Shown: positions 1 to 52,651, counted from the stretch's first letter. The stretch: 52,651 nucleotides of DNA from a virus (IMGVR_UViG_3300021599_002177:1-52651); one strand, 5' to 3'. Numbers and translations are program-made. The notes: generated from the sequence alone by a model not told the origin.

Positions 1-662
1 TACTTTTCAGCAACCATTTCTATCTCCCGCTGTGGGAAGGACGGAAATCTCTGCCCTTCCACACTGCGACGGAGGGATAGAAAATTCATAAGAGAGCGAG
101 CGTTGATAGTGACATAAGCAGATGAATAGATAGTTACTGGAAGAACCCCTCTAGCAACCTCTCTAGCCACTCCATGCCTAATCATCTCTTCATAGCCTAA
201 ATATGCCTCTTTACAGGTTCTCCTGTAATTAGCCATAGTTACAGCAATCTGCTCTGGACTACCTTCTTCAAAGGTATATGCCCCTGGCTTGCCAATCTGT
301 AGAAGCTTTCTTTGATTGTCTGGGACATAGAACTCTGGTTCTAGAACTCTATAGCGACCAGACTCTTCGTTATAGGAAGCCATGCGATGTCGCATATGCT
401 CTCTCCAAACAAAGATAGGAGCCTTTACATAGAAAGTAAAGACTGAGTGCTCAAATGGAGAGCCATGACGATCTCGCATTAAGTAGTTAATAAGACCCGC
501 CTTTTTCTCAACTTGTTCCATAGAGAAACCAGAATGACGGTCTAGAGACCGTTCTCCTTGAGTTGAGACTCGAGCAGCAAAAACCACATCGTCGTCTGAT
601 GCACTGTGCTTTACTAGTTCCACTTTGACATCAGAACTGAATTTAAGATCGTCTGGGTACAA
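1..662 (-). CDS. thyX: Flavin-dependent thymidylate synthase ThyX (3' end cut by window edge)
   Basis: Makes dTMP from dUMP using methylene-tetrahydrofolate, FAD and NADPH; phages use it to supply thymidylate during replication. The translation contains the ThyX signature RHRMASYNEES (RHRx7S), followed by GRYRVLEPEFY and the later conserved YVTINARSLMNFL segment. No ATG lies near the N-terminus. I place the start at TTG 660-662, directly after the stop of the upstream gene, with an AAGGAG ribosome site about 11 bases upstream inside that gene. At least 220 codons are present; the C-terminus lies beyond position 1. It is second in a two-gene leftward operon. Identity is very confident; the start is inferred. 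Confidence 0.93.
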   Translation of the reverse strand, partial: MYPDDLKFSSDVKVELVKHSASDDDVVFAARVSTQGERSLDRHSGFSMEQVEKKAGLINYLMRDRHGSPFEHSVFTFYVKAPIFVWREHMRHRMASYNEESGRYRVLEPEFYVPDNQRKLLQIGKPGAYTFEEGSPEQIAVTMANYRRTCKEAYLGYEEMIRHGVAREVARGVLPVTIYSSAYVTINARSLMNFLSLRRSVEGQRFPSFPQREIEMVAEK

Positions 663-875
663 TTACTTCTTCTCTCCTTTAAAGATCTTAAAGTTAGGAG
701 CCTTTGGTACTAACTTATCAACCTTCTTCTTTTTGAAGACATTAACAAAAGCAGTCAGCAGAGCCCATACCAAAGTGAAGCCAATAAAGGCGACAATCAG
801 TACTAACACCCAACCGACCATGAAAAGACTTAGTTGCCACGCTATTTCAAACGGGCGTTGCCAGTCTAGATCCAT
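663..875 (-). CDS. Small single-pass membrane protein
   Basis: A 70-residue protein not recognised as a family. Residues about 13-45 form one long hydrophobic stretch (or two short helices) followed by a very basic tail (FKKKKVDK, FKGEKK), so the C-terminus probably faces the cytoplasm. A GAAAGAGGT ribosome site precedes the ATG. It is first in the operon with thyX, whose TTG start follows its stop codon directly, so the two are probably translationally coupled. Function unknown. Confidence 0.7.
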   Translation of the reverse strand: MDLDWQRPFEIAWQLSLFMVGWVLVLIVAFIGFTLVWALLTAFVNVFKKKKVDKLVPKAPNFKIFKGEKK

Positions 876-930
876 CTTTACCTCTTTCCTAGGGGAGTTT
901 CCCCGTAATTAGTGTACAGACTTAGACTTA

Positions 931-959
931 AGTATGTACGAGATTTATGCCAATGTCAA
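931..959 (-). promoter_or_regulatory. Leftward sigma70-like promoter for the thyX operon
   Basis: On the minus strand TTGACA (954-959) is followed after exactly 17 bases by CATACT (931-936), upstream of the 70-aa gene. A short GGGGAGTTTCCCC inverted repeat (894-906) lies in the leader just before that gene. Inferred from motif spacing only. Confidence 0.55.
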
Positions 960-1011
960 CCTTTTTATAAGCTTCATATTGGACGATTTTTAAGATTTTA
1001 GGCGTACAACT

Positions 1012-1779
1012 TTAATTTATTAAGTTTTCTTTTATCTCTTTTAAAACTCTTTTGTGCATACCCGTTCTATGAAATCTATCGTAGAGCTCTTCCATACTTT
1101 GATGGGGTTTAGTGTGTTTATGGTCTAAACACGCATTTGTCTGGCTTTCTAAGTCAGGAGTAAGTTTGAATGGTTTAAACACTACTTTCTTTTCAGTATT
1201 AAACTTTAAGTAAGCTATAGGCTCATCCTCTTCTATAGTTATAGTGTCTACCCCTTCCCACAGCTGATAAATCAAAACGTAGGGCCTAAACCAAGAAGAT
1301 ATGTCAAAGCTAACAGCAGAGATAAAACCCTGCTGAGCTTGTTTAGTTTTGTGCATATATGGAGGGGTAATGGTTAAATCTAGAGGTTCCTCGCTAAAGA
1401 ACATATAGGACAGGTCAAAATCAATAGCGTAGGCATTTTGCAGGGAAGATATTCTTTCTTTAAACCACCTACCGTACTTTTGACCTTCCCTAATAACACC
1501 TTCGCTGTCTAGTTTGATTTCTGCGCTAAAAGGAGCTTTTATTACAAACATGTTATGGGTTAGGGTATGAAGAGCCGAGCATGACTGATACTCTCCAGGA
1601 TAAGGTTGCTCTACAGAAGGAGGTCGCTTAGGGTATCTAGCCCTTCTTCTTTGAATTTCACCCATGAGAGATTTAGGTTGGATATCTAGCAAAATCTGAT
1701 GGTGCTGCTTGCTAAGGTGGGCATGAGGTGCCCAATACACCACTACTTCTTCTTCTTCAGTCTCTATCTCATTACTCAT
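1012..1779 (-). CDS. Family A (YWxP) protein, copy 1
   Basis: A 255-residue protein with clear paralogues at 4500-5252 and 13133-13936. Shared landmarks in order: VVYWAPHA near the N-terminus; a mid-protein hydrophobic segment (TLTHNMFVIKAPF) where the paralogues have CPA..TFIF; YMFFSEEPLDLTITPPYMHK; GFISAVSFDISSWFRPYV; YQLWEG; EDEPIAYLKF; VFKPFKLT; and a C-terminal KEIKENL. This copy is the most diverged: the cysteine of the CPA motif is not obvious. The start overlaps the previous stop by ATGA, so it is the last gene of a leftward set of tiny cysteine-rich proteins. Known biochemical function: none to my knowledge. The paralogy is plain in the sequence. Confidence 0.75.
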   Translation of the reverse strand: MSNEIETEEEEVVVYWAPHAHLSKQHHQILLDIQPKSLMGEIQRRRARYPKRPPSVEQPYPGEYQSCSALHTLTHNMFVIKAPFSAEIKLDSEGVIREGQKYGRWFKERISSLQNAYAIDFDLSYMFFSEEPLDLTITPPYMHKTKQAQQGFISAVSFDISSWFRPYVLIYQLWEGVDTITIEEDEPIAYLKFNTEKKVVFKPFKLTPDLESQTNACLDHKHTKPHQSMEELYDRFHRTGMHKRVLKEIKENLIN

Positions 1780-1940
1780 TCATCACACTCACAAGGGCCG
1801 TATGGGTTAAAACCACAGAACTGGCAGTTCATAGGCTCTTGGTGAGCTTTGCAGTAATAACGGAACTGATGCTCATCGCAACAAACAAAAAGCTCGTCAA
1901 TGATGGTGTAGTAATTGTTCTTATCAATAACCCTACTCAA
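1776..1940 (-). CDS. Small cysteine-rich protein
   Basis: Starting at TTG 1940 gives a 54-residue protein with many Cys/His (FVCCDEHQ, YYCKAH, NCQFCGF, GPCECDE), typical of small metal-binding phage proteins. The TTG overlaps the upstream stop (TTGAGTAG) and has AGGAG seven bases before it, which favours it over the longer ATG at 2000 that would overlap the upstream gene by 68 bases. Its stop overlaps the next ATG. Function unknown. Confidence 0.6.
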   Translation of the reverse strand: MSRVIDKNNYYTIIDELFVCCDEHQFRYYCKAHQEPMNCQFCGFNPYGPCECDE

Positions 1941-2148
1941 CTGGATGCTCCTGTCTTTCTTTATAGTCTTTTGTCTCTTGTTTGGTCCAGTACTCCACAT
2001 AGGCGTACCAATGGATAAGTTCGATAGTTACAGCCTTTGAGTAGTGACAGTAGTTAAAGCCAAAGCCCCAACTATCCCAAATCCCTGCTCCTACTAAAAA
2101 CCTTCCAAATCTTTTGTTTTTACTTCTTATCTTTATTGTATCCCACAT
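1933..2148 (-). CDS. Hypothetical aromatic-rich protein (71 aa)
   Basis: Start at ATG 2148 is set by a strong ribosome site (GGAAGGAGATAT directly before it); a longer frame begins at 2217 without one. The protein is rich in Trp, Tyr and Phe (WDSWGFGFNYCHY, HWYAYVEYW). I do not recognise it. It overlaps the next gene by eight bases. Confidence 0.6.
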   Translation of the reverse strand: MWDTIKIRSKNKRFGRFLVGAGIWDSWGFGFNYCHYSKAVTIELIHWYAYVEYWTKQETKDYKERQEHPVE

Positions 2149-2188
2149 ATATCTCCTTCCCACATTCGGCGCAGATGTAGGCCGACAT
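2120..2188 (-). CDS. Possible zinc-knuckle microprotein (22 aa)
   Basis: ATG at 2188 opens a 22-codon frame with the zinc-ribbon half-site YICAECGKEI, overlapping the start of the 71-aa gene in another frame. No clear ribosome site. It is listed because tiny CxxC proteins are frequent in this window; it may be chance. Confidence 0.25.
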   Translation of the reverse strand: MSAYICAECGKEIYVGYNKDKK

Positions 2189-2241
2189 ATTGTCAAGACT
2201 AAAGTAGCAATGGCCAAAGATCAAGCATGTTAGCTTTTTAA

Positions 2242-2355
2242 TTATTTGCATGTCTTTAGATGCCTAACTAAGGTCATATGAGCAAAGCCAGATCTGACCT
2301 CTATCTCTGCTTTGCAATTGGGGCAGATGACTGCCTTATTAACTGTTTTACTCAT
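2242..2355 (-). CDS. Zinc-knuckle microprotein (37 aa)
   Basis: Encodes CPNCKAEIEV, then HMTLVRHLKTCK, a plausible C2HC-type metal site. Its ATG overlaps the stop of the preceding gene (ATGA), a standard phage coupling arrangement, which argues that it is real despite its size. Function unknown; small single-finger proteins are common accessory phage genes. Confidence 0.6.
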   Translation of the reverse strand: MSKTVNKAVICPNCKAEIEVRSGFAHMTLVRHLKTCK

Positions 2356-2522
2356 TTAGTTTTGGTGCTTTCTCTGTGCTGCTTTGCGAGAGCCAAAAGC
2401 TCTTGCGTTGTCCTGTGTGGGTAGTAGCCACTATCGTCAGTGTTCTTGATGTTCTTACTACCTATCAAAGCAAGTTTGACTGACTTCCTAATAGAGGTGT
2501 AGAGAGCGTATTCCAAAAACAT
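2352..2522 (-). CDS. Small protein with YYPxRTTQELLALA motif, copy 1
   Basis: A 56-residue protein ending in GYYPHRTTQELLALAKQH. The same motif (YYPRRTTQELLALAGHARK) is found in the 64-aa protein at 45467-45661, so these are paralogues 43 kb apart. Start chosen from GAAAGGA five bases before the ATG. A promoter lies upstream at 2547-2574. The shared 15-residue block is probably a small helical recognition or dimerisation unit, but no function is known. Confidence 0.65.
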   Translation of the reverse strand: MFLEYALYTSIRKSVKLALIGSKNIKNTDDSGYYPHRTTQELLALAKQHRESTKTK

Positions 2523-2544
2523 ATAGGTCCTTTCGTCGTTGGTC

Positions 2545-3174
2545 TTAGTCTACAGGTTCTATTGTATCTGTCAAGTCCATTTTTCCCGGCGCCCTTTCCG
2601 TTATAGGAGGGACGGGAAGAGAGGGGGAGAGGGTTGTGTGTTGTGTCTTTTTGCTGGCTCTCCAGCGTGCCATGCGCTGCCTTTTCTCCTCTAGGGAGAG
2701 ATTGCGCTTGGCTTCTCGACTGCGCTCTCGTAAGCAGAGTTTGCAAAGGGCATATGGATATCCTTGCTTTTTTCGGAAAGTTGTGTTCTCTAGGGTTCTT
2801 GGGTGGCCATGACGACAGAGTTCGTTGAGAATGGGTATGCCAACATGCTCTTCTATTGAAAGTCTTATCCCTTTATTAATGGCATCTAAGTTGTTTGCAG
2901 CAACTGTGCCTAATGTTAGATGGCTTGGATTAACGCAAAGTTTGTTGTCGCATAGGTGCATCACCACAAGGTTTGAGTCTGGGAGATTTCCTTCGTTGTT
3001 TGCGAGCGCCCACGAAAATCTGTGTGCTGTGATGATTCGTTTTGGTGTGTAAGCAAAGGCTCCATACCCACTGCTTTGTTTAGCTGCTTGCCATTCCCAG
3101 CAAGATTTCTGGCTAGTCACTTGCACTTTGTTCCAGAAGCGATCAGCCCTAAGCTCTTCGTAGGTCCTTGCCAT
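2545..3174 (-). CDS. HNH endonuclease (HNH_3 / homing type)
   Basis: Contains the HNH_3 pattern in order: FWNKV, CWEWQ, GYGAF, AHRFSWAL, VVMHLCDNKLCVNPSHLTLGT and NNLDAINKGIR, followed by a second Cys/His module (LCRHGHPRT, ALCKLCLRERSREAKR). Free-standing HNH enzymes of this kind nick DNA and spread as homing genes between phages. I place the start at ATG 3174; frames extend to 3195. The last ~35 codons read through repeat R3 copy A and the promoter of the next gene, so the C-terminal tail (about TTLSPSLPVPPITERAPGK onward) is probably repeat-derived rather than family sequence. Confidence 0.85.
   Translation of the reverse strand: MARTYEELRADRFWNKVQVTSQKSCWEWQAAKQSSGYGAFAYTPKRIITAHRFSWALANNEGNLPDSNLVVMHLCDNKLCVNPSHLTLGTVAANNLDAINKGIRLSIEEHVGIPILNELCRHGHPRTLENTTFRKKQGYPYALCKLCLRERSREAKRNLSLEEKRQRMARWRASKKTQHTTLSPSLPVPPITERAPGKMDLTDTIEPVD
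2547..2574 (-). promoter_or_regulatory. Leftward promoter beside R3 copy A
   Basis: TTGACA (2569-2574, minus) and TAGACT (2547-2552) are 16 bases apart, upstream of the 56-aa gene and just downstream of repeat R3 copy A. The promoter lies inside the 3' end of the HNH gene. Confidence 0.5.
2580..2646. repeat. R3 intergenic repeat, copy A
   Basis: First of three related elements (others 4386-4460 and 8360-8438). Plus-strand order: TTTTCCSGG, a variable G/C patch, TTCCGTTATA, a purine-rich GGAGGGA tract, then TTGTGTGT/TGTGT. The CCGTTATA core is at 2598-2605. This copy is overlapped by the HNH reading frame. Confidence 0.7.
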
Positions 3175-3589
3175 CGTCAGATGGTACATCGTCAAGGTTC
3201 TCTAGGTAGCGAACGTGAGTCCTGTGTCTATGACAATTTGAGCAGACAATCTCACACTTGGCTACCTCTTCTTTAACAATCTCTAAACTAACCACCTTGT
3301 TGGAGTATTGAGATATATTAAAACGCTTCTTGCCTCGAACATGGTCAAAGTCCATAATCCAATAAGGATAGGTGGAGCCACAGTCGGCGCAAGGAGTCTT
3401 GCTTTTTAAATCTTGTAGGTAGTCTGCTATCTCTTTCTTGTGTCTTCTGCGTCTGCTGTTTGTCTTTTCAATCTGACCCTCACCAAGGTGATATGAGACA
3501 GTGCCCTTTGAGCAACTGAGGGCTTTGGATATCTCGTTATAGGAGAAGCCTTCAGCGCTTAGACGAAGGATTTCATCCTTGTGCTTCAT
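3149..3589 (-). CDS. HNH endonuclease with N-terminal HTH
   Basis: About 146 residues from ATG 3589. The N-terminus is a resolvase/HTH-like segment (ILRLSAEGFSYNEISKALSCSKGTVSYHL). The C-terminal half is an HNH domain with CADCGS, MDFDHVRGKKRF and IVCSNCHRHRTH. A longer frame to 3652 would run into tRNA-Met, so I reject it. It overlaps the next HNH gene by 26 bases. Two HNH genes beside two tRNAs suggest an insertion-prone spot. Confidence 0.85.
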   Translation of the reverse strand: MKHKDEILRLSAEGFSYNEISKALSCSKGTVSYHLGEGQIEKTNSRRRRHKKEIADYLQDLKSKTPCADCGSTYPYWIMDFDHVRGKKRFNISQYSNKVVSLEIVKEEVAKCEIVCSNCHRHRTHVRYLENLDDVPSDDGKDLRRA

Positions 3590-3640
3590 AGAATACAAGT
3601 TTGACACAGGTTCAAAATGTCTATTTTGTTTGAACTTAAG

Positions 3641-3714
3641 TGCGCTATGCAAGACTCGAACTTGCGACGACCAAATTATGAGTTTGGGGCTCTAACCGAC
3701 TGAGCTAATAGCGC
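3641..3714 (-). tRNA. tRNA with CAT anticodon (Met, or Ile after lysidine modification)
   Basis: Minus-strand cloverleaf: acceptor GCGCTAT pairs with ATAGCGC; D-arm GCTC..GAGC; anticodon stem CCAAA/TTTGG with loop CTCATAA (anticodon CAT); T-arm GCAAG-TTCGAGT-CTTGC. Discriminator A, no encoded CCA. Whether it is elongator Met or Ile2 cannot be settled by eye. Confidence 0.9.
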
Positions 3715-3718
3715 TTGG

Positions 3719-3791
3719 CGCCCTCGGCAGGGATCGAACCTGCGACGCAGACCTTAGAAGAGTCTCGCTCTATCCACTGAGCTACGAAGGC
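3719..3791 (-). tRNA. tRNA-Arg (TCT)
   Basis: Acceptor GCCTTCG pairs with CGAGGGC (one G-T); D-arm GCTC..GAGC; anticodon stem AGACT/GGTCT with loop CTTCTAA (anticodon TCT); T-arm GCAGG-TTCGATC-CCTGC. CCA is encoded directly after the discriminator (3716-3718). It reads AGA codons, which are frequent in the neighbouring genes. The 5' end abuts the stop codon of the 189-aa gene, so both tRNAs may be cut from that transcript. Confidence 0.93.
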
Positions 3792-4361
3792 TTATATGTT
3801 TGCAGAAAGGGTTAAAGAAGGCAAAGAGCTCATGCTATTTAAATTAGTATGAGGAATTCTCCATTTTTTGCCATTGCTAAAAGGGACTTCAAACTCTGGG
3901 TTTTTACATTGTGAGCCATACATCCAACCTATTGCTTCGTAAGGTTCCGAGTGGTATTCCCTAGAAGGAAGTCTTTGTTTTTTGCTTTCTGGCCCTCCGA
4001 CTATAAGAACATACATACTCTCTTCTTTATCTAAAAAGTTGTATCTTAAGGAAGGCTCTGTTTGTTTATTGATATATGTAAAGCAGTACTTAATCTCTAC
4101 ATCCTTTACATCTTCTTCTGTCCTCCATTTATTAACATGAGGGACGAAATCGTCTAGCCCGACCATGCGAGCAAAAGCTAGCTCTGACCCAGCTGCAATA
4201 CAGTGTTGCCACATTTCCCAGATGTCGCCCTCTGAATAATTACGATTTGCTTGAGGATTTCCAAAGTAAGGTTTCTGCCTTAAATACCCAATTTCAGCGC
4301 AAACTGCTTCCTCTTCAGGGCTTAGGGTGTACTTCCATCTATTATTCTCTTCAATAAACAT
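3792..4361 (-). CDS. Phage hypothetical protein (189 aa), possibly nuclease-like
   Basis: The layout resembles a recurrent phage protein type: GSELAFARMVGL, then an acidic DVEIKYCFT, LRYNFLDKEESMYVLIVGG, and YEAIGWMYGSQCKN, with a C-terminal IPHTNLNSM. The DVEIK segment after a conserved Glu could be a PD-(D/E)xK-type active site, but this is only a pattern impression. Its TATTCT -10 element (4368-4373) lies six bases from the ATG, so the mRNA is probably leaderless. It diverges from the family A gene across R3 copy B. Confidence 0.65.
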   Translation of the reverse strand: MFIEENNRWKYTLSPEEEAVCAEIGYLRQKPYFGNPQANRNYSEGDIWEMWQHCIAAGSELAFARMVGLDDFVPHVNKWRTEEDVKDVEIKYCFTYINKQTEPSLRYNFLDKEESMYVLIVGGPESKKQRLPSREYHSEPYEAIGWMYGSQCKNPEFEVPFSNGKKWRIPHTNLNSMSSLPSLTLSANI

Positions 4362-4385
4362 GTGGGGAGAATATCACTAAAACTC

Positions 4386-4460
4386 GATTTTCCGGGCGTC
4401 CACTCCGTTATAGGTGGAGGAGGCAGATTTTCCGGGGAGGGTTGTGTGTTTGGTGTGTGT
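4386..4460. repeat. R3 intergenic repeat, copy B
   Basis: Lies between the divergent starts at 4361 and 4500. CCGTTATA core at 4405-4412; TTTTCCGG occurs twice (4388-4395 and again near 4428); ends in a TTGTGTGTTTGGTGTGTG-like tract. Its position over the -35 area of the leftward promoter suggests a regulatory site. Confidence 0.7.
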
Positions 4461-4499
4461 TTTCTTTTGCAAAAGTAAGTATTTGTGTAAGATGTGAAC

Positions 4500-5252
4500 A
4501 TGTCATCAAATGAACCCTTAGTAGTCTATTGGACTCCTGGTGCTATTATAGATAAGTTTGAAAACGATAACTGGAACACTATGTATGGTTCTACTATCTA
4601 TCCAGACCCTAAAAATCTCCATGCTGCTTTAATGAAAGAAAAGAACCCAGATAGAGGTCCAACTACTTTTATTTCGTGTCCTGCAGCTTTAAATACGTTT
4701 AGAAAGACTTTTATCTTTTATAACTCAAAAGCTTGTAAGTATGAATACGATCTAAGAAATATGGAAAAACCTCAGGTCAAACCTGAAGGTGATGATTATT
4801 TAAACTATGCTGTTAGAAGACCTCCAGCACTAATAGATAAACCAACCATTGAGTTCCAGCTTCGTTGGATATTCTTTTCTGAAGAGTCCTTAGAGATAGA
4901 TATAACACCTCCAATGTTTAGTCAGCCTAAATACACTAGGTATGGAACTTGCGTACCTGGTCAGTACAATATTGGTCAATGGTATAGACCTTTTGTTTTT
5001 GAAATTCAAATGTGGGAACCACAGGGTAAGTTTGTGTTGGAAAAAGATGAACCTCTTTTCTATGCTACTTTCTTTACTGATAGACCTATTGTGTTGAAGC
5101 GCTATGTCTACACAGAAAAGCTAGATAGTATTAGCAAACATTTGATTGCTAGCACTACAAACGAGCCATTAGACAGTAGATACGATTTATTTAACAACAC
5201 AAGTCAAAGAGAACTTATTCTTAAAAATATTAAAGAAAACTTACTTGAATAG
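4500..5252 (+). CDS. Family A (YWxP) protein, copy 2
   Basis: About 250 residues with the full family layout: VVYWTPGA, ISCPAALNTFRKTFIF, LRWIFFSEESLEIDITPP, YGTCVPGQYNIGQWYRPF, IQMWEP, DEPLFYATFFTDRPIVLKRY and a C-terminal NIKENLL. A TAAGAT element (4488-4493) six bases before ATG 4500 supports a leaderless start there rather than GTG 4494. It heads a rightward cassette with an Ntn hydrolase and a family B protein, separated by two and about 20 bases. No transmembrane segment or signal peptide is visible. Function unknown. Confidence 0.8.
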   Translation: MSSNEPLVVYWTPGAIIDKFENDNWNTMYGSTIYPDPKNLHAALMKEKNPDRGPTTFISCPAALNTFRKTFIFYNSKACKYEYDLRNMEKPQVKPEGDDYLNYAVRRPPALIDKPTIEFQLRWIFFSEESLEIDITPPMFSQPKYTRYGTCVPGQYNIGQWYRPFVFEIQMWEPQGKFVLEKDEPLFYATFFTDRPIVLKRYVYTEKLDSISKHLIASTTNEPLDSRYDLFNNTSQRELILKNIKENLLE

Positions 5253-5254
5253 CT

Positions 5255-5779
5255 ATGACAACTATTATAGGAATACAAAGTAAAGGCTCTTGCCTACTAG
5301 CTGCTGACTCTCGTACTACCAATGAATATGGACGCCCGTACCATCACGAAAAGGTTGCAAAGCTAACTGAGCGTGGGGAATGGATTATTGCTGGTGCAGG
5401 AGATCCTCAAGCCTGTGACATCGTTCAGCATCTATGGGCTCCACCGAAACAAACAATTAAAGATGACTATAAATATATTGTCAGTAAGGCTGCTTTAAGT
5501 ATTAGAGATTGCTTAAAGAAAAACGGATATGAAAGAGATAAATCTGATCCAGATGGAGGGTTTATTTTCTTAATAGCGTACAAAGGAACTCTTTATGAGA
5601 TTGATGAAACCTTTACTGTATATATGAGAGATGATGGTTTCTATGGAATAGGTAGTGGGTCACGGTGGGCGCTTGGAGCTTTACAAGCTGGAGCTGACTG
5701 GAAGGTTGCTTTAGAGATAGCAGAGAAAAACGACATATACACTGGATCTCCTTTTACACATATCACTCAAAAAAGCTAA
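5255..5779 (+). CDS. Proteasome-like Ntn hydrolase, copy 1
   Basis: A 174-residue protein of the proteasome-beta/HslV fold family. MTTIIGIQSKGSCLLAADSR has the N-terminal Thr after Met removal, Asp18 (D17 of the mature chain) and a following Lys33, matching the Thr1/Asp17/Lys33 triad; GSGSRWALGAL fits the conserved GSG segment near the C-terminus. HslV-type enzymes are threonine proteases; phage versions have unproven substrates. It sits between family A and family B genes two bases after the former's stop. A paralogue is at 43658-44227. Confidence 0.8.
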   Translation: MTTIIGIQSKGSCLLAADSRTTNEYGRPYHHEKVAKLTERGEWIIAGAGDPQACDIVQHLWAPPKQTIKDDYKYIVSKAALSIRDCLKKNGYERDKSDPDGGFIFLIAYKGTLYEIDETFTVYMRDDGFYGIGSGSRWALGALQAGADWKVALEIAEKNDIYTGSPFTHITQKS

Positions 5780-5799
5780 CCTTAGGATACAATTACAAA

Positions 5800-6537
5800 A
5801 TGAATCTATTTAAAAGGGTAATTAAGCCAAAGCCAGTAAAGATAAAGTTTTTAAATTCAAAGGCTATTGATGATGCTTATAAACCTCAGCCAGCAAGAAA
5901 AGATCTTCCATCTTGGTATAGGGATCAAGAAGCTTTTATGGGCGGTAAAAAAGGACTTATGAGGGATGCAAATACTGGAAATGCAACTATAAAAAGATGT
6001 GTACCTGTATTAGACATGTTAATGTCTGGCTACATACTTTACACTCCAGTAGATATATGGGTCAGCAACAATGAAAGGGGAGAGTATGGCTTTAACTGGA
6101 AAGGCTATGAAGTAATTGGCGACCACGATAAAGCTCAGCTAAAAAATCATCCTTATATTGATAGCAGCCCTAATAAACTCCCTAAAATTGTAAATCCGTG
6201 GTCTATCACTACTGAGCCTGGGTACTCATGTATGTTCATAAACCCTCCTCATAGAGAGTCTGTTTTTAGAATATTTGAAGGAATAGTAGATACTGATACA
6301 TACAATATTCCAGTAAATCTTCCTTTTGTCTTTAATGATCCTCTTTTTCAAGGTTTAATCCCAGCAGGAACTCCTATGGCTTTAGTTATACCTTTTAAAA
6401 GAGATTCTTTTGAGTGTGTAGTAGAAACATTAAATGAAAGCAATGCTGACAGAATAGATAAGCAAAATACTACAATGATCAGTCACTACTACGACACTTA
6501 CAGAAGACTTTTTTGGGCTGGTAAAGACTATAACTAA
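5800..6537 (+). CDS. Family B (DUF6065-like) protein, copy 1
   Basis: A 245-residue protein paralogous to the one at 10990-11715. Shared order: LPSWYRDQEAF, TGNATIKRCVPVLDMLMSGY, a long beta-rich middle, GYSCMFINPPHR, FEGIVDTDTYNIPVNLPF, GLIPAGTPMALVIPFKRDSF. The last block matches the P.G.P...PV/IPFKR end of DUF6065-type proteins and echoes the DEPLFY..LKRF end of family A. Cytosolic by composition. Third gene of the rightward A-Ntn-B cassette. Function unknown. Confidence 0.75.
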   Translation: MNLFKRVIKPKPVKIKFLNSKAIDDAYKPQPARKDLPSWYRDQEAFMGGKKGLMRDANTGNATIKRCVPVLDMLMSGYILYTPVDIWVSNNERGEYGFNWKGYEVIGDHDKAQLKNHPYIDSSPNKLPKIVNPWSITTEPGYSCMFINPPHRESVFRIFEGIVDTDTYNIPVNLPFVFNDPLFQGLIPAGTPMALVIPFKRDSFECVVETLNESNADRIDKQNTTMISHYYDTYRRLFWAGKDYN

Positions 6538-6558
6538 ATTAAGTTTAGTTATCTTTTT
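6532..6558. terminator. Bidirectional terminator-like hairpin
   Basis: AACTAAA (6532-6538) and TTTAGTT (6544-6550) flank a five-base loop, followed by a T-rich tract. It lies between convergent genes at their stop codons. The stem is AT-only, so confidence is moderate. Confidence 0.45.
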
Positions 6559-6712
6559 TACAGGTACAGGTTACTTTTTTGCTTAACTTGTAGTGCTGTA
6601 TAGCCATCCAAAGGTTCCATCCAAACATAACAATCATTAAAAACCACATAGCTTCCATGTCACTAATAGAAGAAGTGTCTACTGCTATGTGGTCTTTATG
6701 ATCGTGATTCAT
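6545..6712 (-). CDS. Small membrane protein next to endolysin
   Basis: A 55-residue protein with one strong membrane segment (about residues 20-41, MWFLMIVMFGWNLWMAI) and a short cysteine-containing tail (VTCTCKKDN). The ATG overlaps the endolysin stop by one base (TAATG). Position and topology suit an accessory lysis protein or second holin, but nothing proves it. Confidence 0.6.
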   Translation of the reverse strand: MNHDHKDHIAVDTSSISDMEAMWFLMIVMFGWNLWMAIQHYKLSKKVTCTCKKDN

Positions 6713-7290
6713 TATTTAATTGCTTGGTGACATGTTGGGCAGACTTTTTCTTCTGCCTTAGCTGCTGGTGCTGACTTAGCAGCTCCTGCGCCCTTAAACT
6801 TTGGACGACCAAATCCAACAATAGAAATCATTTCTCCAGCCTTGTTCTTCTTAAACGCACGAAGTTTCTTTGAAACTTGTCCGCCATTTCGCTGGCTTCC
6901 CTTTTTATCTGGGCTGGTGTTTCCTTCGATACACCAAACAGTTCCATCTTCGTTGTCCTTGATGACAATGCCAACATGAGAAATTCTATCGACGCCATCT
7001 GCTGGGAAATCAAAATACGCAATATCTCCTGGCTCTGGATCTGCGATGTCTCCATCAATCCATGCACCAGACTTTTTAAATGCCTGTGCTCCACCTGGGG
7101 TATAAACAGTATTAGGAACTTTTACCCCGGCTTCGTTCGCACACCACATTACGAAACTTCCGCACCAAGGTTGGAAGTTAGCCTTTGTGTAAGCACCGTA
7201 CTTTGTTTCGTTATCTTTAGGACCTTCGATAGTTCCTAACTCTGCTGTAGCAACTTCAATAAGACGAGCTGCTGTTCCTTGTTCGGCCAT
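6712..7290 (-). CDS. CHAP-domain endolysin
   Basis: A 192-residue cell-wall hydrolase (amidase or endopeptidase class). The CHAP catalytic residues can be placed: Cys43 in QPWCGSFVMWC, His105 in RISHVGIV and the acidic/polar third residue at Glu122-Asn124 in IEGNTS. GDIAYFDF is the usual strand before the His. A linker rich in Ala/Lys leads to a C-terminal CPTCHQAIK, possibly a half zinc site. No signal peptide, so it depends on a holin. Downstream of the two-TM protein in a leftward lysis cassette. Confidence 0.9.
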   Translation of the reverse strand: MAEQGTAARLIEVATAELGTIEGPKDNETKYGAYTKANFQPWCGSFVMWCANEAGVKVPNTVYTPGGAQAFKKSGAWIDGDIADPEPGDIAYFDFPADGVDRISHVGIVIKDNEDGTVWCIEGNTSPDKKGSQRNGGQVSKKLRAFKKNKAGEMISIVGFGRPKFKGAGAAKSAPAAKAEEKVCPTCHQAIK

Positions 7291-7292
7291 TG

Positions 7293-7736
7293 TTAGTCCT
7301 TATCCCAATCTGTATCAACTGGTTGTTGTTCTGGCATTTGTCCATCTGGTTTTGCAGCAAGACGAGCCATTGTTGCATCAATCTCTGCATCAACCTTCTT
7401 TTCTGCAATTTCAAGTTCAGATTCAAGTTTCTTATCTGCTTGAGTATTCTTGGCATCCATTTCCTTGTTCTGAAGTTGAGCTGACATAATGTCCTTAGCT
7501 CCAGAATTGCCAATCAAAATACCTGCAAGAGTTCCTGTAATAAATGTTGCAATGCTTCCTAGAACGTTAAAGAACATCTTGTCGTTCTCTGATTGAGCAT
7601 TAATTGGTTGCGAGACAAAAAGTAGTCCATACAAAATGCCAATCGCTGTGCACAGCAAAATTACGCCAAGAATAATTCCAAGGGTAAACTTCAAACGAGA
7701 GTCAAGCTCTGCTTGAGAATATCTATATCTAGCCAT
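7293..7736 (-). CDS. Holin-like two-TM protein with coiled-coil tail
   Basis: From ATG 7736 (GGAG nine bases upstream; overlaps the previous stop) about 147 residues. Two membrane segments (FTLGIILGVILLCTAIGIL and a Gly-rich VLGSIATFITGTLAGILIG) are followed by a long charged helix (DKKLESELEIAEKKVDAEIDA) predicted to form a coiled coil. Size, topology and position directly before the endolysin suggest a holin or a membrane anchor of the lysis machinery. Confidence 0.65.
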   Translation of the reverse strand: MARYRYSQAELDSRLKFTLGIILGVILLCTAIGILYGLLFVSQPINAQSENDKMFFNVLGSIATFITGTLAGILIGNSGAKDIMSAQLQNKEMDAKNTQADKKLESELEIAEKKVDAEIDATMARLAAKPDGQMPEQQPVDTDWDKD

Positions 7737-7974
7737 TAGGTGTCGCTCCACTATCTGTTGTTGTCGTCTCGCCGTTAACGACTTCTTCTCCGACTAAGTC
7801 TACTGGACATGTGCCAGCTACAGTACAGACAGGCGGCTTGCATTCAGCATTTTCCCAATTGGCAGGATCTTGACATGGGTAGCGATATTGACCCTGATAT
7901 CCACAAGAACTCAGCCCTAAGGCTAGGACTGTAGAACTTAAGAAGACTGCAAGCTTCTTCATATCTGTGCTCAT
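7729..7974 (-). CDS. Cysteine-rich lipoprotein
   Basis: The N-terminus MKKLAVFLSSTVLALGLSSC is a lipoprotein signal peptide ending in an LSSC lipobox. The mature part carries several Cys (YPCQDP, NAECKPPVC, TCPVDLVG), suggesting disulfides outside the cell. The DPANWENAECKPPVC block resembles small lipoproteins seen in other environmental phages. First gene of the lysis cassette; it could have a lysis or superinfection-exclusion role. Start at ATG 7974; ATG 7962 also fits. Confidence 0.65.
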   Translation of the reverse strand: MSTDMKKLAVFLSSTVLALGLSSCGYQGQYRYPCQDPANWENAECKPPVCTVAGTCPVDLVGEEVVNGETTTTDSGATPNG

Positions 7975-8075
7975 TTCTCTTTTAGGAAGAGGACGCAAAC
8001 CGGGGGTAACTATAACTCCTAAGGTATATGCGCCCTCTTCTAGTCAATTTTAAGAGAGAATATAAGGTTCTTTAA

Positions 8076-8327
8076 CTACGCCTGTCGTACAGGAAAGTTC
8101 TCAGAGTCGTCTGCAAGGAGTTCTTCATCAATGGTTGAGGGCATTCTGTGTCCTACCTTGCGATGCTCCTCCAAGTGCTCCAACATGTCTTGGGTACGAC
8201 GAGCTACAAAGCCAGTTTGCTCGAACCCTTCTTCTAGTGGACACATGCAGCAGTAAAGTGCAGGAAGCCCTGCGATGTTAGTTGCGAAGACATAAATGTC
8301 GTTTTCAAGCATTCGTGAATAAGCCAT
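8076..8327 (-). CDS. Small zinc-finger-like phage protein
   Basis: About 83 residues. ALYCCMCPLEEG plus a distal DMLEHLEEHRKVGHRMP supply a CxxC..H..H arrangement that recurs in actinobacteriophage accessory proteins. A TACAAT -10 (8334-8339) with TTGACC (8356-8361) 16 bases further upstream places transcription initiation at the ATG, so the mRNA is probably leaderless. Function unknown. Confidence 0.65.
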   Translation of the reverse strand: MAYSRMLENDIYVFATNIAGLPALYCCMCPLEEGFEQTGFVARRTQDMLEHLEEHRKVGHRMPSTIDEELLADDSENFPVRQA

Positions 8328-8333
8328 AGGGAG

Positions 8334-8361
8334 ATTGTACATATAAGAAGTAAAAGGTCAA
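8334..8361 (-). promoter_or_regulatory. Leftward leaderless promoter beside R3 copy C
   Basis: TTGACC (8356-8361) and TACAAT (8334-8339) on the minus strand, spacer 16; six bases separate the -10 from ATG 8327. The -35 hexamer abuts the CCGGAAAA end of R3 copy C. Confidence 0.6.
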
Positions 8362-8438
8362 TTTTCCGGGGGCACTTTCCGTTATAAATGGAGGGAGAGG
8401 GGGAAGATGTGGGAAGGGGTTTGTGTGTGGTGTGTTGG
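8360..8438. repeat. R3 intergenic repeat, copy C
   Basis: Third copy, between divergent starts at 8327 and 8477. CCGTTATA core at 8379-8386; followed by GGAGGGAGAGGGGG and a GTGTGTGGTGTGTTG-like tract. Same order of blocks as copies A and B. Confidence 0.7.
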
Positions 8439-8476
8439 GCTAAATAACGGATTTACAGATAGCGTAGAGTATCTGT

Positions 8477-8743
8477 ATGAGCGAAGAAGAAAACTCTGCT
8501 GAAGAGAACAATATAGATCATTTGGAGTTTGACAGCCCAACTCCTCTAGAGCAAGACGCTGCTCAGATGCATGAGATGTTCAAAGCTCTTACAAAAGCAG
8601 GATTTGAGGAGAGACAAGCTTTGATGCTTGTTGCCTTTTTAATTGAAGAAGCCCATGGGGAGGGTGGAGTCAATCTTTTCTTTGACGAAACTTTCTTTAA
8701 AGAAATGAATAGGGATGAAGAGGATGACGGACAGGACTCCTGA
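8477..8743 (+). CDS. Acidic hypothetical protein (88 aa)
   Basis: Very acidic at both ends; the central helix MHEMFKALTKAGFEERQALMLVAFLIEEA resembles a small phage/actinobacterial helical module. TAGAGT (8465-8470) six bases before the ATG implies a leaderless transcript. Overlaps the next gene. Function unknown. Confidence 0.65.
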   Translation: MSEEENSAEENNIDHLEFDSPTPLEQDAAQMHEMFKALTKAGFEERQALMLVAFLIEEAHGEGGVNLFFDETFFKEMNRDEEDDGQDS

Positions 8744-8996
8744 AGAAGAAGCCTTTGTAGCGATGCTCCTCGATTGGGGAGCTCTATATGTTGGCGGAGT
8801 AGATGATGATGGTAATGACCTGTATTTTATGAATGCAGGAGTAATGAAAGATGTTTGTCGTCCGTTTTACGATATGTGGATGGCAGATATTGATAAAGGG
8901 TTATTAGAGTTGTATGAGTTGGGTTTGTTAGATGTTACCTATGATGAAAATCTAACGCCAAGATTTAGTGTAAGAACTGAGCCTAGAGAAGATTAA
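8724..8996 (+). CDS. Acidic hypothetical protein (about 90 aa)
   Basis: Start is ATG 8724 or 8715; both are inside the previous gene. The protein begins TDRTPEEEAFVAMLLDWGALYV and contains FMNAGVMKDVCRPFYDMW. No recognised domain. Convergent with, and overlapping by a few bases, the leftward 43-aa gene. Confidence 0.6.
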   Translation: MTDRTPEEEAFVAMLLDWGALYVGGVDDDGNDLYFMNAGVMKDVCRPFYDMWMADIDKGLLELYELGLLDVTYDENLTPRFSVRTEPRED

Positions 8997-9124
8997 TCTT
9001 CTTTATCTTTTGGGATTAGTAAATCTAGCTCTTCCCACAGTTGTTTGATCTCAAGACTATCAAGTTTTTTCTTATAGTCTTCTGACTCTTTAAGGGTGTT
9101 TAGGTCTAGCTTCTTCTCTTTCAT
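8993..9124 (-). CDS. Short charged helical protein (43 aa)
   Basis: Starts six bases after the virion-protein stop and encodes a Lys/Glu/Leu-rich helix (MKEKKLDLNTLKESEDYKKK, then IKQLWEELDLLIP). The reading frame is tightly packed between neighbours, which supports it, but there is no known family. Confidence 0.5.
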   Translation of the reverse strand: MKEKKLDLNTLKESEDYKKKLDSLEIKQLWEELDLLIPKDKED

Positions 9125-9129
9125 CTATC

Positions 9130-10389
9130 TTAAAGAAGATCAAACCAAGAAATAGAGCCAACAACGCTGCCAGTGCCAGATAAAGTTTTAGCTGCTATTA
9201 CATATACATCGCTAATTGGGCCACCATTAGCTGACGGATTAGTTCTTCCAAGCTGTAAAGCAAAATTTGCTAACCCGTCAATATCAAGACCTACTGCAGC
9301 ACTTTTTCCTGAAGCACCTGGAGAAGAGCTACCAGCCAAGAAATATTCGCCAACAACAGTTCCGCCAGTCATAGAAGTAGCTGTGTTATTGTATTCAACA
9401 TTTGCATTTGAATGAGTTGACCAAGTTCCAGTAGTTATTTGATTAGGGTTTCTGATAAGAGAGATAACAAAGTTTGCATCTGTTATTGGAAGAGCAGAAA
9501 AGTTAGATGGAAGAATAACGGAGTCTTCTCGACCAGCTGCAAGTTTAATTGCTACAAGTGGATAGTAAGAAGTGCCAACCGATACAGCTGTGTCACGAGA
9601 TGCTGTCCATGAGATTGACTGCTTTTGGTATCCACCATTTGAGATTACAGAAATACATATTTGTTTCATAGAGCTAGAGGATGTTGTCACTCCTGTGTTT
9701 TCTATTTCATATCTGCAAGGAAGTGAAGCTGTAGTCATATAAACACGATCAAGATGGTTTGCATGATTGAATTGATGAACTGGGATAAAGTATCCATCAA
9801 TAGCAAAGCCCATTCGTACTGCGCCAACGCCTAGCCATTCTATTTCTGTAAATAAAATTTGAGCTTTTGAAAGATCAAGGGTGATGTCGCTTGGACCATT
9901 ACCATCTAATGTGTCAATATTCCACTGAGACTGTGGAATTCTTGTTTCTACAATTTGACCAGTTGTGTAATCTCTTTTAACTAGGTTTACTGTTGTTCCA
10001 TCTAACTCTAGATAAAAACCGTTATAGATGGAAAAATATCCTGCTCTTTGTCTGAGATTGGCTTTAGGAGGATTGAATACAAAAGTCTGAAGAATTTGAA
10101 GAGATTTGCCTGGTTGGTATGAAAAAACCTTTTTTGTTTCTCTATAGAGCTTGTCTCCAGAAGCAGTGCCAACTGTTAGTAAAGCGGTGCTTTGTTCTTG
10201 GACATGGGTAGCTGATGCTGTACCTGATGTGTAGTCACTGAAGTCACCGTTCTGGCTATACCTATGAGAAGCGTCAAAAAGAGTAAATCCCTCAGATACC
10301 TTGATTCTTCCAAAAACATCTGTTCGGAAGCTTGCATAGCCATGCTGAGCTACATTAGGAACTTTACCCTGTGCGTTGGTATTGGCCAT
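9130..10389 (-). CDS. Virion structural protein (tail/appendage type)
   Basis: A 419-residue, Ser/Thr/Gly/Asn-rich beta protein with low charge, typical of phage tail or decoration proteins. The N-terminus has a recognisable phage block (SEGFTLFDASHRYSQNGDF, then TAVLL-like TGTASGDKLYRETKKVF and PGKSLQILQTFVF). It sits downstream of thioredoxin in a leftward operon, away from the portal region, so it may be an adhesin-like accessory structural protein. Exact location in the particle is inference. Confidence 0.7.
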   Translation of the reverse strand: MANTNAQGKVPNVAQHGYASFRTDVFGRIKVSEGFTLFDASHRYSQNGDFSDYTSGTASATHVQEQSTALLTVGTASGDKLYRETKKVFSYQPGKSLQILQTFVFNPPKANLRQRAGYFSIYNGFYLELDGTTVNLVKRDYTTGQIVETRIPQSQWNIDTLDGNGPSDITLDLSKAQILFTEIEWLGVGAVRMGFAIDGYFIPVHQFNHANHLDRVYMTTASLPCRYEIENTGVTTSSSSMKQICISVISNGGYQKQSISWTASRDTAVSVGTSYYPLVAIKLAAGREDSVILPSNFSALPITDANFVISLIRNPNQITTGTWSTHSNANVEYNNTATSMTGGTVVGEYFLAGSSSPGASGKSAAVGLDIDGLANFALQLGRTNPSANGGPISDVYVIAAKTLSGTGSVVGSISWFDLL

Positions 10390-10390
10390 A

Positions 10391-10705
10391 TTAGATTAAG
10401 CCAAATTCATCCATGAGGATTCCTCTTGGCTTTGCTCCTGTGATTCTCTTAGTTTCTTTTCCATCTTCAAAAACAATAATGGTTGGGATACTACTAATCT
10501 TAAGCTCTGCAGTCAGACCCGAGTTTTCATCTGCATTAACCTTGTAAATGGTGATCTGCTCTGGAAAGTCCTCAGCTAAAGCTTCAAGGATAGGGGCAAC
10601 CATTCTGCATGGGCCACACCATTCAGCCCAAAAGTCAACTACAACCTTGCCCTTAGATGTGAGCACATCTACTGCAAAGTTTTTGGATGAGGTTTCTTTT
10701 AGCAC
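10391..10705 (-). CDS. trxA: Thioredoxin
   Basis: A 104-residue thioredoxin with the active site WCGPCRM (Cys30, Cys33), the preceding VVDFWAEW and the cis-proline segment ISSIPTIIVFEDG. It reduces disulfides in the cytosol and is the usual electron donor for class II ribonucleotide reductase, which this phage also encodes at 21403-23445. One base from the virion gene, same leftward operon. Confidence 0.95.
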   Translation of the reverse strand: MLKETSSKNFAVDVLTSKGKVVVDFWAEWCGPCRMVAPILEALAEDFPEQITIYKVNADENSGLTAELKISSIPTIIVFEDGKETKRITGAKPRGILMDEFGLI

Positions 10706-10714
10706 TTATCTATT

Positions 10715-10996
10715 TTACAGGTCTTTTCTTTGGTGATTAACGGAAGAAGGACTGTCATGGCCACAAGATCTTACATATTTAGACACATAACGAAGTATTT
10801 GTTCTGACTTCCAAGTAGGGTCAAAGTGCATCTTTTCTATCTCTGATGCAAGCTCTTCTACCCAAGCTTCATGCCCCCATCCAAACTTAGGCTCTAATAG
10901 TCTTTTAGCTGCACCACGAAAACTACTATCGGCTACCACGCCATTCTCCTTCTCTCTTTGATATTTAAGTATCATTCCAAGCCTAGGACTTAACAT
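10715..10996 (-). CDS. Hypothetical protein (93 aa)
   Basis: Not recognised. Basic, helical, with FGWGHEAWVEELASEIEKMH and a conserved-looking WKSEQILRYVSKYVRSCGHD. Overlaps the stop of the upstream family B gene by seven bases and precedes thioredoxin, so it is co-expressed with both. Confidence 0.6.
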   Translation of the reverse strand: MLSPRLGMILKYQREKENGVVADSSFRGAAKRLLEPKFGWGHEAWVEELASEIEKMHFDPTWKSEQILRYVSKYVRSCGHDSPSSVNHQRKDL

Positions 10997-11715
10997 TTAT
11001 AGCTTTTCTTGTCCCAGTAAAGGCGCTTATATCCTCCCCAAAAGAAATTGCGAATTGGGGTATTAATTTTTTCAATCTTGTCTGGATCATAAGGCATGAT
11101 CTCTCTTTCCCAGCTCTCTCTTTTAAATGGGATCATTTGATAGAGAGGTGTTCCTTTTGGAATTACTCCTGAAAAACCTTGCTTTAGGTAGAAAGGTAGG
11201 TTTGATCTGATATTAGCGTGGGTATAAGAATCACTATCTACAATCCCAGTTGTAACTCGGAAAGGTAGATCTTCTCTGTTTAAAGGACTGGTGTACATCA
11301 TGCTCCAACCTTTTGGAAGTTCTGGTGTCCAAGGTGGGTGGAAAGTAAATTCAACTGGGTAATACTCTTCTTTTGAAAATAAAGTTTGCACATTCAATCT
11401 AACGCTCACCATGTCGGGAGCTCCAGGAGTGTAGTAATTAAGTTTTTCTTCTCCGTTTTCATCTTTTACTATATTAAATGCCATGTCTTGCCATGACTCT
11501 TGAATATATCCTGTAGTAAAAGTATCAGCGAAAGGCATGCAATGTCTTATGGTCACGTTGGCTTTTCCAGTGTTAACATCAAACTCTGGCTTATTATTGT
11601 TGGTAGCAAATGAGGGAATAGTTTTGTACCACTCTGGCAGATATAGTCTGGCTGGTTGAGGTGGTGGAACTATTAAAGAAATTTGCTCACTTGAAGGATT
11701 AAATTTAACTTTCAT
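10990..11715 (-). CDS. Family B (DUF6065-like) protein, copy 2
   Basis: A 241-residue paralogue of copy 1. Landmarks: LPEWYKTIPSF, TGKANVTIRHCMPFADTFTTGY, FTFHPPWTPELPKGWSMMYT, TGIVDSDSYTHANIRSNLPF, GVIPKGTPLYQMIPFKRESW, FFWGGYKRLYW. Identical motif order with modest identity shows an old duplication. Same leftward operon as family A copy 3 and the ABC/GNAT fusion. Unknown function; no catalytic signature that I can name. Confidence 0.75.
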   Translation of the reverse strand: MKVKFNPSSEQISLIVPPPQPARLYLPEWYKTIPSFATNNNKPEFDVNTGKANVTIRHCMPFADTFTTGYIQESWQDMAFNIVKDENGEEKLNYYTPGAPDMVSVRLNVQTLFSKEEYYPVEFTFHPPWTPELPKGWSMMYTSPLNREDLPFRVTTGIVDSDSYTHANIRSNLPFYLKQGFSGVIPKGTPLYQMIPFKRESWEREIMPYDPDKIEKINTPIRNFFWGGYKRLYWDKKSYKC

Positions 11716-12136
11716 TTGTTTTCCTCATTTCTTCCTCTAAGTCTTTCATTGACATAGTTTTATGTTCTACATCATTATTTTCGGAGTGCAGCTTGAAAGT
11801 TCTTCCTTCATTATTTGAATAGGCATCATAATTACGAATACTTTGCCAAATGTCGTCTCCAACCTTTACCCACTCCATAGGTTCATCTGTGAGAGGAGCT
11901 AGGTTTTCATAACGAATTAAACGAGTCAAAGTCTCTAAACAATGATCTGAAGCCTCTTCTGTTAAATTCATAGCGTTATATGCTTCAAGGACAGAAACAT
12001 ACCAGAGGGTAACCTTTGGGTCTTCTTTTATAAGACTTAACTCAACAATTGCATGTTTAGACATCGCCGATAAATTCGTGGGAATAACTCCACCTTTCGT
12101 TGTTGAGCGCCCACCTTGTTTTCTTTGTTTGCCCAT
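11705..12136 (-). CDS. Hypothetical protein (143 aa)
   Basis: Start at 12136 is supported by a strong GAGGAGG ribosome site five bases upstream, although this makes an 80-base overlap with the ABC/GNAT gene; a shorter start at 12064 would overlap by eight bases (ATGTCTAA). A basic N-terminus is followed by helical repeats (IVELSLIKEDPKVTLWYVSVLEAY, HCLETLTRLIRYENL). Not recognised. Between family B and ABC/GNAT genes. Confidence 0.6.
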   Translation of the reverse strand: MGKQRKQGGRSTTKGGVIPTNLSAMSKHAIVELSLIKEDPKVTLWYVSVLEAYNAMNLTEEASDHCLETLTRLIRYENLAPLTDEPMEWVKVGDDIWQSIRNYDAYSNNEGRTFKLHSENNDVEHKTMSMKDLEEEMRKTNES

Positions 12137-13136
12137 CTGTCCTCCTCATGTGGTTCTTCGAAGTAGGTTTCCACTTCGGAGAGTTGTCTCTATATTCCCC
12201 TAGTCTAGGGTGTGAAGTCTTAGAAAAGAAACGCTTTCCATTCTCTATATAATGCTGAGCTACTGCTTCTGAGATGCGTGGCCCAAAACCAAAACCCTGA
12301 TAATCAGGATGAACTACTAATCTATGTTCTCTAAAAGCTGCTTTAACCGTTCCTGACGGATAAGACATAACGGATGAGAAACCAACTACTTTTCCTTCCC
12401 AGACAGCCAAGTAGTTGTGTGAGGCTTTGTTGAGAGACTCGGAGAGATAGTGGTGCTTAGAGAAGTACTCCCAAATGGAGTTTGAGCAAGGATATATGTC
12501 GAGTACCAGTTGAGGTCGTTGAAGATACCTTCCCGAGGTCCACTCACCACGATCAGTATCAATTACCCAATCAGGTTCGAGGAACTCTAAAACATCTCTG
12601 TGGCAAGTGGCAATTGTTATTTGCTTAATCCCATTACGTCTTACATATCTAGCCATAGCAGTCGAGGCTGCCTTAGCAACATTTCTATCAACAACAGAGG
12701 TAAATTCATCAAGGACTGCTCCATCATGCAGGGAACGAGCCAGCCCTGCTCTAAACTGTTGTCCATTAGATAGAGATTGGAATGGCTTAGCCCACTCAGG
12801 AACGCTCATAAGACCTGCTGCTGATAATCGTTCTACTGCATCTTCTGGTGAGTCAAAGTGAGAGGCAATGGCTTTTTTAGAGTCCCATAAGATTGGAGTA
12901 GCTTTTCCAAATTCTTTAAGCAAAGTTGACTTACCTGTGCCTGAAGCTCCAACAATAACTCCTATTGAATAATCTTTAGGCAGATCTTTTGGAACTTCAA
13001 AAGGATAAAACTTCTCTGTGCCATCTGTCTGGTAGTCAAATGGACGAATGACTTCCCACAGCAAATCGTCCATTTGAACTACTGACTCGAGAGGTTTCCT
13101 TGCCCTCTCAAGACTAGTGTATTTAGTTGTGCTCAT
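12057..13136 (-). CDS. ABC-type ATPase fused to GNAT acetyltransferase
   Basis: 359 residues. The N-terminal ABC ATPase has Walker A GASGTGKST (63-71), signature LSNGQ (122-126), a short Walker B VLDEF (141-145) and an H-loop His179 (ATCHRD). The C-terminal half, from about residue 205, reads as a GNAT domain (NYLAVWEGKVVGFSSV, RLVVHPDYQGFGFGPRI), ending in YSHEFIGD. Such fusions occur in phages and plasmids; no membrane partner is present, so it is not a transporter. It may be a nucleotide-gated acetyltransferase acting on tRNA, protein or a small molecule. It overlaps family A copy 3 by four bases. Confidence 0.8.
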   Translation of the reverse strand: MSTTKYTSLERARKPLESVVQMDDLLWEVIRPFDYQTDGTEKFYPFEVPKDLPKDYSIGVIVGASGTGKSTLLKEFGKATPILWDSKKAIASHFDSPEDAVERLSAAGLMSVPEWAKPFQSLSNGQQFRAGLARSLHDGAVLDEFTSVVDRNVAKAASTAMARYVRRNGIKQITIATCHRDVLEFLEPDWVIDTDRGEWTSGRYLQRPQLVLDIYPCSNSIWEYFSKHHYLSESLNKASHNYLAVWEGKVVGFSSVMSYPSGTVKAAFREHRLVVHPDYQGFGFGPRISEAVAQHYIENGKRFFSKTSHPRLGEYRDNSPKWKPTSKNHMRRTDGQTKKTRWALNNERWSYSHEFIGDV

Positions 13137-13936
13137 TCGTCAACAAGATTTTCTTTAATTAAGTTAAGCAATATCTTATGAGTTTTGCTGTTTTTAAATT
13201 GACTATATCTTTCTTCCCATGACGAGAAGAGTCCGAATGTAAACCTATAATCTCTACAGCTTGTACTAATAGATTGAATTTCTTTAGTAATTTTAAATCT
13301 CTTTAGAACAACTTTCTTGTCTGTCATAAATCTTGCATAAAACAAAGGATCATTTTTACTAATCTTAAACTCATCTACTCCTTGCCATAGCTGGAAGTCG
13401 CAGTTAACTTCTCTATACCAAGCTCCGATATTAAAGGTTCCACTAATAAAAGCTCCATAATCAGAGTAATCTGTCTTGTGAAAATATGGAGGAGTTACTT
13501 CTATCTGTAGATCTTCTTCACAAAAGAAAATATAAAACATATGATAAGAAAAAATATGCTGATTGTTTATACTAGGAAGTCTCTTAATTGCACCTGCAAT
13601 GGTCTCTTCTCTTAAGCTTTCTGAAGCTTTTGATTCTGTATCTACTTTAAAATAACTTTCAACTTGATTGCGATAGACAAAAGTATTCTTGAACATGTCT
13701 GCGACAGCTGGGCAGTAAAGGTAATTATCGGATGCAGACTCTTTATTTCGTTGAGATTTGAACTCATCTAAACAATTTTCTGGATCTACATAAAGCATGT
13801 TCCAAGAAGGATAGACAACAGATAGAGGGATTGGCTCATTTTCATTCTTAGGATCTCTCATATACTTTGTGGTAGGCAGCAGAGAGTCGTAAGCAGGTGC
13901 CCAATAAACTATTATTTCTTCTTGCTTCTTCTTCAT
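13133..13936 (-). CDS. Family A (YWxP) protein, copy 3
   Basis: A 267-residue member: IIVYWAPAYD, WNMLYVDPENCLDEF, YCPAVADMFKNTFVYRN, MFYIFFCEEDLQIEVTPPYF, YGAFISGTFNIGAWYREV, FQLWQGVDEF, NDPLFYARFMTDKKVVLKRF, LLNLIKENLV. First gene of a leftward operon that continues with ABC/GNAT, a 143-aa protein, family B copy 2, a 93-aa protein, thioredoxin and the virion protein. No signal peptide. Function unknown. Confidence 0.8.
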   Translation of the reverse strand: MKKKQEEIIVYWAPAYDSLLPTTKYMRDPKNENEPIPLSVVYPSWNMLYVDPENCLDEFKSQRNKESASDNYLYCPAVADMFKNTFVYRNQVESYFKVDTESKASESLREETIAGAIKRLPSINNQHIFSYHMFYIFFCEEDLQIEVTPPYFHKTDYSDYGAFISGTFNIGAWYREVNCDFQLWQGVDEFKISKNDPLFYARFMTDKKVVLKRFKITKEIQSISTSCRDYRFTFGLFSSWEERYSQFKNSKTHKILLNLIKENLVDE

Positions 13937-14025
13937 ATGTAGATCATAGACTAAGACACGCCAAAAGTCCAGGGGCTGTCCATAATAATATAGGCTAGTA
14001 TTCTTCTCGTGTGTGGATTAAAAAC

Positions 14026-14031
14026 TATAAT
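14026..14031 (+). promoter_or_regulatory. -10 element for the speD cassette
   Basis: TATAAT 23 bases before ATG 14054, in the divergent gap with family A copy 3; no clear -35 hexamer. AAGGAG directly precedes the ATG. Confidence 0.45.
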
Positions 14032-14053
14032 AAAGATTTAATTAAGGAGAAAA

Positions 14054-14434
14054 ATGGCACTTCACAATCATTTATTATTAAATGGATATACAAACACGCC
14101 TCCTACAGATGAGGCAGAGACAATTGAGTGGATGCGTAAACTTGTAGACACTATTGGAATGAAAGTAATTCAAGGACCCTATGCTTCTTATGTAACTAAA
14201 GAAGGAAACAGAGGTCTGACTTGCGTAGTGATGATTGAGACTTCTCATATTGCTTTGCATGTGTGGGATGAAGAAGAGCCAGCTTTTATTCAATTTGATC
14301 TTTACACTTGTGGTCTACTTCCAGAAGGAATTATTATAGACAAACTAAGAGAAGAGCTAGGTTTGTTTGAGTCTAGTTATGTAGTTTTAGAAAGAAGTAG
14401 TGGTTTTGATGTTGTTAGTCAGAGAGATTTTTAA
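14054..14434 (+). CDS. speD: S-adenosylmethionine decarboxylase-like protein (SpeD/SpeH family)
   Basis: Resembles the proenzyme that self-cleaves to a pyruvoyl enzyme and makes decarboxylated AdoMet for spermidine synthesis. Signals: LNGYTN near the N-terminus; MIETSHIALHVWDEEEPAFI aligned to the classic ESH..IHTWPE block, with Ser64 and His65 as the cleavage Ser and its neighbour; and FDLYTCG with Cys86, the catalytic Cys position. The residue before Ser64 is Thr rather than Glu, so processing may differ. Overlaps the next start by one base. Family confident, exact activity less so; arginine decarboxylase-like variants also exist. Confidence 0.82.
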   Translation: MALHNHLLLNGYTNTPPTDEAETIEWMRKLVDTIGMKVIQGPYASYVTKEGNRGLTCVVMIETSHIALHVWDEEEPAFIQFDLYTCGLLPEGIIIDKLREELGLFESSYVVLERSSGFDVVSQRDF

Positions 14435-15111
14435 TGGGAAGTAATGTTCCAGATAACACTATTGCTATCTTTTATAAAGAAGACTTCAATTTAAATGATA
14501 GACGTGTTGAAAAAATGGTCTACAAAGCTGAAGCAGACAGACTCTGGTTCCCTGAAGAGCTATATAAAATTAGCCCTATAGTGAAAGGGAACTCTTGTGG
14601 TTTTTTAGTTTCGGCTGAGTATGAGTTTAAAGTCCATTGGAACGGTGGGGATAGCGCTGACTCTATCTCTATAAACATACCAAATGAAGAAGCAAGAAAA
14701 TATGGTCACCCAGATATTGTCTCAACTCTTGGTTCAGGAATTTTTACTGTAAACATTCCTTTTCTTCTTAAGACTCCTCCTAATGTAAATATCTTAACTA
14801 TTAACCCTCCCAACTACATTCTTCCTTTATCTACAGTTATGACTAGTATGATAGAAAGTGATACTCTAAAAACTAACTTTACTTTCAACATTAAGATCCA
14901 AGTTCCTGACGCAGAGATTACTTTTCCTGCAGGACACCCGATTGGAGCGTTTATCCCAGTTCCAAAGCATTACATTGAGAACTTTGATTTAACCCCAGCT
15001 AACGAACTCTTTGACGATAAAACAATCAAAAAAGAACTTAAGAACTGTGCAGAAGCTGATGAGCTATATAATGCTAATATTTATGTAAAGGAAGGAAGTA
15101 AGTCAAGATGA
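14434..15111 (+). CDS. Family B protein, copy 3 (closest to canonical DUF6065)
   Basis: 225 residues. The order GFLVSAEYEFKVHWNGG, STLGSGIFTVNIPFLLKTPP, ILTINPPNY, MIESDTLKTNFTFNIKIQ, ITFPAGHPIGAFIPVPKHYI closely follows the DUF6065 pattern (SHFGxGILTF..LFRTPPG..GPPN..VETDW..FTMNWK..GEPF..IFPVP). It is co-translated with speD (one-base overlap) and with the next gene. Copies 1 and 2 share only the second half of this layout, so this copy ties the phage families to a named domain of unknown function. Confidence 0.75.
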   Translation: MGSNVPDNTIAIFYKEDFNLNDRRVEKMVYKAEADRLWFPEELYKISPIVKGNSCGFLVSAEYEFKVHWNGGDSADSISINIPNEEARKYGHPDIVSTLGSGIFTVNIPFLLKTPPNVNILTINPPNYILPLSTVMTSMIESDTLKTNFTFNIKIQVPDAEITFPAGHPIGAFIPVPKHYIENFDLTPANELFDDKTIKKELKNCAEADELYNANIYVKEGSKSR

Positions 15112-15431
15112 AGTGCAGTAAATGCCAGTTTGAGCAGATGCCAAACAATATCAAAATACTAATCTCTCATGCTCAACAAGAGATTGTAGAAGGAAATTTT
15201 AAAGAGGTTCCAAAAGTAATATGGAGCGAAGGTCATTTTGTTCTTGTAGATACCGTTGAAGAAGGTCAACAAGAGTTTAAAATTGTTATTTATGATCCAA
15301 GACCTGAAGAAAAGTTTATTAACGAAGAATTACATGAAAAAGAAAAGCTTGAAGCTAGAATCTATGCAGCAAAAGAAGAAGCTGAAAAAGAAGAATTTAA
15401 TAAGTTAATAGAAGATCACTCTTCTAAATAA
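15108..15431 (+). CDS. Hypothetical protein with CxxC N-terminus (107 aa)
   Basis: Begins MKCSKCQFEQMP (one CxxC), has a beta-rich middle (FKIVIYDPRPEE) and a charged helical tail (EARIYAAKEEAEKEEFNKL). Start overlaps the DUF6065 stop (ATGA). Third gene of the speD cassette; converges with the DUF7455 gene. Unknown function. Confidence 0.65.
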   Translation: MKCSKCQFEQMPNNIKILISHAQQEIVEGNFKEVPKVIWSEGHFVLVDTVEEGQQEFKIVIYDPRPEEKFINEELHEKEKLEARIYAAKEEAEKEEFNKLIEDHSSK

Positions 15432-15622
15432 TCCATATCGTCATAGATCTCGTAAGCTTTTTCCATAAGAGCATCTTCATACTTCACAAAGTGATGACGG
15501 CAGAAAAATAAGTCGCCAGACTCGAATCTGACCATGTAAAACGCTTTTGCGTTGCAACTATCGCAACGGTCTTGTGGACCTATTGCTTTAATTGGTTCAA
15601 TTGTCGCCGAAGAAGAGTCCAT
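15416..15622 (-). CDS. DUF7455-type zinc protein
   Basis: 68 residues with DRCDSCNAKAFYMVRFESGD followed by FFCRHHFVKY, the CxxC..CxHH pattern of the DUF7455 family of actinobacteria and their phages, then a C-terminal helix. Role unknown; probably binds zinc. Overlaps the DUF3039 gene. Good host-range marker. Confidence 0.8.
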   Translation of the reverse strand: MDSSSATIEPIKAIGPQDRCDSCNAKAFYMVRFESGDLFFCRHHFVKYEDALMEKAYEIYDDMDYLEE

Positions 15623-15836
15623 ATAGCTCCTTACATGTTGGACAGATTGGGAACCTTTCTGGGTCCCTAGATGGAATCCATTTCTTTCCGCAAAGGGCAG
15701 TTACTTGGACACCCTCCACATAGGCTTTCATAGCTTCTTCTTTTGAAACATAGTGAGCAAAGCGGTCATGGTCTCCGTCTCCATGATCCAGCTCTGGTTG
15801 TGTATCGAGGTCTAGACCTCCGACTGCTTCGCTCAT
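15597..15836 (-). CDS. DUF3039 protein
   Basis: 79 residues matching DUF3039: HYVSKEEAMKAYVEGVQVTALCGKKWIPSRDPERFPICPTCKE in successive blocks, with Cys residues in ALCG and CPTC as a likely zinc site. The family is essentially restricted to actinobacteria and their phages. Function unknown. Same leftward run as DUF7455. Confidence 0.85.
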   Translation of the reverse strand: MSEAVGGLDLDTQPELDHGDGDHDRFAHYVSKEEAMKAYVEGVQVTALCGKKWIPSRDPERFPICPTCKELYGLFFGDN

Positions 15837-16015
15837 GCTTTAATTTTAGTCCTAATTGGTTGTAGTGATTTAAGTACTGTTTCTTTTGGCATAGAAGCTA
15901 TATGAGAAGAAACATCCTTAGAGCCATAACTTACAAGAAAATCATCACCTTGTTCGCACAATCCAGCTGCAAACTCGACTCCCATATTCTCAAAAATAAA
16001 ACCTCTACCAATCAA
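15833..16015 (-). pseudogene. C-terminal fragment of beta-propeller glycosidase-like protein
   Basis: Encodes GRGFIFENMGVEFAAGLCEQ and DFLVSYGSKDVSSHIA, the characteristic last blade of GH43/GH130-like five-bladed propeller proteins, with only a TTG available as start. It is in a different frame from the N-terminal part at 16005-16550. About 70-80 residues that normally lie between the two parts are missing, so I read this as the separated end of a deleted gene. Confidence 0.6.
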
Positions 16016-16550
16016 AGTAGGGACTTCTATCGTAAGGTGTCATCCAGTTCTTTTCTGGTCTAACCCCATCTATTCCTGGTAATTTTTTAAAAGACTCTAT
16101 CGCATTAAGTTCTTTATTAAGACGACATATAGACATTCGAGCTACTTCTGTGTGACCCTTCTCCATAGTGACAGCTGAGAAGTGCCATGCGCCATTACGA
16201 TAGAAAAGCTTTGGATCTTCAAGACCTCTACGAATTTCGCCTTCGCTCGATATGTTCTTTACGTCTAACTGTCTAACATTATTAAGTTTATAAGTTTTTG
16301 GATCAAGTTCAGCTATATAAATCTTACTTCTAATAAGACCTTCTACAACTACTTTATATTCGCCTTTTTCTGTAATAACATAGTTTCCAGAACGAAACAT
16401 AGCAATGTATCCAGTTGATTTGTGATATCCAATGGATAGATTTGTAGCTGACCGCTCTCTTACTTCTGGGTCAGCCAAGCGTCTAACATTATGAATCTTT
16501 CCACCAAGCTGATGGACTGTTGGGTAGTCACGTTCTAATTTAGTCGACAT
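16005..16550 (-). pseudogene. N-terminal part of beta-propeller glycosidase-like protein (GH43/GH130 type)
   Basis: 181 residues with propeller-like features: RSATNLSIGYHKSTGYIAMF, SKIYIAELDPKTYKL, GLEDPKLFYRNGAWHFSAV and PEKNWMTPYDR. GLEDPKLF and KNWMP-like blocks are typical of this glycosidase/phosphorylase fold. The frame ends soon after PYDRSPYFDW, where the middle blade should begin, and the last blade appears in another frame (15833-16015). Overlaps the methyltransferase stop by 11 bases. It may be nonfunctional, or a truncated binding protein. Confidence 0.65.
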
Positions 16551-17328
16551 AGATCACCTTAGGATATCTATCTACAACTCCACTTACTTTTTTAGATAGA
16601 GCAAATATGTTATCGCCTGTGTGTTGAAGTTTTATACCAACCTGCTCAAGACGAAGGCCAATTGAAATATTTGGTTCTTCAAATGAATCTTCAGTCCATG
16701 TTGATCCGTCAAACCCTGCAGCTTTAAGAACTGCTGCAAGTGAGTGAATGCTGTATTCATAGTTATGTCTATAGCGTGATCTGTCGTGACGATACTGCAT
16801 GTAAAAGTATGGCTCAATGCCATTGATGATTTTATGTATTGCCCATGTGCTAGCGCAATTGGGGGTTGTAATTAAAAGGGTTCCTCCGACTTTAAGAACT
16901 CTATTCATCTCTGAAAGCATGTACATGGGGTCGACCTCCATGTGCTCAATAACTTCCGAGAGGAGTATGAAGTCGAAGGAATTATCGTCGAAGGGAAGAG
17001 GTTCGTCTTCAATATTGACGCGACCAACTTTCAGATTGATTGATTCATCTTGAAGTGTAAAAGTGTCTTCACCGAGTTTAGGTTTATCTAAGTTGAAATC
17101 TGTAACGGTTACATCTAACTCTGGTGCAAGCTTATTAAGAACAAGAGGGATTAGGGCTGTCGTTCCTACTTCTAGGAACTTTCCTTGAGGTTTCTGATCA
17201 AGAATGACTTGAAGTATTCTTGCCATGCGACGAGCGTGGCCATAGTGATATGAGTCAGTATCTTTGATAAGTGGCTCTATTGCTCCAACAATCTCTGGAG
17301 ATATATCTTTATAAGTATCAAGAATCAT
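16540..17328 (-). CDS. SAM-dependent class I methyltransferase
   Basis: 262 residues. Motif I is GKFLEVGTTALIPLVL (about 49-64); VTVTDFNLD ends strand 2; SFDFILLSEVIEHME is motif II; NRVLKVGGTLLITTPN is motif III. A Tyr/Arg/His-rich insert (YFYMQYRHDRSRYRHNYEYS) may bind substrate. This is a Methyltransf_11-type enzyme; the acceptor is unknown. It lies between a TM protein and the glycosidase remnant, downstream of the halogenase, as in a small tailoring cluster. Confidence 0.85.
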   Translation of the reverse strand: MILDTYKDISPEIVGAIEPLIKDTDSYHYGHARRMARILQVILDQKPQGKFLEVGTTALIPLVLNKLAPELDVTVTDFNLDKPKLGEDTFTLQDESINLKVGRVNIEDEPLPFDDNSFDFILLSEVIEHMEVDPMYMLSEMNRVLKVGGTLLITTPNCASTWAIHKIINGIEPYFYMQYRHDRSRYRHNYEYSIHSLAAVLKAAGFDGSTWTEDSFEEPNISIGLRLEQVGIKLQHTGDNIFALSKKVSGVVDRYPKVIYVD

Positions 17329-17331
17329 TAG

Positions 17332-17682
17332 CTAAACACCTAGGAAATGCTTAACTAAAAAGGTAGCTGCTAAAAGCGTCCAGATAATGTTAAACCATAT
17401 AATAGTTGGTAGTGTCTTAATAGTTGCTGACCATATGAGCAAGATGCTTGTTATAAATGCAAAAATATAAAGCCACCATATTGATATACCAAAAAGTAGA
17501 CCAGGGATAATAATTAAAGCTTTTGTTGTAAAAGCAAGGAACTCGACTGTGTTTGGAATATTCCAATAAGCTTTTGTTTTCATTGTCTTTAATGCATTAA
17601 TCCATTGAAAATGCTTGCGAATATTCCCGTCAAAGACTTCTGCATTTGTGAAGAAGTTTGGGTCTTTATAGTTTTTTACCAT
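17332..17682 (-). CDS. Polytopic small membrane protein (116 aa)
   Basis: A hydrophilic N-terminal 45 residues, then three hydrophobic segments (roughly 46-66, 68-88, 92-113), Trp/Ile-rich. Not recognised. The start overlaps the halogenase stop by seven bases and the stop is four bases before the methyltransferase, so it belongs to the same leftward transcript. Confidence 0.65.
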   Translation of the reverse strand: MVKNYKDPNFFTNAEVFDGNIRKHFQWINALKTMKTKAYWNIPNTVEFLAFTTKALIIIPGLLFGISIWWLYIFAFITSILLIWSATIKTLPTIIWFNIIWTLLAATFLVKHFLGV

Positions 17683-19256
17683 GTCTCAATCTCCCTCTTC
17701 ATGTATCTAACAAATTTCTTATGATCAACGCACCACTCTTCAACTACTTCATCTTGTACTTTTTTCATAGTATTAAAGTTGTACTCTAAGTCTGGAAAAG
17801 TTACATTGTAGGGGAGAGATTCTTTTGAATGTTTATCTATATTAAACTGACCAATTCCTAAAGCAATTTGATACCAGTTCTCTGCTTGCCAGAAAAGATC
17901 ACTAAAATCTGAAAAACAAAGCAGACGGTATTCTGATATATCAATAAGATCTTTTACTATCTCTGGGGCATTTTCTTTAGTGAACTTCTTCCAGAACTTT
18001 GTATCATCTCTTCCAGACATGTAGTGAAAGTAGATAAAAGCTAGTACATCTTCATTTAACATGCGGAACTTCTTATTAAAATCTTGAACTATTCTTTCGT
18101 CTATAGTGTGCAATGTTTCTGGTTTGGTAAGTACAAATGAAAGAGTAATGATTGACATCCAAATAGAAGTAGCCTCTAAAGGTTCTACAAATCCAGAACA
18201 AAGTCCTACGCTAATGACATTGTTGACCCAAGGTGTTTCGTAGTATCCAGGTTCAAAATTTATTACTCTAGGTACTTCAACCTTAGTTCCAAAATACTCT
18301 TCTGCTTCCTTCTGAGCTTCTTGTGAATTTATTAATGTGGAGTCAAAGACATAACCACAGCCGTAACGTTCTTGTAGAGGGATCTTCCAGATCCACCCAT
18401 ACTTCATAGCTATTGCTTCTGTGTGAGGTGGGATTGCTTCCTCTTCCATAGGAAGGAAGAAAGGAATTGCAGAGTTAACTGGTAGTTTATCTTTGTATGA
18501 GATCCACTTTGATTCAAACTTTTTAGGAAAGAATTTGTTGAATCCAGAGCAATCAAAGACAAAATCTGTTTCAATCACTGTTCCATCTTTTAGAACTAAA
18601 GTTTTTACATCTTTATTCTTATCTTGAGTAAAATCTTCAACAATCCCTTCTACAAGAGTAATCCCTCTTTCTATAGCTATAGCTTTTAGAGATCTTGCTA
18701 GACGCACTGCATCAAAGTGAAGAGCATAGTTAGAAATCTTTTCAAACTGCGCCACTGGATTTTCGCTTGATAAATCTTGTTTTCTTTTGTCGTACATAAA
18801 AGAAACTTTATTTTCTTTTGAAAGCTTTGCATGAAGATCATATTCTCTCTGATCTACTCCAAGATACGAGCCAGTCACATAAATTGACGGTACATCTTGT
18901 AAATATCTAGGCTCTTGTTGGTAGCCTTGAGTTGCAACATTTCCAAATGGTTTAAAAGAGTGATGGTAGAAATCATCGCTACCTTTGTTATTCCAGTTTG
19001 TGAATTTGATTGAAGTCTTTAGCGTTGCTCCTGCTTCTTTTAAGAAAGTAGATACTGGTATGTTTAGAATCTCTAGCAAGTCAACAAAATGAGGGGTAGA
19101 GCCTTCTCCAGCTCCTACAATGCCAATCTCTTCAGACTCTATAAGAGTAATCTTTTTTGTTGGCATTATGGTGTTTATATAAAGAGCAGCTAACCAACCT
19201 GCAGTTCCACCACCTAAAACACACACATTCTCTACAGAGCGAAGATTAGTTGTCAT
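17676..19256 (-). CDS. Flavin-dependent tryptophan-halogenase-like enzyme
   Basis: 526 residues, the normal family length. FAD-binding GGGTAGW (15-21), GEGSTP (50-55), the catalytic-lysine position K80 in GATLKTSIKFTNW, the halogenase signature WIWKIP (288-293, WxWxIP) and GFVEPLEATS near 370 with the conserved Glu. Family members use FADH2, O2 and chloride/bromide to halogenate tryptophan or related indoles; phage homologues have no proven substrate. No dedicated flavin reductase is seen nearby. Next to membrane, methyltransferase, dCMP deaminase and 2OG-oxygenase genes. Confidence 0.9.
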   Translation of the reverse strand: MTTNLRSVENVCVLGGGTAGWLAALYINTIMPTKKITLIESEEIGIVGAGEGSTPHFVDLLEILNIPVSTFLKEAGATLKTSIKFTNWNNKGSDDFYHHSFKPFGNVATQGYQQEPRYLQDVPSIYVTGSYLGVDQREYDLHAKLSKENKVSFMYDKRKQDLSSENPVAQFEKISNYALHFDAVRLARSLKAIAIERGITLVEGIVEDFTQDKNKDVKTLVLKDGTVIETDFVFDCSGFNKFFPKKFESKWISYKDKLPVNSAIPFFLPMEEEAIPPHTEAIAMKYGWIWKIPLQERYGCGYVFDSTLINSQEAQKEAEEYFGTKVEVPRVINFEPGYYETPWVNNVISVGLCSGFVEPLEATSIWMSIITLSFVLTKPETLHTIDERIVQDFNKKFRMLNEDVLAFIYFHYMSGRDDTKFWKKFTKENAPEIVKDLIDISEYRLLCFSDFSDLFWQAENWYQIALGIGQFNIDKHSKESLPYNVTFPDLEYNFNTMKKVQDEVVEEWCVDHKKFVRYMKREIETW

Positions 19257-19474
19257 ATTTTTTGCTCAATCCAAAGTTTAAAGTTAGGGTCATATGGGTT
19301 ATTTTGATTAGATCCAACATATATCTGACCTGTTTCCATATCTAATAAAACATATTTTTCTGGTGCTTTTGTGATAACAGAAAGTTGGATAGGTGTAGCT
19401 AACTCTTCTACATCTTTATTTGGCCACTTAAAACTTACTTGATTGGCTGTTAACTTTCTATTTTTCTTCTTCAT
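19253..19474 (-). CDS. Hypothetical protein (about 73 aa)
   Basis: Start taken at ATG 19474 (TAGGG nine bases upstream) rather than 19492. Short basic N-terminus, then beta-like segments (QLSVITKAPEKYVLLDMETG, IYVGSNQNNPYDPNF). It overlaps both the deaminase stop and the halogenase start (ATGA), so it is coupled to the halogenase. Unknown function; might be a partner protein. Confidence 0.6.
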   Translation of the reverse strand: MKKKNRKLTANQVSFKWPNKDVEELATPIQLSVITKAPEKYVLLDMETGQIYVGSNQNNPYDPNFKLWIEQKI

Positions 19475-19871
19475 TGTTAACATCCCTATCATAAGTAACT
19501 AACCGCTCTATACCTGCTGATGATATAAGTTTTGAACAGCCTGGGCAAGGTGTGCCAGTTACATAAAGTGTTGAGCCTTGTAGCTCTTCCCACGATGCAC
19601 GAATAATTGCATTTGCTTCAGAGTGTGTTGACCAACAAAGATCGTAGTCTCCCTTTGAATGTTCTGAGTCTGGATCTAAAGCACGAGGACACTGACCTGT
19701 TGTTCCACAAGAACGCTCATCACCTGCTGGAGTTCCGTTGTATCCAGTTGAAATAATCTTATGATTTTTAACAATAACTGTTCCATGTTGCGCTCGCACA
19801 CAGTCTCCACGCAAGGAAACTGCAAGAGCGATGTTCATATAATAAACATCCCAGTCTGGTCTTTGAATCAT
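19458..19871 (-). CDS. dCMP deaminase
   Basis: 137 residues. Zinc-binding motifs are HSEANAII (His83, Glu85) and TPCPGCSK (Cys109, Cys112); the N-terminal NIALAVSLRGDC and GYNGTPAGDERSCG are typical of ComEB/dCMP deaminases. Converts dCMP to dUMP, the substrate of the phage ThyX. The motif is HSE rather than the commoner HAE, which is seen in many dCMP deaminases. Confidence 0.92.
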   Translation of the reverse strand: MIQRPDWDVYYMNIALAVSLRGDCVRAQHGTVIVKNHKIISTGYNGTPAGDERSCGTTGQCPRALDPDSEHSKGDYDLCWSTHSEANAIIRASWEELQGSTLYVTGTPCPGCSKLISSAGIERLVTYDRDVNNEEEK

Positions 19872-19932
19872 TGTGTCAGCCTATCAATAAAATGGAGAGC
19901 AGTTTTAAGACATGCTCAGGTCTATGAATTTA

Positions 19933-20250
19933 TTAACGTGACTTCTTTTTAGCCACTGCTTTCTTCTTTGCCTTCTTGACAGGGGCACTTTTCTTCTTAA
20001 CTGTAGAAGCTTTCTTTTTAGCCACTGCTTTCTTGACTGGTTTCTTTTTAGCAACTGCCTTTTTCTTAGGAGCCTTACGTTCTAAAGGTGTTCCTTCAAA
20101 AATCTTTCCATCACCATCACGATCTACAGTCTTGTAGATGCGATCAGTAAGTGCAGCAATTTCTTTATTTTGTTTATCTTCTCGTAGAGCCCAGTAGCCA
20201 ATTGCTACTGCCATTGCTCCTACAACGAGTATTACTAATTGGATGTCCAT
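19933..20250 (-). CDS. Membrane-anchored protein with Ca-loop and histone-like Lys/Ala tail
   Basis: 105 residues in three parts: an N-terminal membrane segment (residues about 2-20), a DRDGDGKIFEG calcium-loop-like motif (DxDxDG), and a C-terminal ~45 residues of AKKKAVAKKKP-type repeats like histone H1 or actinobacterial HU tails. The tail could hold DNA or acidic wall polymer at the membrane. Low-complexity coding sequence, but preceded by a ribosome site (AAAAGGACAT). Function inferred only. Confidence 0.6.
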   Translation of the reverse strand: MDIQLVILVVGAMAVAIGYWALREDKQNKEIAALTDRIYKTVDRDGDGKIFEGTPLERKAPKKKAVAKKKPVKKAVAKKKASTVKKKSAPVKKAKKKAVAKKKSR

Positions 20251-20274
20251 ATATGTCCTTTTCTCGAGAATGAA

Positions 20275-20919
20275 CTACAACAAAGGAATCCAGTGTTGCT
20301 CCCACGCAGTATACATGTGTGAGCCTGGAAAAACATCATAGGCTATGGTGATTCGTGGTCCTTCCCACTCCCAATCAGCCATAGCGTGAGGGTGACCTGT
20401 TTCGGAGAGAATGGCTCTATTATTCTTATTGACATTATCTACATAGTTTTCGCCAACTTTATAATGAGTTATAGATGGCTCTGCACTTACGCAATAGTAG
20501 CCATGAAATGTTGGGGCACCATTTTCAGCGTGATCGTGCCAGTTTAATTTTCCCTTATGAGAGTAGTTGATGTTGAACCAAGCTTGAGCGTGGTAGTACT
20601 GCTCTTCAAAATTAATTCCATAATATTCACAAGCTTCAACAGTCATGCTTTTAACAGCACGAAGAAGATTAAACATCTCTGGTAAATAAAACTGAAACGC
20701 ATTAAATCGATACCACTCACTTGTAGTGATGCTATTGGTGTCTGGAAAAGCGTTGTAGTTTAGTTGAGGTCCTAATGGGATTTCACCATTTTGGATACGC
20801 TTAAACTGTTCTTGTAGATATGTAGACATAAGATCTAGATCATTATCTAAATGACGTTCAAAGAACTTATGAGGTTGTGGAGACCTGCTTTTTGATACTA
20901 GATGAGTAGTGTTGTCCAT
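20275..20919 (-). CDS. 2-oxoglutarate/Fe(II) oxygenase-like protein
   Basis: 214 residues. NWHDHAENG gives the proximal iron ligands (His118 with Asp119/His120), GYYCVSAEPS is the following strand, GHPHAM (His176/His178) supplies the distal His and GPRITIAYDV (Arg189) the 2OG-binding Arg of the double-stranded beta helix. Similar proteins recur in environmental phages, usually of unknown substrate (hydroxylation of proteins, bases or metabolites). Near the halogenase in the same leftward block. Confidence 0.75.
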   Translation of the reverse strand: MDNTTHLVSKSRSPQPHKFFERHLDNDLDLMSTYLQEQFKRIQNGEIPLGPQLNYNAFPDTNSITTSEWYRFNAFQFYLPEMFNLLRAVKSMTVEACEYYGINFEEQYYHAQAWFNINYSHKGKLNWHDHAENGAPTFHGYYCVSAEPSITHYKVGENYVDNVNKNNRAILSETGHPHAMADWEWEGPRITIAYDVFPGSHMYTAWEQHWIPLL

Positions 20920-20936
20920 GCAGGAATACTACTGTA

Positions 20937-21110
20937 TTAGCTTTTCCCTGCCCAACCGCCACCCCTAAAGATGACAGAAGTTTTACCAAAGAATTTTCTA
21001 GCATCGCTTTTACAGTCAGGACATGGTGCAGTTTGAGGTGCTTGACCAAAGGGGAATTGAAGATCGACTAATTTATTACAAACGTCGCATCTATACTCGT
21101 ATGTACTCAA
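20937..21110 (-). CDS. FmdB-family zinc-ribbon protein
   Basis: Start TTG 21110, inside the end of whiB, gives STYEYRCDVCNKLV, then APCPDCKSDARKFF and a Gly-rich end (FRGGGWAGKS), 57 residues. TYEYRC..C...CPxC is the FmdB/CxxC_CxxC_SSSS signature and such proteins always begin with (M)PTYEY, which supports the TTG. AGAGAGG lies eight bases upstream. Probably a small zinc-binding regulator. Confidence 0.82.
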   Translation of the reverse strand: MSTYEYRCDVCNKLVDLQFPFGQAPQTAPCPDCKSDARKFFGKTSVIFRGGGWAGKS

Positions 21111-21393
21111 ACTTAATACCTCTCTGCTTCAATATTTGATGTCTTTGTTCTTCAGTCATACCTCCCCAGACACCATATATCTCTGGGGTATTAAGAGCGT
21201 GATCTAAGCATTGCATCTTAACGGGACAAGTATTGCATATAGAGACGGCTTCTTTTTCTTTTTTAAGTTTCTCTTTCCCTCTTAGGTTGTGCTCTAAGAA
21301 AAACTTATTAGTCTCAATATTTCTACATGCTCCTTCATACTGCCACTCCCAGAGGGAGTGGACAGGTTTTAGGAATGTACTGACTGTTGGCAC
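21091..21393 (-). CDS. whiB: WhiB-family transcription factor
   Basis: 100 residues with the four [4Fe-4S] cysteines: Cys23 (GACRN) and Cys53/Cys56/Cys62 (CNTCPVKMQC), followed by the GVWGGMTEEQR turn and a basic tail. WhiB proteins bind the housekeeping sigma factor and are confined to actinobacteria and their phages. Ten bases downstream of the RNR stop, overlapping fmdB. Confidence 0.95.
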   Translation of the reverse strand: MPTVSTFLKPVHSLWEWQYEGACRNIETNKFFLEHNLRGKEKLKKEKEAVSICNTCPVKMQCLDHALNTPEIYGVWGGMTEEQRHQILKQRGIKFEYIRV

Positions 21394-21402
21394 TTTACTC
21401 CC

Positions 21403-23445
21403 TTATGAATTTGATGTAATAAGTTTAATCTCGCAAGCATCTGTAGTGCAGTAAGCCTCGCCGATAGCATCTGCAGCAAGACCAGCATACACGCCAGAGA
21501 AGTCAATTGGGAACAACTTCATTGTATATTCCTCATACTCTTCTTTTGTAATCTGTGTGTATGGCATTTGAGGATATGTAAAGTTTCCAGATGGAAGGAA
21601 TGAGACAGTCTTTAGCTGGCCATCATGCATATGCAAAACAGTTCCAACATGCTGACCTTCCTTCTCTGGATCAAATGAAATAGTTACAGATACAGAGTTA
21701 TCAGACCAGTAGCGCTGTGCAGTTACTGCAAGTGCCATCTTCTCAAAGATAGTTACATCTTTCTCTGCACGCTCTGCCATTGACTCGATTGGGAAAAAGA
21801 CAACAGAAGTTGTGTCTGGAGATTCTGATGCTGGCTCAATTCTGTAATTAGCAAGCTTGAAGAGTGGAAGCATTGGATCTGAGTTAGCAAAGCGAATAGC
21901 ACGATTGAAGTACTTTCCACCTGGAGTCCAGTGAACTCCTGGAGATTCACCTGCAAGAATTGAAACGGTTCCTGATGGCTTAACGGTTGTGGTTTTGATT
22001 GACTCACGAATGCCTAGCCACTCTGAATAAGTTGTGTCGTAACCCTTTACAACTCCATAGCCTTGATTCATCCACTCTTTAAGAACTGGAAGTCCAATGC
22101 GATCTGCGAAGTTTGCAACACCAGAAACTGAGGTTCCAATTCGACGATTGCGTTGCATGATTGCGTTGGTCTCTTCCCAGTGGGTGGGAAGAAGTGTGAC
22201 AGTCTTTGCATAGAGATAAGCAAACTTAAGTGTGCGCTTGAAATCTTCCATATCATCATGACGATTTAGATATGTTTCAACAAGAGTACACATTTCATAT
22301 GACTCGAGTGATTGTTCAGCGCAAGGGTTGTAACCCATGATGCGATGGTCTTTGTTATTAGGTGGATCGATAAGGCGACCATACTTGCGTGATAGGTCAA
22401 GCCAAACAACGCCTGGTTCACCATTGAGTGCAATACCACTAACAATTCCTGATAGGTCTTGTCCAACTTCTGCTGCAACAGAGTTGTTAGACATCCAACC
22501 CCAACCTGGTGCATCTGGATCGTAAGAGTTGCGCTCTGGGAATACTTCTGCGTTCTTTAGATTAAGGAATGTTTCATCGCCTAATCTTCCGATAAGGAGT
22601 TCAGCAGAGCGACGAACATTGCCAGAAACAACGCAAACGCCAATGAGATTACCAATATCGGCGATATCAGTACGAGTGACTTTTTCATTTTCACGTCCAT
22701 TAAATAACTTTCTAATGTAGTTGTGTAATTTGATAAGTGGATCTGGACCTGCAGCAGTTCCACCAAAAATTTTAATTGGTGCACCAGCTGGACGAACAAG
22801 TGAGTAATCAAATTCAAATGTTGGTTGATCTGGCTTCAAGTATGCATTGATAAGTTGTGCAGTTGTGTTGACCCAACCTTCACGAGAATCTTCAACAACA
22901 ACAGTTACAACTTCATCCTTTGGCTTATAGATTGTGAAATCTTTATCTGCACCAAGGTCATCAAATCCAACGCCAACACCAAGCATTGATGCTTCCATTA
23001 AGAAAGCAAATGGTTTTGCTGGATCGTTCTTTGTCATCTCTCGTGTTGAAACGAAAGCGCAGTTTTGTAATGCTGCAGAGTTTTTCTGCTCGTTAACTAG
23101 TGGTGTTCCCATAACCCAAAGTCCACGTCCTGGCGGAGTCCACTTCAAATTAAATAAACGGTCAAATGCTTCTTTTGCAGAAGCTGCTGCACGAGTATCA
23201 GACCAAGGTAAACGATTAGTTTTGCAGTGATCTTTTTGAATTGAATACATGCCATTGATTACTCGCTCGCATACTTCAACCCAAGTCTCTTTAGTTCCAT
23301 CCTCTTTTTTACGAGAGTATGTACGAAGAAAAGTAATTTCTCCTACAGAGTTTCCACCTGCATCTCTATAACCAAAAGGAGCTTTCTTATCCTTGTAGGT
23401 TGCTAAGAAGTCTTCAGACAACTTAAAAGAAAAAGTAAAAGACAT
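21403..23445 (-). CDS. nrdJ: Class II (adenosylcobalamin) ribonucleoside-triphosphate reductase
   Basis: 680 residues, similar to monomeric RTPR. Seen: ALQNCAFVSTR (substrate-site Cys), EASMLGVGVGFDD, SGNVRRSAELLIG, NPCAEQSLESYEMC (the NxCxE radical site), KPSGTVSILAGESPGVHW, and a C-terminal CTTDAC redox pair. Reduces NTPs to dNTPs using B12 and thioredoxin; the phage carries its own thioredoxin. No cobalamin riboswitch is recognisable in the short upstream gap. Confidence 0.95.
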   Translation of the reverse strand: MSFTFSFKLSEDFLATYKDKKAPFGYRDAGGNSVGEITFLRTYSRKKEDGTKETWVEVCERVINGMYSIQKDHCKTNRLPWSDTRAAASAKEAFDRLFNLKWTPPGRGLWVMGTPLVNEQKNSAALQNCAFVSTREMTKNDPAKPFAFLMEASMLGVGVGFDDLGADKDFTIYKPKDEVVTVVVEDSREGWVNTTAQLINAYLKPDQPTFEFDYSLVRPAGAPIKIFGGTAAGPDPLIKLHNYIRKLFNGRENEKVTRTDIADIGNLIGVCVVSGNVRRSAELLIGRLGDETFLNLKNAEVFPERNSYDPDAPGWGWMSNNSVAAEVGQDLSGIVSGIALNGEPGVVWLDLSRKYGRLIDPPNNKDHRIMGYNPCAEQSLESYEMCTLVETYLNRHDDMEDFKRTLKFAYLYAKTVTLLPTHWEETNAIMQRNRRIGTSVSGVANFADRIGLPVLKEWMNQGYGVVKGYDTTYSEWLGIRESIKTTTVKPSGTVSILAGESPGVHWTPGGKYFNRAIRFANSDPMLPLFKLANYRIEPASESPDTTSVVFFPIESMAERAEKDVTIFEKMALAVTAQRYWSDNSVSVTISFDPEKEGQHVGTVLHMHDGQLKTVSFLPSGNFTYPQMPYTQITKEEYEEYTMKLFPIDFSGVYAGLAADAIGEAYCTTDACEIKLITSNS

Positions 23446-23502
23446 TGCTGTGCTCCATTCAGTAAAAAGGGTTACAAATAAAGGTATATCGCGTTCTTGG
23501 AT

Positions 23503-23514
23503 TACCCTAGGGTA
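23503..23514. promoter_or_regulatory. Perfect 12-bp palindrome upstream of nrdJ
   Basis: TACCCTAGGGTA, 58 bases upstream of nrdJ. The same 10-bp core ACCCTAGGGT occurs at 30331-30340 upstream of another gene, so it may be a shared operator. Confidence 0.4.
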
Positions 23515-23529
23515 TTAAGTCTATCTTGT

Positions 23530-23754
23530 CTAGAAAAGCTCTTCTTGTAAAGTTCTGTCCACCGTATGAGATGGGACATCAAAAGTAAGCGCTTGTGCAC
23601 ACTGAAGCCCTGCAATAAACTCGTCAGGAAGTGCTTTAGATTTGCTTTCTTCAACTACATCTTGTATGAGGTTATAAATTTTCTGACGTATAGTAGATTC
23701 AATTTCTATTTTATGTTGCTCATAGTTATTCCAGTAAACAGCAACTTCAGACAT
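23530..23754 (-). CDS. Hypothetical protein (74 aa)
   Basis: Mostly helical (YEQHKIEIESTIRQKIYNLI), with CAQALTFDVPSHTVDRTLQ at the end. Not recognised. Immediately upstream of the nrdJ promoter area and downstream of the 75-aa gene. Confidence 0.55.
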   Translation of the reverse strand: MSEVAVYWNNYEQHKIEIESTIRQKIYNLIQDVVEESKSKALPDEFIAGLQCAQALTFDVPSHTVDRTLQEELF

Positions 23755-23762
23755 TGTCTCTC

Positions 23763-23990
23763 CTAAATTAAATCAGTTGTCGGGTCCAAACCATCTTCGT
23801 CGAATAATACGTCTAGAGTTTCTGAGTGACAAGTGTGAAGCTCAACTAGAAGGTCATCTTTGTCACATTCTCCACACATGATGTGTGAAACTCTGTAGCC
23901 TAAACTTTCTAAGGCTTCAAATGCTTTATCGATATCCTTATCGGACATGTTGACCTGGACAACCTTGTACTGGACATCTAGGGTGTCCAT
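23763..23990 (-). CDS. Hypothetical acidic protein with C/H motif (about 75 aa)
   Basis: ATG 23990 has AAGGA four bases upstream; TTG 24008 and ATG 23948 are alternatives. DKAFEALESLGYRVSHIMCGECDKDD and VELHTCHSE include CxxC and CH residues that may bind metal. The N-terminal part overlaps the zinc-ribbon microgene in another frame. Unknown function. Confidence 0.5.
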   Translation of the reverse strand: MDTLDVQYKVVQVNMSDKDIDKAFEALESLGYRVSHIMCGECDKDDLLVELHTCHSETLDVLFDEDGLDPTTDLI

Positions 23991-24069
23991 TGTTTCCTTG
24001 ATCTTCAACTCTTGGTTGACCGCAATATTTGCACTTGTCTTGCTTGTCTAATGGAAGCGGGTCAGACAT
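23938..24069 (-). CDS. Zinc-ribbon microprotein (43 aa)
   Basis: DKCKYCGQPRVE and HPRCPVQGCPGQH give a compact CxxC...CxxxxC site. The start overlaps the previous stop (ATGTCTGA) and has GGAGAGGA eight bases before it. The very regular zinc spacing and coupling make this a real gene despite its length. Confidence 0.65.
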   Translation of the reverse strand: MSDPLPLDKQDKCKYCGQPRVEDQGNNGHPRCPVQGCPGQHVR

Positions 24070-24265
24070 TAATGGAATCCTCTCCAGTTATAAGCATCCC
24101 TGAAGGGAAGCTTGCTGCCCACCCTGCTAGGCACTCGGTTGAGTGAAAGTAGCGAATCTTATCAATTGCTCTTGGCCAATGAAGGGTAAGAGCTTTTGCT
24201 GGGTCGACAGTTTTATGTGTAGGGCAATTCTCCCACGAACAACTGACTTCTACTTGTGTCGACAT
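24062..24265 (-). CDS. Hypothetical protein (67 aa)
   Basis: Real start is ATG 24265; a longer frame from 24346 would run through the divergent promoter and into the facing gene. VEVSCSWENCPTH plus FHSTECLAGW suggests a Cys/His metal site. Probably leaderless: TATTAT (24272-24277, minus) lies six bases upstream of the ATG. Confidence 0.6.
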   Translation of the reverse strand: MSTQVEVSCSWENCPTHKTVDPAKALTLHWPRAIDKIRYFHSTECLAGWAASFPSGMLITGEDSINV

Positions 24266-24287
24266 AATCCAATAATAGTCCGATAAT
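24259..24287 (+). promoter_or_regulatory. Rightward leaderless promoter for the glycosyltransferase
   Basis: TCGACA (24259-24264), 17-base spacer, GATAAT (24282-24287), then five bases to ATG 24293. It overlaps the start region of the facing leftward gene. Confidence 0.55.
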
Positions 24288-24292
24288 GTAAT

Positions 24293-24961
24293 ATGCGCCT
24301 TATGACGACACCCCACTATGACGTAGCAATTGCAACGCCCGGACATAGCATGAAGGCTGAATATGTTAAAAGTTTAGTACTTACCTGCAATGCTTTAGAC
24401 AAGTTGGGTAAGTCTTATATCTTTCTAAACAAGTACTCATCCTTTGTGCCAAGTGCTCGAGAACTTACTGCAACGGACACTTACAGTCATAACTGGGAAA
24501 CTCGGGTTATTGGTTCCGGGGCCTTCAGCTGCAGAAAAATCTTCTGGATCGATTCAGACATTGAATGGGAAGTTGATGACTTCATCAAGCTGCTGGACTC
24601 ACCCCTAGATATTATTTCCGGGCTTTACCAGACGCATCCTGATGGAACTGTGGCTGTGAACAAGTTAGATGAAAAGGGTCGCCCTAAGAAGGTCAATAGG
24701 AGCGAGTTCATGTTAGATGTTGAACCCCTAGAGGTAGGGGGAGTTGGGTTTGGTTTTGTGGCGATGAAAGCCGAGGTTTTTGAAAACACCCCTAGGCCGT
24801 GGTTTTTGATAGATAGGGTCAAATGGGACGAAGTGGACTTTGAGTGCAATGTGGGGGAGGATTACTCTTTCTGCAATAATGTCAGGAAAGCTGGGTACAA
24901 GGTTATGGTTGACCCTATGGTCAGGGTCAAGCACCATAAGGAAACTATCTATCTACCATAA
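24293..24961 (+). CDS. Glycosyltransferase-like protein (GT-A fold)
   Basis: 222 residues. YDVAIATPGHSMKAEYVKSL, then KIFWIDSDIEWEVDDFIKLL with the metal-binding DxD (Asp87/Asp89), ISGLYQTH, GVGFGFVAMKAEVF and GEDYSFCNNVRKAGYKVMVDP follow the layout of phage/virus GT-A transferases. Likely sugars: unknown. Targets might be virion glycans, modified DNA or host envelope. Monocistronic, followed by an AT-rich regulatory stretch. Confidence 0.75.
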   Translation: MRLMTTPHYDVAIATPGHSMKAEYVKSLVLTCNALDKLGKSYIFLNKYSSFVPSARELTATDTYSHNWETRVIGSGAFSCRKIFWIDSDIEWEVDDFIKLLDSPLDIISGLYQTHPDGTVAVNKLDEKGRPKKVNRSEFMLDVEPLEVGGVGFGFVAMKAEVFENTPRPWFLIDRVKWDEVDFECNVGEDYSFCNNVRKAGYKVMVDPMVRVKHHKETIYLP

Positions 24962-25325
24962 ATTATAAATTATATGACTATAGCCGACTATAGTTGACTT
25001 TTTTCATTTTTGGGTGTAAAAATGGGCAATTAATAAAAACGGAAAAAAGAGGGGAAAAAAGCTGTTAAAAACATGCGGTCAGAAAAAATTAAATATTTTG
25101 AAAGGTTTATTGCTACCGCATGATTATAAAATTATATACTATATATTGTATACTTGATTATGGTTTTACATCGCGTGTATGCGTGCTCTACGGACCTATC
25201 AAAATTCATAATCGTGTATACTCTATATAATTTCTGTATAGTGTATAGTGATATAATCTTGACAGATATTATCGCTTGACTATAAACTATATCTGCTATA
25301 GATTTATTGTAACGAAGGAGAGACG
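24962..25325. promoter_or_regulatory. AT-rich intergenic regulatory region
   Basis: About 360 bases without a gene. It is dominated by TATA-type dinucleotide patterns and repeated ACTATA/TATAGT units (24977-24995 and 25225-25300), with homopolymer A tracts near 25038-25095. It contains the promoter pair at 25259-25302. Could also serve as an opening region for replication; no tRNA or hairpin terminator seen. Confidence 0.5.
25259..25302 (+). promoter_or_regulatory. Overlapping rightward promoters for the 25.3-27 kb operon
   Basis: TTGACA (25259-25264) with TATAAA (25281-25286, spacer 16), and TTGACT (25276-25281) with TATAGA (25297-25302, spacer 15). AAGGAG precedes ATG 25326. Confidence 0.6.
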
Positions 25326-25508
25326 ATGGACGAAGTTGAAAAAAGACTTTGGCTCTTAGAAAAAGAGATCAAAGCTTTTGGAAAGAAGATTGATCTTTTA
25401 TCGAAGTTAGTTACTTCTTTGAAAGCAGATGTTGAAGTCTTACTAAGTGTTCAAAAGACATGGAAGGAGTTGGTTGCTGATGTGGTGGAAGATAGATCAG
25501 GGAAGTGA
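25326..25508 (+). CDS. Coiled-coil protein (60 aa)
   Basis: An uninterrupted amphipathic helix (EKRLWLLEKEIKAFGKKI, LLSKLVTSLKADVEVLL) with heptad spacing, so probably an oligomeric coiled coil. First gene of a tight rightward operon. Overlaps the next gene by 29 bases. Confidence 0.6.
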   Translation: MDEVEKRLWLLEKEIKAFGKKIDLLSKLVTSLKADVEVLLSVQKTWKELVADVVEDRSGK

Positions 25509-25749
25509 TATAAAAAATCATCTTAAACTGGTTAGCCATTTAACTGATGATGAATTGGCTGATGCCATGGAATTTGAAGTTATTCAATCAGCAGCAGTTG
25601 GTTTATTGAAACGGTGGTTCCCTAAAAAAGTTCCAACGGATATAGAAAAGTGGGCTGAGATTGCTTACGAAGATGTTGTGGCAGTTCTCAAAGAACTTAA
25701 CGAAGATGGGTATGTAATAATCAAAAACGACGAAAGGACAGACAAATGA
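25480..25749 (+). CDS. Hypothetical protein (89 aa)
   Basis: Start at ATG 25480 is supported by GGAAGGAG ten bases upstream. The middle reads HLTDDELADAMEFEVIQSAA and FPKKVPTDIEKWAEIAYEDVVAVL, all helical. Not recognised. ATGA overlap with the next gene. Confidence 0.6.
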   Translation: MWWKIDQGSDIKNHLKLVSHLTDDELADAMEFEVIQSAAVGLLKRWFPKKVPTDIEKWAEIAYEDVVAVLKELNEDGYVIIKNDERTDK

Positions 25750-25979
25750 CAATGAGCTTGACTATTTTAGATCTGGCTTTGATAGGAGCAACGACTGGAT
25801 TAACCACTCTTGCTTCGATGTATTTCACAATGCTCCTGATGAAGCGTAATGCGACAAGGCGCAAGATGATTGTTATGGAAGAGATGTTTAGCCAGATGCA
25901 TGACAAGGCTCAGACTGAGGCAGAGTTCTCAGAGATTGTTGAAAGACTAAAAGAGCAGAGAGGTGGCTTTAATGAGTAA
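25746..25979 (+). CDS. Small membrane protein with charged tail
   Basis: 77 residues: one N-terminal membrane segment (about 5-31) then a basic RNATRRKM and an acidic helix. Overlaps both neighbours by a few bases. Unknown function. Confidence 0.6.
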   Translation: MTMSLTILDLALIGATTGLTTLASMYFTMLLMKRNATRRKMIVMEEMFSQMHDKAQTEAEFSEIVERLKEQRGGFNE

Positions 25980-26502
25980 TCCAGCTTTAGATGCTTTGGC
26001 TGCTATGGGTCTTGATCCCCAAGAGATTGACACCCATGATAAGTCAGTAGTTAATCGACTTGGAGTTGATCGACGAATCTGTATCTGTGGACATGCAATG
26101 GATAGGCACAAGGTCAAGTCCACTATTGGTACAGACAATGTGATACCTATCTTGAAAAACAACGATACAACAGTCCCATTCTCTTGTACCCCGAATGCAC
26201 AGAGTTGTAGTTGTCGAAGATTGATCCCTGTCCTTGAGGTCTCAAACACCAAGTACTTTCTAAAGAAAACAACTGGTTCAGGTGAGCTCCATGCTTTGAC
26301 CAGAGGTATTAGGGCTTTATCTAAAATCAAAGACCATACAATGAATTGGCTAGTAGAACCCACTTGTCTTCTCTGTGGATGCACAGGTGTCCATGAAAGA
26401 ATCGTCCCTGCTGTTTTCAATTCAGATAAGACCCTAAAGCAGACAGAAGGGTCAATTGGCTACGATGACTTTATCTGTCAGAAATGTAGAGTTGCCTCAT
26501 GA
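25972..26502 (+). CDS. Conserved actinobacteriophage Cys-rich protein
   Basis: 176 residues with three Cys clusters: RICICGHAMDRH, SCTPNAQSCSCRRLIPVLEV and PTCLLCGC..FICQKC, plus KTTGSGELHALTRGIRAL. This order is familiar from hypothetical proteins of actinobacteriophages and probably coordinates two or more zinc ions. Start overlaps the upstream stop (ATGAGTAA). No known activity. Confidence 0.7.
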   Translation: MSNPALDALAAMGLDPQEIDTHDKSVVNRLGVDRRICICGHAMDRHKVKSTIGTDNVIPILKNNDTTVPFSCTPNAQSCSCRRLIPVLEVSNTKYFLKKTTGSGELHALTRGIRALSKIKDHTMNWLVEPTCLLCGCTGVHERIVPAVFNSDKTLKQTEGSIGYDDFICQKCRVAS

Positions 26503-26831
26503 GTGAATTAGACAAAACCTTCCAAGAAACTATCTTTAATACTTTGGCTACCTTGCTTGCCCAAAACAAGTTCGATACCGACACTCAACTCGATATCTAC
26601 TTGGCTATGAAAAAAGCAGCAATGGATTTGCAGGAAAGTCAAATTCAAAAAATTAAAGACAAGATCGACACTTGGGAGTCTATGTATGGTCAAGCAGACA
26701 CAAGTCTTTACACCTTAGGACTACGCCATGCTCTAGATATAATAAAAGGTGAGATCGCAACTAACAACAACGGTTTCAATGACAAGCCATACGAGGATGG
26801 TCAAGAGTTTAAGTTAGATGAGATTATGTAA
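26499..26831 (+). CDS. Hypothetical helical protein (110 aa)
   Basis: Helical N-terminal half (TFQETIFNTLATLLAQNKF, MKKAAMDLQESQIQKIK), ATGA coupling to the Cys-rich gene. Not recognised. Confidence 0.6.
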   Translation: MSELDKTFQETIFNTLATLLAQNKFDTDTQLDIYLAMKKAAMDLQESQIQKIKDKIDTWESMYGQADTSLYTLGLRHALDIIKGEIATNNNGFNDKPYEDGQEFKLDEIM

Positions 26832-26969
26832 ATGAATTTTAAATTTAAGAAAACAAAAGAGGAGCTAAGGCGACTTTTGGAACTCCGAAGGTCGTCTGCT
26901 TCTCGCCCTGTCGAGTCCAAAAAGAAATACAAGAGAAAACAAAAACACCCTAAGCAAGAAGACTTTTAG
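26832..26969 (+). CDS. Basic microprotein (45 aa)
   Basis: Starts at the base after the previous stop. Strongly basic (KFKKTKEELRRLLELRRSS, KKKYKRKQKHPK), with a nucleic-acid-binding look. Last gene of the operon. Function unknown. Confidence 0.5.
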   Translation: MNFKFKKTKEELRRLLELRRSSASRPVESKKKYKRKQKHPKQEDF

Positions 26970-27001
26970 AGAATCCAGGAAGCACTTTTTTAGACATATT
27001 T

Positions 27002-27031
27002 TTAACTTTTTCGTACAACTTTTTCTATAAT
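27002..27031 (+). promoter_or_regulatory. Promoter for the holin-like gene
   Basis: TTAACT (27002-27007), 18-base spacer, TATAAT (27026-27031), followed by a leader of about 170 bases whose function I cannot see. Confidence 0.5.
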
Positions 27032-27205
27032 GAAACAGGTCTTTAAAACTAATAAAACACGCTCAAAATCCTATTTTTGTTTATAAAAGCGTCAGACCCT
27101 AACTGTTTCAAACAACTTTTCCAAAAAAACTTTCCAACATCAAACCTGTGCGATTATGTGTATCACGGGATGAAGTTTTTTCCCCCCGTAGAAACGAGTT
27201 CTTGG

Positions 27206-27487
27206 ATGAACAAAGCAATGATCGAGTCGTATGTTCGTAACCTTGCAGGTCAAGTCATTGGCGCAGTAATGATCGTCATGCAGACTTCAGGTATCGCATC
27301 ACCACTCGAGTTCGGTTCAGGTGAATGGCTCCTAGTAGCCAACGCTCTCTGGGCCTCACTAATCCCAACGGCACTCCGCTGGGTTAATAAGAAAGACCCT
27401 GCTTTTGGCAGAATCGCTGAAGGCATCGCAAAAGAGGCAGGGAAAAAACTAGCAGCTGAAGCTGCAAAGAAAAGCAAGACAAAGTAG
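27206..27487 (+). CDS. r1t-type holin-like membrane protein
   Basis: 93 residues from ATG 27206. Two hydrophobic segments (VIGAVMIVMQTSGIA and WLLVANALWASLIPTALRWV) followed by NKKDPAFGR and an Ala/Lys-rich tail. LIPTALRWVNKKDPAFGR matches the end of phage r1t-type holins. A frame opens at 27077, but its extra 43 residues look like leader translation. A strong terminator follows, so it is its own transcription unit, 20 kb from the CHAP endolysin. Confidence 0.65.
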   Translation: MNKAMIESYVRNLAGQVIGAVMIVMQTSGIASPLEFGSGEWLLVANALWASLIPTALRWVNKKDPAFGRIAEGIAKEAGKKLAAEAAKKSKTK

Positions 27488-27493
27488 TGAATC

Positions 27494-27532
27494 AGCCTAG
27501 GGGGATTTTTTCCCCCTAGGTTTTTTCCCCCC
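27494..27532 (+). terminator. Rho-independent terminator
   Basis: CCTAGGGGGA / TCCCCCTAGG stem with a T5 loop followed by T6, eight bases after the holin-like stop. Confidence 0.9.
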
Positions 27533-27547
27533 ATTGAAAGGAACACC

Positions 27548-27778
27548 TTGAACACAGAACACATTGATGTGACTACACATGATTTTCCCCCTGGCGTAGA
27601 TAGCATCGACCAAAAGATCAACTTCATCAGAGACGAGATTCATCGTTTCGAAAACGAAGCGCCACAGGTACACAACCTAACTCTCCAAGCCACAGACAGA
27701 TCTCTCCAACTTGGCCCAGACAAAATTGTGGAAAACCTCAAAATTATTTTAAGGAAGCTAGAAGAACAGCAGCCATAA
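27548..27778 (+). CDS. Hypothetical protein (76 aa)
   Basis: TTG start with GAAAGGA seven bases upstream. Mostly helical (SIDQKINFIRDEIHRFENE, KIVENLKIILRKLEEQ). Three bases before the terminase-like gene, so probably co-translated; may be a small packaging or scaffold partner, but that is only position. Confidence 0.6.
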   Translation: MNTEHIDVTTHDFPPGVDSIDQKINFIRDEIHRFENEAPQVHNLTLQATDRSLQLGPDKIVENLKIILRKLEEQQP

Positions 27779-27781
27779 CCA

Positions 27782-28723
27782 ATGTCAAATGATATGTCCC
27801 CCTTCCTCGAAGAGGAGCTGGACGATACCCCGGAAAATATAATTCCTATTATAGAAACTCCATATGACCGTAGACCCAATCTAGAGGAACTCGGCATCAT
27901 AGAAATCGAACGGGGTATTTGCCAAGACACATTTGAGAACCGTGCCATCTTGAGACGGTCAATGTTGAAATGGTCTCCAGTCTTTGACGACCAGACTGGC
28001 GCTGCCACAAATCTTATTATTGCTCGCTCCATCGAACAAGATAAAGAGCGAGCGCTCATCAGCATCAATAACAAACGGCAGCTGTTGTCAGATCCCGGAA
28101 ATGTGAATTCTGATTTCCTGACGGGCCTCGATCTCCTCCTCGATGACGATGCCCAAAAGATTGCACCCCCTTGGGTAATTGGGGCAACCCGCAACTGGCT
28201 CAAGGAACAGGAAGAAGGCGGCCCGAAATCTGTAAAGCGAGCGCCACTTGGATTGCCAGGCAGATGCCGTATGACCAAGACGGATGGAACCAGATGCCAA
28301 CTGTGGAACAGTGGTCGAATCAAAGATGACGGTTTGTGTCGTATCCACTTGGGCTCAACAAGACGGACGGCAAACAACGTTGAGATTGCTCGGCAAAAAA
28401 TAAGTCAGGCTTCCACCTACGCAGTGGATGTCCTTGAGGAACTAATGGAGACCGCCATCTCCGAACCAGTCAAACTAAAAGCGGCTACAGAAATCTTAGA
28501 CCGTGCTGGTGTTCGAGGCGGCATGGAACTGAACATAGATATTAAAAACACAGAGCGCTCACCAGCAGAGATTCTTGCGGAACGGCTGGCCAGACTCGAA
28601 GCTGTCGCCGCGGAACGAACAACTCAACTTACGGCAGACGGCGTGCAGGTAACAGAAGTTTATGCAATCACAGATGTAACACCCAAACCAGAAGACGGAT
28701 CGGATCCAGATGCCAGGAACTAA
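27782..28723 (+). CDS. Terminase-small-subunit-like protein
   Basis: 313 residues. A central GRCRMTKTDGTRCQLWN..GLCRIHLG is a C..C..C..H zinc motif known from phage DNA-packaging-associated proteins. The C-terminal block QASTYAVDVLEELMETAIS followed by VKLKAATEILDRAGVRGG is shared with many actinophage small-terminase-like proteins. It would recognise the packaging site; the large subunit is not in the window. Overlaps the next gene by 14 bases. Confidence 0.65.
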   Translation: MSNDMSPFLEEELDDTPENIIPIIETPYDRRPNLEELGIIEIERGICQDTFENRAILRRSMLKWSPVFDDQTGAATNLIIARSIEQDKERALISINNKRQLLSDPGNVNSDFLTGLDLLLDDDAQKIAPPWVIGATRNWLKEQEEGGPKSVKRAPLGLPGRCRMTKTDGTRCQLWNSGRIKDDGLCRIHLGSTRRTANNVEIARQKISQASTYAVDVLEELMETAISEPVKLKAATEILDRAGVRGGMELNIDIKNTERSPAEILAERLARLEAVAAERTTQLTADGVQVTEVYAITDVTPKPEDGSDPDARN

Positions 28724-28904
28724 CAACTTAGAAAAGCTTGATGAGCTAGCGGCCCGCCTTCAGGAGGATATTGTTTTAGCAAAATCCCGTGAGGAACACA
28801 TCCGTTTAACGGCTCGGGCTAATGAGGCTCGCCAAATAGTAGACGGTATGAAAACAGAACTTGGGATTCCCCTCTACGATTTTGACGAAGTAACTTTCAA
28901 CTAA
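28710..28904 (+). CDS. Small helical protein whose start carries repeat R1
   Basis: 64 residues (MPGTNNLEKLDELAARLQED, ANEARQIVDGMK). The first codons are one copy of repeat R1 (28702-28731), and the R1 copy at 32057-32096 also encodes MPGNKNLE in an otherwise empty stretch, so the repeat may derive from this gene start. Unknown function. Confidence 0.6.
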   Translation: MPGTNNLEKLDELAARLQEDIVLAKSREEHIRLTARANEARQIVDGMKTELGIPLYDFDEVTFN

Positions 28905-28919
28905 GCGGCGTGGGATAAG
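28904..28919 (+). repeat. Direct repeat, left member
   Basis: AGCGGCGTGGGATAAG; the right member at 29716-29733 begins TAGCGGCGTGGGATGGG. Each is followed within about 15-20 bases by ATATATA and AACGG. Confidence 0.6.
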
Positions 28920-29772
28920 CGCTCGCAAAATATATAACGGTTTGGTAACGAGCTCAGGATCCATATCGTGAAACGGTGTTGTTAGTTCCGGGATGTAGCT
29001 AGCTGCAGATCCACAATCGCCTGTGGATAAACGGACAGACTTAGAATTAACCCTGTACGACTAGTGCGAAGTAATGAACAGTAAGTACAACGGGTACACA
29101 AGGAACAACGGGACCAATGGGTCCACATCCTGGAAATGAGAATGTCAGCCGCAGCAATGATCACACTGGAGCTGTAGATCCATCTGTCTTTATTAGTTCC
29201 GGGAAGAGCCCTCTTCGCAAATCGGACAAATGCCCGGCACGAGGTACCCAGGCCACCTGGAAATAACAAGATGTCCGCGGCGAGCGCAGCTGCAGATCCG
29301 ATGCCCGGAAATTACATTGTTCGTGGTCCAGGGCCGGGATGGTCTTCTTGAGGGATTCCAAAGTTGAGTCGGGTTGGCTCAACGTTATGAAGACGGGTCC
29401 GTTGTCTTCTTTTTAAATTGTTAGTTCCAGGTCTACAGCTCAAGCTGACATCAACGGTGGCGGTGGTGGCGGAGGAGGCGTGCCCGCATCAAGCCCGGAA
29501 AATATAATGTAAGCGGCAGCCGCGGATCGAAGACGGGCGTCCCCCGGAAATAACACGGCGTGTTTGGGTTGACAGCTGGGACCGATCCGCACCCGGAAAA
29601 AAGAACGGCAAGTTACCGAGGAGTAGCTGCAGCTGTCGTTGAAACTTCAACTACTTGTAAGTTCCAGGCGGCATGCTAAGGAAGGGGGAAAAAATTAACG
29701 GTGAGGTTATTGAAATAGCGGCGTGGGATGGGTAGGGTTATATATACAAACGGATAGAGAAGGAGTGACGAC
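28905..29772. repeat. Gene-poor region with about ten R1 repeat copies
   Basis: About 870 bases with no convincing gene on either strand. R1 (CCYGGAAMTWAMAA core) occurs in plus orientation near 29125, 29253, 29295, 29488, 29541 and 29584, and in minus orientation near 28977, 29191, 29417 and 29653, at 30-120 base spacing. Between copies are GC-richer pieces such as GCTGCAGATCC. The region is bordered by a direct repeat (28904-28919 and 29716-29733). Confidence 0.7.
29716..29733 (+). repeat. Direct repeat, right member
   Basis: Matches 28904-28919 and lies about 40 bases upstream of ATG 29773. The ATATATA that follows could be part of a promoter. Confidence 0.6.
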
Positions 29773-30210
29773 ATGCAAACATTCTTGCCATACGCAGAGT
29801 TCGAACGGAGTGCACAGGTACTGGACTATCGCAGACTGGGGAAGCAACGGGTAGAGACGTGGCAATTGATAAGAGCAATCAACGGTGAGACCAGAGGGTG
29901 GAGGAATCATCCTGCAGCAGTGATGTGGAGGGACCACGTCCCAGCGCTCGCACTGTATGGAAAAGTTATTTGTGAGGAATGGATTCGAAGAGGGTACAAC
30001 GATTCGATGCTGCCACGATTTGAATTAATACTTTCCGGGCACAGCGAGGATCTGCAGCTGCCATCTTGGTTGGGAAATGAAAACTTCCACGTCTCACACC
30101 AAAGCAACTTGATTCGCAAATTCCCAGAGCACTACAGAATGCATTGGCCAGAGGTACCCGAAGATTTGCCATACATATGGCCGGGAAGTGAAAACGTTCT
30201 GGCAGCCTGA
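29773..30210 (+). CDS. MSMEG_6728 / pyrimidine-dimer-glycosylase-related protein
   Basis: 145 residues starting MQTFLPYAEFERSAQVLDYR, then RLGKQRVETWQ, GWRNHPAAVMWRDH, ALYGKVICEEWIRRGY. This is the MSMEG_6728 layout, related to the T4 endonuclease V/Pyr_excise fold, and is common in actinobacteria and their phages. DNA repair is the family expectation; the activity is not proven for this branch. GAGAAGGAG ribosome site upstream. Confidence 0.8.
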   Translation: MQTFLPYAEFERSAQVLDYRRLGKQRVETWQLIRAINGETRGWRNHPAAVMWRDHVPALALYGKVICEEWIRRGYNDSMLPRFELILSGHSEDLQLPSWLGNENFHVSHQSNLIRKFPEHYRMHWPEVPEDLPYIWPGSENVLAA

Positions 30211-30224
30211 CAGCTGTAAAAGAT

Positions 30225-30252
30225 CTTAAGTTTTTATTTCCAGGCCAGGGCC
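30225..30252 (-). repeat. R1 repeat copy (minus orientation)
   Basis: Reverse complement reads CCTGGAAATAAAAACTTAAG, one of the closest matches to the R1 consensus, directly after the MSMEG_6728-like gene. Confidence 0.65.
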
Positions 30253-30260
30253 CCAGGAGC

Positions 30261-30276
30261 TCGACTCACGAGTCGA
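30261..30276. promoter_or_regulatory. Palindrome upstream of promoter
   Basis: TCGACTC-AC-GAGTCGA, nine bases upstream of the -35 at 30286; a plausible operator. Confidence 0.45.
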
Positions 30277-30285
30277 CGTCAATAC

Positions 30286-30314
30286 TTGACATCTGCCCTG
30301 AAGATAGTTATATA
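30286..30314 (+). promoter_or_regulatory. Strong sigma70-like promoter
   Basis: TTGACA (30286-30291), 17-base spacer, TATATA (30309-30314) overlapping TATAAT (30311-30316). Serves the gene at 30363. A perfect palindrome AACCCTAGGGTT (30330-30341) lies in the initial transcribed region. Confidence 0.75.
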
Positions 30315-30362
30315 ATAAATTCACTAGGGAACCCTAGGGTTTTAAATGACGAAAGGACCACC

Positions 30363-30767
30363 ATGGGTCAATACCATGTACTCGTTAACTACGATAAGAA
30401 AGAAGTTGTTACACCACACGAACTCGGCTTGGGTCTCAAGCAATGGGAACACATTGGATTTGAAGGCGGCACGCTTGCAGATGCGCTGTACATCTTGACG
30501 ATGACCAGTCCAGCTCGAGGCGGCGGGGACCTACCTGAGACTGCAATTTCCGGGAGATGGGCTGGAGACCGTTGTTTCGTTTACGGTGACTACACCGAGG
30601 CAAGTGATTTGCCAGACGGTATGTACGAATCGCTTACAGGCAAACTCGAGAAGTTTGAGGAAATCGGCTCGCTCGTTGCAACGGAGATGGGAAAAGTTTT
30701 TGATTTCACGATGAGCGGCGAGGGATGGAAGCACCGCATTAAAAACGGAACGGGTGCTGAAGTCTAA
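30363..30767 (+). CDS. Conserved phage protein (MGQYH type, 134 aa)
   Basis: MGQYHVLVNYDKKEVVTPHE, LGLGLKQWEH, ARGGGD, SGRWAGDRCFVYGDYTE is the layout of a recurrent hypothetical protein of large phages. Ribosome site GAAAGGA lies within the leader motif AAATGACGAAAGG (30344-30356). No function known. Confidence 0.7.
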   Translation: MGQYHVLVNYDKKEVVTPHELGLGLKQWEHIGFEGGTLADALYILTMTSPARGGGDLPETAISGRWAGDRCFVYGDYTEASDLPDGMYESLTGKLEKFEEIGSLVATEMGKVFDFTMSGEGWKHRIKNGTGAEV

Positions 30768-30787
30768 CCCGGAAAAAAGAATTCAGG
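30767..30787 (+). repeat. R1 repeat copy
   Basis: AACCCGGAAAAAAGAATTC directly at the end of the MGQYH gene. Confidence 0.55.
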
Positions 30788-30834
30788 CTCGTCTTTAAGC
30801 TGCGTCTGTGAACGGGCAAGACGGCCTGACTATA

Positions 30835-30893
30835 GGAGGCTAGACCTGCAGGGTCGCTAACGGTTAGCGCTTTGTGTAGCAGGTCTGGTCTCC
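30835..30893 (+). ncRNA. Nested hairpin RNA element or complex terminator
   Basis: GGAG (30835-30838) pairs with CTCC (30890-30893), AGACCTGC (30842-30849) with GCAGGTCT (30879-30886), and inside them the inverted repeat CGCTAAC-G-GTTAGCG (30855-30869) forms its own hairpin. A T-rich tract follows. It could be a terminator, a structured leader of the 69-aa gene or a stand-alone small RNA. Confidence 0.5.
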
Positions 30894-30929
30894 TTAATTT
30901 TTATATTACTAACGGAGAGGAAAAAAGGA

Positions 30930-31139
30930 ATGAGAAAAATAATTACAAAAATAGAATTTGAATTTGACGAAGCTGTGATGCTCGAGGACCCGGAAAATAC
31001 AATGACGGATGAGGACCTGCTGCAGCACGCTGCCACTTGCTTCACGGAAGACATTGAGCAAATGGTGAAGTACAACGAACTCTTCCAACTTGCGCTCGCC
31101 CAAACAAGATTCGTTCAGGTTGAGGAATTACAGCAGTGA
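30930..31139 (+). CDS. Hypothetical acidic protein (69 aa)
   Basis: GAGAGG ribosome site. Contains an in-gene R1 copy (codons for EDPENTM, 30986-31008). AATCFTEDIEQMVKYNELF helix. Not recognised. Confidence 0.55.
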   Translation: MRKIITKIEFEFDEAVMLEDPENTMTDEDLLQHAATCFTEDIEQMVKYNELFQLALAQTRFVQVEELQQ

Positions 31140-31140
31140 T

Positions 31141-31215
31141 GTCCAGGCCAGGAAATAACAAATCCAGATGGGACACCAGAAGAAGGTCATCAGCCCGGAA
31201 CTTAGATTGTTCGCG
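31141..31215 (+). repeat. Two R1 copies in tandem
   Basis: CCAGGCCAGGAAATAACAAA (31144-31163) and CCCGGAACTTAGATTGTTCG (31194-31213). The 250 bases up to ATG 31392 otherwise hold only a promoter-like TATGAT near 31342. Confidence 0.6.
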
Positions 31216-31391
31216 TTATTTTAAGCGTTTTACTTTTGAGCGTAAATCCACCTGAAGGTGCAGGACCCCGGAGTGGAAATGAAAACTTCTTATAGAAAGA
31301 GAAACTCCTGACCTAGGTGTTCTTGCGCTGTTAAAATAATCTATGATAGGTTTTCACTGCTACACCAAACAAATGACGAAAGGGAAACAAA

Positions 31392-32006
31392 ATGCCAAAT
31401 TGGTGCGAAAACACAATCAGCATTAGTGGGAACGCTGGTTCAATTAAAAATCTAAAAGAGTTTGTTGGCAGACCAATAGATAGACAAGATGAAAAGATAG
31501 AAGAACCTATCTACTCACTTGCCAACATTATGCCTTCAACTCCTGATGCTCCCCCAATACTGGGCGAGGCTTCTAAGAGCACAGGTCATGAGGATTGGTA
31601 TCACAACAACATAAACTCTTGGGGAACTAAGTGGGATGTGGCTGGCAATGTCTTTATGAACGACTACAAAGAAGGCGACGAGTTTATAGGTTATACATTT
31701 GACTCGGCTTGGTCTCCACCAACACCAACAACACGGGCACTGTCAGAGATTTTCCCGGAACTAACTATTGAACATAAGTATTATGAATCTGGTTGTGATT
31801 TCTGGGGTATTGAAACTTACAAGGCTGGCGAGTTGGTATCCGAGGAAGGTGGCGAGTTAAGCCACACCGCTTGGGAACGGCTAGAGATAGACTGTTATCA
31901 GTGCGAACAATACGGAAACGAACCCGAGGAGTATGAAGAGTATCTTTACTCGGACTGCCCACCAGCAATAGAGTTAGCGAAAAAGACAGGCGTGGTATCG
32001 GTATGA
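31392..32006 (+). CDS. Api92-like / DUF1281 protein
   Basis: 204 residues starting MPNWCENTISISGN, with WYHNNINSWGTKWDV, FDSAWSPPTPTTRALSEIFP and YYESGCDFWGIETY. MPNWC(x)N and the WGTKWD and W.PP blocks are the signature of the Api92-like ferredoxin-fold family (DUF1281) of phages and plasmids. Function unknown. AAATGACGAAAGG leader motif at 31371-31383. Confidence 0.85.
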   Translation: MPNWCENTISISGNAGSIKNLKEFVGRPIDRQDEKIEEPIYSLANIMPSTPDAPPILGEASKSTGHEDWYHNNINSWGTKWDVAGNVFMNDYKEGDEFIGYTFDSAWSPPTPTTRALSEIFPELTIEHKYYESGCDFWGIETYKAGELVSEEGGELSHTAWERLEIDCYQCEQYGNEPEEYEEYLYSDCPPAIELAKKTGVVSV

Positions 32007-32056
32007 CGGCGAGGGGTAGGGGGAAAAACCTACCCACTCAACGGCAAGAGGAGTTT

Positions 32057-32096
32057 GGATCCAGGCCAGATGCCCGGAAATAAAAACTTAGAAACG
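32057..32096 (+). repeat. R1 repeat, longest copy
   Basis: GGATCCAGGCCAGATG followed by CCCGGAAATAAAAACTTAG. It matches the start of the 64-aa gene (28702-28731) over roughly 30 bases, and ATG 32068 would open a short frame beginning MPGNKNLE. Confidence 0.65.
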
Positions 32097-32153
32097 AGAG
32101 ACAGCTTGCAAATACAACCGCTAGACTAACGGCTAGAGAAAGAGAGGACACCA

Positions 32154-32438
32154 ATGGGTCGCATACATTATTTTGACATTGACGGGAACTACGGGAACGC
32201 CAATCAAATAACTCTTGTAGGAACAGAGAACTGGATACACGAGGACTTCCTATTAGTTCGTGAAGCCAAAGATGAGGAACGCTATCTAGTTGCTCGTCTT
32301 GTATCGGATTGGATTACAGAAGGACGAGATACCAAGAAATATAAAAAGGAATTTAAGAAGTATGGATTAAAACCACATACTGCTACTGAACCTGCCCAAG
32401 AACTTCCACCACAGTTAAAAGAGATAGACATGAACTAA
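32154..32438 (+). CDS. Hypothetical protein (94 aa)
   Basis: GRIHYFDIDGNYGNANQITL, then a helix (YLVARLVSDWITEGRDTKKY) and a Pro-rich tail. Not recognised. Followed by a terminator. Confidence 0.6.
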   Translation: MGRIHYFDIDGNYGNANQITLVGTENWIHEDFLLVREAKDEERYLVARLVSDWITEGRDTKKYKKEFKKYGLKPHTATEPAQELPPQLKEIDMN

Positions 32439-32466
32439 TAAGATAAGTTCCTATACATATAGATTT

Positions 32467-32515
32467 CTGCCCTTACGATTTTACTCGTCATTTTATCGTG
32501 AGGGCAGAACCTTTT
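32467..32515 (+). terminator. Terminator hairpin
   Basis: CTGCCCTTACGAT / ATCGTGAGGGCAG stem (13 bp with one mismatch), then AACC and T5. Confidence 0.7.
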
Positions 32516-32591
32516 TCCCCCTTCTTATGTAGAAAAAATAAATTGCGACACAACTTGCTTATATGATGAAAACTGCTAGAATTGACCCAAC

Positions 32592-32614
32592 ACCGAGTTC
32601 GTAGGGAACTTGGT
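32592..32614 (+). promoter_or_regulatory. 5'-leader hairpin
   Basis: ACCGAGTTC - GTAGG - GAACTTGGT, nine base pairs (one G-T), directly followed by the AAATGACGAAACG leader motif of gene 32636. Confidence 0.6.
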
Positions 32615-32635
32615 AAATGACGAAACGAGATACCA

Positions 32636-33097
32636 ATGCTAGACAAAGAAAAACCAATTCAGGGTGTTTCTGTTTATGCCGAGTTTGTAAAACCGGGATA
32701 CAGAACAGAAATGTTTATTACTCCTGACGGATATACCCCGACAGGTGAGATAGTTCCTGCCAAGATTTATCGCAGGGTCGTATCAAAGGACAAGCCAAAG
32801 AAGTTATGGCAACAGACCACAGTTCAGTTCGCAGATGATATTGCGACAGTTGGTGGCTACAAGGATTTATCTGATGTTGCTCTCAAAGACCAATATGTTT
32901 CTAAGCGTTTAGAACACCTACAAGCCATATTCGCTGGTTTGGTATCAGGTGAGTGGGAAATGAAAAATGACCCATTTCTAATAGAAACTTCTCAAAATGA
33001 TTTGATTGAGATTGGCAAAAGTGAAACACCAGTAAAAGTAATTTATCGTATCAACCAAAGCAGAAAAGCACTTGGCTTTCCTGTTGAGATTGCTTAG
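32636..33097 (+). CDS. Hypothetical protein preceding the MoxR-VWA module
   Basis: 153 residues; beta-rich N-terminus (GVSVYAEFVKPGYRTEMFIT, AKIYRRVVSKDKPKKLW) and a helical region (VSKRLEHLQAIFAGLV). Thirteen bases before the ATPase gene, so likely part of the same transcript. Unknown function. Confidence 0.65.
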   Translation: MLDKEKPIQGVSVYAEFVKPGYRTEMFITPDGYTPTGEIVPAKIYRRVVSKDKPKKLWQQTTVQFADDIATVGGYKDLSDVALKDQYVSKRLEHLQAIFAGLVSGEWEMKNDPFLIETSQNDLIEIGKSETPVKVIYRINQSRKALGFPVEIA

Positions 33098-33109
33098 GGG
33101 GCAATAAAA

Positions 33110-33535
33110 ATGGATACAATTATCAAAGACAAATTGGCAGAACTAAGAGGCGATTTTTGGACTATCGTTTCTGATTGCTTGGCTCAAAGTGTCCATGAGG
33201 ATACTTCTTTGCGACTTGGCGCAAAGGTGTTGCCTAGTGGTCGTTGCGTTGAGCGAGCAAGTGGCGACAAGAGAAAAGCAAGAGAGCGAGTTAGTGCTAT
33301 GACCCCTAGTGGTGTTGAGGTTGAGAACCTAAGTGCTGATGAGTTTTATGTTCGTCCTAATGGACAAAAGTATTTCACTCGCCAATGGGGAGTTCATACT
33401 GATGTAGCAGTTCTACGCAAAGCAAGAGAAGCAACTAAAAAATACTTCACAGAGGGCGTTGGTTCTCCACAGTTCGCATTTTTCTATGGAGTTCCGGGAA
33501 CAGGTAAAACTGCTTTGGTAGAAGCAAGTTTTTGA
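33110..33535 (+). pseudogene. MoxR-type AAA ATPase, N-terminal part
   Basis: 141 residues ending FFYGVPGTGKTALVEASF, a Walker A motif at 127-134 (GVPGTGKT). The frame stops right after it. The Walker B segment expected next (about 70 residues, ending near LIDEI..ALIDP..) is absent, and the remaining half continues in another frame at 33532. An intact protein would be a ring ATPase working with a VWA protein. Confidence 0.75.
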
Positions 33536-33936
33536 ACCCTGATAGGGGAACTATCAAAGTCCATGAAAACTTTTATGTAATTTCTGCTACCAACCCTAAC
33601 GCTCCGGGAGTTCGCATGAGCGAAGCGTTGCTATCTCGTTTCCAAATCCAAGCAGAACTAACAACTGATTGGTCGTTGGCAAAGAAGTTAGGTGTTCCAG
33701 CGACAATGGTTAGCGTTGCTCAAAATCTTTACAAGCGCACACAAGGCGATAGTGCTGAAATCTCATGGTCGCCACAAATGCGTGAGTTGCTAGGTTTCAG
33801 AGATACAAGTGAAATCTTTGGAACAGAGTTTGCTATCTCTAATCTAATTGCGAGCGCACCTGAATTAGATAGAGATGTTGTTGTTGATGTTATTGCTCGT
33901 GCCTTTGGCGCAGAGCATAAGCCAGCGAAAATCTAG
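33532..33936 (+). pseudogene. MoxR-type AAA ATPase, C-terminal part
   Basis: Reads NPDRGTIKVHENFYVISATNPNAPGVRMSEALLSRFQIQAEL in successive blocks: sensor 1 Asn in SATNPN and Arg finger in LLSRF. The only available start is a TTG overlapping the previous stop. Joined to 33110-33535 it lacks Walker B, so it would not hydrolyse ATP normally. Best read as the second half of a deleted gene. Confidence 0.75.
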
Positions 33937-34118
33937 GTTTTCCCTAGAACCTAGTTGTTGGCTAGGAAGTGGGGGATTGGTGTTGGTATCCCAACCCCCA
34001 CTACTCCTACATATAAAGAGAGAAAAAAGATTTTTTCCCCCTTCATATATAGACAAAATAAAAATAAAAATGATATGATATTTCCACAAGGACACACGAT
34101 TAGAAAAGGACACAGGAC

Positions 34119-34622
34119 ATGGCACATATCAAGCCACAGGAACTAAGTCGTTCCAAGATAAAGACACCTAGCGATTGGCTAGGAGTTGGCTATGAAATTA
34201 CTCAATTAGTAAATCTTTGGTCTGATAGAACAGACCTAGTTGCTTTGCTAGGAACAGAAGCAGGTCAAGGCGCACCTGCTTGCTATCTACCTGCTCTCGC
34301 AGAAGTAGAAGTAAATACAAAAGAAGCCTTTGGTGAAATCACTACACCTAACATGATTGACGACTTGACTAAAAGAAAGAACCAATACGAGTTTGCTAAG
34401 GCAGTTGGCGCAATTCGCCATGAGGCATACCACGCAAAGTTTTCAGCATGGGATATTCCACTCGCAGGTAAGACACTAAAGCAAGATGAGTTTGAGGCTT
34501 TGATGTTGCTAGAGGAAGGTCGCATAGAAGCGTGGGGTATCAAGACCCACCCTGACGCAAAAGTTTTTCTACGAGCAAGTGCTATGGGTTTGATTAGCAA
34601 GAATTATCGCAGGGTCGCTTGA
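34119..34622 (+). CDS. HExxH (zincin-like) protein, N-terminal part of a peptidase-VWA protein
   Basis: 167 residues. AIRHEAYHAKFSAW contains HEAYH (101-105, HExxH) and LMLLEEGRIEAWGI supplies the downstream Glu, a layout of zinc metallopeptidase-like domains fused to VWA in phage MoxR modules. The frame ends at KNYRRVA just as a linker should lead to the VWA gene, whose frame is already open there. I read the pair as one gene split by a deletion. Confidence 0.65.
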   Translation: MAHIKPQELSRSKIKTPSDWLGVGYEITQLVNLWSDRTDLVALLGTEAGQGAPACYLPALAEVEVNTKEAFGEITTPNMIDDLTKRKNQYEFAKAVGAIRHEAYHAKFSAWDIPLAGKTLKQDEFEALMLLEEGRIEAWGIKTHPDAKVFLRASAMGLISKNYRRVA

Positions 34623-34683
34623 TGAACTCCAAGCCTTTGATTTAGTAGATAAGGTCAATGGCATTTTAGGTTCTGACCTAGTT

Positions 34684-35826
34684 ATGAAACTAAAGGAAAT
34701 TATTTACCAATTCCAAGACCACGCAATTCATACTGATATTTCTGCTTGCTACCCACTAGCGATTGAGTGGGCGAGATTAGTTCGTGAGAAGGCAGAGGAA
34801 GCAGGGGAACAACCAACTAAAGAGGAACAAGAAGCGTTTGCTGAAATGATGAGCGACTTACTTGGTGAAATGAAAGAAAACATTTCTATCTCTAATGCCA
34901 ATGAGTTATCAGAGCAGAAGCAATCAGAGGACATGAAAGAGAGCGCAACTGCTAAAGCCAATACTTCTAAAGAGCAAAAGAAAAATGAGGAAATTGCTCG
35001 TCAAGTATTCTCAAAGAGTTCAGGTCCGGGAGAGGCAAGCACTCGCTCACAGTTGATTGAGAAGCGAAGCCCAAATGGTAAAGAGCGCAATAGCGCAGTA
35101 AAAATTGCTAGGGCTTTGGATAGAGCAAAGTATCGTGAGCGTGGTGTGATTGAGATTGGAAGTGTTATCCCACCGGGAAAACTAAACACTCGCAAAATTA
35201 TTCAGGCAAAGGCTTTGGAACAAAAAGGTATCTTTACTCAACCAAAGGCTTTCACAAAGAAAGTTCGTAAGCACACAGACGAACCTGAATTATCAGTTGG
35301 CGTAATGGTTGATATATCAGGCTCAATGAGTTCTGCTATGAACCCAATGGCTTCTACTGCTTGGATTATGGGTGAGGCAGTTCGCCGAGTTCAGGGTCGT
35401 TGCGCTATGGTTTATTATGGTTCAGATGTTTTCCCAACTCTCAAAGTTGGACAACGCCTAAAAGATGTAAATGTTTATTCTGCCCCTGACGGAACTGAAA
35501 AGTTTGATAGAGCCTTTCGTGCTTTGGACGGCGCACTCAATCTGCTCAATGGTGAGGGCGCAAGATTATTGGTCGTTGTATCTGACGGACACTACACAAG
35601 TGAGGAAATGGAAAGCGCAAAGGCGTGGGTTGCTCGTTGCTCAAAGAACGGCGTAGCAGTTCTATGGTTGCCAATCGGAGATAACGGCGCAACCGCAAAG
35701 CATATTTGCGCTGGTGCTAACGCAGAGGTCGTTGAGAACATAACTGACCCAAGTGTGTCTGCTTTGATTATCGGCAAGAACGCCGAGAAAGTTTTATCAA
35801 CGGCAGGGCAAAGGTTCGTGGCATGA
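34684..35826 (+). CDS. VWA (CoxE/CobT-like) domain protein
   Basis: 380 residues; the frame is open upstream to about 34600 (GSLDELQAFDLVDKV). A long charged N-terminal half is followed by a von Willebrand A domain with MIDAS DISGS (210-214) and LLVVVSDGH as the third-motif strand. MoxR/VWA pairs work as ATP-driven metal-insertion or protein-remodelling chaperones. Here it follows the HExxH part in the same direction. Confidence 0.8.
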   Translation: MKLKEIIYQFQDHAIHTDISACYPLAIEWARLVREKAEEAGEQPTKEEQEAFAEMMSDLLGEMKENISISNANELSEQKQSEDMKESATAKANTSKEQKKNEEIARQVFSKSSGPGEASTRSQLIEKRSPNGKERNSAVKIARALDRAKYRERGVIEIGSVIPPGKLNTRKIIQAKALEQKGIFTQPKAFTKKVRKHTDEPELSVGVMVDISGSMSSAMNPMASTAWIMGEAVRRVQGRCAMVYYGSDVFPTLKVGQRLKDVNVYSAPDGTEKFDRAFRALDGALNLLNGEGARLLVVVSDGHYTSEEMESAKAWVARCSKNGVAVLWLPIGDNGATAKHICAGANAEVVENITDPSVSALIIGKNAEKVLSTAGQRFVA

Positions 35827-35896
35827 GATAACGGCGAGGTTTCGTGGTCGGGTATCGTCCTTATTGGTGCGTGTGTCCCCCCGATTACGGATAGAG

Positions 35897-35933
35897 AAAT
35901 CCCCTTCGTGTATGCGAGGGGGATTTTCTTTTC
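35897..35933 (+). terminator. Terminator
   Basis: AAATCCCC / GGGGGATTTT stem with a TTCGTGTATGCGA loop region, then a T-rich end. Ends the MoxR-VWA transcript. Confidence 0.85.
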
Positions 35934-35973
35934 CCCCTTTATATGTATGCGCTATATAAGAAGGGGGAAAAAA
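35929..35973. repeat. T4C5 ... G5A4 palindromic element
   Basis: TTTTCCCCCTTTATATG ... CTATATAAGAAGGGGG then A's: the two arms are complementary over about 15 bases. The fullest example of an element that recurs after terminators from 32.5 to 46 kb. Confidence 0.65.
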
Positions 35974-36284
35974 CGGATAGGACGAGAGAAGCTTTAGCGA
36001 AAGGAAGTTTTCATTTCCCCTACCTAGCCGACCAGACCGAGTAGTCGTTGAGCGTAAAGTTGCTGAAGCATGACGGAACTAAATAATCTATTTTCCCGCT
36101 TTCATAAAGAGTAAAAATCCTACGAACTTATATTTTCAGTTCCACCCCAAGTCGTTACCCACCCAGGAATTTACGCTCAAAAATTAAAGATGACGCATAG
36201 GAAGTAAAAACTTTTATTTGTTATTGACGATTACTGCTCGCTTTATGATAGGATTTTCCCAAGACAAATGACGAAAGGTAAAAC

Positions 36285-36437
36285 ATGAAATACGAAGTAG
36301 TAGTTTCAGCAAACATCAGAACTGTATGGGAAGCCGATAGTGAGGAACAGGCTTTACGACAAGCAGAGGCTTGGACGGCAGAGGAATATGGCGACCTAGT
36401 TCATAAAGCAAACTTTGACGCAAGGGAGATTTCATAA
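36285..36437 (+). CDS. Small protein (50 aa)
   Basis: KYEVVVSANIRTVWEADSEE then QALRQAEAW: a short beta-alpha unit of a type common in phages. Leader motif AAATGACGAAAGG at 36266-36278; the stop overlaps the next ATG (TAATG). Confidence 0.6.
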   Translation: MKYEVVVSANIRTVWEADSEEQALRQAEAWTAEEYGDLVHKANFDAREIS

Positions 36438-36661
36438 TGGCTGAAATCCATTACCTGATTTGTTTTGATACAGAAACTAAAAAATGGAAAGCGGCTGACG
36501 AGGCTTTGGGTTCATGGTTTAGAAACGGCCCGGTGTGGGACGGCCCGGATCATGATGAGGGCAAGTGGAGATTACTAAATTATGACGACCCTATTGAAAT
36601 GGATTTGGAATACGAGGCAACTGAAAAAGTCGGCGAGATGTTACGCCAACTAAATAAGTAG
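36437..36661 (+). CDS. Hypothetical protein (74 aa)
   Basis: AEIHYLICFDTETKKWKAA, WRLLNYDDPIEMDLEYEA. Beta-rich and acidic. Coupled to the previous gene. Not recognised. Confidence 0.6.
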   Translation: MAEIHYLICFDTETKKWKAADEALGSWFRNGPVWDGPDHDEGKWRLLNYDDPIEMDLEYEATEKVGEMLRQLNK

Positions 36662-36670
36662 GGGGAAAAA

Positions 36671-37138
36671 ATGCCAACGGCAGGGGAATATGAGATTGAG
36701 TTCTTTTGGCTTGACGGAAACACTCCTGACGGCGAGCATCAAGATAGTGTGTGGTGGGAGAACGGAGCGGTCTGCAAAGTTGGCTTGGGTGATTTCGAAG
36801 TAACAATTAATGTAGACGGTGTAACTAGGATTGAGGATAGAGAAACGGGTAGCACCTACACAAGCAGTAGCGAGTTCCCTAGCGAGATAAATAACGACAG
36901 AGCTTTATCGGAAGCGAGTTCTGGAAACTACCCACGCTTTGAGTGGCAAAACAATTCGTGGTTCGACATTTACACATCTGACGGAGAACACTTAGACATG
37001 GTTAATCACGAGGCAGACGAAGCCTTTGACCAAGCGTGTGAGTATTTGATTGAGCAGTTCGTAAATGTTTGTATGATTGAAAATAATCAAATGCCACAAG
37101 TTGAGGGCAGACAAGTCGTGGTTCTTGATTTAGATTAG
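36671..37138 (+). CDS. Hypothetical acidic protein (155 aa)
   Basis: Start follows AGGGGGAAAAA (the G5A5 motif acts here as the ribosome site). Beta-rich (EYEIEFFWLDG, VTINVDGVTRIED) then helical (EAFDQACEYLIEQFVN). Not recognised. Confidence 0.6.
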   Translation: MPTAGEYEIEFFWLDGNTPDGEHQDSVWWENGAVCKVGLGDFEVTINVDGVTRIEDRETGSTYTSSSEFPSEINNDRALSEASSGNYPRFEWQNNSWFDIYTSDGEHLDMVNHEADEAFDQACEYLIEQFVNVCMIENNQMPQVEGRQVVVLDLD

Positions 37139-37183
37139 ATTTTTGGTAGAATAGACCTAAGACAAAATGACGAGGGGTAAAAA

Positions 37184-37678
37184 ATGCATTGTGTTCAATT
37201 ACTTTTGGTTGAGGCAGATACTCACCAAGAAGCAATAGGGGAAGTTGAAAGCAGACTAGAGGAAGCAGATTGGTCTGATTGGTCTGAAGTTGGTGGTCGC
37301 TGGCAAGGTATGTTCGGAGATGATGAACCTACTAACGCTCTAAATTATGCTAATGACCCTGAAGTATTTATGAAGTGGATAAACACTTTTACTGAATACA
37401 GAACTACTAACATAAAAGAGGCTCTCGCTGGTTTAGATAAAAAGGGAAAAACTCTAAATGAAATTGTGGATACTTATGACCCAAGAGTAAATGATTTTGA
37501 GTTAGGTATGTCTGGCTACTACATAAGAAGGATTGGAACTTTGCTTGCCGATTATTGGACTAGCGATAGTGCTATCTGGGATTTAGCGGCAGGAACAGGA
37601 AATCTAAGTTATCTTATTGAAAGAATAGAAAAAGAACCGAAAAGACAATTTGCAGTAATTGTTGATTTCCACCACTAA
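37184..37678 (+). CDS. Hypothetical protein with WSEVGGRW motif (164 aa)
   Basis: Begins HCVQLLLVEADTHQEAI and has DWSDWSEVGGRWQGMFG, an aromatic block seen in several phage proteins, then a helical C-terminal half. A TAGAAT -10 lies at 37147-37152. Function unknown. Confidence 0.6.
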   Translation: MHCVQLLLVEADTHQEAIGEVESRLEEADWSDWSEVGGRWQGMFGDDEPTNALNYANDPEVFMKWINTFTEYRTTNIKEALAGLDKKGKTLNEIVDTYDPRVNDFELGMSGYYIRRIGTLLADYWTSDSAIWDLAAGTGNLSYLIERIEKEPKRQFAVIVDFHH

Positions 37679-37718
37679 AAAGAGTAGAATAAAGATACCG
37701 AACAGAAAGGGAAAATAA

Positions 37719-37958
37719 ATGACGGCTTTCGGTGAAATGGTTGAGAACACGACTTACATTGTGGAAACTCCAAAATGTTTTGTGTGTGGAGATTATGGGC
37801 AAGTAGAAGTGCCTATGACGGGTTTTCTAATTAGACAACTCGGTGGGCTAATCCAAGAGGCTTACCCCGATTTAGATTTAGGCTTGCGTGAGCAAATGAT
37901 TTCAGGCACGCACCCTGATTGTTGGGAACTCCGTTTTGGAAAGTGTGAAACGGCGTGA
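37719..37958 (+). CDS. Hypothetical protein (79 aa)
   Basis: CFVCGDYG gives one CxxC near the N-terminus, and HPDCWELRFGKC a later Cys pair; possible zinc site. Promoter TTGATT (37662-37667), 17-base spacer, TAGAAT (37685-37690). ATG preceded by GAAAGGG. Confidence 0.6.
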   Translation: MTAFGEMVENTTYIVETPKCFVCGDYGQVEVPMTGFLIRQLGGLIQEAYPDLDLGLREQMISGTHPDCWELRFGKCETA

Positions 37959-38152
37959 GAACAAAAAAGCAAGTCCGTAAGGACATAAAAGACCAAGCAG
38001 AACAAATAATGTATTTCGAGGCAAGTATGCCCGACATAGACAAAGCAACAAAGATGTTAGCCGAACGGCTAGAGAGTCTTTACTATGCTGGTTATGATGA
38101 CGGATTGGATTACGCAGTAAATAATCCTGACAAACTAGGTGCTTCCTACTAA
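37955..38152 (+). CDS. Hypothetical helical protein (65 aa)
   Basis: GTG start overlapping the previous stop (GTGA). Helical: KKQVRKDIKDQAEQIMYFEA, YYAGYDDGLDYA. Not recognised. Confidence 0.55.
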   Translation: MRTKKQVRKDIKDQAEQIMYFEASMPDIDKATKMLAERLESLYYAGYDDGLDYAVNNPDKLGASY

Positions 38153-38175
38153 CGACAAAACGAAACGGAGAAAAA

Positions 38176-38379
38176 ATGTTTTTCAATGGATTTACTTTAC
38201 TAATGATGATTATTGGCGGTGGGATTGGATTTGCTATCTCACGCTGGACTCTCACTACTGAATACCTTGTGGATAACTTAGCCAATAGAGTTGGACACGA
38301 ATACGACTCGGAAGGTCAAGTTGTTATTTACACAGGACTTTATGACGAGGAACAAGAAGTCTATGCTGAGGGCTACTGA
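38176..38379 (+). CDS. Small membrane protein (67 aa)
   Basis: N-terminal Gly/Ile-rich membrane segment (FFNGFTLLMMIIGGGIGFAI) and an acidic C-terminal half. GGAG ribosome site. Unknown function. Confidence 0.6.
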   Translation: MFFNGFTLLMMIIGGGIGFAISRWTLTTEYLVDNLANRVGHEYDSEGQVVIYTGLYDEEQEVYAEGY

Positions 38380-38423
38380 TTTTTTCCCCCTTATTATGTA
38401 GAGGCGACACAGTAAGTTTGGAT

Positions 38424-38452
38424 TTGCGAAAGGCAGGAAAGTAGGCTATTAT
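38424..38452 (+). promoter_or_regulatory. Boxed promoter
   Basis: TTGCGA, 17-base spacer containing GGCAGGAAAGTAGG, TATTAT (38447-38452). Serves gene 38510. Confidence 0.65.
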
Positions 38453-38509
38453 TTTCTTACTAGGCAATCACGCTTAGTAAATGACGAAACGAAAGGTAGG
38501 AAGTAGCCA

Positions 38510-38944
38510 ATGGCTAGCACTATCAAATCAAGCACCACAACCACAACCAAAAAGGTTGCTGGTAAGACAGTAAAGACAGTTGTTGATGAAACAACAGTTA
38601 GCGCAACAAGTGATGTTATTTCACTTGATAAGAACAAGAAAAAGGCAGAAGCCTTGATTGCTGAATTGGTTAGATTGCGTGAAGCAATTACCGATTTGGA
38701 AAAGGAAAAGACAGAAGCCACAGAAGCGATTTATGCGCTTATGGGTTGGGAGAAAGTCTTGATTGGCGATACCGAGAAATGGGTCGGCGTTGCTAATAAG
38801 GGAACAATCAACGGCGGAACAAGAATTACAATTTCTAACCGCTCACGCACAGATGTAAATAAGAAACTACTAGAAGCAGATTTCCCTGAAGTCTTTGCCA
38901 AGACTAAAGTGGAAACTACTTACACAGTAGTATCTACTAAATAG
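38510..38944 (+). CDS. Conserved phage helical protein (144 aa)
   Basis: Low-complexity Thr/Lys N-terminus, a coiled-coil middle (AEALIAELVRLREAITDLEK), ALMGWEKVLIGDTEKWVG and a basic C-terminal segment (ITISNRSRTDVNKKLLE). Similar layouts occur as unnamed phage proteins. Between its own boxed promoter and terminator. Confidence 0.65.
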   Translation: MASTIKSSTTTTTKKVAGKTVKTVVDETTVSATSDVISLDKNKKKAEALIAELVRLREAITDLEKEKTEATEAIYALMGWEKVLIGDTEKWVGVANKGTINGGTRITISNRSRTDVNKKLLEADFPEVFAKTKVETTYTVVSTK

Positions 38945-38962
38945 ACAATCCCTAGTCGGCAG

Positions 38963-38994
38963 AACCCCTTGCGAAAGCAGGGGGTTTTGTTTTT
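38963..38994 (+). terminator. Terminator with GNRA loop
   Basis: AACCCCTTGC - GAAA - GCAGGGGGTT then TTGTTTTT. Serves gene 38510. Confidence 0.9.
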
Positions 38995-39024
38995 CCCCCC
39001 TACTATGTATAAAGGGGGAAAAAA
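38990..39024. repeat. T5C6 ... G5A6 palindromic element
   Basis: TTTTTCCCCCC, a TACTATGTATAAA centre, GGGGGAAAAAA. Next to a terminator, as for the other copies. Confidence 0.65.
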
Positions 39025-39042
39025 GAAAACGGCACGAGGTTG

Positions 39043-39071
39043 TAGAAAAAGTCAGATAGGCTTGGTAGAAT
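39043..39071 (+). promoter_or_regulatory. Boxed promoter
   Basis: TAGAAA (39043-39048), 17-base spacer with GTCAGATAGG, TAGAAT (39066-39071). Leader hairpin TTAGC-AAGGG-GCTAA follows at 39079-39093. Confidence 0.7.
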
Positions 39072-39115
39072 AGAGTTGTTAGCAAGGGGCTAACGGCTAG
39101 GGAAAAGGAAAACAA

Positions 39116-39250
39116 ATGAAAGATGTATGGGCTTCATCAGTAAGCGCAGAAATGGCAAACGGCTTGACGAAAAAGGAACTAGAGCAGTTGGTAGAGGAAT
39201 TAGATGATGCGGTAATGCGTGTCTGCCTAGACTTTGGAATAGAGGGGTAA
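39116..39250 (+). CDS. Small acidic protein (44 aa)
   Basis: KDVWASSVSAEMANGLTKKE then a helix ending in CLDFGIEG. AAAAGGAAAACAA before the ATG. Unknown. Confidence 0.55.
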   Translation: MKDVWASSVSAEMANGLTKKELEQLVEELDDAVMRVCLDFGIEG

Positions 39251-39254
39251 ATAA

Positions 39255-39569
39255 ATGAGCGCAGAGAAGTATTACTCAACGGGTAGAGATTTAACTATCT
39301 CAATAGTAGAAATCAAGGCGAGCAGTATGGAAGAAGCTGAAGCGGTTATGCAGAGGTTTATAGATAAAATCGCCGAGGTAATGAAGGACGAGGTTCGCTG
39401 GGATGAAGCGGATTGGAGTATTCAGGAAAACACTATGAACGCAGAAGGAACAGGTTATTGGGTAACGGACGAGGGCGTTCCAGATTACTACGAGATGAGT
39501 GATGTGGAAGCAGACGCAGATACTCTTGCGAGCGCAGGACACGGAACGGACGAGGACTACGGGGGATAA
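39255..39569 (+). CDS. Hypothetical acidic protein (104 aa)
   Basis: IVEIKASSMEEAEAVMQRFIDKI and WDEADWSIQENTMN: a beta-alpha-beta unit, then an acidic tail. Not recognised. Two-gene transcript with the 44-aa gene, closed by a terminator. Confidence 0.6.
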   Translation: MSAEKYYSTGRDLTISIVEIKASSMEEAEAVMQRFIDKIAEVMKDEVRWDEADWSIQENTMNAEGTGYWVTDEGVPDYYEMSDVEADADTLASAGHGTDEDYGG

Positions 39570-39581
39570 TTTTTCCCGGAG

Positions 39582-39617
39582 AAGCCCCGCTACTTTTGTA
39601 GTGGGGTTTCTTTTTTT
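39582..39617 (+). terminator. Terminator
   Basis: AAGCCCCGCTAC - TTTT - GTAGTGGGGTTT followed by T7. Confidence 0.93.
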
Positions 39618-39668
39618 CTCCCTACTATGTAAGAAGGGGAAAAATAAAAATAGTTTTGCAGGTAGTCA

Positions 39669-39692
39669 TTACCCGGAAATGAAAACTTTTGG
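39669..39692 (+). repeat. R1 repeat copy in promoter region
   Basis: TACCCGGAAATGAAAACTTT, 72-95 bases before ATG 39764. This right-block copy keeps the full core. Confidence 0.6.
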
Positions 39693-39763
39693 TTGAGTAT
39701 AGATTTTTCAACAACGCTATGATAAAATTATCTTGTTCATACAAACTAGGGAAAGGCAAGACA

Positions 39764-40144
39764 ATGGACACAATGGAACAGCACACGGTTGAATTAACTA
39801 GCGACTGCACTTGCACTAACGAGGACGGCACGCCTAGTAATGATTGTTTTGATTGCTGGGACGACTCAGTATGGTTGTTCAAGGACTTGATGAACACTTG
39901 GCGCAAGACGGTTGGCGTGGAGTGGGACACCGTAAGAGTTACTGGCAAAGGTATGGGTTGGCAACGCACTAGCGGTGAAGCGGTAATACCGTTCGATGAA
40001 GTCTTAGAGTTATTAAAGATAAACGGGGACTTTACTCTACGGTTCAAGCGTGAAGGCAAAGTCCTTACGGCAACACGGTCAAGCCACGATGAGCCTACTG
40101 GCGCAGGATTTACTTTCACCCTTATTAAAGGAGAGGAAGCATAA
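39764..40144 (+). CDS. Hypothetical protein with Cys pairs (126 aa)
   Basis: Start at ATG 39764 is set by GGGAAAGG upstream. LTSDCTCTNEDGTPSNDCFDCWDD supplies two Cys pairs; GMGWQRTSGEAVIPFDEVLE and FTLRFKREGKVLTATRSSH follow. Not recognised. Stop overlaps the next ATG. Confidence 0.65.
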   Translation: MDTMEQHTVELTSDCTCTNEDGTPSNDCFDCWDDSVWLFKDLMNTWRKTVGVEWDTVRVTGKGMGWQRTSGEAVIPFDEVLELLKINGDFTLRFKREGKVLTATRSSHDEPTGAGFTFTLIKGEEA

Positions 40145-40296
40145 TGGCTTGCGAAGATTTCCCTTGTTGCGGACACGAGATGGGCGACTGCGAAGGACAC
40201 CTATACGGCTCGGACGAGTCAATTAAGCGGATGGTGATTACACGGATGAGAAGTGAAAACTTTGACCCTTACTACGATGACTGGCTAGAGAAATAG
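40144..40296 (+). CDS. Cysteine-rich small protein (50 aa)
   Basis: ACEDFPCCGHEMGDCEG: a compact Cys/His cluster known from other phage small proteins, then an acidic helix. TAATG coupling. Probably metal-binding. Confidence 0.6.
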   Translation: MACEDFPCCGHEMGDCEGHLYGSDESIKRMVITRMRSENFDPYYDDWLEK

Positions 40297-40305
40297 GAGA
40301 GAGAA

Positions 40306-40449
40306 ATGGGAAAAGATTATTTATCTATCTTGATGGAGTGGAAGCCTGATGGAAGTTTCACGGAAGAAGATTTATGGGATGCTATCGCTGAAGCGGAAGG
40401 AGTAGATGTAAGCGAGATAAGCGATAGGGATTTAACGGAGTTTATTTAA
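40306..40449 (+). CDS. Small acidic protein (47 aa)
   Basis: GKDYLSILMEWKPDGSFTEE then DLWDAIAEAEGVDVSEI. GAGAGA ribosome site. Not recognised. Confidence 0.55.
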   Translation: MGKDYLSILMEWKPDGSFTEEDLWDAIAEAEGVDVSEISDRDLTEFI

Positions 40450-40469
40450 TTTTCCCCCATAGTAAGTAG

Positions 40470-40500
40470 AAGCCCCTGCCAAACGGTGGGGGTTTCTCTT
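40470..40500 (+). terminator. Terminator
   Basis: AGCCCCTGCC - AAAC - GGTGGGGGTTTCT; ends the three-gene transcript. Confidence 0.8.
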
Positions 40501-40532
40501 TGCTACATAAGAAGGGGGAAAAACAAATAAAC

Positions 40533-40561
40533 TTGAAAAGGGCAGGGAAGTAGAGTATTAT
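40533..40561 (+). promoter_or_regulatory. Boxed promoter
   Basis: TTGAAA (40533-40538), 17-base spacer with GGCAGGGAAGTAG, TATTAT (40556-40561). A hairpin TTGTTC-TAGGGA-GAACAA (40595-40612) abuts ATG 40613. Confidence 0.7.
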
Positions 40562-40612
40562 TTTCTTAACGGCAAATCATTAGGGATAAGCCGATTGTTC
40601 TAGGGAGAACAA

Positions 40613-40993
40613 ATGCAAAACTCAGACAAGATGACGGTGGGAATTACTTTCACCGTTGGCGAGTTGTGGGAAGCCGTCTTTGGTTCAGACGGCGCAGGAA
40701 TGGTTCACTGGTCTACCGAAATCAGAAATGAAAACGGCGAGGACATTGATTTATGGACTACCGATGAAAACGGTGAGTCAGTAACAAATCCACAAAACTT
40801 CCGAGTTTATGAAGATGAAGAAGAGAAGTGGCACGATGTATCTCTCGAACAACTTCGTGTTGGTTTCGAGAAGGCTCTTGTTGAAAACTCAACTCATTGC
40901 GGTGGCTATGCGTTGAAGCTTGATGACTACGACGCTTGCTTCGGCGACATCGTTATTCAGTATGCGGTATTCGGAGAACTTGTCTACGGATAA
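40613..40993 (+). CDS. Hypothetical acidic protein (126 aa)
   Basis: VGITFTVGELWEAVFGSDGA, EIRNENGEDIDLWT, then LKLDDYDACFGDIVIQYAVFG. Beta-rich. The start codon touches the leader hairpin, so translation may depend on hairpin opening. Unknown function. Confidence 0.6.
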   Translation: MQNSDKMTVGITFTVGELWEAVFGSDGAGMVHWSTEIRNENGEDIDLWTTDENGESVTNPQNFRVYEDEEEKWHDVSLEQLRVGFEKALVENSTHCGGYALKLDDYDACFGDIVIQYAVFGELVYG

Positions 40994-41005
40994 GCAAAAG
41001 TAGAG

Positions 41006-41040
41006 AAGCCCCTTGCTAAACGGCAAGGGGTTTCTTTTTT
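41006..41040 (+). terminator. Terminator
   Basis: AAGCCCCTTGC - TAAAC - GGCAAGGGGTTT then CTTTTTT. Confidence 0.9.
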
Positions 41041-41088
41041 CTCCCTATCTATATATAAAGGGGGAAAATAAATAACGGCGTGGAGATA

Positions 41089-41117
41089 TGGAGAAGTGCA
41101 GGAAGGTTTGGTAGAAT
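41089..41117 (+). promoter_or_regulatory. Boxed promoter
   Basis: TGGAGA, 17-base spacer AGTGCAGGAAGGTTTGG, TAGAAT (41112-41117). Leader hairpin ACCAGC-AAGGG-GCTGGT at 41124-41140. Confidence 0.68.
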
Positions 41118-41154
41118 TAATGCACCAGCAAGGGGCTGGTAAAGAAAGGGAATT

Positions 41155-41370
41155 ATGAGCACAAATTATGTTGGAGTATCTCATCCTTGCGACGAGTGCC
41201 GAGTAGAAGTAAGTTTTATTATCCCAACAATTGACTCATCAACAAAAACATCGGAAACACTCATTGACGATAAAGGGAATATTGAATACTGGAAAACAAT
41301 GAGTTGCGATGAGTGCGGAACAGTTAGCACTCACGCTGGTGTCTACCAATCAGAATGGATAGATGTTTAA
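41155..41370 (+). CDS. Zinc-ribbon protein (71 aa)
   Basis: HPCDECRVEVSFIIP and MSCDECGTVSTHAG give two CxxC knuckles about 40 residues apart. Single-gene unit between boxed promoter and UUCG-type terminator. Function unknown. Confidence 0.65.
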   Translation: MSTNYVGVSHPCDECRVEVSFIIPTIDSSTKTSETLIDDKGNIEYWKTMSCDECGTVSTHAGVYQSEWIDV

Positions 41371-41384
41371 ACTTACATTGAGAA

Positions 41385-41411
41385 AAGCCCCGCTTCGGCG
41401 GGGTTTTTTTT
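41385..41411 (+). terminator. Terminator with UUCG loop
   Basis: AAGCCCCGC - TTCG - GCGGGG then T8. Confidence 0.95.
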
Positions 41412-41465
41412 CTTTCTCTATATAAGAAGGGGGAAAAATAAAAAAGGATCCAGGTGAAATAAAAA

Positions 41466-41486
41466 GTCAGGAAAGTATGTTAGACT
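41466..41486 (+). promoter_or_regulatory. Boxed promoter with weak -35
   Basis: GTCAGGAAAGTATGT then TAGACT (41481-41486). The expected -35 position reads AATAAA, within a degenerate R1 copy (41447-41469). Hairpin CTCGCT-AAGGG-AGCGAG at 41496-41512. Confidence 0.55.
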
Positions 41487-41529
41487 TAATACACACTCGC
41501 TAAGGGAGCGAGAGAATAGGGAAACAAAA

Positions 41530-41838
41530 ATGGAACTACTAACGAAAGAACTTCGCAAGAAGTTGCCACCGCTTTACGCAAATGAAGAAGTGAAAGACCC
41601 AATGGTAATTGCTAAGTTTTTTGCGCTCGCAAGCAACTGGACTTGGTTTGCTATGGAGTTTGACGGAGAAGATTTATTCTTCGGAATGGTTCACGGCTTT
41701 GAGAAGGAGTTAGGTTACTTCAGCCTGAAAGAGTTACAGAGCCTGAAACTTTCAATGGGCGGAATCGAAATCCCTGCGGTTGAAAGAGATATCAACTGGA
41801 CACCCCGCCGACTCTCAGAACTCAAGGAATACGCCTAG
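41530..41838 (+). CDS. Conserved phage hypothetical protein (102 aa)
   Basis: LLTKELRKKLPPLYANEEVK, VIAKFFALASNWTWFAMEFDG, LFFGMVHGFEKELGYFSLKEL. This order resembles the DUF2958 family of plasmid and phage proteins (LP.LY..E......V.AK.F....WTWY..EFDG.D..FG.V.G.E.ELGYFSL.EL), so I assign it there tentatively. Single-gene unit. Confidence 0.75.
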   Translation: MELLTKELRKKLPPLYANEEVKDPMVIAKFFALASNWTWFAMEFDGEDLFFGMVHGFEKELGYFSLKELQSLKLSMGGIEIPAVERDINWTPRRLSELKEYA

Positions 41839-41851
41839 AGTAAAACGAAAG

Positions 41852-41880
41852 AACCCCCGTCAAACGGCGGGGGTTTTTTT
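41852..41880 (+). terminator. Terminator
   Basis: AACCCCCGTC - AAAC - GGCGGGGGTT then T5. Confidence 0.95.
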
Positions 41881-41924
41881 CTTTCTATATATAAAGGGGG
41901 AAAAAAGAAACACCGAGAATGTTA

Positions 41925-41953
41925 TTGAAAAAAGCATGAAAGCAAAGTAGAAT
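41925..41953 (+). promoter_or_regulatory. Boxed promoter
   Basis: TTGAAA (41925-41930), 17-base spacer AAAGCATGAAAGCAAAG, TAGAAT (41948-41953). Confidence 0.7.
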
Positions 41954-42020
41954 AATAACAACTTGGTAGGGGGAAGCCGTTGGTCACCTGAACGACTTGA
42001 ACTCTAGAGGGTCGGAAACA

Positions 42021-42245
42021 ATGCGGCTCCCTACTAAGCAACTAGGGAAAAAAGAATATCCAGAAATCGTTGTTCCGCTTGTAGGACAAGACGGCAACGC
42101 AGTCGCAATTATGGGACGAGTGGCAAACGCTATGCGTAAGTCAGGAGTCGCACAGGAAGAGATTAATCAGTATCTCGATGAAAGTATGTCGGGAGATTAC
42201 GATAATCTTCTTCGCACCGCTATCAAATGGGTAGCAACGGAGTAA
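42021..42245 (+). CDS. Conserved small phage protein (74 aa)
   Basis: From ATG 42021: EIVVPLVGQDGNAVAIMGRV, NAMRKSGVAQEEINQYLDES, SGDYDNLLRTAIKWV. The GxDGNAxxI and SGDYDxLL blocks recur in phage proteins of unknown function. A TTG start at 41997 would add eight residues. Confidence 0.7.
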   Translation: MRLPTKQLGKKEYPEIVVPLVGQDGNAVAIMGRVANAMRKSGVAQEEINQYLDESMSGDYDNLLRTAIKWVATE

Positions 42246-42260
42246 CTTCCCTTAGGAGAA

Positions 42261-42290
42261 AGCCCTTGTCGAAAACGGCAAGGGTTTTTT
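42261..42290 (+). terminator. Terminator
   Basis: AGCCCTTGTC - GAAAAC - GGCAAGGGTT then T4. Confidence 0.9.
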
Positions 42291-42333
42291 CTTGTCTATA
42301 TATAAAGGGGGAAAAAGAGAGTAGGATAGAAAC

Positions 42334-42642
42334 ATGGATAAGATAATGAATATTAAAAATGTAATGTTTATAGGTGATTATTTTTCAATGATAGTAAGTG
42401 TTGCCGTATCAGAAGATGATTTACAAAATGGAGAGACTTATGAGGACGCTTGTTTAAGAGCTGCGGGTAATCTTTTGAAAGGGCAGTATGGCTGGGATGT
42501 AGTCGCCGTTTCAAATCACATAGGCGTTCTTGATGAGGGAGACCCTAATTGTGAAACTTGTTATGGAGAGGGAAAAGTAAGAAGTGAAGTAAGCGGTCAG
42601 ATGAGAGAGCTGGAATGCCCCGATTGTTTTAATAAGCGTTGA
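42334..42642 (+). CDS. Protein with DnaJ-like zinc knuckles (102 aa)
   Basis: Beta-alpha N-terminal part (FSMIVSVAVSEDDLQN), then DPNCETCYGEGKVRSEV and LECPDCFNKR: two CxxC knuckles with the GxG spacing of DnaJ central zinc fingers. Unknown role. Confidence 0.65.
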   Translation: MDKIMNIKNVMFIGDYFSMIVSVAVSEDDLQNGETYEDACLRAAGNLLKGQYGWDVVAVSNHIGVLDEGDPNCETCYGEGKVRSEVSGQMRELECPDCFNKR

Positions 42643-42643
42643 T

Positions 42644-42672
42644 TTGAAAAAATGCAGGAAAGCGACTACAAT
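42644..42672 (+). promoter_or_regulatory. Boxed promoter
   Basis: TTGAAA (42644-42649), 17-base spacer with ATGCAGGAAAGCGAC, TACAAT (42667-42672); a second TACAAT lies at 42679-42684. Confidence 0.7.
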
Positions 42673-42718
42673 CGGACTACAATTTAATACCGACACTAAC
42701 TAGGGAAAGGAAAGATAA

Positions 42719-42808
42719 ATGGCAACACTTCAAGAGAAGCTAGATGAAGCTTCAGAAGCTTGCGAAGTTATCTTGGCAGAATTGCTGGACGAAATAGAGA
42801 AAGACTAA
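42719..42808 (+). CDS. Acidic microprotein (29 aa)
   Basis: ATLQEKLDEASEACEVILAE then LLDEIEKD; a single acidic helix. It has its own promoter, a GGGAAAGGAAAGA ribosome site and its own terminator, so a gene of this size is plausible here. Confidence 0.55.
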   Translation: MATLQEKLDEASEACEVILAELLDEIEKD

Positions 42809-42820
42809 ATCGTTCGAGAG

Positions 42821-42850
42821 AAGCCCCCGCCCCTGCGGGGGTTTTTCTTT
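42821..42850 (+). terminator. Terminator
   Basis: AAGCCCCCGC - CCCT - GCGGGGGTTTTTC. Confidence 0.93.
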
Positions 42851-43014
42851 TTCTATGTATGTAGGGGGAAAAAGTTTTTGCACCGAAGTTGTAATGCTAG
42901 AATAAGAGTCCAGGTAGTAGCGAGGACTTCCCTTCCTATCGCTCCCTGATGAGATAGGCTTCCCTGCCTATCGCACCTCACCCCTGCCTCCCTAGCGGGG
43001 GTGAAGTGTCCCTA
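42851..43014. other. Intergenic stretch without a gene
   Basis: About 165 bases with a TAGAAT at 42898-42903 and short repeated pieces (CTATCGC, TTCCCT, CCCTGCC) around 42930-42985. The GCGGGGGTGAAG / CACCCCTGCC segments could fold. No reading frame with a ribosome site; possibly a small RNA. Confidence 0.3.
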
Positions 43015-43043
43015 TTGAAAATGTCAGATAGGTAATGTAGAAT
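43015..43043 (+). promoter_or_regulatory. Boxed promoter
   Basis: TTGAAA (43015-43020), 17-base spacer ATGTCAGATAGGTAATG, TAGAAT (43038-43043). Confidence 0.72.
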
Positions 43044-43072
43044 AAAGACAGTAGCTCGGAAGGGAGAAAGTT

Positions 43073-43309
43073 ATGAGTTATGAAGGAAGTATGAAAGGTT
43101 CGGGTATCTACTCCGAAGATGTAACACTTGAGGTTGAGTGTGATGAGTGCGGTAAGTCTTGGGAAGAAGATTTTATGACCGACGACTGGGGAAATGTATC
43201 CTCAGAAGTAAAGTGCGAGTGCGGTAATGCTTGGACTTTTGAAAAGGAACAAGAGGAAATGGGCGACCCTAATGCGCCTGATACCTTAGAAGAGTTATGG
43301 GGCGAATAG
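43073..43309 (+). CDS. Zinc-ribbon protein (78 aa)
   Basis: LEVECDECGKSWEEDF and SSEVKCECGNAWTFE form a CxxC..CxC ribbon. Single-gene unit. Unknown function, likely nucleic-acid or protein binding. Confidence 0.68.
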   Translation: MSYEGSMKGSGIYSEDVTLEVECDECGKSWEEDFMTDDWGNVSSEVKCECGNAWTFEKEQEEMGDPNAPDTLEELWGE

Positions 43310-43314
43310 ACCCG

Positions 43315-43344
43315 AAGCCCTCCACCGAAAGGTGGGGGGTTTTT
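43315..43344 (+). terminator. Terminator with GNRA loop
   Basis: AAGCCCTCCACC - GAAA - GGTGGGGGGTTTTT. Confidence 0.93.
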
Positions 43345-43397
43345 CTATATAAGAAGGGGAAAAATCAGGAAGGTTGAGTGCGGTTATTCTTTAGAGT

Positions 43398-43643
43398 ATG
43401 GAAATAGTTCAGAAGGTATATCACTCAAATGGATCTAGTGCGCCGTTTATTGTTGCCATAGTTGATGACCCTGATGCCGGGGATACAAAACTTGTAATTA
43501 TGTTTGAAGATAATGAATACACCGCCGTTTTATCGTTAGACAGACTTATTGAAAATGAGGATATAGGAGACAGAAACTCTCATAGTGCCGATAAGTATGA
43601 GTATGCCTTGCGTGATGAACTTTGGAATGATTTTAACTACTAA
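43398..43643 (+). CDS. Hypothetical protein (81 aa)
   Basis: IVQKVYHSNGSSAPFIVAIV, DTKLVIMFEDNEYTAVLSLD. TATTCT (43385-43390) lies seven bases from the ATG, so leaderless. Fourteen bases before the Ntn hydrolase gene. Not recognised. Confidence 0.6.
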   Translation: MEIVQKVYHSNGSSAPFIVAIVDDPDAGDTKLVIMFEDNEYTAVLSLDRLIENEDIGDRNSHSADKYEYALRDELWNDFNY

Positions 43644-43657
43644 TTAAGGATTGAGCA

Positions 43658-44227
43658 ATGACCACAATAGCATCAGTGCAGGGTGATGGCTGGGCGGTTA
43701 TTGGTTATGACTCCAGAGTTTCAGAGGAAGAAGGTAGAACTTATATTCTGCCGAAAGACAATGGAAAAGTTTTTAAGAATGGTAACTACATAATTGGAGT
43801 AGCTGGTGATGTGCGGGCTATTAATTTATTGGCTCATGTTTTTAAGCCACCAGTTTGCACCATAAACACTTTAGGGGTAAAACTAAATAAGTTTATGACT
43901 GCCGTATTTATCCCAGAACTTAAGAAGTGTTTTGAGGAAGCCTCTTACTCAAAAGATGGCGACCACGAAAGTCAGATTATTGTTTTAGTTAATGGAACTA
44001 TCTATGAGATAGGTGAGGACTACTCTTGGTGCCACGATACCGTTGGGGCATACTCTATTGGTTCAGGTTCAGCCTATGCTCTAGGCGTTCTTAATGCCTT
44101 ATCAGAGGGAAAGAAAAGAACTCTCACTAACGCAAGGTCAGCTATCAAAACTGCGCTCGCCGTGTCTGCAAAGTTTGATAACAAAACTGCCGAACCTTTT
44201 TATCTTTTAACGCAATACCGAGATTAG
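43658..44227 (+). CDS. Proteasome-like Ntn hydrolase, copy 2
   Basis: 189 residues: MTTIASVQGDGWAVIGYDSR (Thr2, Asp18), Lys33 in LPKDNGKVF, and YSIGSGSAYALGVLNAL near the end. Same catalytic triad positions as the copy at 5255-5779, with clear but limited identity. Threonine-protease fold; oligomeric state and substrate unknown. No HslU-like ATPase is seen; the only nearby AAA protein is the damaged MoxR. Confidence 0.8.
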   Translation: MTTIASVQGDGWAVIGYDSRVSEEEGRTYILPKDNGKVFKNGNYIIGVAGDVRAINLLAHVFKPPVCTINTLGVKLNKFMTAVFIPELKKCFEEASYSKDGDHESQIIVLVNGTIYEIGEDYSWCHDTVGAYSIGSGSAYALGVLNALSEGKKRTLTNARSAIKTALAVSAKFDNKTAEPFYLLTQYRD

Positions 44228-44250
44228 TTTTTCCCCCCTTATACATAGAC

Positions 44251-44280
44251 AAAAAAATAACCCCCGATTTCTCGGGGGCT
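44251..44280 (-). terminator. Leftward terminator
   Basis: On the minus strand AGCCCCCGAG - AAAT - CGGGGG then TTATTTTTTT, just downstream of the leftward 38-aa gene. Confidence 0.85.
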
Positions 44281-44287
44281 ACTTTCT

Positions 44288-44404
44288 TTAGCACTTTTCG
44301 CAAAGTATGTTGCGGTAATAATCTATTTGCCTAATTTGGAATTGCTCTCCGCACCGATAGCAATTTATCCAAATCATTACTTCACTTGCTTTTACTCTTG
44401 CCAC
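44288..44404 (-). CDS. Leftward zinc-ribbon microgene (38 aa)
   Basis: GTG 44404 with GAAAGGGA six bases upstream gives ARVKASEVMIWINCYRCGEQ followed by FQIRQIDYYRNILCEKC, a complete CxxC..CxxC ribbon. It is the only leftward gene in a 23-kb rightward block and has its own terminator, which argues strongly that it is real. Probably a small regulator. Confidence 0.65.
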   Translation of the reverse strand: MARVKASEVMIWINCYRCGEQFQIRQIDYYRNILCEKC

Positions 44405-44518
44405 TTGAGTTCCCTTTCTCTTGGCTTGTATCTTAATTTTATCTTATGTGCCGTCAAAAGTGTGGGAACTTATAAGTTGGCGTGTTATTTATTTATTTTT
44501 TATTTTCCCCTTTATATG

Positions 44519-44547
44519 TAGAAAAAGTCAGGAAAGTCGTGTAGAAT
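44519..44547 (+). promoter_or_regulatory. Boxed promoter
   Basis: TAGAAA (44519-44524), 17-base spacer AAGTCAGGAAAGTCGTG, TAGAAT (44542-44547). Hairpin CGCT-AAGGGA-AGCG at 44563-44576. Confidence 0.72.
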
Positions 44548-44606
44548 AAAGCCATACACACTCGCTAAGGGAAGCGAAGGTGAATAGGGATAAAGGGGTA
44601 ATTAAA

Positions 44607-45251
44607 TTGCCAAAGGAAAAAACAAAAGTATGTATTGGGTGTTTCTATCCTCTACCGCTTTCACAGTTTAATAAATACAACTGGGGCGTTGATGGAGTAA
44701 GAGCAAGATGTAAGAAGTGTTTCGCAATTCACCGCAAAGGTGGCCCGGCTCGCACCGCAAAGCGCAAGGAACTATTAGCAAAAGGATTACGCCCTTGCTC
44801 TGGTTGTAAAAGAAGCAAGCCTCTATCCTCTTTCCAAGAAAAAACATACGCAAATGGAAATGAAGGCTGGGAAGGTCAATGTAAGAGTTGCGTATCTAAG
44901 TCCTCAAAAGTTAAGAACGCGAACAGAAACAAAGATACAAGAGGTTTCGTGTTTGAGTATCTAAAGAAGCACCCTTGCGTGGATTGCGGTGAAACCAATG
45001 TATTAGCCCTAGAGTTTGACCATATTCACAGCAAGAAGTTTGATATTGGAAACGCACTAAATAGCAATAAAGGTATGAAATTAGTTAAGGCAGAAATTAA
45101 AAAGTGTGTTGTGCGTTGCTCTAGTTGCCACCGCATAAAGACTCACATAGAAAGAGATACTTGGAGATTTAATCTATCTTTACAAGACAAGGCTACAAGC
45201 CGTAAAATTAAGAACACAAAGCAATACAAAACTTTAATGAAGGCGGGGTGA
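44607..45251 (+). CDS. HNH endonuclease with two N-terminal zinc fingers
   Basis: About 214 residues from TTG 44607 (AAGGGG eight bases upstream; GTG 44580 would add nine residues). Two finger modules (VCIGCFYPLPLSQF..CKKC and PCSGCKRSKPLSSF..CKSC) precede an HNH core: HPCVDCGE, LEFDHIHSKKF, VRCSSCHRIKTH. Related in its HNH core to the enzyme at 3149-3589. A mobile homing-type enzyme, here driven by a standard phage boxed promoter. Confidence 0.85.
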   Translation: MPKEKTKVCIGCFYPLPLSQFNKYNWGVDGVRARCKKCFAIHRKGGPARTAKRKELLAKGLRPCSGCKRSKPLSSFQEKTYANGNEGWEGQCKSCVSKSSKVKNANRNKDTRGFVFEYLKKHPCVDCGETNVLALEFDHIHSKKFDIGNALNSNKGMKLVKAEIKKCVVRCSSCHRIKTHIERDTWRFNLSLQDKATSRKIKNTKQYKTLMKAG

Positions 45252-45255
45252 TTAA

Positions 45256-45378
45256 ATGGGATATGTAGAAATCTTTCGCTTAGATGAGGAAGGTGCTGGC
45301 TGGGTAAATCTAGAGGAAGCCACACCTGCCGAACTCTCAAATCTAGAAAAAGGTTTAGCAGAGGAAGGCGCACTTTAA
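45256..45378 (+). CDS. Acidic microprotein (40 aa)
   Basis: GYVEIFRLDEEGAGWVNLEE then ATPAELSNLEKGLAEEGAL. Four bases after the HNH stop, so probably co-translated. Could be an inhibitor or partner of the nuclease, but only from position. Confidence 0.5.
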   Translation: MGYVEIFRLDEEGAGWVNLEEATPAELSNLEKGLAEEGAL

Positions 45379-45466
45379 GAAAGGAAAGGGGGCGCTCGCA
45401 AGGGCGCTCTCTTTTCTCCCTATATAAGTAGGGGGAAAATAAAAAGAGAGAAAGGAAAATAAAGCT

Positions 45467-45661
45467 ATGAAGTTTCTACCTGATAGTGCGGTGCTTGGGA
45501 CACTAGGACACATTAAGAACGCCACAAGAAAGAAAAGAGGTAGTGCGGTTGGGTTGAGTATGGTTAGAGATAGACACGCTTATTACTACCCACGCAGAAC
45601 CACGCAGGAATTATTAGCCTTAGCAGGACACGCCCGAAAAGCAAATAAAGCAGGAAAGTAG
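45467..45661 (+). CDS. Small protein with YYPxRTTQELLALA motif, copy 2
   Basis: 64 residues; GSAVGLSMVRDRHAYYYPRR then TTQELLALAGHARKANK. Paralogue of 2352-2522. GAAAGGAAAATAAAGCT precedes the ATG. Basic and helical; function unknown. Confidence 0.65.
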   Translation: MKFLPDSAVLGTLGHIKNATRKKRGSAVGLSMVRDRHAYYYPRRTTQELLALAGHARKANKAGK

Positions 45662-45687
45662 AAAAAAGCAGGGAAGTAGTGTAAAGT
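45659..45687 (+). promoter_or_regulatory. Boxed promoter
   Basis: TAGAAA, 17-base spacer AAAGCAGGGAAGTAGTG, TAAAGT (45682-45687). Hairpin GTGGCT-AAGGG-AGCCAC at 45695-45711. Confidence 0.68.
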
Positions 45688-45727
45688 TCTACTAGTGGCT
45701 AAGGGAGCCACAGAAAGCAGGGACAAA

Positions 45728-45883
45728 GTGAAAACAGAAGCAAAGTTTATTAGGCGCAGAATTGCGGTTGCTCTTATTGCGCTCGCTCTTATTGCTTGGG
45801 CGTTTGACGCAACAACACCTGAACAATGCAAAGTTCCAGTTGAGCAGATGAATAGTTTTTGTAAGGACTTGCTCTACCCGTAA
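45728..45883 (+). CDS. Small membrane protein (51 aa)
   Basis: GTG 45728 follows the leader hairpin. One membrane segment (RRRIAVALIALALIAWAF), then an outside part with two Cys (EQCKVPVEQ, SFCKDLLYP). A GTG at 45695 would start inside the hairpin. Unknown function. Confidence 0.6.
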   Translation: MKTEAKFIRRRIAVALIALALIAWAFDATTPEQCKVPVEQMNSFCKDLLYP

Positions 45884-45918
45884 GGGTAGGGCAGGTCTCT
45901 ATATATAAAGGGGGAAAA

Positions 45919-46152
45919 ATGCCTAGACTTAGAAAACCAGAACCAATTATGTTAAATGATGATGAACTCTATGCGGTTATGCGAGCCACATTTCAACACC
46001 CTAAAGTTCGTAAATGGAAGCCGACAGGTTATGAACTAGAGTTATTAAAAGACGCTTACGAAAAAATCGCTACAGAGTATTACGCTCGTGCAGAAGAAGA
46101 GCAGCGCATTGACAATGAACTACAACTAATAAGAGCCGAATACGAGGGATAA
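45919..46152 (+). CDS. Hypothetical protein (77 aa)
   Basis: AAAGGGGGAAAA (the G5A5 motif) is the ribosome site. Helical: MLNDDELYAVMRATFQHPKV, ELELLKDAYEKIATEYY. Not recognised. Heads a run of four close genes. Confidence 0.6.
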   Translation: MPRLRKPEPIMLNDDELYAVMRATFQHPKVRKWKPTGYELELLKDAYEKIATEYYARAEEEQRIDNELQLIRAEYEG

Positions 46153-46155
46153 AAG

Positions 46156-46344
46156 ATGATGTTTGATATTGGCTTTGGGCTACCGACTTACTTGGCTCAT
46201 ATAACTATTGGAGTTGGTCGCTACACCCTTTGGCTAAACATTGTGGCTACTAACTGGAAAACAATTCATTTTGGAAAAAGGTGGGGCGACTGGGTTGGTT
46301 GTTTCTCCGTCTTTACTTTTGCCTATACAAGGAAGGAGGGGTAG
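46156..46344 (+). CDS. Small membrane-associated protein (62 aa)
   Basis: Hydrophobic and Trp-rich (PTYLAHITIGVGRYTLWLNI, WVGCFSVFTFAY). Not recognised. Three bases after the previous stop. Confidence 0.55.
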   Translation: MMFDIGFGLPTYLAHITIGVGRYTLWLNIVATNWKTIHFGKRWGDWVGCFSVFTFAYTRKEG

Positions 46345-46346
46345 AT

Positions 46347-46538
46347 ATGGTTTTAGATAATGGAACAATGCTTGCAATAATTATTGCGCTCGCAGGTTCG
46401 TGTTTTGTTATGGTTGTTGGTATCAGAGCGCAGGGACAGTTGCACCGAGTCATCAACCAAAAGAATGAAAAAATCAGATTTCTTGAAGCGGAAATCTCTA
46501 GACAGAAAAGGAAAGAACTAACAAATGAAAGTCGCTAG
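46347..46538 (+). CDS. Membrane protein with coiled-coil tail (63 aa)
   Basis: Start at ATG 46347 from GGAGGGG upstream. TM segment (TMLAIIIALAGSCFVMVVGI), then a charged helix (NQKNEKIRFLEAEISRQKRK). Spanin-like topology, but the host has no outer membrane, so I do not assign that. Overlaps the next gene by 14 bases. Confidence 0.55.
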   Translation: MVLDNGTMLAIIIALAGSCFVMVVGIRAQGQLHRVINQKNEKIRFLEAEISRQKRKELTNESR

Positions 46539-46755
46539 TATTCAAGAAGAAGCAGTAAAGCTTTATGAAGGTGGGCTGGCTATTGAAGCAGTCGCTAAGG
46601 AGTTGGGGGTTGCCTACCGAACTGCAAGAAAGGCTATCTACTCTAAAGGGGTAGTGGCTAGAGACCCTTCTGCAAGGCTACTAGGTAGAACAAGTCCTAC
46701 TGGAAAGAAGGCACAGGCAAAGACAACAACTACTAAGAAGAGGGGAAAAAAGTAA
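46525..46755 (+). CDS. HTH DNA-binding protein with basic tail
   Basis: 76 residues: SIQEEAVKLYEGGLAIEAVA then KELGVAYRTARKAIYSKGV is a Hin-type helix-turn-helix, followed by a Lys/Thr-rich tail. Likely a small regulator. The HTH resembles the C-terminal one at 49435-49932. Confidence 0.7.
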   Translation: MKVASIQEEAVKLYEGGLAIEAVAKELGVAYRTARKAIYSKGVVARDPSARLLGRTSPTGKKAQAKTTTTKKRGKK

Positions 46756-46920
46756 ATGGACTTTAACCGAATTGTTTGGACTGCCGTTCTTTCTATGGCG
46801 CTCGCAGTAGGTTCAATTATTGCTGGACTACAGAACAGTTCAGGGGGAGACAGTCTTGCCTTGTCTCTCGGACTGAGTTCTATCGCTCTTGCAACCCTTT
46901 CAGCAAGGGAAAGACGCTAG
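46756..46920 (+). CDS. Two-TM small membrane protein (54 aa)
   Basis: FNRIVWTAVLSMALAVGSII and LALSLGLSSIALATLSA form two short helices around a Gly/Ser turn, ending ARERR. Starts directly after the HTH stop. Holin-like size and topology; it precedes the lytic transglycosylase unit. Confidence 0.6.
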   Translation: MDFNRIVWTAVLSMALAVGSIIAGLQNSSGGDSLALSLGLSSIALATLSARERR

Positions 46921-46936
46921 GCGCTCGCAAGTCTCT

Positions 46937-46981
46937 AAAGTGTGGGGAAGGGCTGAAAACAGTCCTTCCTGCACTTTTTTT
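46937..46981 (+). terminator. Large terminator hairpin
   Basis: AAAGTGTGGGGAAGG.CTG - AAAA - CAG.CCTTCCTGCACTTT then T4. The 3' arm carries the reverse complement of the promoter box (AGTGCAGGAAGG). Confidence 0.85.
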
Positions 46982-47068
46982 GGGGCATTTAAGGATTTTT
47001 ATGGATTTAGCACGCTCAGCAGGGCTTTTAAGCGTAAAAAGTATTTTTGAGACACGCATACTGCGGAT

Positions 47069-47098
47069 TTGACTAGGGGACTTCCCTGCACTTATGCT
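47069..47098 (+). promoter_or_regulatory. Promoter with inverted spacer box
   Basis: TTGACT (47069-47074), 18-base spacer, TATGCT (47093-47098). The spacer holds GACTTCCCTGCACTT, the reverse complement of the box seen in other promoters. Confidence 0.6.
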
Positions 47099-47099
47099 A

Positions 47100-47237
47100 G
47101 AGTTTATGCAGTACCAAAGAACGACACAAGGAGATCTACGAATTAGACACTTGAAGTAAGGCTATCCCCTAAGAGGCGATGGTCGGGTTGGCTCAGAGAG
47201 CAACCCTGTCCCCGTAACCTAACAAAGGAAAAACCAA
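47100..47237 (+). promoter_or_regulatory. Structured leader of the lytic transglycosylase gene
   Basis: About 140 untranslated bases with a hairpin GGGTT-GGCTC-AGA-GAGC-AACCC near 47183-47205. Actinobacterial wall-lytic genes often carry c-di-AMP riboswitches, but I cannot match that consensus here. Confidence 0.35.
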
Positions 47238-47687
47238 ATGAACCCAACTCTAAAGACCCCTGAAAAGGTATTGGCGCTGGTATCGCTCTTTATAGTTCTA
47301 TCATCAGGAGCAGTAGCAGTAGCAGTAGAGAACAAAGTCCAAGAGGTTGTCGCAACAGAGCAAGTGGCAACAGAAAGAGTAAGACCCGTAGTTGAGTCAG
47401 AGCCAGTCAAGAAGACTAAGCCTCTCTCCTACTTTGAGAACAAGACAAGCCTTACCGACATTGAGTTGGTGTGGCTATTAGAAGCCGTAGGCTTTGAAGG
47501 TCAAGACCTAAAAGAAGCTTGGGCAATAGCCAAGAAGGAAAGCAATGGTCGCCCCCTTGCCTTTAATGGCAACACGCTAACTGGCGACAACTCTTACGGC
47601 ATATTCCAAATCAACATGATTAACTCTCTAGGCGAAGACCGTAGAGAACCTTATGCCGTTGCTTGGTTCTCTAGTGCCTTCAACTAG
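47238..47687 (+). pseudogene. Secreted lytic transglycosylase-like protein, N-terminal part
   Basis: 149 residues: signal peptide/TM (VLALVSLFIVLSSGAVAVAV), a linker, then an SLT-type lysozyme fold start: IAKKESNGRPLAFNGNTLTG, DNSYGIFQINMINSLGEDRR, with Glu in KKESNG as the catalytic residue. The frame stops about 12 residues later; the rest of the domain (about 45 residues) is missing and the expected C-terminal domain continues in another frame. Confidence 0.65.
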
Positions 47688-48036
47688 TGAGCAAGCGCTC
47701 GCCGTTGAGACAGAGCCAGTAGCGATTAAAGAAGAACCAAAGAAGGACAAGAAAGCCCCAACTTTTCAAGCCAACCCTGAAAAGTATGTTTATCTTTCAG
47801 CTTTGAAAGTAAATGCTTATGAAGGTAATTCTGAGTCAGTCAAGACAGTTCAACTGCGGTTGAATGATTTAGGCTTTAGTTCAGTAATGAATGACAAGTT
47901 TGGTCGTCTTGGTGAAGGAGCAGTTGAAGCGATCAACGCATTTAGAAAGTCCAAGGGACTTAGTGAGTGCGGTTGCTTTGATGAAGAAGTTTTGGCTTAT
48001 CTCTTTGATGGTCAAAGTGTTGGAGTTCTTCCATAA
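47653..48036 (+). CDS. Peptidoglycan-binding (PG_binding_1) domain fragment
   Basis: 127 residues overlapping the previous frame. SVKTVQLRLNDLGFSS, DKFGRLGEGAVEAINAFRKS, KGLSECGCFDEEVLAYLF is a PG_binding_1 domain. Alone it has no signal peptide, so it is probably the detached C-terminus of the transglycosylase gene. Confidence 0.65.
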   Translation: MPLLGSLVPSTSEQALAVETEPVAIKEEPKKDKKAPTFQANPEKYVYLSALKVNAYEGNSESVKTVQLRLNDLGFSSVMNDKFGRLGEGAVEAINAFRKSKGLSECGCFDEEVLAYLFDGQSVGVLP

Positions 48037-48044
48037 ATTAAGAC

Positions 48045-48086
48045 AACAAAAAACCCCCTTCCTTTTGGTAGGGGGTTCTTTGTTTT
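48045..48086. terminator. Bidirectional terminator
   Basis: AACAAAAAACCCCCTTCC - TTTT - GGTAGGGGGTTCTTTGTTTT; works on both strands, between convergent genes. Confidence 0.92.
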
Positions 48087-48093
48087 AGGGGTT

Positions 48094-48435
48094 TTATACT
48101 TGTGCAAAGATTTTCAATAAGCGGTCTGCATAATCTTTATCAAGACCTAATTGCTCACCTTCATCATCATAACCCCCTGCAATAACTACATCACCGAGAA
48201 TTACATCAGGAAAGTTTGGGAAGTTAGCCAACCAAATTTCAGTGGCTCTTGAATTTACTGGAAGACCCTGCAACTTTCCTTCTTCATTCATAATAAGTGT
48301 GTAACCACTTGCAAGAGTCTTTGGCTCAATAAGACCACCTACCGCCATTTGAAGTGTTAGTAGTTCGTTACTATCTGCCGTTAGGTCAATGATAGAAGCG
48401 TTTCCTTCTGCGGTTAGTTTAATTGCTAGTTTCAT
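48094..48435 (-). CDS. DUF3846 protein
   Basis: 113 residues; TLQMAVGGLIEPKTL, LIMNEEGKLQGLPVNSRATE, FPDVILGDVVIAGG match DUF3846 (Q..VGG.IE...NEEGkl.gLp.N..A), a small family of phages and mobile elements with unknown function. Own boxed promoter. Confidence 0.82.
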   Translation of the reverse strand: MKLAIKLTAEGNASIIDLTADSNELLTLQMAVGGLIEPKTLASGYTLIMNEEGKLQGLPVNSRATEIWLANFPNFPDVILGDVVIAGGYDDEGEQLGLDKDYADRLLKIFAQV

Positions 48436-48477
48436 TTGTTTTCTCCCTAGTGTGGTACTTGGTTTCCCACTACCGAA

Positions 48478-48506
48478 AGAATAGATTACTTTCCTGCACT
48501 TTGCAA
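48478..48506 (-). promoter_or_regulatory. Boxed promoter (leftward)
   Basis: TTGCAA (48501-48506), 17-base spacer AGTGCAGGAAAGTAATC, TATTCT (48478-48483). Confidence 0.72.
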
Positions 48507-48540
48507 GATTAAAGGGAAGCTTTTGTGCGGTGTGTCTTAG

Positions 48541-48573
48541 AAAAAGAAAAAGCCCCCCTTGGATAGGGGGGCT
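48541..48573 (-). terminator. Leftward terminator
   Basis: AGCCCCCC - TATCCA - GGGGGGCT then TTTTCTTTTT on the minus strand. Confidence 0.92.
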
Positions 48574-48584
48574 AATTCTTGCGG

Positions 48585-48845
48585 TTACTTGGTTAGGAGT
48601 AAGTCCAAGATTTCGCTATCTGAAAGGTTGCGGTAAGGGTTCTCATAAGAGTTTGGATTCTCTTCAGTTACCTTAACCTTTAGTACGGTTGCATTCATTC
48701 CCTTTGCATTCTTTGCGGTTTCAGTAATTAAATCGCAAGCATTTGTTGCGGTATCAACATGGAAAGAATAATCTCTTTCTGTAGTGATTGTTCCGTTTGA
48801 AGTTTCTTCTGTGTACTTAACTGTAATTTGAACTCCGTATGACAT
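48585..48845 (-). CDS. Hypothetical protein (86 aa)
   Basis: Beta-rich (SYGVQITVKYTEETSNGTIT, TVLKVKVTEENPNS), ending with a helix (SDSEILDLLLT). Not recognised. Single-gene unit with its own promoter, hairpin leader and terminator. Confidence 0.65.
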   Translation of the reverse strand: MSYGVQITVKYTEETSNGTITTERDYSFHVDTATNACDLITETAKNAKGMNATVLKVKVTEENPNSYENPYRNLSDSEILDLLLTK

Positions 48846-48864
48846 TTGTTTTCTCCCTTTTTGT

Positions 48865-48887
48865 TATTGAAGCCCCTTGCTTCAATA
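48865..48887 (-). promoter_or_regulatory. 5'-leader hairpin, best example
   Basis: TATTGAAGC - AAGGG - GCTTCAATA, nine perfect base pairs around the constant AAGGG loop, 20 bases before ATG 48845. Confidence 0.75.
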
Positions 48888-48892
48888 AGTAA

Positions 48893-48921
48893 AAGATATT
48901 CTACTTTCCTGCACTTTACAA
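48893..48921 (-). promoter_or_regulatory. Boxed promoter (leftward)
   Basis: TTGTAA (48916-48921), 17-base spacer AGTGCAGGAAAGTAGAA, TATCTT (48893-48898). Confidence 0.72.
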
Positions 48922-48946
48922 GTTTATAAGTAGTCATTTCGTGTAC

Positions 48947-49075
48947 ATGACTAGTCATACTTTTTTAGGCTAATAGTCAGTAGGTTACTAGTCAGTAGGT
49001 TACTAGTCAGTAGGTTAGAGGGTAGTAGTTACTAGTCAGTAAGTTACTAGTCAGTAAGTTACTAGTGAGTAGTAG
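48947..49075. repeat. Iteron array
   Basis: Palindrome ATGACTAGTCAT (48947-48958), then 15-bp direct repeats TAGTCAGTARGTTAC at 48974, 48989 and 49004 and, after an 18-base interruption, at 49033 and 49048, with a degenerate unit at 49063. Confidence 0.85.
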
Positions 49076-49290
49076 TTAGTAGTAAGACCTATGAATAATA
49101 AAAAGCACATATATATTAAAAGAAAAACTAGAATAAAAATAACAATAAATAGCCCATAAATCTCCACAAAAAATAAAAAATAAAAATAGAGGGGCATGCT
49201 TGCTACAAAATTTATTTTTAAAAGTTAAAAAAGTGTCTTTCAAAAAGGGGGAAAAAATAAAAGATTTTTTTAGAAAAAAAGCCCGGAACG
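49076..49290. other. AT-rich tract beside iterons (candidate replication origin)
   Basis: About 215 bases that are almost only A/T, with no gene. Together with the iteron array and the divergence of transcription on either side, this looks like a theta-type origin or a major regulatory switch. R1-like CCCGG sites (49282, 49303) border it on the right. Confidence 0.55.
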
Positions 49291-49434
49291 ATTTTGAAAA
49301 ACCCGGAAATATACTTCTGCCTTCTCCGGGGCCAAAAGCAAAATATGGAAAGGTTCATATATTTTAAGCTGTCGTACAAGATTGGATCCCCTTTCTTCTC
49401 GTACACCCTTCTAAAAACTCTGTACAATAAGATC

Positions 49435-49932
49435 ATGCTGAACCCGCCTAAACTTCCGATAGAGGAGGTCATCTACATCTCGACGCTTACACGCTCAGAG
49501 ATGGAGTCACGCCTACGCTCACTGTGGAAGGCAGGTTGGTCACTGGGGGTTATTGGCAATTCCCTCAACCCAGTTGTCCCTAAGACTACGATCCACTTCT
49601 GGGTCCGTAGAGCAGAAGATGCTAAGCAGTTAAAAGCAGTTCCACTGCCACCTCCAAAATCTTTAACCACCTCCGTACCCACCAAGCATGCTCCTCGTCT
49701 CAAGTCCATATCTCCGGGCGTACCTCCAGAGATCAGAACCAGACTTCGTGAGCTTTCGGTCCTCTCAAAACGCTATAGAGCTAAGACACCTCCAACTAGC
49801 CCTCTAGCTCAGGCAAACAACGAGCTCACTCAGATTGCAAGGCAGCTCAGAAGCCGTGGAGTGCCTACAGCAGCCATAGCTGAGGCCGCTGGGGTCACAT
49901 ACCGTGCTATGGCAAGGCGTCTTAGTCAATGA
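49435..49932 (+). CDS. HTH DNA-binding protein
   Basis: 165 residues from ATG 49435; TACAAT (49423-49428) six bases upstream implies a leaderless start. N-terminal HTH-like segment (MESRLRSLWKAGWSLGVIGN, VPKTTIHFWVRR), a Pro-rich linker, and a C-terminal HTH (IARQLRSRGVPTAAIAEAAG, VTYRAMARRLS). First gene after the iterons: a candidate iteron-binding or packaging (terminase small) protein. Confidence 0.7.
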   Translation: MLNPPKLPIEEVIYISTLTRSEMESRLRSLWKAGWSLGVIGNSLNPVVPKTTIHFWVRRAEDAKQLKAVPLPPPKSLTTSVPTKHAPRLKSISPGVPPEIRTRLRELSVLSKRYRAKTPPTSPLAQANNELTQIARQLRSRGVPTAAIAEAAGVTYRAMARRLSQ

Positions 49933-50267
49933 GCCGCCTCTATAAAACAAAAAGCGGCACATACAAGGACACCGAACTGGTTGTGGTTGTTTGGAAGAAC
50001 CCTAAAAAATCTAAAAGACCTCAATCACGATCCCTTGAGACTATGTCTGCACCTAACTCGAGTTATCCGATGGCTTTCCCGTTAGCCGCTCTTAAGAGTC
50101 ACTATGCGTGGAAAGAGGCAAAGCATGTAAAAAGCTCTGAAGACTTTGATACGAGCATCGAGACTAGCTCTAGAGAAGCTCCAGTGATACTTGATTTACA
50201 TTTAGCAGGTTACACGCTAGGCTGGAACGACTTTTATGTCCCTGAAGAATACACAGAGTTTGGATAA
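49929..50267 (+). CDS. Hypothetical protein (112 aa)
   Basis: ATGA coupling to the HTH gene. SRLYKTKSGTYKDTELVVVV, YPMAFPLAALKSHYAWKEAK, LHLAGYTLGWNDFYVP. Not recognised. Confidence 0.6.
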   Translation: MSRLYKTKSGTYKDTELVVVVWKNPKKSKRPQSRSLETMSAPNSSYPMAFPLAALKSHYAWKEAKHVKSSEDFDTSIETSSREAPVILDLHLAGYTLGWNDFYVPEEYTEFG

Positions 50268-50272
50268 GCCTT

Positions 50273-50641
50273 TTGAGAGCAGTATCTGATGTCTTCCCAG
50301 CGTTAGTTTGGATTGCCCCACCCGGTTCCGTTGGTCTTGATGAGCTTTCTATACCTGGACCATCGCCTCAAGGCACTCGCAAGGTAGATAGAGTCAGAGT
50401 TGTACTTCTTGGTGACAGTATTCTGATAGCGCAGGACTCTCCACAAGGGCCTACACTTGTCTTCAGAGAGAAGTACACCCATAGACACGTCGATGGGAAG
50501 CTTCAAGCAGTTTTAACAGAGTCCGAAAAGGTTGTGGCTTTTATTAAGGACGCTTCTTGCGGTTGTGGGTCGCGTCTTAGAGGTTGGAATCCATATGGAC
50601 AGAACAATTCCGTCTACTCGAATCAGGACCCAACAGAATGA
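50273..50641 (+). CDS. Conserved actinophage protein (122 aa)
   Basis: TTG start five bases after the previous stop. Beta-rich, ending with ASCGCGSRLRGWNPYG, a block familiar from actinobacteriophage proteins encoded near the portal. Unknown function. Confidence 0.65.
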   Translation: MRAVSDVFPALVWIAPPGSVGLDELSIPGPSPQGTRKVDRVRVVLLGDSILIAQDSPQGPTLVFREKYTHRHVDGKLQAVLTESEKVVAFIKDASCGCGSRLRGWNPYGQNNSVYSNQDPTE

Positions 50642-50934
50642 AAGATATAACTCTTCTGCAGTTTGTTCTTCTAGGGCTAGCTACATACCGTGTAACTCGC
50701 CTAGTAACTCGTGACATGGTTACAGCCCCTTTGCGTAACGCCTTTTGGAAAAAGTTTCCACCAGAGTCTTCCTACATTGGCTATTTATCCACTTGTGAGT
50801 GGTGTTTTAGCTTTTGGATAGGATCAGGGTTTGTAATTTCGGCTATCATTATTCCATCAGTAACCTACATAGTTGCTACCGTTTATGCGGTATCTGCTAT
50901 AGCAGGACTGTTGACTGCATATGAAGATAAGTAA
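50638..50934 (+). CDS. DUF1360-type membrane protein
   Basis: 98 residues. LATYRVTRLVTRDMVTAPLR and STCEWCFSFWIGSGF, then two hydrophobic helices. RLxRLxxxDxIxxPLR followed by CxxCxxxW is the DUF1360 pattern. Start overlaps the previous stop (ATGA). Found next to portal genes in several actinophages; role unknown. Confidence 0.8.
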   Translation: MKDITLLQFVLLGLATYRVTRLVTRDMVTAPLRNAFWKKFPPESSYIGYLSTCEWCFSFWIGSGFVISAIIIPSVTYIVATVYAVSAIAGLLTAYEDK

Positions 50935-50972
50935 GACTTCATATTCCGCAACTAGGATGACAAGGAGTTACC

Positions 50973-52651
50973 GTGGGTCTATTCACTAACGACACACCTA
51001 ATCAACCAACTCCTCCACCATCTAAGCCAAAGCGTAAGAGAACTAAGTCAACATTTTCTCGTTCCACACAAGTAATTCAGGCTCCAAAGCCTTCAACAAT
51101 TTCTTCCGTGTTTACTAACACAGCACAATCTGCAAGCTACTCAACTCCTAGAACTCTTACAGCTGCAGCGGCTCAAATTAAAGTTAATGACAAGGGTGAA
51201 TTTGAGCAATTTAGAATTCGTCGCTCTGCTGGATCAAGCGCATGGCAAGCAGAAGCTTGGGAATATTATGATGCAATTGGTGAAATCAAATATGCATTTA
51301 ATTTAGTTGCATCAGTTGTTTCACGAATCAGAATTTATGCAGCAGTAATTGATGATCCATCAGAGACTCCAATTTCTGTTCGTCAATCAGAGTTAATTGA
51401 TGATCGTCTTGGTGCAGCAGCAGAGCGTGCACTTGCACGATTGAACTCTGCATACGGTGGACAAGCTGGACTTCTCAGAGATGCTGCACTTAACCTTGCA
51501 GTAGCTGGAGAATGTTATTTAGTTCAGATGCCAGCTAAACCATCTCAGAGATTGCCTGAGTCTTGGGACATTCGTTCTGTTGATGAAGTAACAACCGATC
51601 CTCGTGGCGGTTTTAATGTTATTGGAAGACGTGAACAATCAACCACTACACAAGGTGGAAACGGTCAAGCATCTAAGCTAGGCAAGGATGCATTTGTTGG
51701 ACGCATCTGGCGTTCACATCCACGTTTTTCTGACGAAGCAGATTCATCACTTCGTGGTTTGCTAGATCTCTGCGCTGAACTACTTCTCCTCAACAGAACA
51801 TTCCGTGCAACTGCACGCTCTCGTCTCAATGCAGGTGCTCTCTACTTGCCAGACGGACTTTCTGTTGCTTCACAAGGCGATGGAGATTTCCCTTACGACT
51901 CAGAAGATGGCATTGGTCCAAACTTTACTGCTGAAGAAGCAGAAGATGAGTTCGAAGAGCAACTAATGGATGCAATGACAACTCCGATTCGTGACGAAGA
52001 GTCCGCATCAGCAGTTGTCCCACTTATTATTCGTGGTCCTGCAGAACTTGGCGACAAGATTAAGCAGTTTAAGTTCGAGCGTTCATTTGACCCAGCACTT
52101 GCAGAGCGTTCAGATCGTGTACTAGAGCGTATCTTGCAGGGACTTGATGTTCCAAAGGATGTTGTAACAGGTCTTGCAAATGTTAAGTACTCAAATGCAA
52201 TGCAGATTGATGAATCACTTTACAAGGCGCACATCGAGCCACTTATGTTGCTCATTGCAGATGCTCTAACAGTTGTTTATCTTCGCCCATACCTCATCGC
52301 AAATGGTTTTGAAGAGACACAAGTAAATCGCATCGTCGTTTGGTATGACCCATCAGCAATTGCAACTCGTAATGACCGTGCAACAGATGCTGACGCAGGA
52401 TTTGACCGTATGGCAGTCTCTGCAAACACATGGCGTCGTGCTCACGGCTTCTCAGATGCAGATGCACCAACTCCAAAGGAACTTTCAATCAGACTCCTAC
52501 AAGAGCGTGGTGTATTTACTCCAGAATTTACAGAAGCAATGCTTTCAGCAGTTGCTCCAGAAGTTATTAACACTGTTCGTTCTCAGCAACAGCAGTCTTC
52601 AGTTGCACCTATCCCACCTGAGCTACAAGCAGCACTAGATGCAGCAAGTGA
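50973..52651 (+). CDS. Portal protein (3' end beyond window)
   Basis: GTG 50973 with AAGGAG six bases upstream; the frame is open to the window edge (at least 559 codons). WQAEAWEYYDAIGEIKYAFN, LVASVVSRIRIYAAVI, GGQAGLLRDAALNLAVAGEC, YLVQMPA and GLDVPKDVVTGLANVKYSNA are typical of actinobacteriophage portal proteins, the dodecameric ring through which DNA enters the capsid. Marks the start of the packaging/structural module. Confidence 0.85.
   Translation, partial: MGLFTNDTPNQPTPPPSKPKRKRTKSTFSRSTQVIQAPKPSTISSVFTNTAQSASYSTPRTLTAAAAQIKVNDKGEFEQFRIRRSAGSSAWQAEAWEYYDAIGEIKYAFNLVASVVSRIRIYAAVIDDPSETPISVRQSELIDDRLGAAAERALARLNSAYGGQAGLLRDAALNLAVAGECYLVQMPAKPSQRLPESWDIRSVDEVTTDPRGGFNVIGRREQSTTTQGGNGQASKLGKDAFVGRIWRSHPRFSDEADSSLRGLLDLCAELLLLNRTFRATARSRLNAGALYLPDGLSVASQGDGDFPYDSEDGIGPNFTAEEAEDEFEEQLMDAMTTPIRDEESASAVVPLIIRGPAELGDKIKQFKFERSFDPALAERSDRVLERILQGLDVPKDVVTGLANVKYSNAMQIDESLYKAHIEPLMLLIADALTVVYLRPYLIANGFEETQVNRIVVWYDPSAIATRNDRATDADAGFDRMAVSANTWRRAHGFSDADAPTPKELSIRLLQERGVFTPEFTEAMLSAVAPEVINTVRSQQQQSSVAPIPPELQAALDAAS

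Follow-up and report, generated by a model that had tools for sequence, protein, structure and literature searches.

Exchangeable hairpins at the predicted 5' ends of short mRNAs in a lineage of uncultured phages: candidate caps against mRNA decay

Why should a phage begin several of its short transcripts with hairpins whose stems differ from one to the next but whose loops are nearly the same? The question is raised by a tailed-phage fragment that carries genes for a ribonucleotide reductase and a tryptophan halogenase together with virion genes; the fragment, referred to here as the window, is the whole stretch of DNA analysed, an entire IMG/VR record of 52,651 bases. The original prediction had described five perfect hairpins with an AAGGG loop, each directly after a boxed promoter. 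All five are present (39078, 41124, 41496, 45695 and 48864), the last of them, at 48864-48888, on the minus strand, which had gone unstated, and the near variants it named also exist: 44562-44577 (loop AAGGGA), 40595-40612 (an AGGG tetraloop) and 32592-32614 (GTAGG). At least six Watson-Crick pairs flank 5 of the 115 AAGGG sites on the two strands, where the rate over all of the window's pentamers predicts 0.063 (binomial P 7e-9).

The promoters consist of a -35-like TTGxxA, a spacer box [GT]CAGG[AG]A[AG]G (the GCAGGAAGG box) and a TANNNT -10 element, at a spacing of 17 bp; each of the five perfect AAGGG hairpins lies directly downstream of one, as had been claimed, that at 39043 having a box variant. 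The search used the first PWM with a TANNNT filter, retained because a PWM iterated on its own matches admitted false sites. It yielded 548 sites above a score of 16 in the fetched sequence, where many recur because loci overlap or are nearly identical; the reversed sequence had none. An exact scan of viral contigs for GCAGGAAAGT-N4-TAGAAT gave 12 matches, apparently chance ones, none with a hairpin. From the window and its relatives we assembled 102 non-redundant leaders downstream of promoters. Transcription is likely to start at an A about 7 nt past the -10 box: position 7 is A in 79 of the 102 leaders, a pyrimidine precedes it in 96, and several genes in the set are leaderless, with their ATG exactly at this A. 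The features of the window, placed where applicable relative to this predicted start (+1), are these:

39043..39071, plus strand: promoter (PWM match), box variant TCAGATAGG, -10 TAGAAT
39078..39094, plus strand: 5' hairpin GTTAGC-AAGGG-GCTAAC, first pair at predicted +1
41089..41117, plus strand: promoter, GCAGGAAGG box, -10 TAGAAT
41124..41140, plus strand: 5' hairpin ACCAGC-AAGGG-GCTGGT, beginning at predicted +1
41458..41486, plus strand: promoter, TCAGGAAAG box, -10 TAGACT
41496..41512, plus strand: 5' hairpin CTCGCT-AAGGG-AGCGAG, beginning at about +4
45659..45687, plus strand: promoter, GCAGGGAAG box, -10 TAAAGT
45695..45711, plus strand: 5' hairpin GTGGCT-AAGGG-AGCCAC, beginning at predicted +2
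48893..48921, minus strand: promoter TTGTAA / GCAGGAAAG / TATCTT (PWM match)
48864..48888, minus strand: 5' hairpin TTATTGAAGC-AAGGG-GCTTCAATAA, its 8 inner pairs beginning at predicted +1 (A48886)
44519..44547, plus strand: promoter (PWM match) upstream of an HNH endonuclease gene (PHROGs)
44562..44577, plus strand: 5' hairpin TCGCT-AAGGGA-AGCGA, near variant with loop AAGGGA
40533..40561, plus strand: promoter TTGAAA / GCAGGGAAG / TATTAT (PWM match)
40569..40612, plus strand: two-hairpin leader, folding as an ACGGC..GCCG arm whose loop contains AGGG, followed by TTGTTCT-AGGG-AGAACAA
38424..38480, plus strand: promoter and 5' hairpin TTACTAGGC-AATCAC-GCTTAGTAA (38457-38480), non-AGGG loop
32592..32614, plus strand: hairpin ACCGAGTTC-GTAGG-GAACTTGGT, one G-U pair, at about +4
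48452..48506, minus strand: promoter and long-loop hairpin GTGG-GAAACCAAGTA-CCAC, with GCGG/CCGC in relatives
41962..42038, plus strand: second, larger structured 5' leader beginning at the predicted start, with a 10-bp outer stem and a conserved core

Several of these vary among relatives. The 39078 hairpin, which could gain outward pairs by using G-U, is identical in the orthologous leaders L097, L099, L100 and L101; that at 44562 is lengthened to CACTCGCT-AAGGGA-AGCGAGTG; that at 45695 has the stems TTGGCT/AGCCAA and GTGGCT/AGTCAC; and the counterpart of the 38457 hairpin in L125 is ACTAGGC-AATAAC-GCCTAGT. The hairpin at 32592 has an upstream -10, TAGAAT (32577-32582), without the GCAGGAAGG box.

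Strong hairpins are predicted in 40 of the 102 leaders, a count that depends on the threshold and to which close relatives contribute only partly independent cases despite clustering. They are narrowly placed: 34 begin at -2 to +5 of the predicted start, with a mode of +2, where dinucleotide shuffles averaged 1.5 and never exceeded 4. From the 3' end of the hairpin to the start codon the median distance is 19 nt (IQR 17-21), just beyond the expected reach of an initiating ribosome. Leaders with a hairpin are about 40 nt long, and those without are often 20-28 nt or absent altogether; the predicted medians are 1.0 unpaired for the loop and 0.99 paired for the stem. A stem that mostly begins at +1 to +4 might act in transcription itself, by affecting promoter escape, pausing or premature termination, but the distance to the start codon varies little, which speaks for translation or decay, and we hold a role at this level to be very unlikely. 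Termination in the sense direction was rejected on the grounds that there is no U tract and that the flank after the stem is 84% purine; nor does any hairpin, in its sense orientation, coincide with a terminator-like site listed for the window.

To argue for selected structure, the original prediction had compared the stems of its five copies, which are different leaders of one phage and not homologous positions; compensatory change in the proper sense is found instead at orthologous leaders. Those upstream of the gene at 48585-48845 (minus strand), the gpA leaders, have the form TTATTGAAGC-AAGGG-GCTTCAATAA in the window, and in relatives TTGTAAGTC-AAGGG-GACTTACAA and TTGTAAGTC-AAACG-GACTTACAG or, with an AGGGA loop, TTATTGGAAC-AGGGA-GTTCCAATA and TTATTGGAGC-AGGGA-GTTCCAATA. 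Across 13 distinct gpA leaders the alignment has 8 pairs, with 99% of cells paired, and 6 of the 8 show double compensatory changes—the leaders being related, these represent a handful of evolutionary events, not 13—and when the partner was slid by 1-3 columns as a control, pairing was at most 47%. MAFFT misaligned the stems of unrelated leaders (A2) and of the gpD leaders (A3), and no covariation is claimed there. The orthologous covariation and the placement at the predicted start strongly support selection for RNA structure in these 5' leaders, as originally proposed; neither outcome named beforehand as refuting it, a lack of significant covariation or hairpins lying outside the transcripts, was seen, with the transcripts deduced from the promoters rather than mapped.

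These alignments bear also on whether the element works as DNA, as a palindromic operator bound by a phage repressor or activator. Inverted repeats near promoters would suit such an operator, and conserved ones do stand upstream of genes in actinophage clusters EG and O (PMC7302621), but a DNA-binding protein needs sequence, not symmetry. Here the arms are wholly different between copies, with 35 distinct 5' arms among 40 hairpins, symmetry is kept and G-U pairs occur. With arm sequences so unrelated the operator was rejected, and we find it scarcely credible.

At one locus the hairpin itself has been exchanged. For the gpC gene (41530-41838) the window has CTCGCT-AAGGG-AGCGAG and L173 has CCAGC-AGGGA-GCTGG, and in L175 and L177 the place of the hairpin is taken by a larger structured leader that also begins at the predicted start. 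Since one hairpin is swapped here for another, or for a larger element, it is pairing at the 5' end, a generic 5' structure, that is conserved and not a sequence.

The loops are AAGGG in 14 of the 40 hairpins, AGGGA in 12, longer with AGGG in 5, and other, mostly A-rich, in 9. To call AAGGG constant was too strong: AGGGA is almost as frequent in relatives, and AAACG, AATAAC and others occur, AAACG being the loop in L120, L122 and L189, orthologues of an AAGGG leader. The preference is nonetheless distinct: in the window together with those relatives that have long contigs, a 6-bp hairpin is found per 1000 occurrences about 12 times for AAGGG and about 4 for AGGGA, compared with 0-2 for purine pentamers like them. 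The loop-closing pair is C-G in 24 of 39 and T-A in 11, hence pyrimidine-purine in 35, and purines make up 91% of the loops and 84% of the 17 nt that follow the stem. As their working Shine-Dalgarno these leaders mostly use AGGGAG or AGGGAA; the loop thus copies the phage's own Shine-Dalgarno motif, AGGG(A).

This copying suggests a displayed Shine-Dalgarno or standby site, in which the stem would merely present the loop and AGGG, close to the 5' end, would be open to the 30S subunit; this would raise the local supply of ribosomes or, through 30S binding without translation, stabilise the mRNA in the manner of a STAB-SD. AGGG is present in 31 of the 40 loops, which are predicted to be unpaired; 28 of 39 hairpin leaders have at least two AGGG copies; the one-base slide of AGGG within the pentaloop (AAGGG/AGGGA) is easier to reconcile with base-pairing than with a rigid protein pocket; and at 40595-40612 the tetraloop of TTGTTCT-AGGG-AGAACAA displays the gene's own Shine-Dalgarno, adjoining ATG 40613. 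Against this, calculated pairing of the loop to the standard anti-Shine-Dalgarno tail is weak (-3.3 to -3.5 kcal/mol, compared with -9.2 for AGGAGG), and 9 of the 40 hairpins do without AGGG, the AAACG orthologues among them. The resemblance to a ribosome-binding sequence that had first been pointed out is therefore real as to motif and allows a role, though the weak pairing tells against it; as an account of the hairpins it seems to us doubtful.

A loop of preferred sequence might equally be read by an RNA-binding protein of phage or host that would coordinate many small genes: a regulator, an antiterminator of the nut/boxB type or a CsrA-like protein. The preferred AAGGG/AGGGA pentaloop with its closing pair recurs in many independent leaders, and lies early in the transcript as does boxB of lambda, a short stem with a purine pentaloop. 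The stems vary freely, however, the register of AGGG shifts by one, and at the same gene the loop may lack AGGG or the hairpin give way to a different structure of 75 nt; a scan of the small genes brought out no recognisable RNA-binding protein. Lambda boxB/nut has a stem constant within a phage, together with boxA and an N-type peptide; here stems vary within one phage, several of the genes end at strong intrinsic terminators, contrary to antitermination, and no N-like protein was recognised in the genes scanned. We judge a protein site unlikely. Binding by CsrA/Rsm (ANGGA) was separately disfavoured: the C-G closed AAGGG loops (39078, 41124 and 48864) read AAGGG followed by the closing G and lack the required GGA core, which AGGGA loops would supply.

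The best explanation, to which we assign a probability of about 0.5, is that these are exchangeable hairpins which, from their place at the 5' terminus, obstruct 5'-end-dependent mRNA decay. A small exchangeable hairpin would be put at the 5' end of many short mRNAs, presumably of early type; with its stem starting at +1 to +4 it would leave almost no free 5' end and so deny that end to RppH, to 5' sensing by RNase E and, in actinobacteria, to RNase J. The ribosome-binding region would stay open downstream: a median of 19 nt separates the stem from the start codon, and the AGGGAG Shine-Dalgarno lies within it. The purine loop, as a copy of the Shine-Dalgarno motif that the phage itself uses, probably adds a further feature, protective or ribosome-attracting, though it may simply be a purine loop that nucleases avoid. 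Among the roles first suggested, an RNA-stability cap fits best, and a decoy for 16S rRNA has found no specific support.

Some observations sit less easily with a cap. A pure stability cap needs no particular loop, yet there is AGGG in 31 of 40 loops and pyrimidine-purine closing in 35 of 39. A strong hairpin is missing in about 60% of the leaders downstream of these promoters, short and leaderless ones included, so the hairpin is dispensable for expression. A few hairpins, that at 44562 in the window being one, begin at +6 to +10 and leave some of the 5' end free.

Precedents for such protection exist. Passages of PMC3997798 describe E. coli 5'-terminal hairpins that block 5'-end-dependent decay, B. 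subtilis leaders stabilised by 5' stem-loops and ribosome binding, both of which matter for the stability of aprE, and STAB-SD elements in other bacteria; in M. smegmatis gyrase mRNA a 5' stem-loop followed by a Shine-Dalgarno protects the transcript, and disruption of the stem-loop destabilises it (reviewed in PMC2358910). The phage leaders resemble E. coli ompA and papA and M. smegmatis gyrase mRNA in having a stem at or near the 5' end with an open Shine-Dalgarno region after it, and in keeping pairing over sequence: 34 of the 40 stems lie within a few nucleotides of the predicted 5' end, and stem pairing is conserved through double changes at 6 of 8 pairs. They differ in serving many genes of one phage and in strongly preferring AGGG purine pentaloops, and stabilisation is here a prediction. 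STAB-SD, an SD-like sequence close to the 5' end with no start codon after it, and the polypurine leaders of B. subtilis aprE, cryIIIA and SP82 may be a further parallel, since AGGG in 31 of 40 loops places a purine motif of this sort close to the 5' end besides the working Shine-Dalgarno; in the phage, by contrast, that motif is inside a hairpin loop and only weakly complementary to the anti-Shine-Dalgarno.

Repeated elements are also known from actinophages. Upstream of their non-structural genes, phages of clusters K, EF, O and EG bear repeated motifs associated with gene starts, or inverted repeats, conserved in sequence (PMC3203893, PMC7302621): in cluster K a conserved 13-bp SAS, GGGATAGGAGCCC, located at the start codon and preceded by an inverted repeat of 17 bp that is likewise conserved (PMC3203893), and in cluster EG repeats 14-22 bp upstream of start codons (PMC3203893, PMC7302621). 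Cluster K SAS/ESAS and the elements of clusters O and EG resemble the present leaders in recurring upstream of many non-structural genes and in setting an SD-like part beside an inverted repeat. There, however, it is sequence that is conserved (the 13-bp SAS, 17-18-bp repeats), whereas in the phage hairpins only pairing and loop are kept, and these leaders have AGGGAG and variable stems in place of SAS/ESAS. In an Rfam search of the window only two tRNAs exceeded the gathering threshold, the hairpins matching no family, and no account of these leaders was found in the open-licence literature.

As to the host, the ribonucleotide reductase has its closest cellular relatives in actinobacteria (67% and 63% identity), and its closest relative in a named phage is that of the lake Actinomycetia phage DSL-LC01 (77.5%), from which the host is probably an actinobacterium. 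At the megablast level the region has no DNA match among named phages, and DSL-LC01 lacks both the promoter and AAGGG/AGGGA hairpins of at least 5 bp. A covariance model of the orthologous gpA leaders (R1) recovered other leaders in close relatives, with E values of 1e-6, 2e-5, 0.007 and 0.0095; its other weak matches in the window are mostly not leaders, and in distant relatives and DSL-LC01 it found nothing below E 0.4. Given these negatives, the lack of an Rfam match and the conserved sequence of the cluster K, EF, O and EG motifs, the hairpin leaders seen so far appear to belong to one lineage of uncultured phages.

A fuller version of the cap, which we offer only tentatively, would be modular: a sequence-free stem displaying an SD-like AGGG loop that docks the 30S subunit or a dedicated factor, at once shielding mRNAs from decay and pre-loading their translation during host takeover, with caps swapped between genes as cassettes. 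To our knowledge it is unusual for a phage to give a whole group of short mRNAs the same type of 5' RNA structure. If the hairpins do stabilise or pre-load, they would illustrate how a phage of uncultured bacteria could put its own mRNA ahead of the host's, and would supply natural mRNA caps, independent of sequence, with which to study 5'-end-dependent decay in actinobacteria; given the preferred loop, whether SD-like sequences near 5' ends protect mRNA becomes directly testable by mutation. For purified mycobacterial RNase E the preferred cut lies immediately 5' of cytidines (PMC10641625), a preference beside which the 84-91% purine content of tails and loops may be set in favour of a cap.

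Besides the small hairpins with variable stems, the window carries a second, larger structured 5' leader, found also in loci from relatives of its phage (L125, L133, L145, L149, L161, L164, L189, L196 and L202):

41962-42038, +, larger structured 5' leader, ~77 nt

Its outer stem is 10 bp long, its inner helix is GNCG/CGNC, and its core, CTGGTCACCTGAACG ... CGGAAACAATA, is strongly conserved; RNAalifold assigns the leader 21 pairs, five of them with double compensatory changes. The leader at 41962-42038 has no match in Rfam.

Several start codons are closely preceded by AAATGACGAAA(C)GAAAGG or ACGACGAAAGGA, a ribosome-binding leader of another type, which this phage has in common with more distant ones (L158, L159, L201, L204, L221):

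25746, 30363, 31392, 32615 and 38481, +, AAATGACGAAA(C)GAAAGG / ACGACGAAAGGA motif

At 45467 (+) lies a leaderless gene, its ATG falling on the inferred transcription start; the same holds for its orthologues in L114, L164, L200, L229, L230, L232 and L240.

Promoters detected in the window by weight matrix, otherwise sigma-70-like, have a conserved GCAGGAAGG box within the spacer, possibly a contact for an activator or sigma; the box is present too in phages whose leaders lack the hairpins in question (L201, L204, L221). The promoter box sequence is enclosed in an apparent terminator formed by an inverted repeat, seen also at L124, L126, L133 and L144:

46940-46990, inverted repeat GTGCAGGAAGG...CCTTCC..GCAC, T run

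Between 39000 and 46000, a CTATATATAAAGGGGGAAAAA-like repeat sits 3' of most terminators and 5' of the next promoter, for example:

39000-39023, 41418-41437, 41884-41904, 42296-42316 and 45899-45918, CTATATATAAAGGGGGAAAAA-like element

This element could be a late promoter or a ribosome-binding site; one copy stands immediately 5' of an ATG (45919).
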